DNA of 64,000 nucleotides from Porphyra umbilicalis. Lineage: Eukaryota > Rhodophyta > Bangiophyceae > Bangiales > Bangiaceae. The DNA is taken from contig KV918858.1 of assembly GCA_002049455.2 (NCBI GenBank), forward strand, positions 62,001-126,000, given 5' to 3'. How positions within the stretch are numbered: the first letter of the stretch is position 1; every line of letters begins with the position of its first letter. Below the pieces are notes generated by a model, which did not search any database, had not been told where the DNA came from, and saw only the letters and a list, made by a program, of their open reading frames with translations. A program made the position numbers and the translations under genes. Below, piece after piece: positions 1 through 64,000 of the stretch.

Positions 1-2206
1 CACGCGTCGACGCGCGCCGGCCGACCGCGTCGGCTGTGGCCGACGCGGGCGCCGCCGCCGCCACCGCGTCGCCGCCATGGGCGCCGCGCCGCCGTCACGG
101 CGCAGCGGCCACGCCGCCCCGCCCACTGCCGCTGACCACGTGCCGCCGCTGGGGCGGCGCCATGCCCCCGCCCCCGCGCCGCCGCCGCGGCGGCGGCGGC
201 GCGAGAATGGCAGCGGCGCACGCCTTCGGCGTTGCGGCGGTCGCGCCGCCGCGCCGCCCGTCGGCCATCCCGCCGCGCGCGCGCCGCCGTCCCGCCGGGC
301 GACACGGGCGGCGGCCGCGCGTGGGCCGCCGAGGCGCCGCCGCGCGCGTGGGCACGGGGCTACTGCCCGTCGCCGCAGGGGGCGCCCGGGGCCCCGCCCC
401 GCGCGCGGCCCCGCGTGGCGCAGCGTCTGCTCTCCCCCGCGGACGGGCGGGTTGCCCCCGTCGACGCGAGACGCGGACCACGTCACCCGCCGGGGGGGGA
501 GGCGCCACGCGGGCACGCGGCGCTTGCACGCGCGCGGAAAGCCAGTCGGGCGCCACGTCACCTCGGCGGGCAAGCGCGGGTGGTGGCGTGCCAAAGTCAC
601 CCAGCGCAGTGCACCTCGTTGCTGGATCCACCACGAGCCTCGTTTTCCCCCAAATCGCTCGTACGAAAACTTGCACGACCCCTCGGAAGCACCTGTACGA
701 GGCGATGTTTTTGCAAAAACATGTTAAAACATGCATACGTTTGCATGTCTGCATTTTTCAATGACTTCTTGGATGCACCAGAAGCATCTTTGAGAGCCGC
801 TTGCTATGGTCTTGAGCGACGTTAAAAGCGAATAGAGTTACGTGGCTCAGAAGTACTGTCCTGCCACAGGGGCCACAGGGCGCCTGCCCCCCTGCCCCCC
901 CCCACGGCCCCGAGTTGCGCGCGGCGACCGACTTCCGGGGTTAAATATTCATATTTCTGGTCCGCAACTGTTATCTTGTAAGCCATTTGACGGCGTATAT
1001 GTTTGTCTTTTTATGAATTCCCTTCATTTCTCAACATTGATATTAGAAAAGTAATCTACTACACTGAAAAGGTCATTACAGGAAAATCTAGTGACACTGC
1101 AGAAGCAGTTCGAATCAATGGTGGTCGAGAAATAAAAAGCCTCGATAAACATCGTCGCGAAAATGTACCACGTACTGAGAACGTGCCTGGGGAGTTGGCC
1201 AGCAGTATTGCAGGTTGATCTGAAACGGTCCCAAATGGGCCCCCAGTACGATATTTGCCGAGATTTGTCGCGTACTGGACCCCTGTTCTCCACAGTGTTC
1301 TTCCAAATGGGTAAGGTCCCATATTCGCATTTTAGATCCCCAGTACGATCTGACACTGCTCAAAGACGTGTCTGGAAGCCATGTGCGCACCTTGCGCACA
1401 CCCCAGTAGGCATTCTGGAGGCACCCAGAGGCACCCGGAGGCCCCCAGAGGCACCCTGCAGGACGTCCTATGGGATTTACCGAGGAGTTACGTGACACCC
1501 TCTTGCGGCGATTCGTGGCCGCGCGGCAAAACGACTACGCATCGCACGCGGGAGCTCTGTCGTATGGGGCAGCGGTGGCGCCACGTTGTACCTCACTGAT
1601 AGAGAACGTTGTAGTGAAGCGTACGTTTTACATTGCGCTCTCACGCCTCCCGGGGGAGAGAGACCTGGTGGGGCAGGGAAGCGGCCGTACGGGCCTGATA
1701 CTCCCATCTGACTGCTCGCTCACCCCGCCCTGCCCCTCCCGCCCGTCTCGCCCACCCCGCCTCGCCCCTCCCGCCCAAGTCGGACACCTAAAGAAGTATA
1801 CAAGACGACCACCGTAAGCAGGAGAAGCGCAAGAAAGAAAACAAACAGACAGACGACAGCACAAGCAAGAGTAAACAGCGAACACATCACAGCAAGTTAG
1901 ACTTGGCCCCCACAGCGCAAAGAAACAGGTCTGTACGCCACCCCACTCCTGTGCCCGACCTGCGCAACGCGGCGGTAGTCGCGGCAGGCAGACGCCGATC
2001 AGGCATCGCGCGCTCCCGACGGATACAGCCGAAACAGCCCCGCCGTCGACGCTCTCCGCACTGGCGCCACCTCCCCCAGCTTCGACCACCACGTACCCTC
2101 CACCACTCGTCCAAGTCCGTGCGCGAGTCGCGCCGCCACCGCCTTTGCCACCATTCACAACACCGACATGGATGCCCACAGCCCGGGACAGGAGAGGGGA
2201 AATCTG
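1..2206. other. No gene recognised; GC-extreme first 0.6 kb
   Basis: The first 600 bases are extremely rich in GCC, GCG and CGC and are open in several frames on both strands at once. That is expected from base composition, and none of the Ala/Arg/Pro products resembles a known protein. From about 620 onward the composition is more even and no long frame survives. Around 1425-1465 there is a short run of GAGGCACCC-like words. I see no promoter, RNA gene or transposon end. Confidence 0.5.
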
Positions 2207-2275
2207 GGCAGCACGGGGCAGTACGGGGCAGTATGGGGCAGTACGGGGCAATACGGGGCAGTAAGGGGCAGAAGG
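2207..2275. repeat. 10-bp minisatellite, GGGGCAGTAC
   Basis: About seven tandem copies of a 10-base unit GGGGCAGTAC, with variants ending in TAT, AAT and TAA, are visible directly. The unit length and GGGG-pyrimidine/purine style recall the GGGGTGTTAC arrays at 53-55 kb, but the words differ. No gene overlaps it convincingly. Confidence 0.8.
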
Positions 2276-4097
2276 GAAAAGTACGGGACAGCACCACAGA
2301 GAAAAAACGAGCAGGTTTTCCAGACGAGGACGCAGAAAGACGTTCTATATGTAAAAAAGGCACGCACGCTCCAACTACACTCCAGGTCGTCACCGCATGC
2401 ACAGCAAGAGATCAAACGGGCGCTACGGTATACAAAAAACGATAACATACGCGTGTGCAACGTTGAAAGTGATGCTCCAGGGGCACTTCGTAGCTGGAAG
2501 GCGGGCTGATCCGGCCACCGTAGAGGCAGTGCGGGCCGATCTACGATCGCCAGACTTAGGTGCGCTCGGCCCACAGGATGTGCTGCTGCCAGGCACCCAC
2601 TCTGTGTGATAAAGGGCCGTGTGGGAAGGGTTAGGAGAACGCAGCCGTTGGGAGCGGGATAGACGGTGGGCGGGGGCGTGGAGGGGGGCGGGTGAGGGTC
2701 CCTGAGGGGCGCGTGATGAGGCAAGGTGGTACTGGTCACGAGACGACCACCTGCGTTACACGAACGGACCATAGACCAATAAGAGGTGGTGGAAGGGATC
2801 CTCGTCCAAGCAAGGCCCTCGTTTAAGATGTGCCTGGCCACGAAGGCCCCCTGCTAGACGTGCTGTCGGCCCCTCACCTGTGGTACGCTCGGCCAAGCGG
2901 TTTCTGTTCAGAGGTTGTTCGGCTCCCGTGGCACGAGCCAGAGGAACGCGGTTGTCAGAGGTGCAGCCCTGGCGTTCGTCTCCACCACACACACTGGACG
3001 ATACCTAGGAGGCCTTCCTCGCCGCCGACGAGGCGCCCTCGCAGTACCAATCATTGCGCGTAAATAGATCTGGGCCTGCCACAGGCTGACCGAGATGAGC
3101 TATACTCAGGTGACTCCTGACCGGTAAGGGCCCTCACAGTGACCCAAAATGAGGATCACGGTGCCTGCGCGGGGCCGACTACGTTTCAGTGTTTGGCGGT
3201 GCGTGACATGGGCGCGGCTTAGCGGTTGCGGGCCACAGGATCTGTGACCTCGTTGCGAGGTGTGACCAACCGGTCACACCGTCGAGGATCAATAAGGGCC
3301 ACTTACGTTCTAGATAGTCGAGCCCCCCAGAATCCAGCGATCAGCGAACGCAGTTGATCTGTGACCAGTCCGCTGTTGGAGGCATTGAATCGTCCCAGGA
3401 CCTACAATTGTCCCTGATGCCGACCGACTTGTAGCCTGCTTTTTGGGAGGCTACATCATGCAGTTTCCCTCCGCGGCGTCGTAGATTGATGAGGGCTCCG
3501 CTTGTAGCCCACGTTCCCTCGTGGCCAGCACAGGGCCGTCTGGGCCAGCAACAATTTCAGATCAGGAGTAAGAATTTCGGCCCGCAGCACGCCCGCAGCA
3601 CGCGCAGCACGCCCAGCACACCCCCAGTAGAGTGGTACATTTTCGCGACGATACAGTCAGTCTCAATCACCTTCCGATCCAATGGAAGAAGTGCTAATTC
3701 ATCAGGAGACGAAAGAGGGGTGACCTCCTGCGCAAAGAAAGATCATGATGCCGTCTCCACTGATTGTGGGGGGCTACATGATCACTCCATGAGTCGCAAC
3801 TCCGTCGTTGTCCTCGTCGCACGATGAGGTCGTGGTTGTCGACTGCGAGTCGCCACTGTCTCCCCTCCGTCCTCAACTTCCACGCACCGACGATAGGCTT
3901 TCCACCGCCCGCGCTGCGACCCCCTGCTATCAAGTCGTCGCTTCCACCACTCGCTCTTCCCTCTGCTTGTGCTTTTTGATTTGTCGTGGTCTACGCTCCG
4001 GCCCGCAGGCCTCCGCGCCTCCCTCGACCTGCCCTGTCCTTCCCCGCCCCGCACTGCCTTGCGTTTGCCGGAGTCCTGTACAAAAGACGTATTGACG
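2276..4097. other. Intergenic, no gene recognised
   Basis: Mixed-composition DNA upstream of the adenosyltransferase gene. There is a short imperfect repeat of GCAGCACGCCC near 3590-3625. A frame on the + strand runs open from about 3969 into the adenosyltransferase, but its upstream part begins with GTG rather than ATG, so I treat it as 5' untranslated sequence. A further upstream exon carrying a targeting peptide cannot be excluded. Confidence 0.45.
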
Positions 4098-5237
4098 ATG
4101 AAGATTTACACCAAGACGGGTGATGAGGGTGAAACCAGCCTCTTCTCGGGCAAGCGGGTGGCTAAGAACCATGACCGTGTGAGCGCGTAGTACGTTGGAT
4201 TCGTCGTCGTTGTTGACACTGCTTCTGCTGCTTCCTGTGGATTGGCCGTGGCCGACTTGCTTTTCTTTTTTCGGACAGCAGCCACTCTGCTCTGTAGTGA
4301 TCTACACCTTTACGGGTGGGTGCCGCGTGCAGACCTTCATGTGTCTGTGATTTTTTTCGGAGACTGACTTGGTGGTGCTCTTGTGTATCCCCTCTTGTCT
4401 TGTTTCATATTCCTATTGTGGTGTGCAGCGGCTCTCTGGATGAGTGCAACTCGGTGATTGGTATGGCGACGGCGGCCATCACGGCGGCCCTGCCGACTGT
4501 GGACGCGCCATCGGCGGAGAAGTACGTATACGTTGTCCGACCATGTAGTCCATCTGACCTCTCCGCGCACCTCTTGTTATTGGTCTTTTGGGTTCGACAA
4601 CCTATCGTCTTGATGTTTCTGCAACCGTTTGCTGCGTGCTCTGCTAACACTGCCTCGGCCGCTTTCTTCTAGCGCCCAGCCGTCTTGCCCTCTTTTCTGC
4701 CGCCCGTTGGTATCCATCCAGGCTGTCTGCCCTCTCCCGTGAGCTGGTGTACATCCAACACGCGCTCTTTGAGCTCGGCGCCCATTTTGCCACCCCCCCA
4801 CGTCTGACGCTGCGGCGGCTGCGACGACGCAGTTCGCGTCTGCCCCCGCCGCCACCGCCGCCCTGGAGCGGTGGATGGATGCCCACACGGCGGGCCTCCC
4901 TCCCCTGACTGCCTTTATCCTGCCGGGCGGCACGCCCGCCGCGGCCGCCCTCCACACGGCCCGCACGGTCGCGCGGCGGGCGGAGCGGGAGGCGACCAAC
5001 TTGGTGCGCGCGGGGGGGGTGCGGGCCGACGCGTACGTCTTCCTCAACCGCCTGAGCGACTACCTCTTCACCGCCGCGCGGGCGGCCAACGCGGCGGTAT
5101 CGGTGGGGGACTGCACGTGGGACAAGGCTGCCTCGCCCGAGACGATCGACGCGGCGCGGGCGGGGGGTGTGGGGGGGGTGTCGCCGGCCGGTGCGACCAA
5201 GGCGGACGGCGGGGCGACCAAGGGGGGTGGTGGGTAG
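4098..5237 (+). CDS. MMAB: ATP:cob(I)alamin adenosyltransferase (PduO/MMAB type)
   Basis: Transfers the adenosyl group of ATP to cob(I)alamin, giving the adenosylcobalamin used by methylmalonyl-CoA mutase, normally in mitochondria. The N-terminus has the family's ATP-binding stretch (YTKTGDEGETSLFSGKRV), followed by SLDECNSVIG, LPPLTAFILPGG, a RRAERE helix and FLNRLSDYLF near the end. Exons read as 4098-4189, 4429-4521 and 4680-5237. Intron 1 begins GTACGT and ends GTGCAG, and joining across it restores the expected Tyr in SAYGSLDECNS. Intron 2 also begins GTACGT. In exon 3 the frame changes by one base in a seven-C run at about 4793-4799, consistent with a lost C in the consensus. From this ATG there is no obvious mitochondrial presequence; the start or an upstream exon is uncertain. 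The identity is firm. Confidence 0.9.
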
Positions 5238-5906
5238 GTGCCAGCCGAGCACTGCTGCCGCCTCTGCTGGGGGTGTTCGGTCGTCGCGGCCTCTGCGTAC
5301 GTGTGGGCTTGGGGACGTGTGGTGCGGCCTAGCATCCTTTCCTGGTCCCAGGCGGCCGTCGCGACCGGATGTGCTTTGCCGGTATGCGCTAGGCGTCTCC
5401 TGTGAGACGGTCACGTGGCTGTTTCTTGCGGCAGTGTGCGATCCGTTTTACTAGCAGGCGTTGCTGCTGCCGCCGCCGCCAACTGTACAGCCCCGGTGGG
5501 TCGGCGCCGACACGGCCGGCACGGTGCCGGGTCGGGCACTCACCTGGTCACGCCTTTGTCACGCGTTCTGCTCCCTGCATCAGGAGCTCGTTGTAATTTT
5601 TTTTTTCCGTGTGTCCGTCCGAGGCTCGCCCTCAGTGCGGGGCCGGCGGGCGTCCTTGTCGACGCGGCGCCCTCTGCGGCTCGCTGCGGCTGTCCTGTGG
5701 CGCCCTTGGGCAGACCCCACCGACGGCCTCGGCCCCATCGCCTGCACACTCCGTGACCTGCCGCCCGCCGGCAGCCGCGGCAGGGGTGTGGCGTGTCGCC
5801 CAGACGTGCAGACGCCCGCAGCGCCGACGGCGTCGCGGCCACCGCGCCCACGTCGGGCGGGACCGGCCCCACACACCCACAACCGCCACGTGTGCCGCTT
5901 TCAGAA
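5238..5906. other. Intergenic between adenosyltransferase and DCAF4-like gene
   Basis: No supported gene. The sequence just before 5907 (pyrimidine stretch then TTTCAG) resembles a 3' splice site, so the DCAF4-like gene could have an upstream non-coding or short coding exon here. Long open frames on both strands reflect composition. Confidence 0.4.
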
Positions 5907-7993
5907 ATGACCGGCGGGTGGCACCCGTTGGATCCCCAGCGCCACGCGACACGCCGCCGCCATCGCCGTCTGTCGTGTTGCCGCGACGGCGGCCGCCGGC
6001 GCCCCCGCTCACCGCCGGCGCTCCTGCCGCGCGGCCGCCCCCTACCGACGCCCCCCCCTCCCCCCCCCCCCCCACCGACGATGCCCCCCCCCCCGTCCCC
6101 CACATCCCCGGCTTTACCTATGACCCCACCCGCCAGCGCTACTTCCGCGTCGGCCACTGCGCGACGCCCGCCGCCGCGGCCGCCGCGGCGCGCCCGGCGG
6201 CCGCCAGCGCTGCTGCTGTCGGCCCCACCGCCCCCACCGCCGCCTCCGCCGCCGCCACCGCCACGGCCACCAATGGCACCCCCCTCCGCCCCCCCCCCAC
6301 CACCCCCGCCCGTCGCACGCTGCCGCTGCTGCCGCACCTCCTCGCCACCCGCGCCCTCACCGGCGCGTCGGCCACGCCCGTGGGGCCCCGCCCGGTCCGC
6401 CGCGGCGCCGCCGCCGCGGTGCCCCCCCCCCACCCCCTCCCCCCCAGGCGGCGGCGGGCGGCGGTCCAAGCGGCGGCGGCGGCGCGCACCGCCCCCCCCC
6501 CCGCCGCCGACCGCCCGCGGCGGCGGCGGCGCCCCCCTCCCCCCCCCCCCCCCCCCAAATGACCGACGGCGGCGGCCTCCCGCCCGCCCCCCCCCCCTCC
6601 CCCCCCCCCCCCTCGCGTGGCGCGTCGGCCTCCGGGCGGCGGCGACGCTCGCCGCGCTCGGGCCGGGGTCCTCACCTCCCCCCCCCCCAACGGCCGCCAC
6701 GGTCGCCGGCGGCGGCGCGCCCGCCGCTGCCGCCGCCGTCGCCGTCGCCGCGGCGGGCGTCCTCGCCACGTGCTCAGAGGCGGGGTGGCTCGCCGCCCGC
6801 TGGGGGGGGACCCGGCGCCGCACGTGGTCGGGCGGCTGCGGGGGACGCGCGGCCTGCGGTCGACGGTGCTGCTCGCGGCGGCGGCGGCGGCGACGGGGCG
6901 CGGCGGGCGGGGGGCGGGCGGCCCGTCGGCCGCCGGCGCGCGGCCGACGGCGGTCGGCGTGCGCGTGGCGGTGGCACTGACGGCGGCGAGGGGGGACGGG
7001 CGCCCCCGCACGACCGTCGACGTGACGACGGCGCGGTGGGGTGGTGGGGGTCCCCCCTCGTCAGACGCGCCGCGCACCGCGCGTGTGGCAATGACGCTCG
7101 GCGGTAACGTCACGGCCGCCGCCGGCATACCGTTTTGCATTGCCACGGCGGCGCCGGCGGCCGGCGGCCCCGTCGCCCTCGGCTTTGAGCACACCATTGC
7201 GGTTGCGTGGCGGTGGCCCACCGACGCGGCGGCGGTCGCGTGGCTCCGCCCCCCGCCGGGGCGGTCGGTCCTCGCGCTCGCCGTGCCGCCGCCGCCGCCC
7301 CCCCCCGCCGACAGCGGCGGCGGCGGCGGCGGCGGCGTCACGGGCCCGCCGCTGCTCCTCGCCGGCACCCGCGGGGGGTGGGTGGCGGCCTTTGACGCGC
7401 GCACGCGGGCGCCCGTGGTGGCGCTCCCCGCGGGCGCCGCGGCGGCCCGCGGGGGCGCCCCGACGCCCGTCGTCGGCTTGGCCACCGACGGCGGGTGGGG
7501 GGTCGTGGCGGCGACGCTCGGCGGGGGGCTCGCCGCGTGGGATTTGCGCGTCGCGGGGGGGGGGGGGGCGGGGGGGCGGCCCCCGACGCCCCTCGTGCGT
7601 TACGGGGGGCTCCCGGGGGGGGGGGGGGGCACCGGCCCGGGGGGGGGGTCTCCGTCGCCCTGGGGGGGGGGCTGCTCGCCGCCGCGGGCGACGACGGGGG
7701 GGTGCGCCTGTGGGACGCGGCGCGGGGGGGGGCGCCCGCCCGCGTCGTGTGGCCCGTTGCCGGCGACGGCGGGGGGGGGGGGGGGGGGGTGGCGGGGGGG
7801 GTGCCGCCCCGCGGCGGCGGCTGAGTGTGGCGCTGGGGGAGGGCGCGGGCGGCGCCGGGGGGGGGCGCACCTCCTCGCCACCGACGGGGTGGACGTGTGG
7901 GAGTGGGCCGCGTGGCGGCGGCCGAGCGTGCTCGTGGCGGACGCTGGGGCGGGGGGGGGGGGGCACCGGGCGCCGCAGACGCGTGCGGGGTAG
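5907..7993 (+). CDS. DCAF4-like WD40-repeat protein (CUL4-DDB1 adaptor candidate)
   Basis: Likely substrate receptor of CUL4-DDB1 ubiquitin ligases, by family. From the ATG at 5907 the N-terminus is basic with an early Trp and RRRHRR, as in animal DCAF4. A Pro-rich stretch leads to PGFTYDPTRQRYFRV at about 6110-6150, the hallmark N-terminal motif of DCAF4/WDR21. Downstream come AVAWRW (7200), LLLAGTRGGWVAAFDAR (7350-7400), GVVAATLGGGLAAWDLR (7500-7550) and LLAAAGDDGGVRLWDAA (7670-7720), successive WD40 blades in the order seen in DCAF4. Reading frame changes coincide with long C or G runs (about 6060, 6540, 7560-7650, 7780-7800), pointing to consensus errors. The C-terminus is the least certain part; the stop at 7993 is provisional. 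A generic WD40 protein is the alternative. Confidence 0.7.
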
Positions 7994-9164
7994 TGCCGAC
8001 GGCGGCGGCAGGTCAGTCGGTGCGGGTGGTTGGGGGGGCGGCCGCCGGGTCGGCGCCGTCTCGGTTTGGGGGTGGCGGACAGCGCCGTGGGCAGCGGCCG
8101 TCGGGGGGGGGGGGTGCACGCCCGGGCGCACCGGGGAGGCTCCCCGCCTGCGCGCCGTCGCCTTGTGGGGCTCGGTGCGGTCGCCGGCACCGGGGCGGTG
8201 CCCGCCGCGCGGCGCCTCGGGCACCCGTCCAGGCGCGACGGCCCGCTGCGGCGGCGGCGGTCAGCCGACGATGCGCGCTCCGCGGTTGGGACCAGCGCTC
8301 GACGGCGGGGGCTTATTGACGGCGCCGCCCGACGGCGTCGGCAAGGGCCGTGCCGCCAGCGTGGCGCGCGTCTGCCGACCCCACGGACCCCGCGGGGTGC
8401 CGACGCTGCGCGGGGGGACGATGCGGTGCACCGACTCGCTGGCCACGCGCGGGACCGCGTGGCGTGCATGAGGAAATCTCGAGATTTCAACCAACCACTG
8501 CGCTCGGATCAAGTCGCGGCACACCCCGTCACGGCCGCCCTCGACCGCTCGGGTGATCCGCCACCGGCCGACCGCGTGTCGGCGCCTTGGCGGAATGTTA
8601 CGTGGACCGGCCTGTCCGAAAAGAAACGGGTTACCGCGCGAGGGGCGGCGCCCCCCCCCGAAACGAGCGCGTCCCGCCAGTGTTGGTCGCCGCCACGTGC
8701 GCACCCCCTTGCAAACCGGCGTGCAGGCAACGGGGGTCTGTGGCGCTCCGGGCCGGACGGGGTGCCCCACCGCCGGGGTCTGGGGGGGGGGGGGGGGTGT
8801 CAGACCGGATGGCCGCCTGCGCACGCGTGGGCGGCGACCGCCACCGCTGCGCCCGGCGACGCGCCGATCGGCAGACGTCGTGGCGTCGTCCGCGCTTCTC
8901 CCACGAGGCGGCGTGTCGTGTCTCCCTCGGCTGTCGCGCGTGCGCGCGCGGGTGGGGTTACACGCACCGGTGGTGGCGGCGTGGCGGCGGAGCCTATCCC
9001 TCGCCTCTGGCGGATCCCCTGACCCCCCCCCCCCCCCCCCCACCCCCGCCCCCTCCCCATCCGGCGTGGACGAGCGCGGGCGGTTGGCGCCGCCGCCGCG
9101 GCCTGCGATCGGCTTGCCGTCGGCGGTGGGGGTGTGACGCGGGCACCGCGGGCGGTCCGCCGCC
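7994..9164. other. GC-rich intergenic DNA with long G and C runs
   Basis: No supported gene. Homopolymers of ten or more G or C occur near 8110, 8790 and 9020-9040. A perfect 16-base palindrome lies at 8473-8488 (separate entry). Open frames run through most of it on both strands but show no recognisable protein. It includes the promoter side of the Argonaute gene. Confidence 0.45.
8473..8488. promoter_or_regulatory. Perfect 16-bp palindrome GAAATCTCGAGATTTC
   Basis: The 16 bases equal their own reverse complement and form an AT-containing island in very GC-rich surroundings about 0.7 kb before the Argonaute start. Such a site could bind a dimeric factor; this is inference from symmetry only. 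Confidence 0.35.
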
Positions 9165-11935
9165 ATGGAGGACGAGATTCAAGTGCAGGGGGCGGGCGCC
9201 GGGCACGGCGGCCGCGCCGGCGGCCGGCGGGGATGCGCCCGCGGCGGGGGCTGGTGCCGCAGCGTCGGCGGCGGGCGGCGGCGACGCGCCCGCCGGCGGC
9301 GCGGCCTACCCCGTCGCCCCCGACGCTGGCGGCTCGACGGTGCACGTGCCCGCGCCCGCCGTCGAGTCCATCCGCCTCGCGCGGAACCCCGGCCCCGGCC
9401 GCGGCGGCGTCGCGCACAAGGTGCAGGTCAACCTGTTTGGCGTCAAGGCCGCCCTCCCCCCCGAGGTGCGCCACTACGACGTGCACATGACCAAGTTTTT
9501 TCCCCCACGACCCCGCCGACGAGGCGGCGGCGGCCAAGGCGGCGATTATCGCGGCGCGGGAGCTCGGGGAGGCCGCGTCGCGGGGGGCGATCTCGGCGCT
9601 CGAGGCGCGCCTCGGTAAAGTCATGGCGTATGACGGCCGCAAAAACGTGTACGCGATCGACCTCGGCGTCACCGAGCCGACGACGTACGACGTGGAGGTG
9701 TTTGGCGACACGATCAAGGTGACGATCAAGGACGTGGGGTCGCTGCGCACCGACGCCATGGACGCCTACTTTCGCCAGGAGATTGACGAGGTGCCGGGCG
9801 CGTTGCTCTCCTTCCTCGACATTGTGCTGCACACCAAGCCGGCCAAAAGCCGCGTCCGCGTGGGCGCGTCCTTTTATTCCAACGATGAAAAGGTGGTGCT
9901 GGGCGGCGGCGCCGAAGCGTGGAAGGGCTACTACCACGCCATCAAGCCGCTCGGGCGGGGCATGACGCTTGCGATGGATGTCAAGTTTACGGGCTTTTGG
10001 ACGGCCATGCCCATGCTCGAATTTGTCCGCCAAGCCGGGCTCGTCACCCGGAGCGACACGCACATGACGGACCAGAACCGGCTCGTGCTCGCCAACCTTA
10101 TCAAGGGCGTCCGCGTAACGCAAAGCAACCGCTCGGACCGCCCGGGCGGCAGCGGCCGCAAGGTCCAAGGCGTCTCCTCATATGCAGCGGCGAACCTGAC
10201 CTTTTCAGACAAGGACGGCACCAATCTGTCCCGTCGCCGACTACTTTGCGCGCAAACTACAAGGCGCTCGAGTTCCCAGACTACCCATGCATCCAGGTGG
10301 GTCCAACAAGCGCCCCATGTACCTGCCGATTGAGGTGGTGCAGATTGTCGGCGCCCAACGCCGCCACCGGCTGACCGACCAGCAGACGTCCAAGCTCAAG
10401 GACATGGCGTGCACCAAGCCGCCAGTCCGCTTTCAAAACGTTTCGCGCCTGCGCCGCGTTGCCGCGTACGAGACGGACGAGTACCTCAAAGAGTTTGGGC
10501 TGACCGTCGAGCCCGCCATGCTGCACGTGTCGGGGCGCGCGCTGTCGCCCCCGACGCTCATCTACAACCACGCGCTCACCGTGCAGCCGGCCAACGGGCG
10601 GTGGAACATGAAGGACAAGATGTACTACCAGGCAGGGCCAATCCTCCACTACTGGGGGGTGCTCATCCTGCAGGACTCCCGCGGACGCATGCCCCCAGGC
10701 GGCGGGCGCGTCAAGCAAGACTTCATGCGCTTCTTGACTACGCTTGAGTCGGTGTCGCGCAAGACGGGCCTGGCCATCTCCAACATGAACCCGATGATCC
10801 TTGTCCGGAGCAAGTCGGACGTTGCGCAGGCCATGCGGGAGATCAAGGAAACGGTGGATGGGGACGCGCGGGAGCACGGGCAGCCGGGATGCCAGCTCAT
10901 CCTTATCGTCAAGCCCACCAACGAGACGTCGGACTATCGGGAAATCAAGTTCCAGTCGGACAGCGTGCACGGGTGCCCGAGCCAGTGCATGCTCAGCAAG
11001 CACATGGAGCGGGTCAACATCATGTACTGCGCCAACCTCGGCCTCAAGATCAATAGCAAGCTCGGTGGCGGCAACGTGACGCTAACGCAGCCGTCGTTGG
11101 ACCGCCTCAAGGCCCGCAAGACGCTCATGATTATGGGCCTCGACTTGTCGCTCGAGTCCAAGGCCATTGCCCGCACCACCGACGCGGTGGCGGCGGTCGT
11201 CGGCACCCTCAACCACCAGTACACCGAGTACGCGTCGGCCTACCGCTTCCAGCTGGCCAAGGAGGAGCACATCATGGACCTGACAAAGTTGGCGCAGGAC
11301 GTCTTCACCTCCTTTTTCGAGCGGTGGCAGAAGCTCCCAGAGGCGCTGCTCGTCTACCGCGACGGCGTGGCCGACTCGCAGATGAAGCACGTGTTGGACG
11401 TGGAGCGCGACGCGCTCGTGGAGGCGTACCAAAACGTGCAGCCCGGCTCGACGCCGGAAATCACCATGGTCGTCACCCAAAAGCGCCACCGCACCCGCTT
11501 CATGCCCGTCAACCAGAGCCAAGGGGACAAAGCGGGCAACTGCAAGCCGGGCCTGTGCGTCGACGGGGACATCACGCAGCCGCACCAGTTTGAGTTTTAC
11601 CTGCAGTCCCACACGGCGCTGCAGGGCACGTCCCGCCCGGTGCGCCACGTCGTGCTCGTCAATGAGCTCGGCTTGTCGTCGGATGAGCTGCAGGAGATCA
11701 CAAACTCCCTGTGCTACGTCAATGCCCGCTGCACGCTGTCGACGTCGATGGTCGCGCCGACCGCCTACTCGGCGCTCGTCGCTGAGCGCGGCGCGTCATG
11801 CGGGCGGGCGCGACGGGGGAGGGCTCCGACTACGCGTCGAGCTTGGGCGGCGGGAGTGGCAACGCGGCGGTGGCGCCGGTCAACAACGACATCAAGCGGT
11901 CGATCCACCTCAAGGACAAGCTCTACTTTATGTGA
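9165..11935 (+). CDS. AGO: Argonaute (PAZ-PIWI small-RNA-guided nuclease)
   Basis: Binds small guide RNAs and cleaves or silences matching RNA. The start ATG at 9165 sits in a near-ideal context (CCGCCGCCATGG). Order seen: low-complexity Gly/Ala N-terminus; N domain (VESIRLARN to VRHYDVHMTKFF, 9360-9500); linker (MAYDGRKNVYAIDL, 9623); PAZ ending in DYFAR, FPDYPCIQVG and RPMYLPIEVVQIV (10230-10345); MID (10380-10900); PIWI to the C-terminal KLYFM at 11930. Putative catalytic tetrad: Asp at 11142 (MGLDLS), Glu at 11262 or 11265 (KEEHIMDL), Asp at 11361 (YRDGVADSQ), His at 11610 (QSHTALQGTSRP), so slicer activity is plausible. The first Asp lacks the usual Thr-His-Pro after it. About six one-base frame changes occur (near 9230, 9500, 10215, 10252, 10300, 11790) while homology continues; consensus errors are likelier than decay, but not all lie in homopolymers. 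Confidence 0.93.
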
Positions 11936-12493
11936 GCGGCCGCGAGGGTTGTCTGCTTTGGCGGGGTTGCCTCCGCTCTGTTTCCGTGGTATCCTTCTCC
12001 CATCTGTCGTGTCGCGTATTGTCTCTGGTTGTGTGCTTGGAGCACCCCATCATTTTTCATTGTTTCTCGTCTTTCTTGGTCTGCTTGGTCTACTTGTGTG
12101 CATTGACGTCCATCGCGTCTGCTCGTGTCGTTTTTTTTCTTCTTGCTCTCCACCGCGTCTCGGCCATACGGTTCATGGGTGTCTGTCCTTCCTCACGCGC
12201 TTCTCCCTGCTCGGAACCACCCTCACCCACACGGGTCATGCAGGCAGGACCACACCGCAGGACAGCCAACCAAAAAAAAAACGGCCTACGTCGACTCACC
12301 CCTCCTAGCTAGACATTGCTCTCCCACGAGCACCATGCGGTTGTCCCTTCCCCTCCCTAGGACGCTGGCCCCGCCAGCGACCGCAGGTACGGCGCGGACT
12401 CGCGGGAGCGGAGGTCCTCGGGCCCTGCCACCCCCCCCGCCACGTCCGACCGCCCCCCCCCCCGCCGCTGACAGCGGCGGCGGCGGCGGCTCG
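11936..12493. other. Convergent 3' intergenic region
   Basis: Lies between the ends of the Argonaute gene (+) and the zinc-finger gene (-). It is clearly less GC-rich than the flanking exons, with T-rich stretches around 12050-12150 and an A run near 12272, as expected for 3' untranslated and termination sequence of both genes. No gene seen. Confidence 0.5.
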
Positions 12494-13669
12494 TCAACGG
12501 CCCCCCCCCCCCCCCCCCCCCCCTTCACCAAGCATGGCGGCGACGCACGCGGCGGCGTGGCGCCCCAGCGCCTGCCGCGTCGTGTAGGATGCGCCACACA
12601 CGCCACACGCGTGGCGGAGCCCCCGTGGGCGACGCGCGCGTGCGCCGCCGCGTTGGAGCGGTCGTGTAGAGCGCGCCGCAGACGGCGCACGGGTAGCGGA
12701 CGCCCGCGTGGACGGCGCGGACGTGGGCGGCGAGGCGGCTTGCGCGCGCAAAGGTGCGCCCGCACCCGGCGGTCGCGCACGCGTGCACTTTGGGGGGGGG
12801 GGGGGGGGCGCCCCCGCGGGGGGGACGCGGTCGCCGCGGAAGGCCGCCGCCGCCGCCGCCGCCACGTGCCGCCGGCGCGCCGTCAGTGGCGGGTGGCGGG
12901 GTGTCCCCGTCACCGCCGCCGCCGCCGCCGCCACCGCCGCCGTCGCCACCGCCACCGCCGCCGCCGCCCGCGTCTGCACCGTTTGCACTTGCCCCTGCCT
13001 TGCCGCTGTTGCGGGGCCGGCACCCCCCCCCCTCCGTGGCCGGCCGGTCCGACGCGCCACCCGCCGTCGCCGCCGCCGCCGCCGCCCGCCGCCGTGCCTG
13101 CTGCCGCTGGAGCCCCCCCCCCCCCCCCCCCCCCGCCCCCCCATCCGGTGCGCCTTGCGCTCGTGCGCGCCAGTTGGCTCGGGTAGGCAAAGACGCGCCG
13201 CAGCCGCCGACCGCACACGCGCAGCCGCTCGGCGCCCCGTGCGCGGCGGCCGCGTGCGCGCGGAGTTGGTAGGCTTTACGAAACGCCCCGCCGCAGCCGC
13301 CGACCGCACACGCGTGCGGCCGCGGGCGGTGTGGAGGGGATGTGGCGGCGGAGCTTTTGCGCCGCCCCAAACGCCTTGCCACACCCCGCCCGGGGCAGGC
13401 GTGCGGGCGCGCCCGCGCGGGCGGCCCGTGCGCCCGCGCGTCGTGGCGCGCGAGGTAGTCGGAGCGGGTGTAGGTGGCGCCGCACCCGGCGACGCGGCAC
13501 GCGTAGGGGCGCGTGCCCGCGTGCGTGTGCGCGTGGGCGGTGAGTTTGCCAGAGCGGTGTAGGCGCGCCGCAGAGCGCGCACACGTGGGGCGCGCCGGGT
13601 CGGAAGGGGGGGGGGGGGGGGGGGGCACCGCCAGTGCCCGCGGCAGTGGCGGCGGCGTGCGGCGGCGGC

Positions 13670-13703
<34 letters not shown>

Positions 13704-14157
13704 GTGTCCGCGCCGGTGCCAGAGGTAGCCGTCGCGCCAGCGACCGCGTCCGCTGCTGCTGGGCCGCGGCTAGGCCGGCGGCGCGTCCACGACCGCGTCA
13801 GCAGCGCCGCCCGTGGGCCCCGGTGACGGCGCCCGCCGTCGGCCCCGCCGACGGCCGCGACCGCGGCGGGGCGCGGCCACGCGGCGCCGCTTTGGGGCGC
13901 GGGCGGGGGGAGAAACGACTCGTCACGTCCTCCTCTGCTTCCGAGGAGGACGGCGTGTAGTCACTCGACGCCGAGCGCACCGACTTGCCACGGCGGCCGC
14001 CGCCGGTCCGCCGCGAGGGAGCAGGGGCGGCCCCGCCAGTGGGAGGGGGGGGGAAGCGACCGCCGGGGTGGCGCGCGGATGCCGCCATGCACTGCCGGGC
14101 CGGGTAGACCACAAGGGGGGGGCACGTGCACCGTGCGAGATGTAGAGTAGAGCGCAA
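12494..14157 (-). CDS. Multi-C2H2 zinc-finger protein (TFIIIA-like spacing)
   Basis: A nuclear nucleic-acid-binding protein by family. Reading from 14157 (an in-frame ATG at 14088 is an equally good start), the N-terminus has a Ser/acidic patch (SSSEAEED) and basic Pro-rich sequence. Then come five fingers at about 13590-13160, including YACRVAGCGATYTRSDYLAR and HACAVGGCGGAFRKAYQL, a Gly/Ala-rich linker of roughly 120 residues, and three more fingers at about 12785-12535, the last being CGVCGASYTTRQALGRHAA. Most fingers have the Cys-x4-Cys form with a GCG between the cysteines, and a HAGTRPY linker occurs once, as in TFIIIA. A split finger array is also known from fungal TFIIIA, but TFIIIA identity is only a suggestion. 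Several one-base frame changes fall between fingers. The stop is at 12494 or 12525 depending on the last frame. Confidence 0.7.
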
Positions 14158-14299
14158 GGGTGCCAGGGGAGAGGCATCTGGACGAGGATGGGGGAGAGGA
14201 CGCCTCGGCGTCGTCGTGGCGACGACGTACCGCCGCTCTCACTGACGCCGATCAGACAGTCATCGTCGCGACGCCGTCCGCCGACGTCGGCGTCTTTTT

Positions 14300-15670
14300 C
14301 CAGCACAAAACTGAAAGCGCGTTCGCGAAAACACCCTGGACTTGCGAAACGACAAAACCGTTTTCACACGACCAAAGAGTGACAAGAGCGTCACGTGCAT
14401 CTTCTGAAGGTGCTCTGACAAGAGGCAACGCTGCTCAGACACAATGCCACCTACACCTACGCCACTGTCTCGCCACACCAAACAGCTTCTTTGTCTTTTT
14501 CCCACCCCTTTCTCACCCACACCACAGGGCGGCCACCACGGGAGCCCCGTACAATCGCCCTTGCGCAGTTTCCGCCACGCAGACCACGCGAGTGGACGGC
14601 GGACCAGCGGGACGACCGGCGGGGCTTTGAACCCCCCCCACCCTGTCTCACGCGCTCCCACGTCCTTTGCGCCAGAGGAAAGCCCCGCATCCCCATCGTC
14701 GGCGTGGCGCTCGGCGCCGGCGCCTGCCGCGCCGCCGTGCCCCCACCGAGCCGCCGTCGGCGTCGCGGCCGCGGGTGCGCGGCGGCGGCGGCGCGCCGCT
14801 TCCGCCGCGCCCGCGCGCACACGCGCGACGCCTCGGCGGGGAGGCGGCTCGGGGTGCGCCCGACCGGGGCCCCCGCCCCATCGGCCGGCGGGGCGGCCGC
14901 TGCGTGCCCGTCGCGCTGTCAGGTGGGGCGGGGGGGCCGACGCTGCGGCGGCGGCGGCCGTCGGGGCGGCCGCCACAGGCCGCCCCCACGCGCGCACACG
15001 CGCAGCGTCGACGGGGCGCACCCGCCGGCGGGGCGAGGACCACCGGCAGCGAGGGGCAGGGTCGGGAGTGCCCAACCCGTCCCGGCGCCACGCCGCCGGG
15101 AGGGGGGGCGAAGCCAGCGGCAGCGCCGCCGTGGGCGGCCCGACGGCGCCCCACGCGGGCGGCCGTGGCGGCGCCCGCCGGCCGGCCTCCGCCACGGCAG
15201 TCGCGCGCCACCGCCGACGCCACGGCGGCGGGGCGGAAGCGCAGCCGTGGCTTCGGCCACCGCCCTTATGGGCACGCCAGTGGACGCCGCGGCGACGGCG
15301 GTGGCGGCAGTGGCGGCAGGGCGCGGTGGCTGGGCGCCACCAGCCCGTCGGGGGGGCGCGCCGCCCCCCGCGCCCAACCGCCCCGGCGGCCGCGGCGCGA
15401 CGGCGGTGGTGGCTACCGCGCCGCCGCCGCCGCCGCGCCCGCGCCCCGCCACCAGGGGATACGACCGCCGCGGCCGCCGCGGCCACCGCGGCCACCACCG
15501 GGCGGCCGCGGCCGCGGCCGCCGCCCGCCGCCGCGTGCGGGTGCGCGTCGCGCGTGCGGTTGTCGACCGCCCACCGCCGGGTCGGCGGCAGGCGCGGCGG
15601 CAACGCCGCCAGCGGCGGTGGCCGCCCCCCCCACCCGCCGCGCGCGGGTGTGCCGCGCGTGGCACGCGGC
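14300..15670 (+). repeat. Diverged copy of the dispersed TTCGCGAA-core repeat
   Basis: The start (about 14310-14370: AAAGCGCGTTCGCGAAAACA, then the CCTGGACTTGC and TTTTCACACGA words) matches 57517-57590. The part at about 15530-15655, around GGCGGCAGGCGCGGCGGCAA and CACCCGCCGCGCGCGGGTG, matches 58285-58415, in the same order and orientation. The middle is GC-rich and too diverged to align by eye. No protein is supported; the long frames on both strands here are compositional. I read this as an older copy of the family that also makes the inverted repeat at 55.8-58.9 kb. Confidence 0.6.
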
Positions 15671-16636
15671 GCGCGGTGTGCGGAAGAGAAAAAAACGGGC
15701 AGTGGCCTGGCACCCGGCGCACGGCCGGTAGGCGCACGGACATGGAGCCACCGACTGACAGAGTGCAAGGACGCCGCCCTGCCCCAGTCAAAATTCAAAC
15801 ACATGCCTAAGAGCGCACAAACGCATCTTTTTCCAAGTACGGCCAACTGCTTCGACCGAGTGCAGCAGGAATCGTCGTTTCCAGCCTGTACAACGAACGC
15901 CTCGACGGCGTTTTGACCCCATGAGAGCGATTCGTCGCTGGAAACCATACAAAGTCCCTTACGGACGCATGGGCATTGTTCGAAAAAGCAACCATGGGCG
16001 ACATTGCCCAAGGCTTGCGGACCTGTTCATGCCAAGAACGTACAGCTCCACCACGGGGGCCGCCGCCACCGCGGGAGCGTCGCCGCCATTGCCGCTTGCG
16101 GCGGTCGCGGACGGCGCCACCGCCGCCGCCGCCGTCGTGTCACCCGCCATCACTGCGGGGAAAGGGCGTCCACCGCAGGCAAGGCGTCGACTGGTTGTCG
16201 GCAGGCAGTACGCGCGCCTCGTACAGCGCCTTCTTGTAGGCGTTGCAAGTCGCGTCGCGGCGTCCGACACCCGCGATCACGGTGCGCGGCCGGGAGCAAG
16301 GTCGCGCCAGCGCCCTTGCACTCTGCCAGTCTCATATGGGCGACTGCGGCGAGGACGGGATCAGCACGGCTACGTCGCAATTCCGGGAGCCACCGCACGC
16401 CGCACTCGACGTCGAACAGCGCCACAAGTGTAAGGGGCAGACTGCCTGTCGAAAATGCAGAGTTCATGAGAGTGATGGTCATGGCATTGTGAGTAATTCT
16501 TCGCGGCCGGACGAGCTGGCGCCAAAGACATGGGTCACGGGCGGGCGTCAAGAGGGAAGAGAAAAAAAACTGTGCAGTAAAGTTATTTATCGTCCCGCGT
16601 GCTCCTCCCGTCCCCTCCGCGCCTCCCCCCATCCGC
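15671..16636. other. Unresolved region, possible small minus-strand gene
   Basis: Between the repeat copy and the end of the malectin-domain gene. On the minus strand a frame from about 16485 reads MTITLMNSAFSTGSLPLTL and then a helical stretch to about 16300, and a neighbouring frame continues plausibly (RRDATCNAYKKALYEARVL, about 16200-16260). This could be a short gene with one frame change, but I recognise no family and the plus strand is equally open, so I do not call it. Nothing else is seen. Confidence 0.3.
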
Positions 16637-19600
16637 CTAAACCTCCATGTACCAGTAGTCCCCCCGCCCCGGCGTCGTCGCACTCCCCCGCCCACCCGCC
16701 GTGACGACGACGCGCACGAGCGCGCCCGCCACGCCCGCCGGGGCGGTGCACCGAAAGCTCGTCCCGTCGGCCGCCACGTCCCGCACGTTGCCACACGGGC
16801 GGCCGCCGAGCGTCGCCGTCGGGGCCGCCCCAAAGTTGTGCCCCGCAATCGTCACCCCATTGCCGCCGCCGACGCGGCCGCGGTGCGGCGCGACGCCCGC
16901 CACGGCCGGCGGCGCCGCGGCCGGCGGCGGCGGGTAGTCGGGCACGTAGACGGTGACGCGGTTCTTTTGCGTTTGCGGCGCGAGGACCGCGCCGGTCGCG
17001 GCCTGCACGAGCAGCAGGCCGGAAAAGGGGAGCAAGTCGGCCAACGAGGTGACTGCCTTGCCGTCGGCAGAGAGGCGCGCGCGGGCCGTGACGCCCGCCC
17101 CGCGGCGGCCGCTAAACTTGGCAATGAGCAGGTCGTGTTTGAGGGCGCCCCCAAAGGCGTTGCCCATAAACTCGAGCACCCCATTCATGGAGGAGCGGCC
17201 GAGGTCGGCGAGCGCCGGCGTGTAGCCGCCGCCCGCCCCGTCCGAATTGCGGTGGTACGTGCACTGCGCGGGTCGTCGCGCGCCCGGTTGCGGTTGGGGT
17301 GCCCGTGGTAGCTGCCGGCGGTGAGGCGGAGGAGCTTGTCCTTTTGGCCGTACCCCTTGGCAGAGGCGCCGCAGCCCACAGCCACGTCGCCATAGCCCGC
17401 GTTGGGGCCATTGTCCGTCCCGTAGAGCGCCCCGTTGGTGTGCAACACCGTGTCAAAGGCGTTGCGCAGGCCCGCCGCCACACCGACACGGTCCGCCCGT
17501 CTGCCGCGTCGCCCGCTCGTCGACCGTCTGGTCATAGGTGATTCGCCCGTCAAAGCCCGCCGCGTGCACGGGCGCGCGCAGCACCGCCGCGACAGGGGCG
17601 TCTCGTCGACGCCGCCGAGGCGGATGCCCTTGACGTTGGCCCCCTGGTTGGTAAAGCCTCCCGCCGCCAGCAGCAGCGCGCCCTGCTGGTCCCACTCAAG
17701 CGCCTGCACCGCGTGGTCGTGGTTGGACACGGGCAGGCCGTCAATGAGCACCGCCTCGACGCCGAGGCACGAGCCGCCGACGCCGGGCCGGAGGACAACG
17801 ACCTGCCCATTGTCCCACGCGGAGCGCCGCTGCTTGTGGTTTTGCGCATAGTAGAGGATGGACGTGGCGGCGAGCAGCCGCAGCCCGTCGCCGGTCGCCA
17901 GCGGGTCAAACGAGAGGCTGAGGACGCTCCGCTTGTCCCCAACCGACGCGCTCGTGCACACGTCCGTCACCACATAGTCGCCGTCAATCGTCAGCGCCTG
18001 CACGTGCTCCTTGTATTGGCCAACGTACACGCGGCCGTCGGGGCCGAGCGCAATGGCCGTCGGCCCAGCGATGCGAAAGTCCTTGCCGTCGGCCGCCTTG
18101 AGCGCCGTCTGGCGGAACTTGATCGGGTGCGCGCGGCCCGCCTCGTAGGTGTAGGCGGCGGCCGCGCCGCCGACCGCGCCGCCGCCAGCCACCGCCACGC
18201 CCACCGTGCCCGCACCGTCGGCCGCCGGCGCCAACACCCGCAGCACCGTCGAGCCGGTGCGCGCGACGCCCGTCGCGGGCACGCCCCCAAACGTCACTGC
18301 CGGCGCCGGCGCGTAAAAGCCGACCCCCCGGATGGTCACCCGCGTGCCCTGCGCGAGCCCGCCCGCCGCCGGCGACACGGACGTGATGATGGGGACGACC
18401 GTCGCGCGGTCCCACTCGAGCGCCGCGTCGGGGATGGGCGCGCCGCCGGCGGTTAGCGTCATGGCCGCCGCTGCAGAGCCGGCGGCGTGCCGTGTAGGTC
18501 GTTTCGGCGGCGTGCATCCCCGCCGCCAACCGCACCGTCCCGGTCGCCGTCGCGGACCCGCCCGCCGAGGCGCCAGCACCGTCTCGCCGCCGACGGTTAG
18601 GGCCACCGACCCGCCGGCATAGGCGGCCGCAAACGCCACCTCCGCGTCCGCCTCGACCCTGTACAGAAAGACGCACCGCTGCGCAAAGGGCGTCGCGGCC
18701 GGCGGGCCCGACGGGAAAGGCGGCGGCGGTGGGGAAGGAGAGCCCCGCCGCCACCGCCGCGTGGACGGGCGCGGGCCCGCCCGCCGCGTCGGCCGGCAGC
18801 GCCCCCCCACATCCTTGTAATAGTAGCAGTAGGCGCCGCGCGCGAGGGAGCCGGCGACCGTCACCACCGTCTCGGCGGCGCTGTCATTCCCCCCGTCGTC
18901 GACCACGTTGAGCCGCACGCCCGTGGTGCCGAGCGCCAACTCCACGGTCACCGACACGCCGCGGCCGAGCACCGCCCCCGTCGCCGCGGCGGTCCACGTA
19001 AACGAGACGAGGCGCCCCGCCGAGCCGTCGGCGTGGAAGCGGTGCGTGTGCGAGTCAAACGCCGAAAGCGTCACGGACGCAACGCCGTCGCCATTGGCAA
19101 TGACCGCGCCGGGAGGGGGTCAATGACCGCGTGGGCAAAGTGGTCCTGCGTCGCGGGGGGGGGCACCGCCGCGGGTGCGGGGCGGTCGGCGCGGGCACCA
19201 CCGGCGCAGGCGGTGCCGGCGCCGGCATGGGGATCTCGGGCGACTGCGTCATTCCCCGAGGCGTGTCGTCTGCCACTGTCGCGGCGGCGGCCACCTCAAT
19301 CCCCTGCAGCGCCACCATCTGCACCGCCGCCGTGAGGGTCAGGCGGAGTCCCCCCGCCCCAACGACCTCCACCTCCACCGTGCGCGTCAGCGCCGTTGCC
19401 CAGCCGGCCGCCGCAAACACGTCCACGGCCGCCACCGACGCGGGCGCCCCCCCCCCCTCTGCAGTGATGGAAAACAGCCGCCCGCCGACGCGCGCGGCCC
19501 GGGGTACACCTCGGCAAAGTGGAGCGTCACCACGTACGCGCCCGGCGCCAGCGGGAAGGAATAGGCGAGCACCTCGCCCCACCGCTGCGTGTTGTACACG

Positions 19601-20643
19601 GCGGCGGCGGGGGTGGCGGCAGTGACCGTCGCCCAGATGCTGGTGGCCAGGGTGTGGGTGGCGCCACCGCCGGGCGTCAGGTAGGGGGCGTCCGGGGTGA
19701 AGCCGCCGACGGCAGGGCCACCGACGTTGAGGCGCAGCGGCGTAGCCGGCGCGGCGGCGGCTGGGGGGCGGCGGCTGGGGGGGCGGCGGCCGGGGGGGCG
19801 GCGGCCGGGGGGGCGGCGGCCGGGGGGCGGCGGCCGGGGGGGCGGCCGCCGGGGGGCGGCCGCCGGGGGGGCGGCCGCCGGGGGGGCGGCCGCCGGGGGG
19901 CGGCGGCCGGGGGGGCGGCCGCCGGGGGGGCGGCCGCCGGGGGGCGGCCGCCGGGGGGGCGGCCGCCGGGGGGCGGCCGCCGGGGGGCGGCCGCCGGGGG
20001 GCGGCCGCCGGGGGGGCGGCCGCCGGGGGGGCGGGCGCCGGGGGGGGGGGGGGGCGGCCGGGGGGGCGGCGGCCACCGGGCCGGCGACGCGGACGACCTC
20101 CACGGCGCTGAGCATGGCGTTTTGCACGCGGCTCGTCAGCGTGATGGAGACGGTCCGCTCCGCGCCGACGGTCGTCGTCGCCGTCCGCACGAGCGCCGTC
20201 CGCTGCCCGACGGTGGCGAACACGTCGACCCCCGTCAGGGTCGGCTCCCCCCCAATGGCAACGTCAAAGACGCGGCGGCCGACGGCGGCGGCGCCGCCCC
20301 ACGCTTCCGCCCAATGCAGCGTCACGGCGTAGGTGCCGGCCGACGCCACCGGCACGTCGACGGTAAAGGCGCCGCGGGCCTTGGCGTACACGACGCTCGT
20401 GTAGAGGGCGTCGGGGCGGCGGCGGTCGCGCCGGCGACGCGCCCGCGGAAGTCAATGGTGGCCACGCTGCCGCCGACGGCCGCGGCGGTGGCGGGCGCAA
20501 AGGCGCCCGCGGCGCCGCCGCCAAAGTTGACGCGCACCGCCGCCCCGGGGGCCGCACCGTCGGCAGAGGGGAGGCGACAGAGGAGGTGGTGGTGGTGGCC
20601 GTGACGGCGGCGGCCGCCAGGGCGGCGACCCGGGCGTGCTCAT
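16637..20643 (-). CDS. Secreted malectin/PKD/IPT-TIG/beta-propeller multidomain protein
   Basis: Probably extracellular, carbohydrate-binding. ATG at 20643 in a CCCACC context, followed (allowing a frame change) by a signal-peptide-like VAALAAAAVTA. Domains in order: malectin 1 (VRVNFGG to TLHWAEAW, GRRVFDVAIGG, 20560-20090); Pro-rich linker made by a minisatellite; malectin 2 (LRLNVGGP, VYNTQRWGE, YVVTLHFAEVY, 19740-19290); PKD-like domain (19080-18850); a segment resembling part of PA14 (18690-18600); IPT/TIG (ITSVSPAAGGLAQGTRVTI, 18390-18150); a six-bladed propeller of sugar-dehydrogenase/NHL style (AIALGPDGRVYVGQ, GLRNAFDTVLHTNGALYGTD, GHPNRNRARDDPRQC, 18130-16960); and a second IPT/TIG (VTIAGHNFGAAPTATLGG) to the stop at 16637. 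Frame changes occur about every 0.5-1 kb. Similar architectures occur in bacteria and some algae and protists. The catalytic role of the propeller is unknown. Confidence 0.82.
19757..20072. repeat. Minisatellite GGCGGCCGCCGGGGG in the linker of the malectin gene
   Basis: About twenty near-perfect 15-16-base units, each a GGCGGCCGCC palindrome plus a G run, lie between the two malectin domains. Read on the coding strand they give Pro/Ala/Arg-rich sequence. G-run length varies between units (five to seven, more at the right end), so frame and linker length are unreliable in this assembly and probably variable in nature. Confidence 0.9.
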
Positions 20644-22101
20644 GGTGGGGGTGGAGGGGGGCGGGGGGGCGGGCGAATAAAAAAAGGTGAGTGGCGTTGG
20701 TTGGGGGTGTCCCCAGCAGTGAGAGTGATGGGTGCCGAGGGGCAGGGGTGGAGAAGCGGTGGGTGGAGCCGAGTCGTCGAGGTGGTGGTGGTGGAGGAGG
20801 CGGTGGTTGCTTGATGGGAAGGATACATAGCGGCAAGTGAAGAGGCGAGGATGATAAAGGGGCACGTCCCCCATTGCGGGGTGGCGCCAGCCCGCCATCG
20901 CGCCCGTCGCGGCACTCACGCCGTCGACGCTGGCGGGCGCGGAGCGCGCACCTGGCACCGCCGCCCAGGGCCCCACCCGCCTCGATGGCACCGCGGCACA
21001 CCCGGGCGGGTGAGCCGCCCGCCTAGGCACATGACAAGGCAGTTTAGGGGACGGGAAGAAACTGCCGGCCGCCGGTTGCCGCTCGACGAGCAACGACGCG
21101 GGGGGGCGCCGACCGGCGCCACGGCGCCGCGGCACCGGCCCGTCGGTGCCCACGCCCGGTGCGCCACCGCGCTCATGTCACCGCAGCGGCAGCGAGTGTG
21201 CAACCAACAAGGAGGAGGGGAGGGGTGACCGCCGCGACGTGGTGGACGAGCGCCGCGCGTGCGCGCGCGGTCGCCATGGCAAGCGCACGGGGGTGCGTGG
21301 GGTGGGCGAAGCGCGACCGGCAGCGGCAGGGGCGGTCGCGCATCGCATCGGGATCAATCGGGCGCAGCCTGTCTTTCAGAAAGCGGCCCCGTTTGGAAAT
21401 GTTCAGCCTATTTAGATTGATGAACGCAAGGCAGCTTTCATGTGCACGGCCAAAACTTGGTCCTTCGATGGCCTGCGGGCTACGGACGGACCGCTGGCTG
21501 CGGGACCGCCCGAGGTGGCAGGCGCCGAGCTCGACTGTGTTGAGCGGCTGAGCTTCCCTCATCCGTGGCCGCATTTTCACTCGTGGTAGGCCCGCGGGGC
21601 ACAAAAACGGCGGTATGGTCGACATCGTCCGCCCTGGGAACGCGGCTGGCGTTGGCAGCAGAGTAAAAGCAAGCGAATGGGGAACTCGTCGTACGCCGTG
21701 GAGCCCATTTGCAAGTGCTTTCTGTTGTGCCAACAACGCACATGTTGCATGACATGTACGGGTGCAGCTTGCCAGGTGCACTCTGCGACCACGTCGATGA
21801 GGGAGTGGTGGTGCGGCCCTCCGTGGTATGTCGGCCGCAGGGATGGACGCACGGAGCTCGTCGACGCGTCAGCGCGCGCGGCCGCGGCCCACGGCAATGG
21901 CAGCGGCAACGCGGTGGGGTAGACGGAAAGGGGCCCCCCAGCCGATGCGGGTGCATGCCCCGGCGACGCCTGCTCGCGCCCGCCCATCACGGCGGACGGT
22001 TTGCACACGGCCGACAGCCACCCCGCACCGTCGCCGTGGAGCAGGCACGCGCTGTTGGGAGCGCACAGATGCGCCGGCACTTGCCTCGGTGCCCCACACG
22101 C
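20644..22101. other. Intergenic, 5' side of the malectin gene
   Basis: 20644-20870, just upstream of the malectin-domain gene, has CCACCACC-type runs and lower GC and is likely its promoter and leader. From 20870 to 22101 many frames are open on both strands, including a minus-strand stretch at 21577-21830 with unusually mixed amino acids (AECTWQAAPVHVMQHVRCWH). I cannot assign a family or a credible start, so no gene is called. Confidence 0.35.
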
Positions 22102-23010
22102 CTACGTTTGAGAGGGGAGGGCGGCGGCAGCGCGGAGGCGCGCCGACCGACGGAGGCCGGTGGCTGCCGCCGCACCCCCCAACGCCGCCGCCGGCGGTGC
22201 CGCCGCCGTCGCCGTCCCTACCGCCGCCGCTGTTGCCGTCGCTGCTGCCGTCGCCGTCGCTGCCGCCGCACGGCAGAGATGGCTCCCCGCGGGGATGCCA
22301 CGACCGCGGCCGCAAGCGCGACCAGGACCGTGACCGCGGCCGCGAGCGCGACCAGGACCGTGACCGCGGCCGCCGCGGCCGCTGCGACCCGACGCCACCG
22401 CCGCCGGTCGCCGCGTCGGCCGGGCCGCCGCACCAGAGGGAGGGGCGGCGGTCGGGGGGACGGCCGCGGCGGCCGTCTCGACACGCCCAGCCGCGTCGGC
22501 GGTCCCGTCTGGCGACCGCGCCACGTCTCGGTGGGGGACAGCGGCCACCACCGCGCCCTCGGCGACGTCTGCTGCCCCATACCCCGCCCATGGCGATGGT
22601 GGGGACCCCTCCCGGGCCGGCGCGGCCACGTCCAAAGTCGGGCGCACGGGCGGCCGCCGCCCAGTCCCGCCCCCGTGCGGCGCCCTGAGCGCCGCCCCCG
22701 TTGCCGTTGCCGCCGCCGCCGCTGCGGCCGGTTCCGCGTGGCGCTTGACCAAGCTCACGTACGCCTTGGCGCCGCGGCCGCCGGCGGTGGCTGTGACCAC
22801 CCACCCCTCGGGCGCCCCGTCGAGGGCGGCGACGGCCGCGCGGGCGGCGGCAATGTGGGGAAAGCCGGTGAGCCGCGTGCGCAACGCGGTCGATGCGAGC
22901 AAGGCGGACACAGCGGCGTGGACGGCGGGGGCGGTCGCCGACGGAGGGGGGGGGGAGTGGCCACCGCCCGCAGGGGGGGAGGGGGCGGCTGCGTCGCGCA
23001 GAGGCGGCAT
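22102..23010 (-). CDS. Unknown protein, Ala-rich N-domain and RG-rich tail
   Basis: Single uninterrupted 302-codon frame starting at an ATG in good context (GTCCACC before ATGCC). Residues about 29-90 look globular, with SALLASTALRTRLTGFPHIA, then a helix-like AARAAVAALDG and a beta-like GWVVTATAGG, ending at AYVSLVKRH. Residues about 205-240 are a GRGxG repeat (GRSGRGGRGHGPGRARGRGH), the kind of tract that binds RNA or self-associates; the tail is Ala-rich with a final basic patch (LRRSARLR). I do not recognise a family. The intact frame, unlike neighbouring genes, and the start context are the main support; in DNA this GC-rich, a chance frame of this length is possible. Confidence 0.45.
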   Translation of the reverse strand: MPPLRDAAAPSPPAGGGHSPPPPSATAPAVHAAVSALLASTALRTRLTGFPHIAAARAAVAALDGAPEGWVVTATAGGRGAKAYVSLVKRHAEPAAAAAAATATGAALRAPHGGGTGRRPPVRPTLDVAAPAREGSPPSPWAGYGAADVAEGAVVAAVPHRDVARSPDGTADAAGRVETAAAAVPPTAAPPSGAAARPTRRPAAVASGRSGRGGRGHGPGRARGRGHGPGRACGRGRGIPAGSHLCRAAAATATAAATATAAAVGTATAAAPPAAALGGAAAATGLRRSARLRAAAALPSQT

Positions 23011-23936
23011 GGTGGACGTCGGCGCAGGCGTGGGGGGCGTGCGACGAGGTCGGCAAGCAAGTCAGGTGCGGAGCGGTGGGGAAGGGGTAGGGCAAAGGAG
23101 GTGAACACCCAACCGACGCGGTCGTGGTGGCGGCGGCGGTGCGGGTGCGCCCGACTCGAGCAGTGACAGCGGGTGGGCAGCGGGGGACGCGGCGTGAGGA
23201 GCCTGGCAGCGACGGCCGGGCAAGGCACAGAAAATCGCAGGGCGGGGAGAGCGGCCAAGCAGCGCGGCACCCCACAGGGTGCGGCGTCTGTAGACAGAGG
23301 GGGAGGGCAGAGCGCCGACGGCCGCCAGACCGGCGCCGCCCCCCGTCACAGCGGCGGGCCGCGCCCGGCCGCGGCTGCCGCCGCGGCGCCCCACCCGCAC
23401 CACCGCCGGCATCGTGCGGCCGTGCGCAGCGGCGGCCGGCGCGCCGACGCGCCATGACGGCGGCCGCTGGGGTGGGGCACCCCCGTTGCGGCGGCACGGT
23501 GGCGACCGGGCACCCGTCGGGCGCGGGCGGGCGGCAACGGGCGGCTGCCGCAACGCACGACCGACCAGTGCATCCTCTTGGGGCGCACCGTGGGCACTGC
23601 GAACGCGCGAGGCGGGAGGGGGCGTCGATAGGGGGGCATGGGGGCACCGTGAGGGGAGGCGGAGCGGTCGCAATGCAGCGCACGTCGGGGCATGCAACAG
23701 AGACGCACGCGGCCGCCCCTTGCGCGGTCGTCCCACCTCTCGGCAATTCGTCTCTCACAGTGATTTCGGCAGAAAAGCGTGGTGTGTACCTTTGAAACAG
23801 ACCATGGCACAAAGCGTGAGTATTCCCTACTGATTGTGAATGTCATACGAGATTGGCAGCAGGGCACGCCCAGTTAAGGTGGCGCATAGAGCTCTCTGCA
23901 TTACATATGGTCTACGAAAACGGTCGAGCACCGTGG

Positions 23937-23998
23937 AGAAAGCTGAATGGCTGTTGCGGAAACTCGGAGAAAGCTGGGTGGCTGAGGCGGAAATTGTA
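23937..23998. repeat. Two 31-bp direct repeats upstream of transposase
   Basis: Two adjacent copies of a unit beginning GAGAAAGCTG and containing TGGCTG, then GCGGAAA, differing at a few positions. They lie about 0.4 kb before the transposase ATG, next to the 22-base palindrome, where subterminal transposase-binding repeats sit in CACTA-like elements. The role is inference. Confidence 0.55.
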
Positions 23999-24012
23999 TC
24001 GCGATACAATTT
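23991..24012. promoter_or_regulatory. Perfect 22-bp palindrome centred on TATCGCGATA
   Basis: The 22 bases from AAATTGTATCG to CGATACAATTT read the same on both strands, and TGTATCGC follows again directly. Candidate binding site for a dimeric protein such as the transposase, or a promoter element of the transposase gene. Confidence 0.5.
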
Positions 24013-24373
24013 TGTATCGCACTCGCAGGCCATCCCAGAGGGGGGCACCATCCAGCACGGTCCCAATCATCGACTGGTTTTTCATAATTTGGATCCCGGC
24101 GGCGCTTCCGCACACAGTGATCCGCGCCCTCTGTCGGCGCTTGCAACTCCATCACAGGAGCGTCAGTCGATCGCTAGTCGAGGCGCGCGGCAGCGGCACA
24201 CCAATCGTGAGGGGCCCAGGCTACGAAGAGGATCAACTGGAGGTGGACCTGATGGATGGACACAGAACGTATGTTGGCTCGGGTTGCCAGATGGGAGACC
24301 CGCCCCGCCATCGTGAGACAGCCGACCTTTTTTCGTGTCCAACAGAGTCGTTAACAGTCCCTCGTCTTCGTGC

Positions 24374-27097
24374 ATGTGTTCAACATCTGCTCTATTCTGT
24401 ATCTTTGGCCGGTACAGCTTCACGGAGGCCGAGCTGAAACATGTCTTCCCCGGCAAGGTGTGGGCCTACAGATGCTCAGAATGCACGCGATTCTTCCTCA
24501 AACCGACGGCGGGAATGGCGGCCTGGAAGGAGGAAGCGCGGAGAAGTGCCACGGCTGGGGTGATGTGCGACGTCTCCGCCCTCCCAGTTTCCCAATGCAG
24601 AAGGGGCAAGTGCAGCGCTTGCACCTCACGGCTCCACAGAGCAAGAGTGCCTCCTGTTGGTGGGCCACTTGCTGCGCCGCCCTCCCCTACATCTATCCCG
24701 CCGCGCGTGCCTTCATCCGGGAGTTCGAACGGTGAGTCAGTCGCTGACATGCGCGTGTGCCCGAGCGTGCGCTCTTCTGCTCTGGGGCGGTTCGGCTCTA
24801 AGGCCAGCCGCATTGAGAATGGTGGCAACCCGGGTCGCAACACGCTAGCCCTGGTGAGTGGTCCGCAAGTTCCAGAACCTCCCAATTCACGACATGTTCT
24901 GCCCGCGGAGCCTGCTACGTGCCCCCCCACCCCCCCCGCACCATCCAAACCTCCTGTGAGCTGCAAGGCCCCAGTGAGCTGCAAGGAATTCCTTGACTTG
25001 CTGCTGGCCGGGACCTTCGTTGGGGAGGATGACGAGGTCGTGCTGAGGCGCATTGCAAGCACTGTGCTGCTACGCGGCGCTCCGGATAAGCTGCGCCTCA
25101 CGCGTGGCAACGGCACAACCGTCGCCTATGTGCGACGCGCGTCCATCTGCAAAGAGCGGGTCTCTAAGAGTCGGGTCAATCGGCGTCGGGCGGCGGCTCG
25201 GCGGCACCGGCCGTCGGCGTATCCCGGTGTAGCCGTCCCCCCAGCTCCAAAGGGCGGGCCAAGGGAGGATGAAAATGACCCTGTCGCCGCGTGCCAGCCT
25301 CGCGTCTTCCTCAATCGTCGCATCGCTCCCTCTGTTGAGGAGCAGGTGGGGCTGCTAGAGGTGGCCGGCGTGATCCAACGCGGTTTTGCTCTCATCCGTC
25401 GTGTCTTTTGGGGCGGGCGTGTCGGCATGGCCAGCATTGACCAGCTGCCCCAGGCGCGCAAGCGAATAGAGGCGCTGCCGGCAAAGCAAGTCGTCGTGGG
25501 CGGGGTGAGCGCCCACCTCGCCGACCTACCTTTGGCCGTGCAGGAGCGGGTATCGGCGCTCTGTGCGGGCAAACAATTTTTCGAGCGGGATATCTACGAT
25601 GACGACTACAAGCCGGTTCCCAAGACCGAGCTGTTCTCGGATGCGACGGCCGAGGAACCAGGCGTGCTGACCGGCTGTCCGCCCGCCACCATGAAGGATG
25701 TGCACCTAACGGTGGGCCTCGACAACGGCGGGTGTCCGGCCTCGGTCAAGAATGTGGTGGGAGTTATTAACCAGGCGCGGCCAAGCAACCCCAACAACGC
25801 CATCCTCGCGGCCGTCTGTCCGTGCGAAAAGGACGATTACTGCGACGTAGAGAAAATGCGCAAGACGCTGACCCCGCATTTCAAAGCGCTGTTGACCGGC
25901 GGCCTGTTGGTCGACGGTGAGCGGAGAGCTGTGCGCCTCTTCCCCACGGGAGACTACGATGCATTGTGCACGGTGCTCGGCCACAAAGGCGCGAGTGCGA
26001 ACATGCCGTGCTTGATGTGCCTAAGCACTCGGTCGCCGAGCCGCGAGCACTCTGAGCTGGAATTAAGGTTCCTCACTCTCCAAGACGTTGCTGTAGAGAG
26101 GACCCTGCGGTCAGCAGCACAGTATGTGGGCCATGATGCGCCGGGCCGAAGTGCGGGCACCAATGGCACCTCCAATCCCTCCGAGCCCCAACTGGCACAC
26201 CTGTCCGTGGAACTACCGCCCCTCCTGCTGGCTGATCCACGTCAGATCGTTTCAATTCCTCTGCAGAATACCATGGGTGTTAACAGCCGATTGCTGTCAC
26301 TCGCCACCGAATGCGTGATTAGGTGCAAGGGAGCGGCAGCGGGGCCACGCTTCGCTCGCCGTCTGGCGTCTGTGCTACGGGACGAGGTGGTGGTGACCCC
26401 CGTTCCCTACCACGGGGGTGGGTTCATTGGACGGGATTGTCACTGCATCGGGGAGAGAAGTGACGCCATCTGTCGGTTGCTGCTACTGGAGCTGACCGAA
26501 GAGTTTCACACGGCCTACAAGCGGGCCCGGCTGCCTTGGAACAGGGTACGAAAGCCTCTGAACCGAGCAGCCATCGCCACCGTGGAGGAGGTGCAGCAGT
26601 TCCGGTCCAACACAAAGGCCTTTGTGACGCATCTCAAGAGCGCTTTCCCATGGGTCAGCATCTCTCCCAAACTCCACCTGCTGCTGTGCCACGCTGCTGA
26701 TTTCATGGCCCGGTACGGGAGCATCGGCATGTATGGCGAGCAAGACATCGAGGCGTGGCACGGGCGGTACGGCCAGAGCTCGCGCAAGTACTCGCTGCAC
26801 TCCGAGCTCGCCTGCGCGGCCGCATTCATGCGCGCCATGGCGTTGGCGCGGGAGGCCAGTGAACCGGCCTTGGCGGGGTATGGACCGACTCGCAAGCCAG
26901 CGGCCCTAGGGGCGCACAAGGCGACGAAGTTGGGCGACAAGCGCAAGCGGGAGAATCGTGGGGAGGTCCCTGTCTGTACTGCAAAGGAGGAAAAGGCTGA
27001 GCAAGACCGGAACAAGTGGGCGAGGGATTTAAGCAACAAGGCTGCTGGGACGATGGGAGCGTGGGCCAGGAGAATGAAGAGAGCACGTAAAGAGTAA
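24374..27097 (+). CDS. Transposase-like protein of the two-gene element
   Basis: Uninterrupted frame of 907 codons from the first in-frame ATG; the frame is open 13 codons further upstream from a GTG. Near the N-terminus, YRCSEC (residue ~33) and CRRGKCSAC (~75) could bind zinc. The middle has GLDNGG (~449), GDYDALCTVLGHKG followed by PCLMC (~526), and the C-terminal third has VPYHGGGFIGRDC (~677), SPKLHLLLCHA (~764) and GEQDIEAWH (~789). This ordered set, Asp-containing middle block, PC-x2-C and PKLH...GEQ..E..H, recurs in poorly characterised transposase-like proteins of cnidarians, nematodes and other eukaryotes, and loosely recalls CACTA/Plavaka transposases. Catalytic acids cannot be assigned by eye. 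The tail is Lys/Arg-rich. It faces ORF2 across a 0.85-kb spacer. The frame is intact here, while all repeats carry only its last third. Confidence 0.75.
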   Translation: MCSTSALFCIFGRYSFTEAELKHVFPGKVWAYRCSECTRFFLKPTAGMAAWKEEARRSATAGVMCDVSALPVSQCRRGKCSACTSRLHRARVPPVGGPLAAPPSPTSIPPRVPSSGSSNGESVADMRVCPSVRSSALGRFGSKASRIENGGNPGRNTLALVSGPQVPEPPNSRHVLPAEPATCPPTPPAPSKPPVSCKAPVSCKEFLDLLLAGTFVGEDDEVVLRRIASTVLLRGAPDKLRLTRGNGTTVAYVRRASICKERVSKSRVNRRRAAARRHRPSAYPGVAVPPAPKGGPREDENDPVAACQPRVFLNRRIAPSVEEQVGLLEVAGVIQRGFALIRRVFWGGRVGMASIDQLPQARKRIEALPAKQVVVGGVSAHLADLPLAVQERVSALCAGKQFFERDIYDDDYKPVPKTELFSDATAEEPGVLTGCPPATMKDVHLTVGLDNGGCPASVKNVVGVINQARPSNPNNAILAAVCPCEKDDYCDVEKMRKTLTPHFKALLTGGLLVDGERRAVRLFPTGDYDALCTVLGHKGASANMPCLMCLSTRSPSREHSELELRFLTLQDVAVERTLRSAAQYVGHDAPGRSAGTNGTSNPSEPQLAHLSVELPPLLLADPRQIVSIPLQNTMGVNSRLLSLATECVIRCKGAAAGPRFARRLASVLRDEVVVTPVPYHGGGFIGRDCHCIGERSDAICRLLLLELTEEFHTAYKRARLPWNRVRKPLNRAAIATVEEVQQFRSNTKAFVTHLKSAFPWVSISPKLHLLLCHAADFMARYGSIGMYGEQDIEAWHGRYGQSSRKYSLHSELACAAAFMRAMALAREASEPALAGYGPTRKPAALGAHKATKLGDKRKRENRGEVPVCTAKEEKAEQDRNKWARDLSNKAAGTMGAWARRMKRARKE

Positions 27098-28772
27098 AAG
27101 ACATTTGGTTGAGGGTACCCACGAGCAGAAGTCGTGACACAGAGAACGGCAGACGCACAGGAGAGGAAAAACGAGAAAAAACGAATCGAAAATCTGTGCT
27201 GACGCGGCGTCAGTTGCGTGAACACGACATGACAGGCATTGACAAGCACGAAGATGCGCACCTAACAAAGACCATCACTCTGTGCAGTCGGTGCGGGTCC
27301 CCTCTCCCACCCACTTGCGCCGTCCCGACGGCCACACGAGTACCTCCAGGAACAGCGCCTCCACTATCGGGCATGCATGAGCGAGGCAAGGACGCAATTG
27401 AAGCCGGAGACAAGGAGGGAAGAAGAGGTAGGAGGTAGCATAAGTCACTATCTACGAGCCCACGCACCGCCCTACGCACCTCTCTTGACCCGCCACCTGT
27501 GGGCACCGCCGCGATGCGTCCATGACGAAGAGCGAAGCACGCGCAAGGCGAGAGCACACGACGTGGTAATCAAATTTGTGATACAAAGGCAGCAGCAAGA
27601 AGCAACACACCAGACGGAGGGAAGTTCCAAGAAGCCGCAGCCGAGTCATCGGCTGTACTGGTCACAATGGCCAAAATCGCCTGTGTGCACCCTCACCTGT
27701 ATGATGACTTTCAAAGATTGAGCGCTTCTTTGGATGATTGTGTGAGGGGCGGAAGCCGGGGAGGGTTTGCCTCCCCATCGGGACGGCCTGCGTGCCTGCG
27801 TCTGTGTCTGGGGCGCACTGGCGCTTGCCACGTGCCACGTCGGTGTTCGCGTGGGGGTCGACACGACGTGGGTGGGACGCGTTCGTCCCCGCCGACCGGG
27901 TGCTTTTGACGCCAAAAAATACTCCCAAAAATAACAGGAAAAAGCTTACTAAAGCGAAAACACATTGGCATCAGAAATCGTCACATCAATAGCCGTGCTT
28001 GGCACGACAATGGGACGGTGCATCCCCAGGGCATCACACATAGCACGACACAAATTCAGAGGGAGACGCCTGGGCACCACATCCGAGCCCTCCGCATCAG
28101 CAATGATGCCCCTGCTGTACAAAAAAGGCATGGTAAATGTCAGCAGAAAAACGGGAGCAAAGGGCGCCGGACTGCGAGGCCCCATAACGACAGCCAGAGT
28201 GTCGAAATCTGTAACCCGATACTGTGCAGCCGTCCGTCTTCGCTGGAGCAGGACGTAGGAACAGCCCCTGGTTGAAGAAAATGAACCAGCCTTAAGTTGC
28301 AGACGCTCCAGCTGCGGCGGGGCGCCTACACCACGCCACAGCAAGCCATCGACGACGCCGCCGTCGAATAGTGGGCAAAAAGCGCCTCCCCGCCGACTTG
28401 CCAAACTGCCAATCGCGACCATCCCCTGCTGCTCCGTAACGCCCCTTGCCGTTGGTCCAATCAACCACCCGGCCAGCGTCGTCAGCCAATCGGCGTCCCC
28501 CGTGTTGATCGGTGACGCCGAAGTCAAGCGCCGCGGCACATGCGCACGAAGCCGCTGTAAGAGGGATGTTCTTGTCGTGATCAGGAAGGTGAGCTTGAGA
28601 GGTCCGCGCTTGTGGCGTGTCGAAGAAACCGACCTACAGACATTGTTTGGGCGAAGACCGCTCCGATTGCGCCACAGTAAGTCGATCTGGAAGGCCTCGC
28701 CAGCAATGAAGTCCGGCGAACCAGCGGCGGGAAGGGCCACGAAGAACGCCTCGTCAGGATACCAAGTAGAGT
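26293..28772. repeat. Array unit 1 (joined to the full transposase)
   Basis: 2480 bp. Its transposase part is the 3' end of the complete gene; its ORF2 part (27949-28740, minus) is cut at the junction. It carries two private bases in the ORF2 part (a C in GAAACCGACC near 28628 and CAGCGGCGGG near 28733), shared with no other unit. Confidence 0.9.
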
Positions 28773-31251
28773 GCTGTCACTCGCCACCGAATGCGTGATT
28801 AGGTGCAAGGGAGCGGCAGCGGGGCCACGCTTCGCTCGCCGTCTGGCGTCTGTGCTACGGGACGAGGTGGTGGTGACCCCCGTTCCCTACCACGGGGGTG
28901 GGTTCATTGGACGGGATTGTCACTGCATCGGGGAGAGAAGTGACGCCATCTGTCGGTTGCTGCTACTGGAGCTGACCGAAGAGTTTCACACGGCCTACAA
29001 GCGGGCCCGGCTGCCTTGGAACAGGGTACGAAAGCCTCTGAACCGAGCAGCCATCGCCACCGTGGAGGAGGTGCAGCAGTTCCGGTCCAACACAAAGGCC
29101 TTTGTGACGCATCTCAAGAGCGCTTTCCCATGGGTCAGCATCTCTCCCAAACTCCACCTGCTGCTGTGCCACGCTGCTGATTTCATGGCCCGGTACGGGA
29201 GCATCGGCATGTATGGCGAGCAAGACATCGAGGCGTGGCACGGGCGGTACGGCCAGAGCTCGCGCAAGTACTCGCTGCACTCCGAGCTCGCCTGCGCGGC
29301 CGCATTCATGCGCGCCATGGCGTTGGCGCGGGAGGCCAGTGAACCGGCCTTGGCGGGGTATGGACCGACTCGCAAGCCAGCGGCCATAGGGGCGCACAAG
29401 GCGACGAAGTTGGGCGACAAGCGCAAGCGGGAGAATCGTGGGGAGGTCCCTGTCTGTACTGCAAAGGAGGAAAAGGCTGAGCAAGACCGGAACAAGTGGG
29501 CGAGGGATTTAAGCAACAAGGCTGCTGGGACGATGGGAGCGTGGGCCAGGAGAATGAAGAGAGCACGTAAAGAGTAAAAGACATTTGGTTGAGGGTACCC
29601 ACGAGCAGAAGTCGTGACACAGAGAACGGCAGACGCACAGGAGAGGAAAAACGAGAAAAAACGAATCGAAAATCTGTGCTGACGCGGCGTCAGTTGCGTG
29701 AACACGACATGACAGGCATTGACAAGCACGAAGATGCGCACCTAACAAAGACCATCACTCTGTGCAGTCGGTGCGGGTCCCCTCTCCCACCCACTTGCGC
29801 CGTCCCGACGGCCACACGAGTACCTCCAGGAACAGCGCCTCCACTATCGGGCATGCATGAGCGAGGCAAGGACGCAATTGAAGCCGGAGACAAGGAGGGA
29901 AGAAGAGGTAGGAGGTAGCATAAGTCACTATCTACGAGCCCACGCACCGCCCTACGCACCTCTCTTGACCCGCCACCTGTGGGCACCGCCGCGATGCGTC
30001 CATGACGAAGAGCGAAGCACGCGCAAGGCGAGAGCACACGACGTGGTAATCAAATTTGTGATACAAAGGCAGCAGCAAGAAGCAACACACCAGACGGAGG
30101 GAAGTTCCAAGAAGCCGCAGCCGAGTCATCGGCTGTACTGGTCACAATGGCCAAAATCGCCTGTGTGCACCCTCACCTGTATGATGACTTTCAAAGATTG
30201 AGCGCTTCTTTGGATGATTGTGTGAGGGGCGGAAGCCGGGGAGGGTTTGCCTCCCCATCGGGACGGCCTGCGTGCCTGCGTCTGTGTCTGGGGCGCACTG
30301 GCGCTTGCCACGTGCCACGTCGGTGTTCGCGTGGGGGTCGACACGACGTGGGTGGGACGCGTTCGTCCCCGCCGACCGGGTGCTTTTGACGCCAAAAAAT
30401 ACTCCCAAAAATAACAGGAAAAAGCTTACTAAAGCGAAAACACATTGGCATCAGAAATCGTCACATCAATAGCCGTGCTTGGCACGACAATGGGACGGTG
30501 CATCCCCAGGGCATCACACATAGCACGACACAAATTCAGAGGGAGACGCCTGGGCACCACATCCGAGCCCTCCGCATCAGCAATGATGCCCCTGCTGTAC
30601 AAAAAAGGCATGGTAAATGTCAGCAGAAAAACGGGAGCAAAGGGCGCCGGACTGCGAGGCCCCATAACGACAGCCAGAGTGTCGAAATCTGTAACCCGAT
30701 ACTGTGCAGCCGTCCGTCTTCGCTGGAGCAGGACGTAGGAACAGCCCCTGGTTGAAGAAAATGAACCAGCCTTAAGTTGCAGACGCTCCAGCTGCGGCGG
30801 GGCGCCTACACCACGCCACAGCAAGCCATCGACGACGCCGCCGTCGAATAGTGGGCAAAAAGCGCCTCCCCGCCGACTTGCCAAACTGCCAATCGCGACC
30901 ATCCCCTGCTGCTCCGTAACGCCCCTTGCCGTTGGTCCAATCAACCACCCGGCCAGCGTCGTCAGCCAATCGGCGTCCCCGTGTTGATCGGTGACGCCGA
31001 AGTCAAGCGCCGCGGCACATGCGCACGAAGCCGCTGTAAGAGGGATGTTCTTGTCGTGATCAGGAAGGTGAGCTTGAGAGGTCCGCGCTTGTGGCGTGTC
31101 GAAGAAATCGACCTACAGACATTGTTTGGGCGAAGACCGCTCCGATTGCGCCACAGTAAGTCGATCTGGAAGGCCTCGCCAGCAATGAAGTCCGGCGAAC
31201 CAGCAGCGGGAAGGGCCACGAAGAACGCCTCGTCAGGATACCAAGTAGAGT
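28773..31251. repeat. Array unit 2
   Basis: 2479 bp. The transposase fragment (to 29577) has an Ile in KPAAIGAHK where most units have Leu. One C is missing from the five-C run near 30980, which shortens the antisense ORF2 frame in this unit. Neither gene fragment keeps its own ATG start. Confidence 0.9.
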
Positions 31252-33729
31252 GCTGTCACTCGCCACCGAATGCGTGATTAGGTGCAAGGGAGCGGCAGCG
31301 GGGCCACGCTTCGCTCGCCGTCTGGCGTCTGTGCTACGGGACGAGGTGGTGGTGACCCCCGTTCCCTACCACGGGGGTGGGTTCATTGGACGGGATTGTC
31401 ACTGCATCGGGGAGAGAAGTGACGCCATCTGTCGGTTGCTGCTACTGGAGCTGACCGAAGAGTTTCACACGGCCTACAAGCGGGCCCGGCTGCCTTGGAA
31501 CAGGGTACGAAAGCCTCTGAACCGAGCAGCCATCGCCACCGTGGAGGAGGTGCAGCAGTTCCGGTCCAACACAAAGGCCTTTGTGACGCATCTCAAGAGC
31601 GCTTTCCCATGGGTCAGCATCTCTCCCAAACTCCACCTGCTGCTGTGCCACGCTGCTGATTTCATGGCCCGGTACGGGAGCATCGGCATGTATGGCGAGC
31701 AAGACATCGAGGCGTGGCACGGGCGGTACGGCCAGAGCTCGCGCAAGTACTCGCTGCACTCCGAGCTCGCCTGCGCGGCCGCATTCATGCGCGCCATGGC
31801 GTTGGCGCGGGAGGCCAGTGAACCGGCCTTGGCGGGGTATGGACCGACTCGCAAGCCAGCGGCCCTAGGGGCGCACAAGGCGACGAAGTTGGGCGACAAG
31901 CGCAAGCGGGAGAATCGTGGGGAGGTCCCTGTCTGTACTGCAAAGGAGGAAAAGGCTGAGCAAGACCGGAACAAGTGGGCGAGGGATTTAAGCAACAAGG
32001 CTGCTGGGACGATGGGAGCGTGGGCCAGGAGAATGAAGAGAGCACGTAAAGAGTAAAAGACATTTGGTCGAGGGTACCCACGAGCAGAAGTCGTGACACA
32101 GAGAACGGCAGACGCACAGGAGAGGAAAAACGAGAAAAAACGAATCGAAAATCTGTGCTGACGCGGCGTCAGTTGCGTGAACACGACATGACAGGCATTG
32201 ACAAGCACGAAGATGCGCACCTAACAAAGACCATCACTCTGTGCAGTCGGTGCGGGTCCCCTCTCCCACCCACTTGCGCCGTCCCGACGGCCACACGAGT
32301 ACCTCCAGGAACAGCGCCTCCACTATCGGGCATGCATGAGCGAGGCAAGGACGCAATTGAAGCCGGAGACAAGGAGGGAAGCAGAGGTAGGAGGTAGCAT
32401 AAGTCACTATCTACGAGCCCACGCACCGCCCTACGCACCTCTCTTGACCCGCCACCTGTGGGCACCGCCGCGATGCGTCCATGACGAAGAGCGAAGCACG
32501 CGCAAGGCGAGAGCACACGACGTGGTAATCAAATTTGTGATACAAAGGCAGCAGCAAGAAGCAACACACCAGACGGAGGGAAGTTCCAAGAAGCCGCAGC
32601 CGAGTCATCGGCTGTACTGGTCACAATGGCCAAAATCGCCTGTGTGCACCCTCACCTGTATGATGACTTTCAAAGATTGAGCGCTTCTTTGGATGATTGT
32701 GTGAGGGGCGGAAGCCGGGGAGGGTTTGCCTCCCATCGGGACGGCCTGCGTGCCTGCGTCTGTGTCTGGGGCGCACTGGCGCTTGCCACGTGCCACGTCG
32801 GTGTTCGCGTGGGGGTCGACACGACGTGGGTGGGACGCGTTCGTCCCCGCCGACCGGGTGCTTTTGACGCCAAAAAATACTCCCAAAAATACAGGAAAAA
32901 GCTTACTAAAGCGAAAACACATTGGCATCAGAAATCGTCACATCAATAGCCGTGCTTGGCACGACAATGGGACGGTGCATCCCCAGGGCATCACACATAG
33001 CACGACACAAATTCAGAGGGAGACGCCTGGGCACCACATCCGAGCCCTCCGCATCAGCAATGATGCCCCTGCTGTACAAAAAAGGCATGGTAAATGTCAG
33101 CAGAAAAACGGGAGCAAAGGGCGCCGGACTGCGAGGCCCCATAACGACAGCCAGAGTGTCGAAATCTGTAACCCGATACTGTGCAGCCGTCCGTCTTCGC
33201 TGGAGCAGGACGTAGGAACAGCCCCTGGTTGAAGAAAATGAACCAGCCTTAAGTTGCAGACGCTCCAGCTGCGGCGGGGCGCCTACACCACGCCACAGCA
33301 AGCCATCGACGACGCCGCCGTCGAATAGTGGGCAAAAAGCGCCTCCCCGCCGACTTGCCAAACTGCCAATCGCGACCATCCCCTGCTGCTCCGTAACGCC
33401 CCTTGCCGTTGGTCCAATCAACCACCCGGCCAGCGTCGTCAGCCAATCGGCGTCCCCCGTGTTGATCGGTGACGCCGAAGTCAAGCGCCGCGGCACATGC
33501 GCACGAAGCCGCTGTAAGAGGGATGTTCTTGTCGTGATCAGGAAGGTGAGCTTGAGAGGTCCGCGCTTGTGGCGTGTCGAAGAAATCGACCTACAGACAT
33601 TGTTTGGGCGAAGACCGCTCCGATTGCGCCACAGTAAGTCGATCTGGAAGGCCTCGCCAGCAATGAAGTCCGGCGAACCAGCAGCGGGAAGGGCCACGAA
33701 GAACGCCTCGTCAGGATACCAAGTAGAGT
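31252..33729. repeat. Array unit 3
   Basis: 2478 bp. One base is missing in TCCCCATC near 32733 and one in AAATAACAGG near 32890, both in the spacer, and there is a GCAGAGG variant near 32380. The transposase fragment runs to 32056 and the ORF2 fragment is 32906-33697 (minus). Confidence 0.9.
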
Positions 33730-36209
33730 GCTGTCACTCGCCACCGAATGCGTGATTAGGTGCAAGGGAGCGGCAGCGGGGCCACGCTTCGCTCGCCGTC
33801 TGGCGTCTGTGCTACGGGACGAGGTGGTGGTGACCCCCGTTCCCTACCACGGGGGTGGGTTCATTGGACGGGATTGTCACTGCATCGGGGAGAGAAGTGA
33901 CGCCATCTGTCGGTTGCTGCTACTGGAGCTGACCGAAGAGTTTCACACGGCCTACAAGCGGGCCCGGCTGCCTTGGAACAGGGTACGAAAGCCTCTGAAC
34001 CGAGCAGCCATCGCCACCGTGGAGGAGGTGCAGCAGTTCCGGTCCAACACAAAGGCCTTTGTGACGCATCTCAAGAGCGCTTTCCCATGGGTCAGCATCT
34101 CTCCCAAACTCCACCTGCTGCTGTGCCACGCTGCTGATTTCATGGCCCGGTACGGGAGCATCGGCATGTATGGCGAGCAAGACATCGAGGCGTGGCACGG
34201 GCGGTACGGCCAGAGCTCGCGCAAGTACTCGCTGCACTCCGAGCTCGCCTGCGCGGCCGCATTCATGCGCGCCATGGCGTTGGCGCGGGAGGCCAGTGAA
34301 CCGGCCTTGGCGGGGTATGGACCGACTCGCAAGCCAGCGGCCCTAGGGGCGCACAAGGCGACGAAGTTGGGCGACAAGCGCAAGCGGGAGAATCGTGGGG
34401 AGGTCCCTGTCTGTACTGCAAAGGAGGAAAAGGCTGAGCAAGACCGGAACAAGTGGGCGAGGGATTTAAGCAACAAGGCTGCTGGGACGATGGGAGCGTG
34501 GGCCAGGAGAATGAAGAGAGCACGTAAAGAGTAAAAGACATTTGGTCGAGGGTACCCACGAGCAGAAGTCGTGACACAGAGAACGGCAGACGCACAGGAG
34601 AGGAAAAACGAGAAAAAACGAATCGAAAATCTGTGCTGACGCGGCGTCAGTTGCGTGAACACGACATGACAGGCATTGACAAGCACGAAGATGCGCACCT
34701 AACAAAGACCATCACTCTGTGCAGTCGGTGCGGGTCCCCTCTCCCACCCACTTGCGCCGTCCCGACGGCCACACGAGTACCTCCAGGAACAGCGCCTCCA
34801 CTATCGGGCATGCATGAGCGAGGCAAGGACGCAATTGAAGCCGGAGACAAGGAGGGAAGAAGAGGTAGGAGGTAGCATAAGTCACTATCTACGAGCCCAC
34901 GCACCGCCCTACGCACCTCTCTTGACCCGCCACCTGTGGGCACCGCCGCGATGCGTCCATGACGAAGAGCGAAGCACGCGCAAGGCGAGAGCACACGACG
35001 TGGTAATCAAATTTGTGATACAAAGGCAGCAGCAAGAAGCAACACACCAGACGGAGGGAAGTTCCAAGAAGCCGCAGCCGAGTCATCGGCTGTACTGGTC
35101 ACAATGGCCAAAATCGCCTGTGTGCACCCTCACCTGTATGATGACTTTCAAAGATTGAGCGCTTCTTTGGATGATTGTGTGAGGGGCGGAAGCCGGGGAG
35201 GGTTTGCCTCCCCATCGGGACGGCCTGCGTGCCTGCGTCTGTGTCTGGGGCGCACTGGCGCTTGCCACGTGCCACGTCGGTGTTCGCGTGGGGGTCGACA
35301 CGACGTGGGTGGGACGCGTTCGTCCCCGCCGACCGGGTGCTTTTGACGCCAAAAAATACTCCCAAAAATAACAGGAAAAAGCTTACTAAAGCGAAAACAC
35401 ATTGGCATCAGAAATCGTCACATCAATAGCCGTGCTTGGCACGACAATGGGACGGTGCATCCCCAGGGCATCACACATAGCACGACACAAATTCAGAGGG
35501 AGACGCCTGGGCACCACATCCGAGCCCTCCGCATCAGCAATGATGCCCCTGCTGTACAAAAAAGGCATGGTAAATGTCAGCAGAAAAACGGGAGCAAAGG
35601 GCGCCGGACTGCGAGGCCCCATAACGACAGCCAGAGTGTCGAAATCTGTAACCCGATACTGTGCAGCCGTCCGTCTTCGCTGGAGCAGGACGTAGGAACA
35701 GCCCCTGGTTGAAGAAAATGAACCAGCCTTAAGTTGCAGACGCTCCAGCTGCGGCGGGGCGCCTACACCACGCCACAGCAAGCCATCGACGACGCCGCCG
35801 TCGAATAGTGGGCAAAAAGCGCCTCCCCGCCGACTTGCCAAACTGCCAATCGCGACCATCCCCTGCTGCTCCGTAACGCCCCTTGCCGTTGGTCCAATCA
35901 ACCACCCGGCCAGCGTCGTCAGCCAATCGGCGTCCCCCGTGTTGATCGGTGACGCCGAAGTCAAGCGCCGCGGCACATGCGCACGAAGCCGCTGTAAGAG
36001 GGATGTTCTTGTCGTGATCAGGAAGGTGAGCTTGAGAGGTCCGCGCTTGTGGCGTGCCGAAGAAATCGACCTACAGACATTGTTTGGGCGAAGACCGCTC
36101 CGATTGCGCCACAGTAAGTCGATCTGGAAGGCCTCGCCAGCAATGAAGTCCGGCGAACCAGCAGCGGGAAGGGCCACGAAGAACGCCTCGTCAGGATACC
36201 AAGTAGAGT
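33730..36209. repeat. Array unit 4
   Basis: 2480 bp. Transposase fragment to 34534; ORF2 fragment 35386-36177 (minus) with a private substitution giving Ala in SISSARHK. Shares GGTCGAGGG after the transposase stop with units 3, 5 and 6, against GGTTGAGGG in 1, 2, 8 and 9. Confidence 0.9.
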
Positions 36210-38689
36210 GCTGTCACTCGCCACCGAATGCGTGATTAGGTGCAAGGGAGCGGCAGCGGGGCCACGCTTCGCTCGCCGTCTGGCGTCTGTGCTACGGGAC
36301 GAGGTGGTGGTGACCCCCGTTCCCTACCACGGGGGTGGGTTCATTGGACGGGATTGTCACTGCATCGGGGAGAGAAGTGACGCCATCTGTCGGTTGCTGC
36401 TACTGGAGCTGACCGAAGAGTTTCACACGGCCTACAAGCGGGCCCGGCTGCCTTGGAACAGGGTACGAAAGCCTCTGAACCGAGCAGCCATCGCCACCGT
36501 GGAGGAGGTGCAGCAGTTCCGGTCCAACACAAAGGCCTTTGTGACGCATCTCAAGAGCGCTTTCCCATGGGTCAGCATCTCTCCCAAACTCCACCTGCTG
36601 CTGTGCCACGCTGCTGATTTCATGGCCCGGTACGGGAGCATCGGCATGTATGGCGAGCAAGACATCGAGGCGTGGCACGGGCGGTACGGCCAGAGCTCGC
36701 GCAAGTACTCGCTGCACTCCGAGCTCGCCTGCGCGGCCGCATTCATGCGCGCCATGGCGTTGGCGCGGGAGGCCAGTGAACCGGCCTTGGCGGGGTATGG
36801 ACCGACTCGCAAGCCAGCGGCCCTAGGGGCGCACAAGGCGACGAAGTTGGGCGACAAGCGCAAGCGGGAGAATCGTGGGGAGGTCCCTGTCTGTACTGCA
36901 AAGGAGGAAAAGGCTGAGCAAGACCGGAACAAGTGGGCGAGGGATTTAAGCAACAAGGCTGCTGGGACGATGGGAGCGTGGGCCAGGAGAATGAAGAGAG
37001 CACGTAAAGAGTAAAAGACATTTGGTCGAGGGTACCCACGAGCAGAAGTCGTGACACAGAGAACGGCAGACGCACAGGAGAGGAAAAACGAGAAAAAACG
37101 AATCGAAAATCTGTGCTGACGCGGCGTCAGTTGCGTGAACACGACATGACAGGCATTGACAAGCACGAAGATGCGCACCTAACAAAGACCATCACTCTGT
37201 GCAGTCGGTGCGGGTCCCCTCTCCCACCCACTTGCGCCGTCCCGACGGCCACACGAGTACCTCCAGGAACAGCGCCTCCACTATCGGGCATGCATGAGCG
37301 AGGCAAGGACGCAATTGAAGCCGGAGACAAGGAGGGAAGAAGAGGTAGGAGGTAGCATAAGTCACTATCTACGAGCCCACGCACCGCCCTACGCACCTCT
37401 CTTGACCCGCCACCTGTGGGCACCGCCGCGATGCGTCCATGACGAAGAGCGAAGCACGCGCAAGGCGAGAGCACACGACGTGGTAATCAAATTTGTGATA
37501 CAAAGGCAGCAGCAAGAAGCAACACACCAGACGGAGGGAAGTTCCAAGAAGCCGCAGCCGAGTCATCGGCTGTACTGGTCACAATGGCCAAAATCGCCTG
37601 TGTGCACCCTCACCTGTATGATGACTTTCAAAGATTGAGCGCTTCTTTGGATGATTGTGTGAGGGGCGGAAGCCGGGGAGGGTTTGCCTCCCCATCGGGA
37701 CGGCCTGCGTGCCTGCGTCTGTGTCTGGGGCGCACTGGCGCTTGCCACGTGCCACGTCGGTGTTCGCGTGGGGGTCGACACGACGTGGGTGGGACGCGTT
37801 CGTCCCCGCCGACCGGGTGCTTTTGACGCCAAAAAATACTCCCAAAAATAACAGGAAAAAGCTTACTAAAGCGAAAACACATTGGCATCAGAAATCGTCA
37901 CATCAATAGCCGTGCTTGGCACGACAATGGGACGGTGCATCCCCAGGGCATCACACATAGCACGACACAAATTCAGAGGGAGACGCCTGGGCACCACATC
38001 CGAGCCCTCCGCATCAGCAATGATGCCCCTGCTGTACAAAAAAGGCATGGTAAATGTCAGCAGAAAAACGGGAGCAAAGGGCGCCGGACTGCGAGGCCCC
38101 ATAACGACAGCCAGAGTGTCGAAATCTGTAACCCGATACTGTGCAGCCGTCCGTCTTCGCTGGAGCAGGACGTAGGAACAGCCCCTGGTTGAAGAAAATG
38201 AACCAGCCTTAAGTTGCAGACGCTCCAGCTGCGGCGGGGCGCCTACACCACGCCACAGCAAGCCATCGACGACGCCGCCGTCGAATAGTGGGCAAAAAGC
38301 GCCTCCCCGCCGACTTGCCAAACTGCCAATCGCGACCATCCCCTGCTGCTCCGTAACGCCCCTTGCCGTTGGTCCAATCAACCACCCGGCCAGCGTCGTC
38401 AGCCAATCGGCGTCCCCCGTGTTGATCGGTGACGCCGAAGTCAAGCGCCGCGGCACATGCGCACGAAGCCGCTGTAAGAGGGATGTTCTTGTCGTGATCA
38501 GGAAGGTGAGCTTGAGAGGTCCGCGCTTGTGGCGTGTCGAAGAAATCGACCTACAGACATTGTTTGGGCGAAGACCGCTCCGATTGCGCCACAGTAAGTC
38601 GATCTGGAAGGCCTCGCCAGCAATGAAGTCCGGCGAACCAGCAGCGGGAAGGGCCACGAAGAACGCCTCGTCAGGATACCAAGTAGAGT
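36210..38689. repeat. Array unit 5
   Basis: 2480 bp, closest to the consensus. Transposase fragment to 37014; ORF2 fragment 37866-38657 (minus). No private change was noticed. Confidence 0.9.
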
Positions 38690-41106
38690 GCTGTCACTCG
38701 CCACCGAATGCGTGATTAGGTGCAAGGGAGCGGCAGCGGGGCCACGCTTCGCTCGCCGTCTGGCGTCTGTGCTACGGGACGAGGTGGTGGTGACCCCCGT
38801 TCCCTACCACGGGGGTGGGTTCATTGGACGGGATTGTCACTGCATCGGGGAGAGAAGTGACGCCATCTGTCGGTTGCTGCTACTGGAGCTGACGAAGAGT
38901 TTCACACGGCCTACAAGCGGGCCTGGCTGCCTTGGAACAGGGTACGAAAGCCTCTGAACCGAGCAGCCATCGCCACCGTGGAGGAGGTGCAGCAGTTCCG
39001 GTCCAACACAAAGGCCTTTGTGACGCATCTCAAGAGCGCTTTCCCATGGGTCAGCATCTCTCCCAAACTCCACCTGCTGCTGTGCCACGCTGCTGATTTC
39101 ATGGCCCGGTACGGGAGCATCGGCATGTATGGCGAGCAAGACATCGAGGCGTGGCACGGGCGGTACGGCCAGAGCTCGCGCAAGTACTCGCTGCACTCCG
39201 AGCTCGCCTGCGCGGCCGCATTCATGCGCGCCATGGCGTTGGCGCGGGAGGCCAGTGAACCGGCCTTGGCGGGGTATGGACCGACTCGCAAGCCAGCGGC
39301 CCTAGGGGCGCACAAGGCGACGAAGTTGGGCGACAAGCGCAAGCGGGAGAATCGTGGGGAGGTCCCTGTCTGTACTGCAAAGGAGGAAAAGGCTGAGCAA
39401 GACCGGAACAAGTGGGCGAGGGATTTAAGCAACAAGGCTGCTGGGACGATGGGAGCGTGGGCCAGGAGAATGAAGAGAGCACGTAAAGAGTAAAAGACAT
39501 TTGGTCGAGGGTACCCACGAGCAGAAGTCGTGACACAGAGAACGGCAGACGCACAGGAGAGGAAAAACGAGAAAAAACGAATCGAAAATCTGTGCTGACG
39601 CGGCGTCAGTTGCGTGAACACGACATGACAGGCATTGACAAGCACGAAGATGCGCACCTAACAAAGACCATCACTCTGTGCAGTCGGTGCGGGTCCCCTC
39701 TCCCACCCACTTGCGCCGTCCCGACGGCCACACGAGTACCTCCAGGAACAGCGCCTCCACTATCGGGCATGCATGAGCGAGGCAAGGACGCAATTGAAGC
39801 CGGAGACAAGGAGGGAAGAAGAGGTAGGAGGTAGCATAAGTCACTATCTACGAGCCCACGCACCGCCCTACGCACCTCTCTTGACCCGCCACCTGTGGGC
39901 ACCGCCGCGATGCGTCCATGACGAAGAGCGAAGCACGCGCAAGGCGAAGCACACGACGTGGTAATCAAATTTGTGATACAAAGGCAGCAGCAAGAAGCAA
40001 CACACCAGACAGGAAGTCCAAGAAGCCGCAGCCGAGTCATCGGCTGTACTGGTCACAATGGCCAAAATCGCCTGTGTGCACCCTCACCTGTATGATGACT
40101 TTCAAAGATTGAGCGCTTCTTTGGATGATTGTGTGAGGGGCGGAAGCCGGGGAGGGTTTGCCTCCCCATCGGGACGGCCTGCGTGCCTGCGTCTGTGTCT
40201 GGGGCGCACTGGCGCTTGCCACGTGCCACGTCGGTGTTCGCGTGGGGTCGACACGACGTGGGTGGGACGCGTTCGTCCCCGCCGACCGGGTGCTTTTGAC
40301 GCCAAAAAATACTCCCAAAAATAACAGGAAAAAGCTTACTAAAGCGAAAACACATTGGCATCAGAAATCGTCACATCAATAGCCGTGCTTGGCACGACAA
40401 TGGGACGGTGCATCCCCAGGGCATCACACATAGCACGACACAAATTCAGAGGGAGACGCCTGGGCACCACATCCGAGCCCTCCGCATCAGCAATGATGCC
40501 CCTGCTGTACAAAAAAGGCATGGTAAATGTCAGCAGAAAAACGGGAGCAAAGGGCGCCGGACTGCGAGGCCCCATAACGACAGCCAGAGTGTCGAAATCT
40601 GTAACCCGATACTGTGCAGCCGTCCGTCTTCGCTGGAGCAGGACGTAGGAACAGCCCCTGGTTGAAGAAAATGAACCAGCCTTAAAGTTGCAGACGCTCC
40701 AGCTGCGGCGGGGCGCCTACACCACGCCACAGCAAGCCATCGACGACGCCGCCGTCGAATAGTGGGCAAAAAGCGCCCCCCGCCGACTTGCCAAACTGCC
40801 AATCGCGGACCATCCCCTGCTGCTCCGTAACGCCCCTTGCCGTTGGTCCAATCAACCCACCCGCCAGCGTCGTCAAGCCAACGGCGTCCCCCGTGTTGAT
40901 CGGTTGACGCCGGAAGTCAAGCGCCGCGGGCGACATGCGCACGAAGCCCGCTGTAAGAGGATGTTCTGTCGTGATCAGGAAGGTGAGCTTGAGAGGTCCG
41001 CGCTTGTGCGTGTCCGAAGAAAAATCGACCTACAGACATTGTTTGGGCGAAGACCGCTCCGATTGCGCCACAGTAAGTCGATCTGGAAGGCCTCGCCAGC
41101 AATGAA
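38690..41106. repeat. Array unit 6, cut by the assembly gap
   Basis: 2417 bp before the run of N. Single-base indels rise steeply towards the gap: one at about 38893, several between 39945 and 40020, and many from 40680 to 41030. This is typical of a poorly covered contig end, so frames here should not be interpreted. Confidence 0.85.
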
Positions 41107-41902
41107 NNNNNNNNNNNNNNNNNNNNNNNNNNNNNNNNNNNNNNNNNNNNNNNNNNNNNNNNNNNNNNNNNNNNNNNNNNNNNNNNNNNNNNNNNNNNNN
41201 NNNNNNNNNNNNNNNNNNNNNNNNNNNNNNNNNNNNNNNNNNNNNNNNNNNNNNNNNNNNNNNNNNNNNNNNNNNNNNNNNNNNNNNNNNNNNNNNNNNN
41301 NNNNNNNNNNNNNNNNNNNNNNNNNNNNNNNNNNNNNNNNNNNNNNNNNNNNNNNNNNNNNNNNNNNNNNNNNNNNNNNNNNNNNNNNNNNNNNNNNNNN
41401 NNNNNNNNNNNNNNNNNNNNNNNNNNNNNNNNNNNNNNNNNNNNNNNNNNNNNNNNNNNNNNNNNNNNNNNNNNNNNNNNNNNNNNNNNNNNNNNNNNNN
41501 NNNNNNNNNNNNNNNNNNNNNNNNNNNNNNNNNNNNNNNNNNNNNNNNNNNNNNNNNNNNNNNNNNNNNNNNNNNNNNNNNNNNNNNNNNNNNNNNNNNN
41601 NNNNNNNNNNNNNNNNNNNNNNNNNNNNNNNNNNNNNNNNNNNNNNNNNNNNNNNNNNNNNNNNNNNNNNNNNNNNNNNNNNNNNNNNNNNNNNNNNNNN
41701 NNNNNNNNNNNNNNNNNNNNNNNNNNNNNNNNNNNNNNNNNNNNNNNNNNNNNNNNNNNNNNNNNNNNNNNNNNNNNNNNNNNNNNNNNNNNNNNNNNNN
41801 NNNNNNNNNNNNNNNNNNNNNNNNNNNNNNNNNNNNNNNNNNNNNNNNNNNNNNNNNNNNNNNNNNNNNNNNNNNNNNNNNNNNNNNNNNNNNNNNNNNN
41901 NN
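41107..41902. other. Assembly gap, 796 N
   Basis: Unresolved bases inside the array. To keep the units in register the missing length would have to be about 1163 bp plus a multiple of about 2480 bp, so 796 is only a scaffolding estimate and whole units may be absent. Confidence 0.98.
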
Positions 41903-43926
41903 ACGCAATTGAAGCCGGAGACAAGGAGGGAAGAAGAGGTAGGAGGTAGCATAAGTCACTATCTACGAGCCCACGCACCGCCCTACGCACCTCTCTTGAC
42001 CTGCCACCTGTGGGCACCGCCGCGATGCGTCCATGACGAAGAGCGAAGCACGCGCAAGGCGAGAGCACACGACGTGGTAATCAAATTTGTGATACAAAGG
42101 CAGCAGCAAGAAGCAACAAACCAGACGGAGGGAAGTACCAAGAAGCCGACAGGCACAGCCAAACCGAGTAGCACAAGGTGGGGGGTCAAATGGAACGGGG
42201 AGGACTGAGCTCTGCGACGAGCCATGTCAGAGAGCCGTGTCAGAAACCGGGATACATACAGAGAAAGTGGAGACGAGGGGCACCGGTGCGTGGCCATGAT
42301 CGAGCCGGGAGCGGGCAGGGGAGAGGGAGCGCTGCTGCAAAGGGCAGGCAACGCACTGGCGTGTCGGTCGCCTAGTGTCAGGAACTGGTCATAACCGCGC
42401 AGGCACGCACGCGGCGTCCAGACGATGGTACATATACGCGTGCAGACGCAGGGGAGGGTACCCGAGCACGACGCACGGCAAGTAGGCACGGCAAGTCAGG
42501 CCCAACAGCCAGGCAGCCTCGCATCGAGGCGAGCAACCGCCAAGCCGAGCAAAATGCGCGCTCCAGAGCAGCCACGTTGTTTTTGGCGTCAATCACAGCC
42601 CAGCTTCCCAGGTATTCCTGAACTATCTGACAGCGTGAATGGGAGCCAATAGATGGAGAGAATTTCATTTCTTGGCCAATGAATGGTCTTATTTGCTCTA
42701 TGCGTCGATTCACAGTGCATTCACTAGGCGTGAGGGATGGCACCAATAAAATGCTTGAATTGAACTAAATTGATTTCAGACATGTTTAATTCAGCCAAGT
42801 CATCGGCTGTACTGGTCACAATGGCCAAAATCGCCTGTGTGCACCCTCACCTGTATGATGACTTTCAAAGATTGAGCGCTTCTTTGGATGATTGTGTGAG
42901 GGGCGGAAGCCGGGGAGGGTTTGCCTCCCCATCGGGACGGCCTGCGTGCCTGCGTCTGTGTCTGGGGCGCACTGGCGCTTGCCACGTGCCACGTCGGTGT
43001 TCGCGTGGGGGTCGACACGACGTGGGTGGGACGCGTTCGTCCCCGCCGACCGGGTGCTTTTGACGCCAAAAAATACTCCCAAAAATGACAGGAAAAAGCT
43101 TACTAAAGCGAAAACACATTGGCATCAGAAATCGTCACATCAATAGCCGTGCTTGGCACGACAATGGGACGGTGCATCCCCAGGGCATCACACATAGCAC
43201 GACACAAATTCAGAGGGAGACGCCTGGGCACCACATCCGAGCCCTCCGCATCAGCAATGATGCCCCTGCTGTACAAAAAAGGCATGGTAAATGTCAGCAG
43301 AAAAACGGGAGCAAAGGGCGCCGGACTGCGAGGCCCCATAACGACAGCCAGAGTGTCGAAATCTGTAACCCGATACTGTGCAGCCGTCCGTCTTCGCTGG
43401 AGCAGGACGTAGGAACAGCCCCTGGTTGAAGAAAATGAACCAGCCTTAAGTTGCAGACGCTCCAGCTGCGGCGGGGCGCCTACACCACGCCACAGCAAGC
43501 CATCGACGACGCCGCCGTCGAATAGTGGGCAAAAAGCGCCTCCCCGCCGACTTGCCAAACTGCCAATCGCGACCATCCCCTGCTGCTCCGTAACGCCCCT
43601 TGCCGTTGGTCCAATCAACCACCCGGCCAGCGTCGTCAGCCAATCGGCGTCCCCCGTGTTGATCGGTGACGCCGAAGTCAAGCGCCGCGGCACATGCGCA
43701 CGAAGCCGCTGTAAGAGGGATGTTCTTGTCGTGATCAGGAAGGTGAGCTTGAGAGGTCCGCGCTTGTGGCGTGTCGAAGAAATCGACCTACAGACATTGT
43801 TTGGGCGAAGACCGCGCCGATTGCGCCACAGTAAGTCGATCTGGAAGGCCTCGCCAGCAATGAAGTCCGGCGAACCAGCAGCGGGAAGGGCCACGAAGAA
43901 CGCCTCGTCAGGATACCAAGTAGAGT
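41903..43926. repeat. Array unit 7 (partial, after the gap, with 643-bp insert)
   Basis: Starts about 1099 bp into a unit, so the transposase part is lost in the gap. It holds the spacer, an extra 643-bp segment at 42149-42791, and the ORF2 fragment 43103-43894 (minus). Confidence 0.88.
42149..42791. repeat. 643-bp extra segment in unit 7
   Basis: Interrupts the spacer between AGAAGCCG and CAGCC(A/G)AGTCATCGG. It starts ACAGGCACAGCC and ends TTTAATT just before CAGCC, so a CAGCC word lies near both edges. It is less GC-rich near its right end and includes AATAAA. No reading frame of note and no clear terminal inverted repeat. Confidence 0.8.
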
Positions 43927-46900
43927 GCTGTCACTCGCCACCGAATGCGTGATTAGGTGCAAGGGAGCGGCAGCGGGGCCACGCTTCGCTCGCCGTCTGG
44001 CGTCTGTGCTACGGGACGAGGTGGTGGTGACCCCCGTTCCCTACCACGGGGGTGGTTCATTGGACGGGATTGTCACTGCATCGGGGAGAGAAGTGACGCC
44101 ATCTGTCGGTTGCTGCTACTGGAGCTGACCGAAGAGTTTCACACGGCCTACAAGCGGGCCCGGCTGCCTTGGAACAGGGTACGAAAGCCTCTGAACCGAG
44201 CAGCCATCGCCACCGTGGAGGAGGTGCAGCAGTTCCGGTCCAACACAAAGGCCTTTGTGACGCATCTCAAGAGCGCTTTCCCATGGGTCAGCATCTCTCC
44301 CAAACTCCACCTGCTGCTGTGCCACGCTGCTGATTTCATGGCCCGGTACGGGAGCATCGGCATGTATGGCGAGCAAGACATCGAGGCGTGGCACGGGCGG
44401 TACGGCCAGAGCTCGCGCAAGTACTCGCTGCACTCCGAGCTCGCCTGCGCGGCCGCATTCATGCGCGCCATGGCGTTGGCGCGGGAGGCCAGTGAACCGG
44501 CCTTGGCGGGGTATGGACCGACTCGCAAGCCAGCGGCCATAGGGGCGCACAAGGCGACGAAGTTGGGCGACAAGCGCAAGCGGGAGAATCGTTGGGAGGT
44601 CCCTGTCTGTACTGCAAAGGAGGAAAAGGCTGAGCAAGACCGGAACAAGTGGGCGAGGGATTTAAGCAACAAGGCTGCTGGGACGATGGGAGCGTGGGCC
44701 AGGAGAATGAAGAGAGCACGTAAAGAGTAAAAGACATTTGGTTGAGGGTACCCACGAGCAGAAGTCGTGACACAGAGAACGGCAGACGCACAGGAGAGGA
44801 AAAACGAGAAAAAAACGAATCGAAAATCTGTGCTGACGCGGCGTCAGTTGCGTGAACACGACATGACAGGCATTGACAAGCACGAAGATGCGCACCTAAC
44901 AAAGACCATCACTCTGTGCAGTCGGTGCGGGTCCCCTCTCCCACCCACTTGCGCCGTCCCGACGGCCACACGAGTACCTCCAGGAACAGCGCCTCCACTA
45001 TCGGGCATGCATGAGCGAGGCAAGGACGCAATTGAAGCCGGAGACAAGGAGGGAAGAAGAGGTAGGAGGTAGCATAAGTCACTATCTACGAGCCCACGCA
45101 CCGCCCTACGCACCTCTCTTGACCCGCCACCTGTGGGCACCGCCGCGATGCGTCCATGACGAAGAGCGAAGCACGCGCAAGGCGAGAGCACACGACGTGG
45201 TAATCAAATTTGTGATACAAAGGCAGCAGCAAGAAGCAACAAACCAGACGGAGGGAAGTACCAAGAAGCCGACAGGCACAGCCAAACCGAGTAGCACAAG
45301 GTGGGGGGTCAAATGGAACGGGGAGGACTGAGCTCTGCGACGAGCCATGTCAGAGAGCCGTGTCAGAAACCGGGATACATACAGAGAAAGTGGAGACGAG
45401 GGGCACCGGTGCGTGGCCATGATCGAGCCGGGAGCGGGCAGGGGAGAGGGAGCGCTGCTGCAAAGGGCAGGCAACGCACTGGCGTGTCGGTCGCCTAGTG
45501 TCAGGAACTGGTCATAACCGCGCAGGCACGCACGCGGCGTCCAGACGATGGTACATATACGCGTGCAGACGCAGGGGAGGGTACCCGAGCACGACGCACG
45601 GCAAGTAGGCACGGCAAGTCAGGCCCAACAGCCAGGCAGCCTCGCATCGAGGCGAGCAACCGCCAAGCCGAGCAAAATGCGCGCTCCAGAGCAGCCACGT
45701 TGTTTTTGGCGTCAATCACAGCCCAGCTTCCCAGGTATTCCTGAACTATCTGACAGCGTGAATGGGAGCCAATAGATGGAGAGAATTTCATTTCTTGGCC
45801 AATGAATGGTCTTATTTGCTCTATGCGTCGATTCACAGTGCATTCACTCGGCGTGAGGGATGGCACCAATAAAATGCTTGAATTGAACTAAATTGATTTT
45901 ATACATGTTTAATTCAGCCAAGTCATCGGCTGTCCTGGTCACAATGGCCAAAATCGCCTGTGTGCACCCTCACCTGTATGATGACTTTCAAAGATTGAGC
46001 GCTTCTTTGGATGATTGTGTGAGGGGCGGAAGCCGGGGAGGGTTTGCCTCCCCATCGGGACGGCCTGCGTGCCTGCGTCTGTGTCTGGGGCGCACTGGCG
46101 CTTGCCACGTGCCACGTCGGTGTTCGCGTGGGGGTCGACACGACGTGGGTGGGACGCGTTCGTCCCCGCCGACCGGGTGCTTTTGACGCCAAAAAATACT
46201 CCCAAAAATAACAGGAAAAAGCTTACTAAAGCGAAAACACATTGGCATGAGAAATCGTCACATCAATAGCCGTGCTTGGCACGACAATGGGACGGTGCAT
46301 CCCCAGGGCATCACACATAGCACGACACAAATTCAGAGGGAGACGCCTGGGCACCACATCCGAGCCCTCCGCATCAGCAATGATGCCCCTGCTGTACAAA
46401 AAAGGCATGGTAAATGTCAGCAGAAAAACGGGAGCAAAGGGCGCCGGACTGCGAGGCCCCATAACGACAGCCAGAGTGTCGAAATCTGTAACCCGATACT
46501 GTGCAGCCGTCCGTCTTCGCTGGAGCAGGACGTAGGAACAGCCCCTGGTTGAAGAAAATGAACCAGCCTTAAGTTGCAGACGCTCCAGCTGCGGCGGGGC
46601 GCCTACACCACGCCACAGCAAGCCATCGACGACGCCGCCGTCGAATAGTGGGCAAAAAGCGCCTCCCCGCCGACTTGCCAAACTGCCAATCGCGACCATC
46701 CCCTGCTGCTCCGTAACGCCCCTTGCCGTTGGTCCAATCAACCACCCGGCCAGCGTCGTCAGCCAATCGGCGTCCCCCGTGTTGATCGGTGACGCCGAAG
46801 TCAAGCGCCGCGGCACATGCGCACGAAGCCGCTGTAAGAGGGATGTTCTTGTCGTGATCAGGAAGGTGAGCTTGAGAGGTCCGCGCTTGTGGCGTGTCGA

Positions 46901-47049
46901 AGAAATCGACCTACAGACATTGTTTGGGCGAAGACCGCTCCGATTGCGCCACAGTAAGTCGATCTGGAAGGCCTCGCCAGCAATGAAGTCCGGCGAACCA
47001 GCAGCGGGAAGGGCCACGAAGAACGCCTCGTCAGGATACCAAGTAGAGT
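43927..47049. repeat. Array unit 8 (with 643-bp insert)
   Basis: 3123 bp because of the extra segment at 45272-45914. The transposase fragment lacks one G near 44055, shifting its first part, and has the same KPAAIGAHK variant as unit 2. ORF2 fragment 46226-47017 (minus). Confidence 0.9.
45272..45914. repeat. 643-bp extra segment in unit 8
   Basis: Same position and length as in unit 7, with only a few substitutions (for example ATTTTATACATG here against ATTTCAGACATG there). Equality of position means that the two copies come from unit duplication and not from two separate insertions. Confidence 0.85.
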
Positions 47050-49529
47050 GCTGTCACTCGCCACCGAATGCGTGATTAGGTGCAAGGGAGCGGCAGCGGG
47101 GCCACGCTTCGCTCGCCGTCTGGCGTCTGTGCTACGGGACGAGGTGGTGGTGACCCCCGTTCCCTACCACGGGGGTGCGTTCATTGGACGGGATTGTCAC
47201 TGCATCGGGGAGAGAAGTGACGCCATCTGTCGGTTGCTGCTACTGGAGCTGACCGAAGAGTTTCACACGGCCTACAAGCGGGCCCGGCTGCCTTGGAACA
47301 GGGTACGAAAGCCTCTGAACCGAGCAGCCATCGCCACCGTGGAGGAGGTGCAGCAGTTCCGGTCCAACACAAAGGCCTTTGTGACGCATCTCAAGAGCGC
47401 TTTCCCATGGGTCAGCATCTCTCCCAAACTCCACCTGCAGCTGTGCCACGCTGCTGATTTCATGGCCCGGTACGGGAGCATCGGCATGTATGGCGAGCAA
47501 GACATCGAGGCGTGGCACGGGCGGTACGGCCAGAGCTCGCGCAAGTACTCGCTGCACTCCGAGCTCGCCTGCGCGGCCGCATTCATGCGCGCCATGGCGT
47601 TGGCGCGGGAGGCCAGTGAACCGGCCTTGGCGGGGTATGGACCGACTCGCAAGCCAGCGGCCCTAGGGGCGCACAAGGCGACGAAGTTGGGCGACAAGCG
47701 CAAGCGGGAGAATCGTGGGGAGGTCCCTGTCTGTACTGCAAAGGAGGAAAAGGCTGAGCAAGACCGGAACAAGTGGGCGAGGGATTTAAGCAACAAGGCT
47801 GCTGGGACGATGGGAGCGTGGGCCAGGAGAATGAAGAGAGCACGTAAAGAGTAAAAGACATTTGGTTGAGGGTACCCACGAGCAGAAGTCGTGACACAGA
47901 GAACGGCAGACGCACAGGAGAGGAAAAACGAGAAAAAACGAATCGAAAATCTGTGCTGACGCGGCGTCAGTTGCGTGAACACGACATGACAGGCATTGAC
48001 AAGCACGAAGATGCGCACCTAACAAAGACCATCACTCTGTGCAGTCGGTGCGGGTCCCCTCTCCCACCCACTTGCGCCGTCCCGACGGCCACACGAGTAC
48101 CTCCAGGAACAGCGCCTCCACTATCGGGCATGCATGAGCGAGGCAAGGACGCAATTGAAGCCGGAGACAAGGAGGGAAGAAGAGGTAGGAGGTAGCATAA
48201 GTCACTATCTACGAGCCCACGCACCGCCCTACGCACCTCTCTTGACCCGCCACCTGTGGGCACCGCCGCGATGCGTCCATGACGAAGAGCGAAGCACGCG
48301 CAAGGCGAGAGCACACGACGTGGTAATCAAATTTGTGATACAAAGGCAGCAGCAAGAAGCAACACACCAGACGGAGGGAAGTTCCAAGAAGCCGCAGCCG
48401 AGTCATCGGCTGTACTGGTCACAATGGCCAAAATCGCCTGTGTGCACCCTCACCTGTATGATGACTTTCAAAGATTGAGCGCTTCTTTGGATGATTGTGT
48501 GAGGGGCGGAAGCCGGGGAGGGTTTGCCTCCCCATCGGGACGGCCTGCGTGCCTGCGTCTGTGTCTGGGGCGCACTGGCGCTTGCCACGTGCCACGTCGG
48601 TGTTCGCGTGGGGGTCGACACGACGTGGGTGGGACGCGTTCGTCCCCGCCGACCGGGTGCTTTTGACGCCAAAAAATACTCCCAAAAATAACAGGAAAAA
48701 GCTTACTAAAGCGAAAACACATTGGCATCAGAAATCGTCACATCAATAGCCGTGCTTGGCACGACAATGGGACGGTGCATCCCCAGGGCATCACACATAG
48801 CACGACACAAATTCAGAGGGAGACGCCTGGGCACCACATCCGAGCCCTCCGCATCAGCAATGATGCCCCTGCTGTACAAAAAAGGCATGGTAAATGTCAG
48901 CAGAAAAACGGGAGCAAAGGGCGCCGGACTGCGAGGCCCCATAACGACAGCCAGAGTGTCGAAATCTGTAACCCGATACTGTGCAGCCGTCCGTCTTCGC
49001 TGGAGCAGGACGTAGGAACAGCCCCTGGTTGAAGAAAATGAACCAGCCTTAAGTTGCAGACGCTCCAGCTGCGGCGGGGCGCCTACACCACGCCACAGCA
49101 AGCCATCGACGACGCCGCCGTCGAATAGTGGGCAAAAAGCGCCTCCCCGCCGACTTGCCAAACTGCCAATCGCGACCATCCCCTGCTGCTCCGTAACGCC
49201 CCTTGCCGTTGGTCCAATCAACCACCCGGCCAGCGTCGTCAGCCAATCGGCGTCCCCCGTGTTGATCGGTGACGCCGAAGTCAAGCGCCGCGGCACATGC
49301 GCACGAAGCCGCTGTAAGAGGGATGTTCTTGTCGTGATCAGGAAGGTGAGCTTGAGAGGTCCGCGCTTGTGGCGTGTCGAAGAAATCGACCTACAGACAT
49401 TGTTTGGGCGAAGACCGCTCCGATTGCGCCACAGTAAGTCGATCTGGAAGGCCTCGCCAGCAATGAAGTCCGGCGAACCAGCAGCGGGAAGGGCCACGAA
49501 GAACGCCTCGTCAGGATACCGAGTAGAGT
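47050..49529. repeat. Array unit 9 (joined to the full ORF2)
   Basis: 2480 bp, without the extra segment. Transposase fragment to 47854. At its right edge the sequence does not jump back to the transposase but continues as GAGTAGAGTGGAGCG into the rest of ORF2, giving the ancestral right side of the junction. Confidence 0.9.
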
Positions 49530-51070
49530 GGAGCGTGGGGTAGGCCCGCCAGACGACAATGTCGGATCCTGACATACAACCCGACATAATTACCACCGGC
49601 GTGAGCGTTACTGTCGTGAATGTCAGCAGCTCGGTCGCCTGCGCGATGTCCAACCCGTCCAAGTACTTCGGGTAAGTGGATGGCCAACCCTTGTTTAAAC
49701 CCAGGAGCCTGATAATTTGATGATACTTGATACCCACATTAAGTTCGTGCTTGCTTGCGACGAATGTAGTTGGTGAGCTCTCGGGAGCAGGCCACAACAT
49801 TTGGCCCTCGTCGGAAAGGACCTGTTCCGCCCACTCGCGACCGACCTGGTTGACCGTCTGGTGGGATGCGGAAGCGGCCGCCAGAGCCTCCCGTAGAGGC
49901 CGCTGATTGGTCGACTGGCCCACGCCGGGCATCACGGGGCCGAGCGGCGGTGGCGGCGGCGGCGGCGACACAGGCGGCGGCAGGCCGCCGCCGCCAGCCC
50001 CGCCGTCCGCGTCAACGTCGATGACGTCGTCTTCGCCGTGCGGCGTCTGCGGCGCGAGCGGCGGCGGCGACGGGGGCGACAGCTCCCGCGGCGGCGACGG
50101 CCGCAGCGGCGGCAGCGACGAGAGCCGCAGCGGCGGCGGCGGCGGGGGCGACGGGAGCCGCTGCGGCGGCGGCGGCGGGGGCGACGGTTCCCGCGGCGGC
50201 GGCGGCCGCAGCGGCGGCGGCGACGGGGGCCGCTGCGGCGGCGGCGGCGGGGGCGACGGCTCCCGCGGCGGCGGCGGCCGCAGCAGCGGCGGCGACGGGG
50301 GCTGCAGCGGTGGCGGCGGCGGGGGCGACGGCTCTCGCGGCGGCGGCGTCGGTGGCAGGTCCGGATAGGGCGGGGGACCGCCCCACCACATCCTGTCGTC
50401 GTGCGACGACGGCGGTGGGTCCTGCACGCCATCTTCGTCGCCTCCCACTGACGACGGGGATGGCGACGGCGACGGCGGCAATGTCGGCGGCGGTGTCACG
50501 GTGGGGCGCGCCGGCCCCGCCGCCCACGCCCCGGGCGGCGCCAGTGTCGAGGGGGGGCGCGCCGGACCCGCCGCCCATGCCCCGGGCGGCGGCCCCACCG
50601 CCCACGCCCAGGGCGGTGGCAGTGTCGCGGGCGGGCGCGACGGCCCCGCCACCCACGCCCCGGGCGGCGGCCCCGCCGCCCACGCCCCAGGCGGCGAGAG
50701 TGTCGTGGGGGGGCGCGGCGGCCCTGCCCGCCCACGCCCCAGGCGGCGGCAGTTTCGCCCACGCCCCGGGCGGCGGCCCCGCCGCCCACGCGTCACGCGG
50801 CGGCAGTATCGCGGGGGGACGCGGCGGCCCCGCCGCCCACGGCCAGGGCGGCGGCCCTGCTGCCCACGCCCAGAGCGGCGGCCCCGTCTTCCATGCCCAG
50901 GTTGGCGGCCCCGCCGTCCACGCCCCGGGCGGCGGCCCCGCCGCCCGGGGCGTGGGCAGCGGCGGTGTCGCGGCGGCCGGCGTCGATCGCCGCCGGGTCG
51001 TCGGTTGGGGGGAGCTCCCCGGCGATGAGGCGGACCGCCGCCTGTTGCGGTGGCTGGCGGCCCCCGCCAT
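48706..51070 (-). CDS. Transposon ORF2, proline-rich N-terminus, unknown C-domain
   Basis: About 787 codons from the ATG at 51070 to the stop at 48706, with one frame change near 50735 inside a repeat; the downstream 696 codons are uninterrupted. The N-terminal part is built of two coding minisatellites, AAGPPPGAW-type and PPPREPSPPPPPPQRPPSPP-type, separated by an acidic stretch (SSVGGDEDGVQD). A second acidic Ile/Val/Asp patch (DVIDVDADGG) precedes the C-terminal 400 residues, which look globular, e.g. ELNVGIKYHQIIRLLGLNKG, DIVVWRAYPTLHSTRYPDE, FQIDLLWRNRSGL and VFLLTFTMPFLYSRG. I recognise no family. It converges with the transposase, and its last 263 codons are repeated in every array unit. 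By analogy with two-gene transposons it may be a DNA-binding or accessory protein, but a captured host gene is possible. Confidence 0.6.
50047..50350. repeat. Coding repeat of about 60 bp in ORF2
   Basis: Four to five imperfect copies of a CGGCGGCGGCGGGGGCGACG-containing unit, read on the minus strand as REPSPPPPPP(Q/L)(R/Q)PPSPP. It stays in frame through all copies, which argues that ORF2 was translated while the repeat grew. Confidence 0.75.
50515..50960. repeat. Coding minisatellite of about 27-30 bp in ORF2
   Basis: More than a dozen variants of a unit containing CCCACGCCCCGGGCGGCG, read on the minus strand as PPPGAWAAG with PP, RPPATL or WAW variations. The single frame change of ORF2 falls within it at about 50735. 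Confidence 0.8.
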
Positions 51071-51189
51071 GACCTTAGCGGGGTCCTTGGCCCGCCCCGG
51101 GTTCTCCTTGGTCCGGGCGCGGGCCTTCTGGGCCCGCGCCCGGCCTTTCGAACGTCACCGCGCCAGCCTCGCCGCTGCCGACGTCTATG

Positions 51190-52420
51190 CGACGGGCTCG
51201 GGCGGCGGCGGCGGCGGCGGCGGCGGCGGCTGTGGCGGCGGCGGCGGGGGTGGCGACGGCGGGGGGGGCGGGGGCGGCAGCGGCAACGGCGGTGGCGACA
51301 TGGCGATGGCGGGCGGGGGCGGTGGTGGTGACGGAAGGCGGTCGCTGGCGGTGACGGGCCGTGGTGGTGGTGCGGCGGTCGCCGGCGGTGGCGGCGGCGG
51401 CAGGCGGCGTCAAACAGCGCGCGGGAGGTGTGGTTGCGTGTCCAGTGCGGCGTGGTGGGCGGGGGGCGGTGGCGCTGACGGGCGGGTGGCGGTGGCGGGT
51501 GGCGGGCGGTGGTGATGGCGGGCGGTGGCGGGCGGCGGGCGGGGGGGGGTGGTGGTCGCTGGCGGGCGGCGGGCGAGGGCGGTGGCGGGCGGTGGCGTGT
51601 GGCGGGTGGCGGGCGGGGGCTGTGCCCGGCGGTGGCGGGCGGCAGGTGGGGCGGGGGTGGCGGTCGCTGGCGCTGGCGGGTGGCCGGCGGGGGCGGTGGC
51701 GAGGGGGGTGGCGGTGGCGGGCGGGGGCGGTGGCGGGCGGTGGTGGGCGGTAGGCAGGGGTGGTGGCGGGCGGTGGTGGGCGGTGGGCAGGCGGCGGGCG
51801 GGGCGGTGACGGGCGGGGCGGTGGCGAGCGGCGGACGGGGGGGGGTTGGTGGTCACTGGTGGGTGGCGGGCGGGGACGGTGGCGGGTGGTGGCGGGTGGC
51901 GGGTGGTGGGCGGTGGCGGGTGGCGGGCGGGGGCGGTGGCGGGCAGTGGCGAACGGCAGGTGGGGGGGGGGTGGCGGTCGCTGGCGCTGGCGGGTGGCCG
52001 GCGGGGGCGGTGGCGCGGGGGGTGGCGGTGGCGGGCGGGGGCGGTGGCGGGCGGTGGCGGGCGGTGGGCAGGCGGCAGGCGGGGCGGTGACGGGCGGGGT
52101 GGTGACGGGCGGCGGGCGGTGGTGGTGGCGGGCGGTGGCGGTGGTGGTGGGGGGGAGGGGGGGGGGTAGCACACGGCAGGTTGCGGGCGGAGACGGGCCG
52201 TGGATATTAACTTTGGGGTGGGGGCGGGGGAGGGGGGGCGGTGGTGGTTGTCGCTGGCGGTGGCGGTGGCGGTCGCCGGCGGTGGCGGTGGTTGTGGGGG
52301 GGGGGGAGGTTGGAGGTGGTCGCGGTCGCTGGCGGTGGGGGTGGTGGTGGCGGGCGGTGGCGGTGGTGGTGGGGGGGGGGGGGGGGTGGCACACGGCAGG
52401 TTGCTGGCGGTGGTGGTGGC
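51190..52420. repeat. G-rich satellite, GGTGGCGGGC type
   Basis: About 1.2 kb of irregular repeats of GGCGGTGGCGGGC and related words with strong strand asymmetry (G on +, C on -). Longer duplicated blocks are visible, e.g. a stretch around GGCGGTCGCTGGCGCTGGCG at about 51658 recurs at about 51972. Frames through it in both directions are Gly/Arg or Pro/Thr repeats and are not called as genes. Confidence 0.85.
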
Positions 52421-52439
52421 GAACATATATGATATCTGA

Positions 52440-52810
52440 CCATTGTCGGTGGCCGGTACCTCTTCCTTGCGCTCGGGCAGCTCATGGCGCCCCCCACCGC
52501 TCTTGGTTGCGCCATCGATGGGGGCGGCGGCGTGGACGGATGGCTCGTTGGGTCGAAAGCGAAGCACGTCGACGGTATGGCGGTGCAGCTCAGAGGGAGT
52601 GACGGCGCGGTACCCTTGTCCAGCACAGGGGTGCGGCAAGTTCTTGACGCGACCGTACAACCGCAAGATTGTATGTGCCTCTTGTGGGGGGCGGGGAGAG
52701 GGCGAAGGGCAATCGGCCGGACGTCCGCATGGCCAAATCGACGACCGGAGTGGGGGGTGCAGGCGGGGCGGTCCTCCACAGGTGGTGGTAGCTTGCTGAG
52801 ATGACTGCAT
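52440..52810 (-). CDS. Possible short gene or exon, unknown
   Basis: From an ATG at 52810 the minus strand reads MQSSQQATTTCGG and then a mixed-composition stretch including HTILRLYGRVKNLPHPCAGQ and PSELHRHTVDVLRFRPNEP, until it enters the satellite at about 52430. The amino-acid mix is unlike the surrounding repeats. The Cys/His spacing (PCAGQGY to HRH) vaguely recalls a degenerate zinc finger, but the + strand of the same interval is also open, with CPAQGCGKF and VCASC. I cannot decide between strands. It may be a remnant of the neighbouring transposon or of a host gene. Confidence 0.25.
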
Positions 52811-53110
52811 CTGCTGTGCTGTTTGCTGACACCCCTCAAGTGCCGGGATCCGTTGTGGTTACACTGAAATGACACTGAAACTGGGCGCGGGTGTGATGCA
52901 CGTGGCTGCTCGCATGGCTGCTGCCGGTTCTTGGTGCTGTCTCTTGATTGCCATGTTTGATCCCCGGGCGGCGGCGGCGGCGTTGGGGTACACGGCGCGC
53001 GCTGCCCCGCGGCTTTGCCGGCTGGTGCGTGCGCCGTGGACGGGAGCATCGCGCACCGACATGACACTCTCGCCGGGGTGGGGGGCGACGGTGGCCTCGC
53101 GCCTACCGAG
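52811..53110. other. Spacer, nothing recognised
   Basis: Mixed sequence between the possible ORF and the first GGGGTGTTAC array. A plus-strand frame runs through it into the array, but it is not distinguishable from chance. Confidence 0.4.
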
Positions 53111-53438
53111 CTGTTACTGGTGGGGGTGTTACCAAGGTGTCACCGGGGAGTTTTTGGGGTGTTACTCAGGGTATTACCGGGGTGTTACTCGGGGTGTTAC
53201 TCGGGGTGTTACACGGGGTGTTACTCGGGGTGTTACTGCGGTGATACTCGGCATGCTACTCGAGGTGTTACCGGGATGTTATTAGGGGTGTTACCAGGCT
53301 GTTGATGGGGGTGTTACAGGGGTGGTACACGGGGTGCTACCGGGCTGTTACTGGCGGTGGTACTCGAGGTGTTTCAAGGGGTGTTACTCGGGGTGTTACC
53401 GGGATTCTACTTGGTATGTTACTCGGGGTGTTACTGGG
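53111..53438. repeat. Minisatellite array A, GGGGTGTTAC
   Basis: Roughly 25-30 irregular copies of a 10-12-base unit, GGGGTGTTAC plus one or two bases (TC, CG, AC). Because the usual period is 11-12 it is open in several frames (GVTRGVTRG, CYSGCYSGC, VLLGVLLG); these are not genes. Confidence 0.92.
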
Positions 53439-53669
53439 AAGACTTGTGCCCCGTCCTTTACGAGGTGTTCCTGCGGGGGTAGGAAGGCAAATTCTGACAG
53501 ACTTGAGGCAGCAGATTACTGGATCACAGACCAGCTGTGAATCATCATTTGAAGTGCCATCAAGTGCGGTGGACCCCGCACTGGAGCCATGGAGTTGTGC
53601 TCAGTTATACAGCTGCGTACTTTATAAGCGGGACACATATAAATACGCAATGACGGTACTCGAAAGGCT
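53439..53669. other. Unique spacer between minisatellite arrays
   Basis: About 230 bp of ordinary, less GC-rich sequence with no recognisable feature. Confidence 0.4.
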
Positions 53670-53905
53670 ACTGAGGGTGTTACTTTGGGTGTTTCACGGC
53701 TTTTACCGGGCTGTTATTGGGGGTACTACTAGGGGTGTTACTTGGGGTGTTACGAGGGGTATTTTCCGGGGTGTTACCGAGATGTCACCGGCCTGTTACT
53801 GGGGGTGTTACTCGGGGCTTTCCTCAGGGTCTTACCGGGGTGTTACTCGGGGTGTTGCCCGGGGTGTTACACGGGGTGTTTTACGGGGCGTTACCGGGGT
53901 GTTAG
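53670..53905. repeat. Minisatellite array B, GGGGTGTTAC
   Basis: Second array of the same unit in the same orientation as array A, about 20 copies with more substitutions at its left edge. Confidence 0.92.
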
Positions 53906-53915
53906 GGCGTGTCCA

Positions 53916-54416
53916 GCAATGGAGCCAACCGTCCAAAACTCCAAACGTGGCCAAACGTGGCTCCGTTTGGCCAACCGGGCATTGGTGGCTGGGTCGAGCT
54001 CCAAAACTTGGGTGTGACGGTCCAAAAATAGCCCTTCCTCACATATTCTGGTCTTCTAATCGGTCTCGTGTGGGGCCCGCGCGATCGCTTAGTTTTGGAG
54101 CTTCAACGGCAGCGAAACGGCACCGAGGTCCAAACAGGCCCGTTTGGCGGCGCTCCAAAGAGCGTCTCCACCAATGGCTCCAACCGTCCAAAGAGCCAAA
54201 CGTGGCACTGTTTGGCCGTTTGGACGGTTGGAACACTGGTGGCTGGGATCCGCTCCAAAACTAGGGTGTGACGGGGCTGTGACGGCCCAAAAATAGACCG
54301 GTTCACATTTTCTAATCCCTTAGTGCATCTCGTGGTGGCCTCGCGGGATCGCCCTTCTTTTGGAGCTTGAACGGCAGCGCCACTCCAAACAGGCCTGTTT
54401 GGAGACGCCCCGAGTC
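53916..54416. repeat. Two direct copies of a 250-bp unit
   Basis: Copy 1 is about 53916-54165 and copy 2 about 54166-54416. Shared blocks in order: CAACCGTCCAAA, CAAACGTGGC, GTTTGGCC, GCTCCAAAACT, GGTGTGACGG, CCAAAAATAG, TTTTGGAGCTT, AACGGCAGCG and CCAAACAGGCC. Identity looks like 70-80 percent. No frame of note. Confidence 0.8.
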
Positions 54417-55010
54417 GTTTGGCCAACCCCTGGTTCCCTGTTCGAACCACAAAAGCCAATGGAAAGCGTGACCCGTGGCTTGCAGACAGTTGCGAGACGA
54501 TCTGGCAGTCATGGAGATTCTCTGTAGTGCATCTGTGGGAATACTGGCGTGCCACAAAAGAGGCCCACCGCCAGAGACGTCGAGACGAGCCCAAGTTTGA
54601 GACGTGATCTGCTTAGTTTTGGCTCTGCGTTTGGAGAGCCAGTGACAGCACCACACGTTGTGCACACGTGGCCGTTGGGTTGGACGGTTGGCTCCATCGG
54701 TGGAGATGCTCAAAGCGCTGCGCCAAAACATGGTTCCGAACGTGGCCGTCCAACGCCAATAGGATGGCTGACCCGTGGCGATCACACAGTCCCGAGATGC
54801 TCTGTGATCGGAGCAGATCCATGGTGGGACCTTGGCGGATGCTTGGGCCGCCACAAAAGAAGCCCACCGTCTGGGAGCGCCTACAGCAGCCCAAGATTGA
54901 GACGTGATGTGCCTAGTTTTGGCCCAGCGGTTGGAGAGCCATTAGCAGGGCCACACGTTGCGCACACGTGGCCGTTGGGTTGGATCGTTGGCTCCATTGC
55001 TGGACATGCC
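54417..55010. repeat. Two direct copies of a 299-bp unit
   Basis: Copies at about 54417-54708 and 54709-55010 share GTGACCCGTGGC-like, GCCACAAAAGA(A/G)GCCCACCG, GCCCAAG(A/T)TTGAGACGTGAT and CACGTGGCCGTTGGGTTGGA blocks at a constant offset of 299 bases. The TTAGTTTTGG words also occur in the 250-bp unit, so the two families are related. Confidence 0.82.
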
Positions 55011-55179
55011 CTTACTCGGGGTGTTACTCGGGGTGTTACCGGGGTTTTGCTGGGGGTTTTACCGGGCTGTTGATGGGGGTGTTGCCGGGGTGTTACTCGG
55101 GTTGGTACCGGTGTGTTACTTGGGGTTTTACTCGGGGTGTTACCGGGGTGTTACTCCGGGTGTTACTCGGGGTGTTTCT
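55011..55179. repeat. Minisatellite array C, GGGGTGTTAC
   Basis: Third array, same unit and orientation as A and B, about 14 copies. It ends 64 bp before the next ORF. Confidence 0.92.
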
Positions 55180-55242
55180 GCTAACTCTGCTACAAGTCTG
55201 TGATAAGCTTATTTTGCTTTTCGTTGTGTTTCCCAGTATGTG

Positions 55243-55659
55243 ATGATGGTTCATGAAAGAGCTGCTCGCGTGCGTAGAGGAGTGCAGCATCATGCTGCCA
55301 TGAATGGCAAGCCACTCGCCGCCTTCGCTGCGGCTGCGCTTGCCAGGTGCGGCCTGACGACGCCTCCGGCCGATGCGGCCGCCGCGCGAGTGCCCCGCCC
55401 ACTGCGAGGCGGCCGACGGACGGTCACCGTGTGGAGGCGGGCGACGCACAGTGCCGATGCCGCCGCCGCCGGCGACGCAGCGTCGTCGACTGGCGCCACG
55501 CTGCGGGGCGCAGTTCTTGCCATGACGGCCAAGGCGGACCTGGAAACCTGGGGGGCGAGCATGGCGGGCGTCGGGGATACTAGAATGAACGGGGCTGCGA
55601 CGTCTGAGAACAGTGGGGACGGCGGTGAAGACGACGACGACAGCGACTACGTTGCTTAG
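55243..55659 (+). CDS. Small hypothetical protein with acidic C-terminus
   Basis: 138 codons from the first ATG (MMVHERAARVRRGVQHHAAM) to a stop at 55659. The middle is Ala/Arg-rich with a helical MTAKADLETWGASMAG, and the end is strongly acidic (SENSGDGGEDDDDSDYVA), which is uncommon for a chance frame in GC-rich DNA. TTTCCCAG just before the start resembles a 3' splice site, so this may be the last exon of a longer gene whose earlier exons would lie in or beyond the minisatellites. No family recognised. Confidence 0.4.
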   Translation: MMVHERAARVRRGVQHHAAMNGKPLAAFAAAALARCGLTTPPADAAAARVPRPLRGGRRTVTVWRRATHSADAAAAGDAASSTGATLRGAVLAMTAKADLETWGASMAGVGDTRMNGAATSENSGDGGEDDDDSDYVA

Positions 55660-55832
55660 GGTGGAGGGAGAGCTTGAGCAGGGTGTGGTGGGATGCCTTG
55701 GTTGTGGAGGGTTACCGGGGATTGCCAGCGCTGCGGGGTCTAGCTGTGTCTTGGCATTTCATTGCCAAGGTGTCTGGCAAGCGTAGACAGAAGCACTTAC
55801 GTTCCGTCAGCAAAGTGAAAGGGGTGCAACTG

Positions 55833-57093
55833 AATCCCCTGGAAATTAGTCTAGAGTGCTTGCCCACACCCACACGTCGAGAAAAAAATCCTTTTTTCAA
55901 GTGCACGTTGCGGGAGTACTTAAAAAAACGTTTTTGGCGGTCCACTTGGCTCCCTACGCCGTTGGAGGACGTCTCCCGCCGCTTTCCTGACGATGGGAGC
56001 ATGCGCCGGCGCTGTCCGCATCTTTATGTGAAGTTGCTAGAGGTGGTGACGTCTTCATCGCCCGTACGGTCCGCGGAAGCAGAATCGTGGTTAAAAAGGT
56101 GCGTGAGGGCAGGTGCGGCGTTTACGGGGTCGTAGGGGCAGGTGGACGCGCCCACGAACGGCAATGATGTCGCAATTCCGCGGTAGTTGGCCAGAATCGG
56201 GCTCTGCGAGCCCTGTGAGAGACGTCGGTTTTGATTTTTCAAACAGGGGGTCGTGCTGGCGCTGAATGCGCTGCGGTCTTCGTGGTCGCGTCCGTTCCCG
56301 CAACACCCGCGCGCGGTGGGTGGAGGCGGCGGCCACCGCCGCTAGAGGTGTTGCCGCCGCCCCTGCCGCCGATGCGGCGGTGAGCAATGGACCGTGCGCA
56401 CGACGCGCGCCCGCACACGGCAGTGAGGGTCGCCCACGGCCGCGGCGGCCGCGGCCGCGGCGGTGGCGGAGGCGACGGCGGCGGCTGCGTGGCGCCACTG
56501 CTTTTTTCTCGCTCCGCCCCGCCGCCCGCCCCCCCGTGCCATCGACGGCTTCTTTCCCCCCCCTCCCCTTCTGTGGCCCCACATACCCCCCCCTCCCCAT
56601 CCACCGCGTCGCCGCCGCATACGTGCGTATCGCGCAGCTCGGCCTCGAGTCTGCACTGCGGCAAGCGACGACCGCCCTGCCAGCGTCGGCCGGTGGTTGC
56701 CCGGATGGAGGTGCCCGTTCCTTGGTGGCAGCCGCCGCCCGCCACGGCGGTGGCGGCCGCTGCTGACCCTCCGTTGGGTGCGGCAGGAGCCCCTCGCGGC
56801 GATCACCTACCTCCCCTCGAACGAAGACAAAGCGCTGTTCGTCCAGGAGCACGCTGGCGGCCACTACCCACCAGTGGGCGGGTAACCCCCCGACGGCAGC
56901 GGCTTCTGCTCGTGCGGGCCGCGGTGGACGCCGCGGCGGCGGTGGGCGGAGCGCCCCCTACGCCAGCAAGCGGTGGTCACGTTGGCGACTGCCACCACCG
57001 ACGCCATGGCCACCTTCCTCATCTCCTGTTTTCTGATCTCCCGCTCGTACGTGCGCTCCCAAGCGGCGCCGGTCGGGAGAGGTGGTGCTCGAC
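55833..57093 (+). repeat. Left arm of a long inverted repeat
   Basis: 1261 bp that match, reversed and complemented, 57598-58879 at roughly 90 percent by eye. Landmarks from outside in: TCCCCTGGAAATTAGTCTAG, CACACCCACACGTCGA, GCACGTTGCGGGAGTACTTA, GTCCGCGGAAGCAGAATCGT, CACCCGCGCGCGG, CGCTCCCAAGCGGCGCCGGTC. A frame in the outer part (55674-56135) reads WLPTPLEDVSRRFPDDGSM and VKLLEVVTSSSPVRSAEAES and is matched in the other arm, which suggests a decayed gene shared by the family. No family recognised. Confidence 0.92.
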
Positions 57094-57597
57094 TTTCTCC
57101 TGGCCTTTAGGACAGGGTACTATCCAACATGCGCACAGGGGCCCCCATTCTAATTTTTTCCCGAGCTAGTGCACGTTGCGGGAGTACTTGCGTGAGAGCG
57201 GGGTGGCCGCGCAAAGACCTCGCACGGCGCAGGCGGACGTCGCCGTGCGGTGAGTCCGACATGGTTAGAAGCGTCACTCTGTAACGTATCTTTGCATATG
57301 CTTCGGCAGCATGGCCGTTCGTTGGCCGTTTGTGAGGTCCAACCAAGTGAAGGAAGGGTTTTTTTCTCGTTCAGATGGCATGAAACGGGGGGTCTGTGCT
57401 TCAGACAAGCTGGAAACGAGGATGCGTGCTGCATATGACCGCGTCGGGTGAGGAAATGAGGGCGTAATTGGTGGAACCTGCTCTGAGATGCTCCCGACGG
57501 TGTTTTTGTTCTGCAAAAATGAAAGCGCGTTCGCGAAAACACCCTGGACTTGCAAAACGATAGAACTGTTTTCACACGACGAAAGATACATAGGCAA
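57094..57597. other. 504-bp loop between the inverted arms
   Basis: Contains a second GCACGTTGCGGGAGTACTTG at about 57173, matching a landmark of the left arm, and at 57517-57590 the TTCGCGAA-core motif also found at 14.3 and 61.0 kb. The motif lies just outside the right arm's inner end, so the repeat family extends beyond the paired region on that side. No gene is called. Confidence 0.6.
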
Positions 57598-58879
57598 GTC
57601 GAGCACCGCCTCCCGGGTGAGCGTCACCTGCACGACCGGCGCCGCTTGGGAGCGCACGTACGAGCGGGAGATCAGAAAAAAGGAGACGAGGAAGGCGGCC
57701 ATGGCGGCGGTGGTGGCGGTCGCCGACGTGACCACCGCTGGCTGGCGTAAGGGGCGCTCCGCCCACCGCCGCCGCGGCGTCCACCGCGGCCCGCACGAGC
57801 GGCAGCTGCTGCCGTCGGGGGGGGAACCGCCCACTGGTGGGTAGCGGCCGGCCGCACGCTCCTCGACGACCAGCGCTTTGTTTTCGTCCGAGGGGGGGTA
57901 GGTGATCGCCGCGAGGGGCTCCTGCCGCACCCACCGGAGGGTCAGCAGCGGCCGCCACTGCCGTGGCGGGCGGCGGCTGCCACCGAGGCACGGCCGCCAC
58001 CATCCGAGCAACCACCGGCCGACGCTGGCTGGGCAGTCGTCGCTTGCCGCAGTGCATACTCGAGGCCGAGCTGCGCGATGCGCACGTGCGCGGCGGCGAC
58101 GCGGTGGATGGGGAGCGGGGGGTATGTGGGGCCACAGAAGGGGAGGGGGGCGGAAGAAGCCGTCGATGGTATGGGGGGGCGGGCGGCGGGGCGGAGCGAG
58201 AAAATAGCAGGGGCGCCACGCCGCCGCCGCCGACGCCGCCGGCACCGCCGCGGCCGCCGCGGCCGCGGCCACGGGCGCCACTCGCTGCCGTGTGCGGGCG
58301 CGCGTCGTGCGCACGGTCGTCCACTGCTCACCGCCGCGTCGGCGGCAGGCGCGGCGGCAACACCGCCAACGGCTGTGGCCGCCGCCCCCACCCGCCGCGC
58401 GCGGGTGTTGCAGGAAGGGATGCGACCGTGCAGGCCGCAGCGCATTCAGCGCCAGCACGACCCCCTGTTTGAAAAATCAAAACCGACGTCTCTCACAGGG
58501 CCCGCAGAGCCCGATTCTGGCCAACTACCGCGGAATTGCGACATCATGGCCGTTCGTGGCCGCGTCCACCTACCCCCACGACCCCGTAAACGCCGCACCT
58601 GCCCTCCCGCACCTTTTTAACCACGATTCTGCTTCCGCGGACCGTACGGGCGATGAAGACGTCGCCACCTCTAGCAACTTCACAGAAAGATGCGGACAGC
58701 CCCGGCGCATGTTCCCATAGTCAAGAAAGCGCCGGGGGACGTTCCCCAACGGCGTAGGGAGCCAAACGGACCGCCAAAAACGTTTTTTTAAGTACTCCCG
58801 CAACGTGTACTAGAAAAAAGGACTTTTTTTTCGACGTGTGGGTGTGAGAAAGCACCCTAGACTAAAGTCCAGGGAATTT
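57598..58879 (-). repeat. Right arm of a long inverted repeat
   Basis: 1282 bp, reverse complement of the left arm with scattered substitutions and small indels. On the minus strand it shows frames parallel to the left arm, including the same outer peptide (REYLKKRFWRSVWLPTPLG) and LTLRWVRQEPLAAITYPPSD, but broken by frame changes in both arms. Part of it (58285-58415) is also present at 15530-15655. Confidence 0.92.
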
Positions 58880-61020
58880 TGAACGCGCAGGAGAGGGCCA
58901 AGATCGTGGACAGCCGAGACGCGTGGAATGTGGTGTGACCGTGGCGCGCAGTGACTGAAGCCGGCAGCCGCGAGCTGCGTGACTCAGCTGCCCGCGTGGT
59001 GCTGTGCGCGGGCCTGTGACGAGGAGAGGGCGGCGCCGTGCGTGTGGCCCGTGCGAGGGAGTGGTGGTGTCGCGGTGGTGAAACTGGCCGTGCGGGATGT
59101 CGCGCAGCTGACCGCGCGGTACGTCGTGGGGGGAGGAGACCGGACAGGCGGGTACACCCGGGGGGTTGTGGAGGGGTTAAGGGACCGTGGGACTGGAGGG
59201 GGGGGGGGGTGAAGACGCCGCTGGCTTGCCGGTGGCAGCCCCTACGGCGGCGGCGGCGGCCCCTGCGCCCGCGCTCTCTGCTGCAATAGGCTTGCTGCTG
59301 GCAAAAAACCTAGCCACCATGGACCAGGGGGCGGGAGTGGCGTGGCGCTTGCCCCGGGGAGCGGGTGGGCTGCGCGGTAGAGGCGGCGAAGGCGGACGTA
59401 GGTGTGAGGCCGGAGGGCTTGGGGGGGTGAGGCTGTCGGCGAGCCGTGCGTGGCCTGGGACTGTCGCAAGCACGGCGTCGCCTGGGTGGGGGGCCGGCGC
59501 GCTCCAGGGCGGACGGCTCGGGCGCGCGCGCCACGCCCGGAGGGACATGAAAATAAAAACCAATGCAGTACAAAAAAAATATAGCCACGTGCCAACACAG
59601 CGTTTTGTCCCCGATTCCTTAAAACTGAGAACTGCCAGATTCGAACACGCCCACCGACGGTTCGCAGAACTGTCGCACATTGATCATGCGATCAAATTAT
59701 GCCCACTTTTTGTTGATCTTGGAGACAGAGCCCGCAGTGGAGTTCAGAAGTGCTCGAAGACCATCTGCACCGATATTCAGTGGGAATCATCCTCACACCA
59801 GCACCTGCAGATTCGGCAATTGTCCGGCGAAGTTGCTGCCCCATGCTCATGAAGGATCATTCCGACTCGCTTGTTCTGATCGTTCTGCGTATCGTGCTGA
59901 GAACTATCCTGAAGTGGGAGTAAGATCATCCTGAGGATCGTGCTCAGGACTGTCCTGGCATCGAAGTACAATCATCCTGGGGACCGTCGTCATAGATTGA
60001 GTGAACGAGTGCGCAAGATTGATCTAGATTTCTGCCTCAAGGACTCGATCGTAGATGATAGCCTGGACTACTTCGAGTGACGTCGTGAGGAGGGTCTGCC
60101 GAAACCGATCAGAGAGCAAGACCTGCCCATGGAACGTGACCTGGGCCACGAAACGTGTGCAGAGGGAGCCTCAATGTGACTTGGTAGTCGTGCGACCGAC
60201 ACGCTGTTTCCCGGCGCAGAGGGGATGGGAACTGGGTAAACATGCGTCGGCTCGCACATCGAGAATACCGTGAAGTCCCGGACGCACCCAGTCCCGATTT
60301 ATCAATGATTGGGTCTCCTTCACGCACGGTAAATTCGTTCCCAGCTCAGTGGCAATCTCGTCCCCTATCGTCCCAACGCAGCACGTCCCAAACTCGCAAT
60401 GCCCCGGTTCAATACGAATCAGAAGCACTCGCACCAGAAACTGAAGCGCATGAGTGATATAACCATTTCCACGATGGGCATTGGTCTGAACGGAGAGAGT
60501 ATCAAAAGGGTTTTTGTTCACACTGTTGACGGAATAGGCAGACATTTTGTTTGCGGAAGAGGCAGTCAGACTATAAGTTGAACAAGTCCTCACATTTTTT
60601 TTCGAATGACAGTCCCCGAGATGATTTGTGGGTCAGGATGGCACTGCTTCTGGAACTATCCCAGAGTCAGTCCCGAAGATGATCCGTTGAACGAGTCCAG
60701 AACTGTAGTGATGAACTGCCGAATCACAGAGGTCACTCGAGAATGAGGCAATCTGAAATGTAGGATTTTCGCTGATCCACGGAAGTGATGTGCACATGAT
60801 CCTCCGAATCATGCTGAGGCCATCTCACAGGAGCTTTGCATGGCCATCTCAAAACATTCTTTCGCGTCTACTCGTTATAGATTTAGAAGCCGGCAAGTTT
60901 AGAACTATCCCGGCGATGAAATACCGACCCGCAGTGAAGTGAAGCGAGACGCGGCATGTTTCAAGCCTGAATAATACTTCGGAACTTACACGAAAAGATG
61001 GTCTTCGATCACTGCACAAC
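58880..61020. other. Gene-poor region with a drop in GC
   Basis: 58880-59560 is GC-rich without a recognised gene. From about 59560 to 61020 GC falls to near-balanced, stop codons are frequent in all frames, and words such as ATCATCCTGAGGATCGTGCT, GATCGTGCTCAGGAC and GAACTATCC recur irregularly, suggesting old, degraded repeats. No RNA gene or protein recognised. Confidence 0.45.
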
Positions 61021-61021
61021 T

Positions 61022-61175
61022 CCAGGCCAGGGTGTTTTCGCGTACGCGCTTTCAGTTGTCTATGCATCTTTCGTCGTGTGAAAACAGTTTTATCGTTTTG
61101 CAAAGCCAGGGTGTTTTTGCGAACGCGCTTTCAGTTGAGCAAACTGAGGCTAGGGTATTTTCGCGAACGCGCCGT
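61022..61175 (-). repeat. Three partial copies of the TTCGCGAA-core motif
   Basis: AGGGTGTTTTCGCG(A/T)ACGCGC-like segments begin at about 61028, 61107 and 61154, each close to GCTTTCAGTTG or a variant. The first two flank TATGCATCTTTCGTCGTGTG and AAAACAGTTTTATCG, in the same order as at 57510-57600 on the opposite strand. A terminal fragment of the dispersed family, partly duplicated. Confidence 0.8.
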
Positions 61176-61348
61176 CAAGAGGATTACAGTTTTCACAAGG
61201 AAGTTTGCCGCCAAACTCGCTGTCTCGCGAGCTGAACCGTGTCTTCCGCCCACGTGCGTGTGTTGTCTTCCCACTTGCTCGTCTCTTGTTTCACCGCACA
61301 GCCTCCTCTTCTCCCGTTTGCTGTCTGTTTCCCCATCCTCCTCCCATC

Positions 61349-62310
61349 ATGGGTGGTGACGGCGGCACCCTCTCCCACGCGCGGCGAGACCAGCTGCGGA
61401 TGTTCACACCTAAAGGGGGCCCCGCCGCGGCCGCCGACCCCGCCGCCGCCCCCGCGACCGCCGCTGCCGTGGCGCTTTCCACCTGCGCCCTCTCCCGAGA
61501 GGCCCTAGAGCCGCCCATCGTCGTCTGCTCGAAAGGGTATTTGTACAACAAGGCGGCGGTGCTCACCCACCTCCTCTCGCTCAAGCGCCCGGCCGGCAGC
61601 GGACCCGTCCCCGCCGCGCTGGCCGCTGCGGCGGCCGCGCCCGCGGGCACCGACGCCACTGGGGCTTTTCGCCACCTCCGCCGCCGGTCGGATGTAATGG
61701 ACGTCACGCCGCGGATGCTCCCGCCCGCGCGGCGGCGGCGGGAAGCGGCGGTGACCGCCGGCCGCGAGGGCGTCGTCGCCCCGGCGTTTGTGTGCCCCAT
61801 CACCCAGCGGGAGGCGACCGGGCGGGAGCGCTGGTTGGCCACCGTCCCGTGTGGGTGTGTGGTCAGCGCCGCGGGGTGGGATGCCGTGCGGGCGGCGGCG
61901 GTGGCGGCGGGCGGCCGCTGCCCCGTGTGTGAGAGCCCGGTGGACGGCCGCGTCGTGTTGGGGGGGGGGACGGAGCGGGGGGGCGGCTGGCCAAGCGCCC
62001 GGTCAAGGGCGGGGGCGGGGCTGGCGCCAAGAAACGCGAGCGGCGTGGCGACCGTGGCGACGGCGGGGGTAACGGCGAGGGCGGCGGCAACCGTGGGGGC
62101 GGCGATGGTGTAGGGGGGGGCGGTAACGGTGGGGGCGGCGGTGGCATCGGAGTGGGCGGCGCACAACCGCCGGCGACCAGTGGCAAGGGTGCTGGTACAA
62201 AGGTGCGGCGGTCTTGTGCCGACGTGAAGCAGCCGGACAAGGAAGGGGAGGGACGGGCGGATGCACGCTCCGCCAGGCCCGAGACCGGCAAGCGGCAAAG
62301 ACGTGAGTGA
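61349..62310 (+). CDS. RTF2: Replication termination factor 2 (RTF2)
   Basis: RTF2 acts at stalled or terminating replication forks and is removed from forks by proteasome shuttles in animals. The ATG at 61349 (CCATCATGGG) gives MGGDGGTLSHARRDQL, matching the family's invariant MGCDGGTIP start. Next come the first variant-RING half (STCALSREALEPPIVVCSKG, LYNKAAVLTHLL) and the second (FVCPITQREATG, VPCGCVVSAAGW, GRCPVCESPV). After a nine-G run at about 61961-61970 the frame changes by one base. The continuing frame is convincing: a Lys/Arg start (AKRPVKGGGGAGAKKRERRG), a Gly/Asn linker and a basic tail ending RQRRE at 62310, about 320 residues in all, near the usual length. GTGAGT overlaps the last codons, so a further exon is possible. 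It is convergent with the NSE2 gene. Confidence 0.9.
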
Positions 62311-62428
62311 CTGATGGGGGCGGTCCCTGGGCTTGTGTCGCGCAAGAGCAGCGCTGTACAACGCCCTGGCCCTCGCACAGGACCAACATTGCAAAAGAGA
62401 AGCAAACCGCCACCGCCCACCCACCCGC

Positions 62429-63779
62429 TCACGCCTCGTCAATATCCTCCACTTCCCCGCGGGGCCCAGCCGACCCGCCCGCCGCATCGGCCTGTGTTCG
62501 CCGCAGCTGCATCTCCGCTTCATAATCCTTCTCCAGAGACGAAGCACCGATGGTCGCCGAGCATCCGACCACCGGGCACGAGGCGGTGGATGAGCCGAGT
62601 AGGCTCAGCGAGGGGGGGGCATTCTTGAGATGTGCAGGCGCATTGTTGTTGACGAGGATATGTTGGACGATGCCTTGAAGGGAGTAGCGATGCGGGCACT
62701 CGAGGCTGCGGTACGAACGAGTACCGAACGTGAGGCGAGCAGCAGGCGCGCCGGAGACAAACGCAAGCCAACAGGAAGCAGCGCCGTAGGGGAAACGAAA
62801 ATGTCAATAAAGAGGGAACGCAAGCAGGACTCTCAGGACGGCAAGGCAAACGCACAGCGCGCTACCCAACCTCCGTACCGCGCCATCCTCTCCACGCTAC
62901 GTACCTCCGCTGTGGGTCGACCATGGCCATCCCTGTGATGGGGCACTTGAGCGTTCCCGTCTCGGCCTCCATCTCCACCTCCACATCGTCGTCTCCCCCA
63001 CCTTCGCCCATCGCCTCCATCGCCTCCTTCCACCGGCGAGTGCTTGACACGTTTAGGGCGTTCACGCCCGCATCCACCCGGTCCTGCTCCTCACTGAGCA
63101 GCGACACGACGCCGCCAGCGGCCAGGAACATCGCCTCAGGCCCGGTGCTCGTCGCTCCCGGCCCGCCGCCACCACCGCCCTCCTCCTCCTCGTCGTCGCC
63201 GCCGCCGCCGCCGCCGCTACCGGCCGCCTCTGCCACGGAGCGAAACTCTACGTCTTTTTGTTGAAGTGTGGTTGCCACCCGCTTCGAGGCCGCCGTTCGT
63301 AGGCGGCTTTCCTCCTGCAGCCGGCACAGCTTCCCCAGGTTCTGCTGAAGGGAACTGACCACGTCTGGGGGGACCTTGGCGGCCGCACCGGGCTCGCTCC
63401 GCGCCTGGCCCATGAGAATGGCCGTTTCATTTAGGTGCGCCATACACGTGCCGATGCGCTGATGGAATAGTTCCCACGCTGTCGTCGTTAGGTTCAGAGG
63501 AACAGGGGACAGCGGGTGGGGAGCAAACGAGAGGCGAAGGGAAAGGGTCCCCGGTCGTCAAGGAGATAACCAAGGACGCGAGACAATGAGGGGAAATGAA
63601 CAGGCAAGGAACAGAAGAGGCGCAACTCGTAAGTTGCTGAGCCAAAACGAAAAAATGCACACGCAACAGCAGACAGACACAACGCGGACGTGTGTACCAG
63701 CAAGCACGTGACAGGCGAGACACAACGAACCTTCGCGAGACTTGGTCAAGGACGCGGAGGCAGTGGTGATGGAGTCCAT
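62429..63779 (-). CDS. NSMCE2: NSE2/MMS21 SP-RING SUMO ligase of the SMC5/6 complex
   Basis: Attaches SUMO to repair and cohesion proteins as a subunit of SMC5/6. Exons 63731-63779, 62905-63478 and 62429-62705 join to exactly 299 codons. Intron 1 starts GTTCGT and ends GACGACAG after a CTAAC branch-like site; intron 2 starts GTACGT and ends CCGCAG. The N-terminus (MDSITTASASLTKSREAWEL and helical sequence to about residue 75) would contact SMC5; an acidic Gly-rich insert (DDEEEEGGGG) follows. The SP-RING is KCPITGMAMVDPQ, then ECPHRYSLQG, then CPVVGCSATI, giving the Cys, Cys-x-His and Cys-x4-Cys ligands expected for NSE2. A longer insert separates the last two blocks. The frame is intact throughout, without the homopolymer breaks seen elsewhere. 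Start chosen because it is the first ATG whose exon joins in frame. Confidence 0.88.
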
Positions 63780-64000
63780 GATGATAAGGTCGACAAACCC
63801 CAGGGCTCCGCGCAAATTTGGACGTGAGGACGCGTTGCGGGAAACACTGTGTGCGCGAAGAAGGTTGAAGAACGAAGGCAAGCAACGACGATATCAAGGG
63901 CATCAGGCGCGCAGCCGTCGGTAAGTACGAAGGCCTACAATTCTGTTGGATGCACACTGCTTGGATTGACCTCATTTCACTCGTCAACTACTATTCAAAA
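63780..64000. other. Upstream of NSE2, nothing recognised
   Basis: 220 bp of ordinary composition, presumably promoter and leader of the NSE2 gene. No TATA-like box or second gene is evident. Confidence 0.4.

Follow-up and report, generated by a model that had tools for sequence, protein, structure and literature searches.

The window analysed here, that is, the whole stretch of 64,000 nucleotides, contains a head-to-tail array of at least nine nearly identical units that contain the 3′ parts of two convergent genes, and each side of the array is continuous with the full-length copy of one of these genes. The explanation that we consider best, and probable, is that a probable transposon underwent one internal duplication, and that the array then grew by unequal exchange in at least two rounds. 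In this locus a satellite is caught early in its birth from coding sequence that probably belongs to a transposon: the first joining point, both native flanks and some of the later order of growth can be read in one place.

Units, junctions and order of growth

The comparison of the window with itself and the direct reading of the borders both confirm a head-to-tail array at 26290-49530, which is real in this assembly. The genes, the units and the segments that interrupt or lengthen them are as follows.

24374..27097, + strand: ORF1, 907 aa, probable DDE transposase; open frame, sole complete copy
26290..28769: unit 1 (U1), 2480 bp, from border reading and alignment; continuous with the complete ORF1
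28770..31248: unit 2 (U2), 2479 bp, from border reading and alignment
31249..33726: unit 3 (U3), 2478 bp, from border reading and alignment
33727..36206: unit 4 (U4), 2480 bp, from border reading and alignment
36207..38686: unit 5 (U5), 2480 bp, from border reading and alignment
38687..41106: unit 6 (U6), truncated by a run of N; from pairwise comparison with U5
41107..41902: run of 796 N, an assembly gap that conceals at least one unit border
41903..43923: unit 7 (U7), start concealed by the N run, with an extra 643 bp; from borders and alignment
42149..42791: extra 643-bp segment in U7, between the ends of the two genes
43924..47046: unit 8 (U8), 3123 bp, from border reading and alignment
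45272..45914: extra 643-bp segment in U8, 99.5% identical to the U7 segment
47047..49530: unit 9 (U9), continuous with the remainder of ORF2; from border reading and alignment
48706..50796, − strand: ORF2 frame of 696 aa facing ORF1; sole copy at full length, with uncertain start codon and N-terminus

Eight unit starts (26290, 28770, 31249, 33727, 36207, 38687, 43924 and 47047) and eight unit ends are visible in the sequence; the N run hides where U6 ends and U7 starts. The preliminary description had counted at least nine near-identical head-to-tail units, and self-comparison, border reading and alignment agree with it; it did not mention the gap of 796 N, however, which may conceal more units, so that nine is a minimum. 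It had also given the unit as 2.48 kb, which is right for the units of 2478-2480 bp but neither for U8, whose 3123 bp are due to the extra 643 bp, nor for U7, which has an extra 643 bp too. The pairwise identity ranges from 99.42 to 99.96% among the eight units other than U6 (MAFFT alignment).

Each unit contains, facing each other, the final 268 of the 907 aa of ORF1 (30%) and roughly the final 272 of the 696 aa of the ORF2 frame (39%); the preliminary description had spoken of the last third of each gene. The C-terminal part of ORF1 was read in the eight units other than U7: its frame is open in six (U1-U5, U9) and broken in two (U6, U8). That of ORF2, read in the eight units other than U6, is open in seven (U1, U3-U5, U7-U9) and broken in U2. 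A deletion of a single base accounts for the break in U2 and likewise for that in U8, and both could be sequence errors. The array sits in a GC-rich eukaryotic genome.

The open frames confirm that the left side of the array is continuous with the only complete ORF1 and the right side with the only full-length ORF2 frame (50796-48706). The units exclude the N-termini of both, which rules out the repeated insertion of whole elements, and the earlier statement that the array did not arise in that manner stands.

The native breakpoints are at 26292-26293 on the left, in ORF1, and at 49529-49530 on the right, in ORF2. The place where they are first joined is the following.

28756..28778: first junction, from ORF2 sequence into ORF1 sequence, with TG microhomology at 28772-28773

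The native left edge reads CCGATTG/CTGTC, the native right edge GAGTAGAGTG/GAGCG and the junction AAGTAGAGTG/CTGTC; the microhomology amounts to 2 bp (TG), which random joining would often yield. The readable junctions are identical in seven cases out of seven over 43 bases before the border and 60 after it, and unit position 2475 is an A in all seven, against a G at the native right edge (the end of U9). Because they share both the breakpoint and this A, all readable junctions descend from one joining event.

The alignment of the units, which had been suggested as a way to recover their order, reveals nested shared variants from which the growth order can be partly read. At unit positions 617 and 821, the haplotype is C,T in U1 and U9, A,T in U2 and U8, and C,C in U3-U6 (U7, uncovered at both positions, was left out), and the outer pairs U1/U9 and U2/U8 match each other across the inner block U3-U6. 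The T at position 821 in U1, U2, U8 and U9, with C in U3-U6, amounts to two state changes along the array, and 8 of the 70 possible arrangements have as few or fewer. The A at position 617 in U2 and U8 amounts to four changes, the maximum; this sharing does not follow neighbourhood, so that a block duplication or a conversion is required, and position 617 alone argues against simple neighbour-to-neighbour growth.

Besides the 643-bp segment, U7 and U8 have in common three nearby substitutions (positions 1319, 1337 and 1354), none more than 30 bases away from it. Private substitutions number 2 in U1, 0 in U2, 1 in U3, 1 in U4, 0 in U5, 1 in U6, 3 in U7, 3 in U8 and 2 in U9. Indels are excluded from these counts, as are the native edge base of U1 (position 2) and that of U9 (2475), whose inclusion would bring U9 to 3. 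These numbers are small. Growth from the inside, with older outer units, fits these data.

Growth by exchange between units after one initial duplication, as put forward in the preliminary description, is well supported by the shared junction, by the nested variants and by the larger number of private changes in U1, U7, U8 and U9. The growth was not a single step, though: the variants at 617 and 821, and the 643-bp segment with its three substitutions, imply that the array grew more than once. At least two rounds of growth followed the first duplication, and in one of them a block, or a long unit with the 643 extra bases, was copied.

We infer the following recombination mechanism and timing. 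The original element would have been a probable two-gene DNA transposon with ORF1 and ORF2 in convergent orientation. After a break in this element, the point in ORF2 at 49529/49530 would have been joined to a point two thirds into ORF1, at 26292/26293, with 2 bp of homology, as occurs in end joining or when a broken end switches template. With two 2.48-kb copies in place, homologous unequal exchange or recombination-dependent replication could enlarge the array over two or more rounds and keep the inner units alike. A unit bearing the 643-bp extra segment would have been copied in one of these rounds.

The main mechanistic rival is a single burst, in which a 2.48-kb segment amplified by rolling circle or as an extrachromosomal circle is reinserted by homology. 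The single junction type and the very high identity fit a circle that was closed once, and closure by end joining would leave the same junction, but the nested variants and the shared 643 bp would then require more than one round or a mixture that existed beforehand, and we hold this scenario to be unlikely. Of the two, unequal exchange in successive rounds is the better fit.

ORF1, ORF2 and the surrounding sequence

Neither ORF1 nor ORF2 has a significant match in Pfam, where sub-threshold DUF matches only are obtained; with the ORF1 core and E values up to 10, the only one is a sub-threshold match to DUF7199. The best match of ORF1 among PDB sequences is a ribosomal protein (E 0.65 and 0.11), which we take as chance. 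Pattern searches gave five matches for ORF1 and two for the C-terminal part of ORF2 in viral contigs, and 27 for the ORF1 core in GTDB genomes, none of which was confirmed, and an exact 23-mer of the unit has no match in the viral contigs, which are not a eukaryotic collection. The structure models predicted from the single sequences are too poor for use (pLDDT 31 for ORF2 and 36 for the ORF1 core). A PD-(D/E)xK-like string in ORF2 is one loose pattern match and carries no weight.

The spacing of certain residues in ORF1 was compared with that in RAG1. In mouse RAG1, passages of PMC4914335 give as ligands D708, C727 and C730, then H937, H942 and E962. ORF1 has D527-19-C546-3-C549 and H768-5-H773-20-E793, which are exactly the same spacings. 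When the composition of ORF1 was shuffled 200,000 times, 3.8% of the shuffles showed the first pattern and 2.4% the second; both patterns, in order and with 150-300 residues between them, are found in 0.0145% of 200,000, a figure to be used as an aid and not as proof, the spacing test having been chosen after the resemblance to RAG1 was noticed by eye. As a control we took the 133 stop-to-stop frames that have 150 aa or more and lie outside 24301-51100 (35,067 aa in total), among which the first pattern occurs in none, the second in one and both in none. D450, which was picked by eye, stands 77 residues before D527, and the RAG1 equivalent is 108 by residue numbers. Because this distance of 77 is to be compared with 108 in RAG1 and 80 in CACTA, we assign ORF1 no more narrowly than to the DDE transposases that have a zinc insert, a broad set to which, on the basis of its sequence, it probably belongs.

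Third-position G+C amounts to 0.71 for ORF1 and to 0.64 for the C-terminal part of ORF2; two other genes of the window have higher values, 0.90 (Argonaute) and 0.88 (TIG). Upstream of ORF1, G+C per 100 bp is 51-67% in 23701-24300 and 71-88% in 23001-23700. From 49901 on, the ORF2 frame runs through low-complexity DNA with 72-92% G+C per 100 bp, and third-position G+C in the N-terminal part of the frame is 0.89, like that of the host-like genes, which is why the start of ORF2 is uncertain and why its N-terminal part may be outside the element. The end of the element had been set at 51070, but this position belongs to another frame (50012-51070), and not to the ORF2 frame that enters the units (50796-48706).

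We searched the flanks for the ends of an element. When pairs starting with CAC were scanned (left, 23300-24374; right, 49600-54000, a flank of low complexity), the best was 24046 with 51891, with 15 of 20 bases matching, 4 of 5 target bases and a score of 21.0. Over 60 shuffles, the maxima have their 95% point at this same value, their median at 19.0 and their highest value at 21.5. In a second scan, none of the best 15 CAC-started pairs has a 3-bp duplication. Other starts (CA, GG, CC, TA and GC) reach raw scores of 17-21.5, the shuffle control having covered the CAC-started pairs. The 25 matches listed in a plain inverted-repeat search between the flanks are all GC-rich and of low complexity, and a seeded search listed three pairs below 75% G+C, none of them with a target duplication. 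One of these three is an exact 12-base inverted match between 23749-23760 and 56213-56224, the left part of which covers the first five bases of CACAGTG at 23756, where G+C falls; a full inverted partner of CACAGTG is absent among eight right-hand candidates. One further feature is found on the left.

23935..23993, + strand: a 28-bp motif present twice in direct orientation upstream of ORF1; the copies may be subterminal repeats

This motif has no other copy in the window at up to seven mismatches.

We hold it to be probable that the sequence surrounding the array is a transposon. The inserted transposon of the preliminary description is plausible: the RAG1-type spacing of DDE and zinc ligands, the lower third-position G+C of ORF1 and of the C-terminal part of ORF2, the lower G+C just upstream of ORF1 and the paired 28-bp motif speak for it, while terminal repeats that only equal the 95% point of the shuffles, the lack of a significant match in Pfam or PDB and the lack of relatives in the viral contigs and GTDB genomes speak against it.

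Alternatively, ORF1 and ORF2 could be a pair of host genes whose convergent 3′ ends were duplicated in tandem, with no transposon involved. This would agree with the absence of convincing terminal repeats or target duplication in the flanks scanned, and of a match to a transposase model, but it leaves aside the DDE and zinc-insert spacing of ORF1, the third-position G+C, which is below that of two other genes in the window, and the DNA just upstream of ORF1, which is also lower in G+C than that farther left. We consider a host gene pair quite unlikely, and the transposon remains our preferred reading.

Assembly gap and sequence quality

Before the gap, U6 reaches unit position 2420, and after it U7 begins at unit position 1103; the U7 segment is absent from U6 within the stretch covered by both. 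It follows from these positions and from the U7-only segment that the start of the ninth unit must be in the N run. The length of the gap is out of phase with the repeat, as about 1160 + 2480k bases would be required (1162 as computed), so that 796 is an estimate, and more units are possibly inside.

In the pairwise list, the number of events that differ from U5 is 4 in U1, 3 in U2, 3 in U3, 1 in U4, 24 in U6, 7 in U7 (read over little more than half of the unit), 11 in U8 and 4 in U9. As many as 23 of the 24 events in U6 are indels of 1-2 bases, and 17 of these 23 are between position 40684 and the gap. The pairs that include U6 have 97.5-98.9% identity in the MAFFT alignment; the MAFFT list inflates the substitutions of U6, and the variants were taken from the pairwise list instead. 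A true divergence of U6 was rejected in view of this error pattern, with single-base indels massed at the gap, and uncorrected sequence error at a low-quality contig end is most likely. A T>C change at position 2331, seemingly common to U4 and U6, was also rejected, since in the pairwise alignment U6 has an insertion there. Because of the gap in the array and of this low-quality unit, the order and the number of the units are not certain.

It may be asked whether there are one or two true units, which were multiplied by long-read mis-assembly. The N run within the array, its length out of phase with the repeat and the many single-base indels of U6 next to it would be in keeping with such an artefact. 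A single mis-assembled unit would not, however, produce private substitutions, a segment common to two units and nested variants, and one gap-free stretch has five complete units; we regard an artefact as very unlikely. It is highly improbable that the array is a natural silencing locus, in which hypothetical convergent transcripts would form dsRNA that silences the element family: the units do contain nothing of the two genes but their convergent 3′ ends, and an Argonaute gene is present in the same window (10287-12308), but its proximity is probably a coincidence.

Comparison with known systems

Like RAG-like transposons, the locus has RAG1-type catalytic and zinc-ligand spacing in ORF1, and like ProtoRAG, as presented in part of PMC7204232, it has two convergent genes. 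The motif set of RAG-like elements includes, in the same part of this source, a Cx2Cx3GHx4C tail in RAG1L and a convergent RAG2L with kelch repeats and usually a PHD. This tail motif is absent from ORF1, and ORF2 has no PHD pattern and, with two GG pairs in its last 420 aa, no sign of kelch repeats; for these reasons the element is not filed as RAG-like. Convincing CAC-type termini are also lacking in the flanks scanned. In AanRAGL, the RAG-like transposon of the alga Aureococcus, both genes have the same direction (PMC9435367), and its terminal elements were not found in the window. The text of PMC8355894 does not mention algae, protists or fungi. There is a slim chance that ORF1 represents a deep, undescribed branch of RAG1/Transib, with an unrelated convergent partner in the place of RAG2L, and that its gene ends have become a satellite; if ORF1 were such a relative with a different partner, the locus would bear on the acquisition of the second gene of RAG-type elements.

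CACTA proteins have a similar H-H-E spacing. In CACTA (En/Spm), the distance between two conserved aspartates is 80 residues, and the domain of the second includes a CxxC, according to passages of PMC1636069; ORF1 is similar, with aspartates 77 apart and a CxxC at the second. ORF1 has no Transposase_21 match in Pfam, and no CACTA-type termini with a short duplication are found among the best CAC-started pairs scanned.

Regarding the origin of satellites, the "first steps" model (helitron DINE-TR1 and others) is outlined in part of PMC6947457: part of an element is duplicated and then expanded, and the same passages relay a suggestion that the initial duplication can be triggered by breaks which a transposase itself introduces. 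That model relies on exchange between homologous elements, whereas in the present array the homology at the first junction is limited to 2 bp, and the first step therefore looks like end joining.

A narrow literature search among open papers found no case of a multi-kilobase coding unit grown inside a transposon. The closest precedent is Tetris, a foldback transposon of Drosophila virilis in which, as passages of PMC4079207 report, arrays of the TIR-220 satellite have grown inside the element. As in the present locus, tandem units multiplied within the element and the long arrays are flanked by parts of it; here too, near-identical internal units are bounded by the unique rest of one (probable) element. 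Unequal crossing-over is proposed for Tetris in the same passages, where the copies of long arrays are more alike than those of short ones. The Tetris unit is about 220 bp long and lies in terminal inverted repeats, whereas here the unit is 2.48 kb long and contains the 3′ parts of two convergent genes, whose frames are mostly open. The locus is a clean coding-sequence example of the known route from mobile element to satellite DNA.

Extra segment in units U7 and U8

Two adjacent units of the tandem array, U7 and U8, carry an additional 643-bp stretch between the ends of ORF1 and ORF2 of the probable transposon:

42149-42791, copy in U7
45272-45914, copy in U8

It is surrounded by a cluster of substitutions that are common to both units, and has no other match within the window at E values up to 1. 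The segment looks as if it had been imported from a diverged copy.

Repeats outside the array

Self-comparison of the window reveals an inverted repeat to the right of the array (55833-58878):

55833-57075, first arm
57633-58878, second arm

The arms (approximately 1246 bp, 91.7% identity, spacer of 557 bp) are overlapped by open frames at 56387-57169 (+) and 57274-58458 (-). A 12-bp satellite, with a consensus near GGGGTGTTACTC, forms three blocks (53123-53438, 53675-53904 and 55012-55176), and a G-rich 15-bp tandem repeat, GCCGGGGGGGCGGCC, is present in about 20 copies at 19745-20046.

Neighboring genes

Genes around the element are host-like:

17185-19074 (-), protein with an IPT/TIG domain (Pfam)
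61205-62113 (+), Rtf2 RING-finger protein

The window also contains an Argonaute gene:

10287-12308 (+), Pfam matches to Piwi (E = 1.6e-73) and to the linker and Mid domains

About 500 of its codons read without visible intron, and the final histidine of the slicer site seems, by eye, to be replaced.
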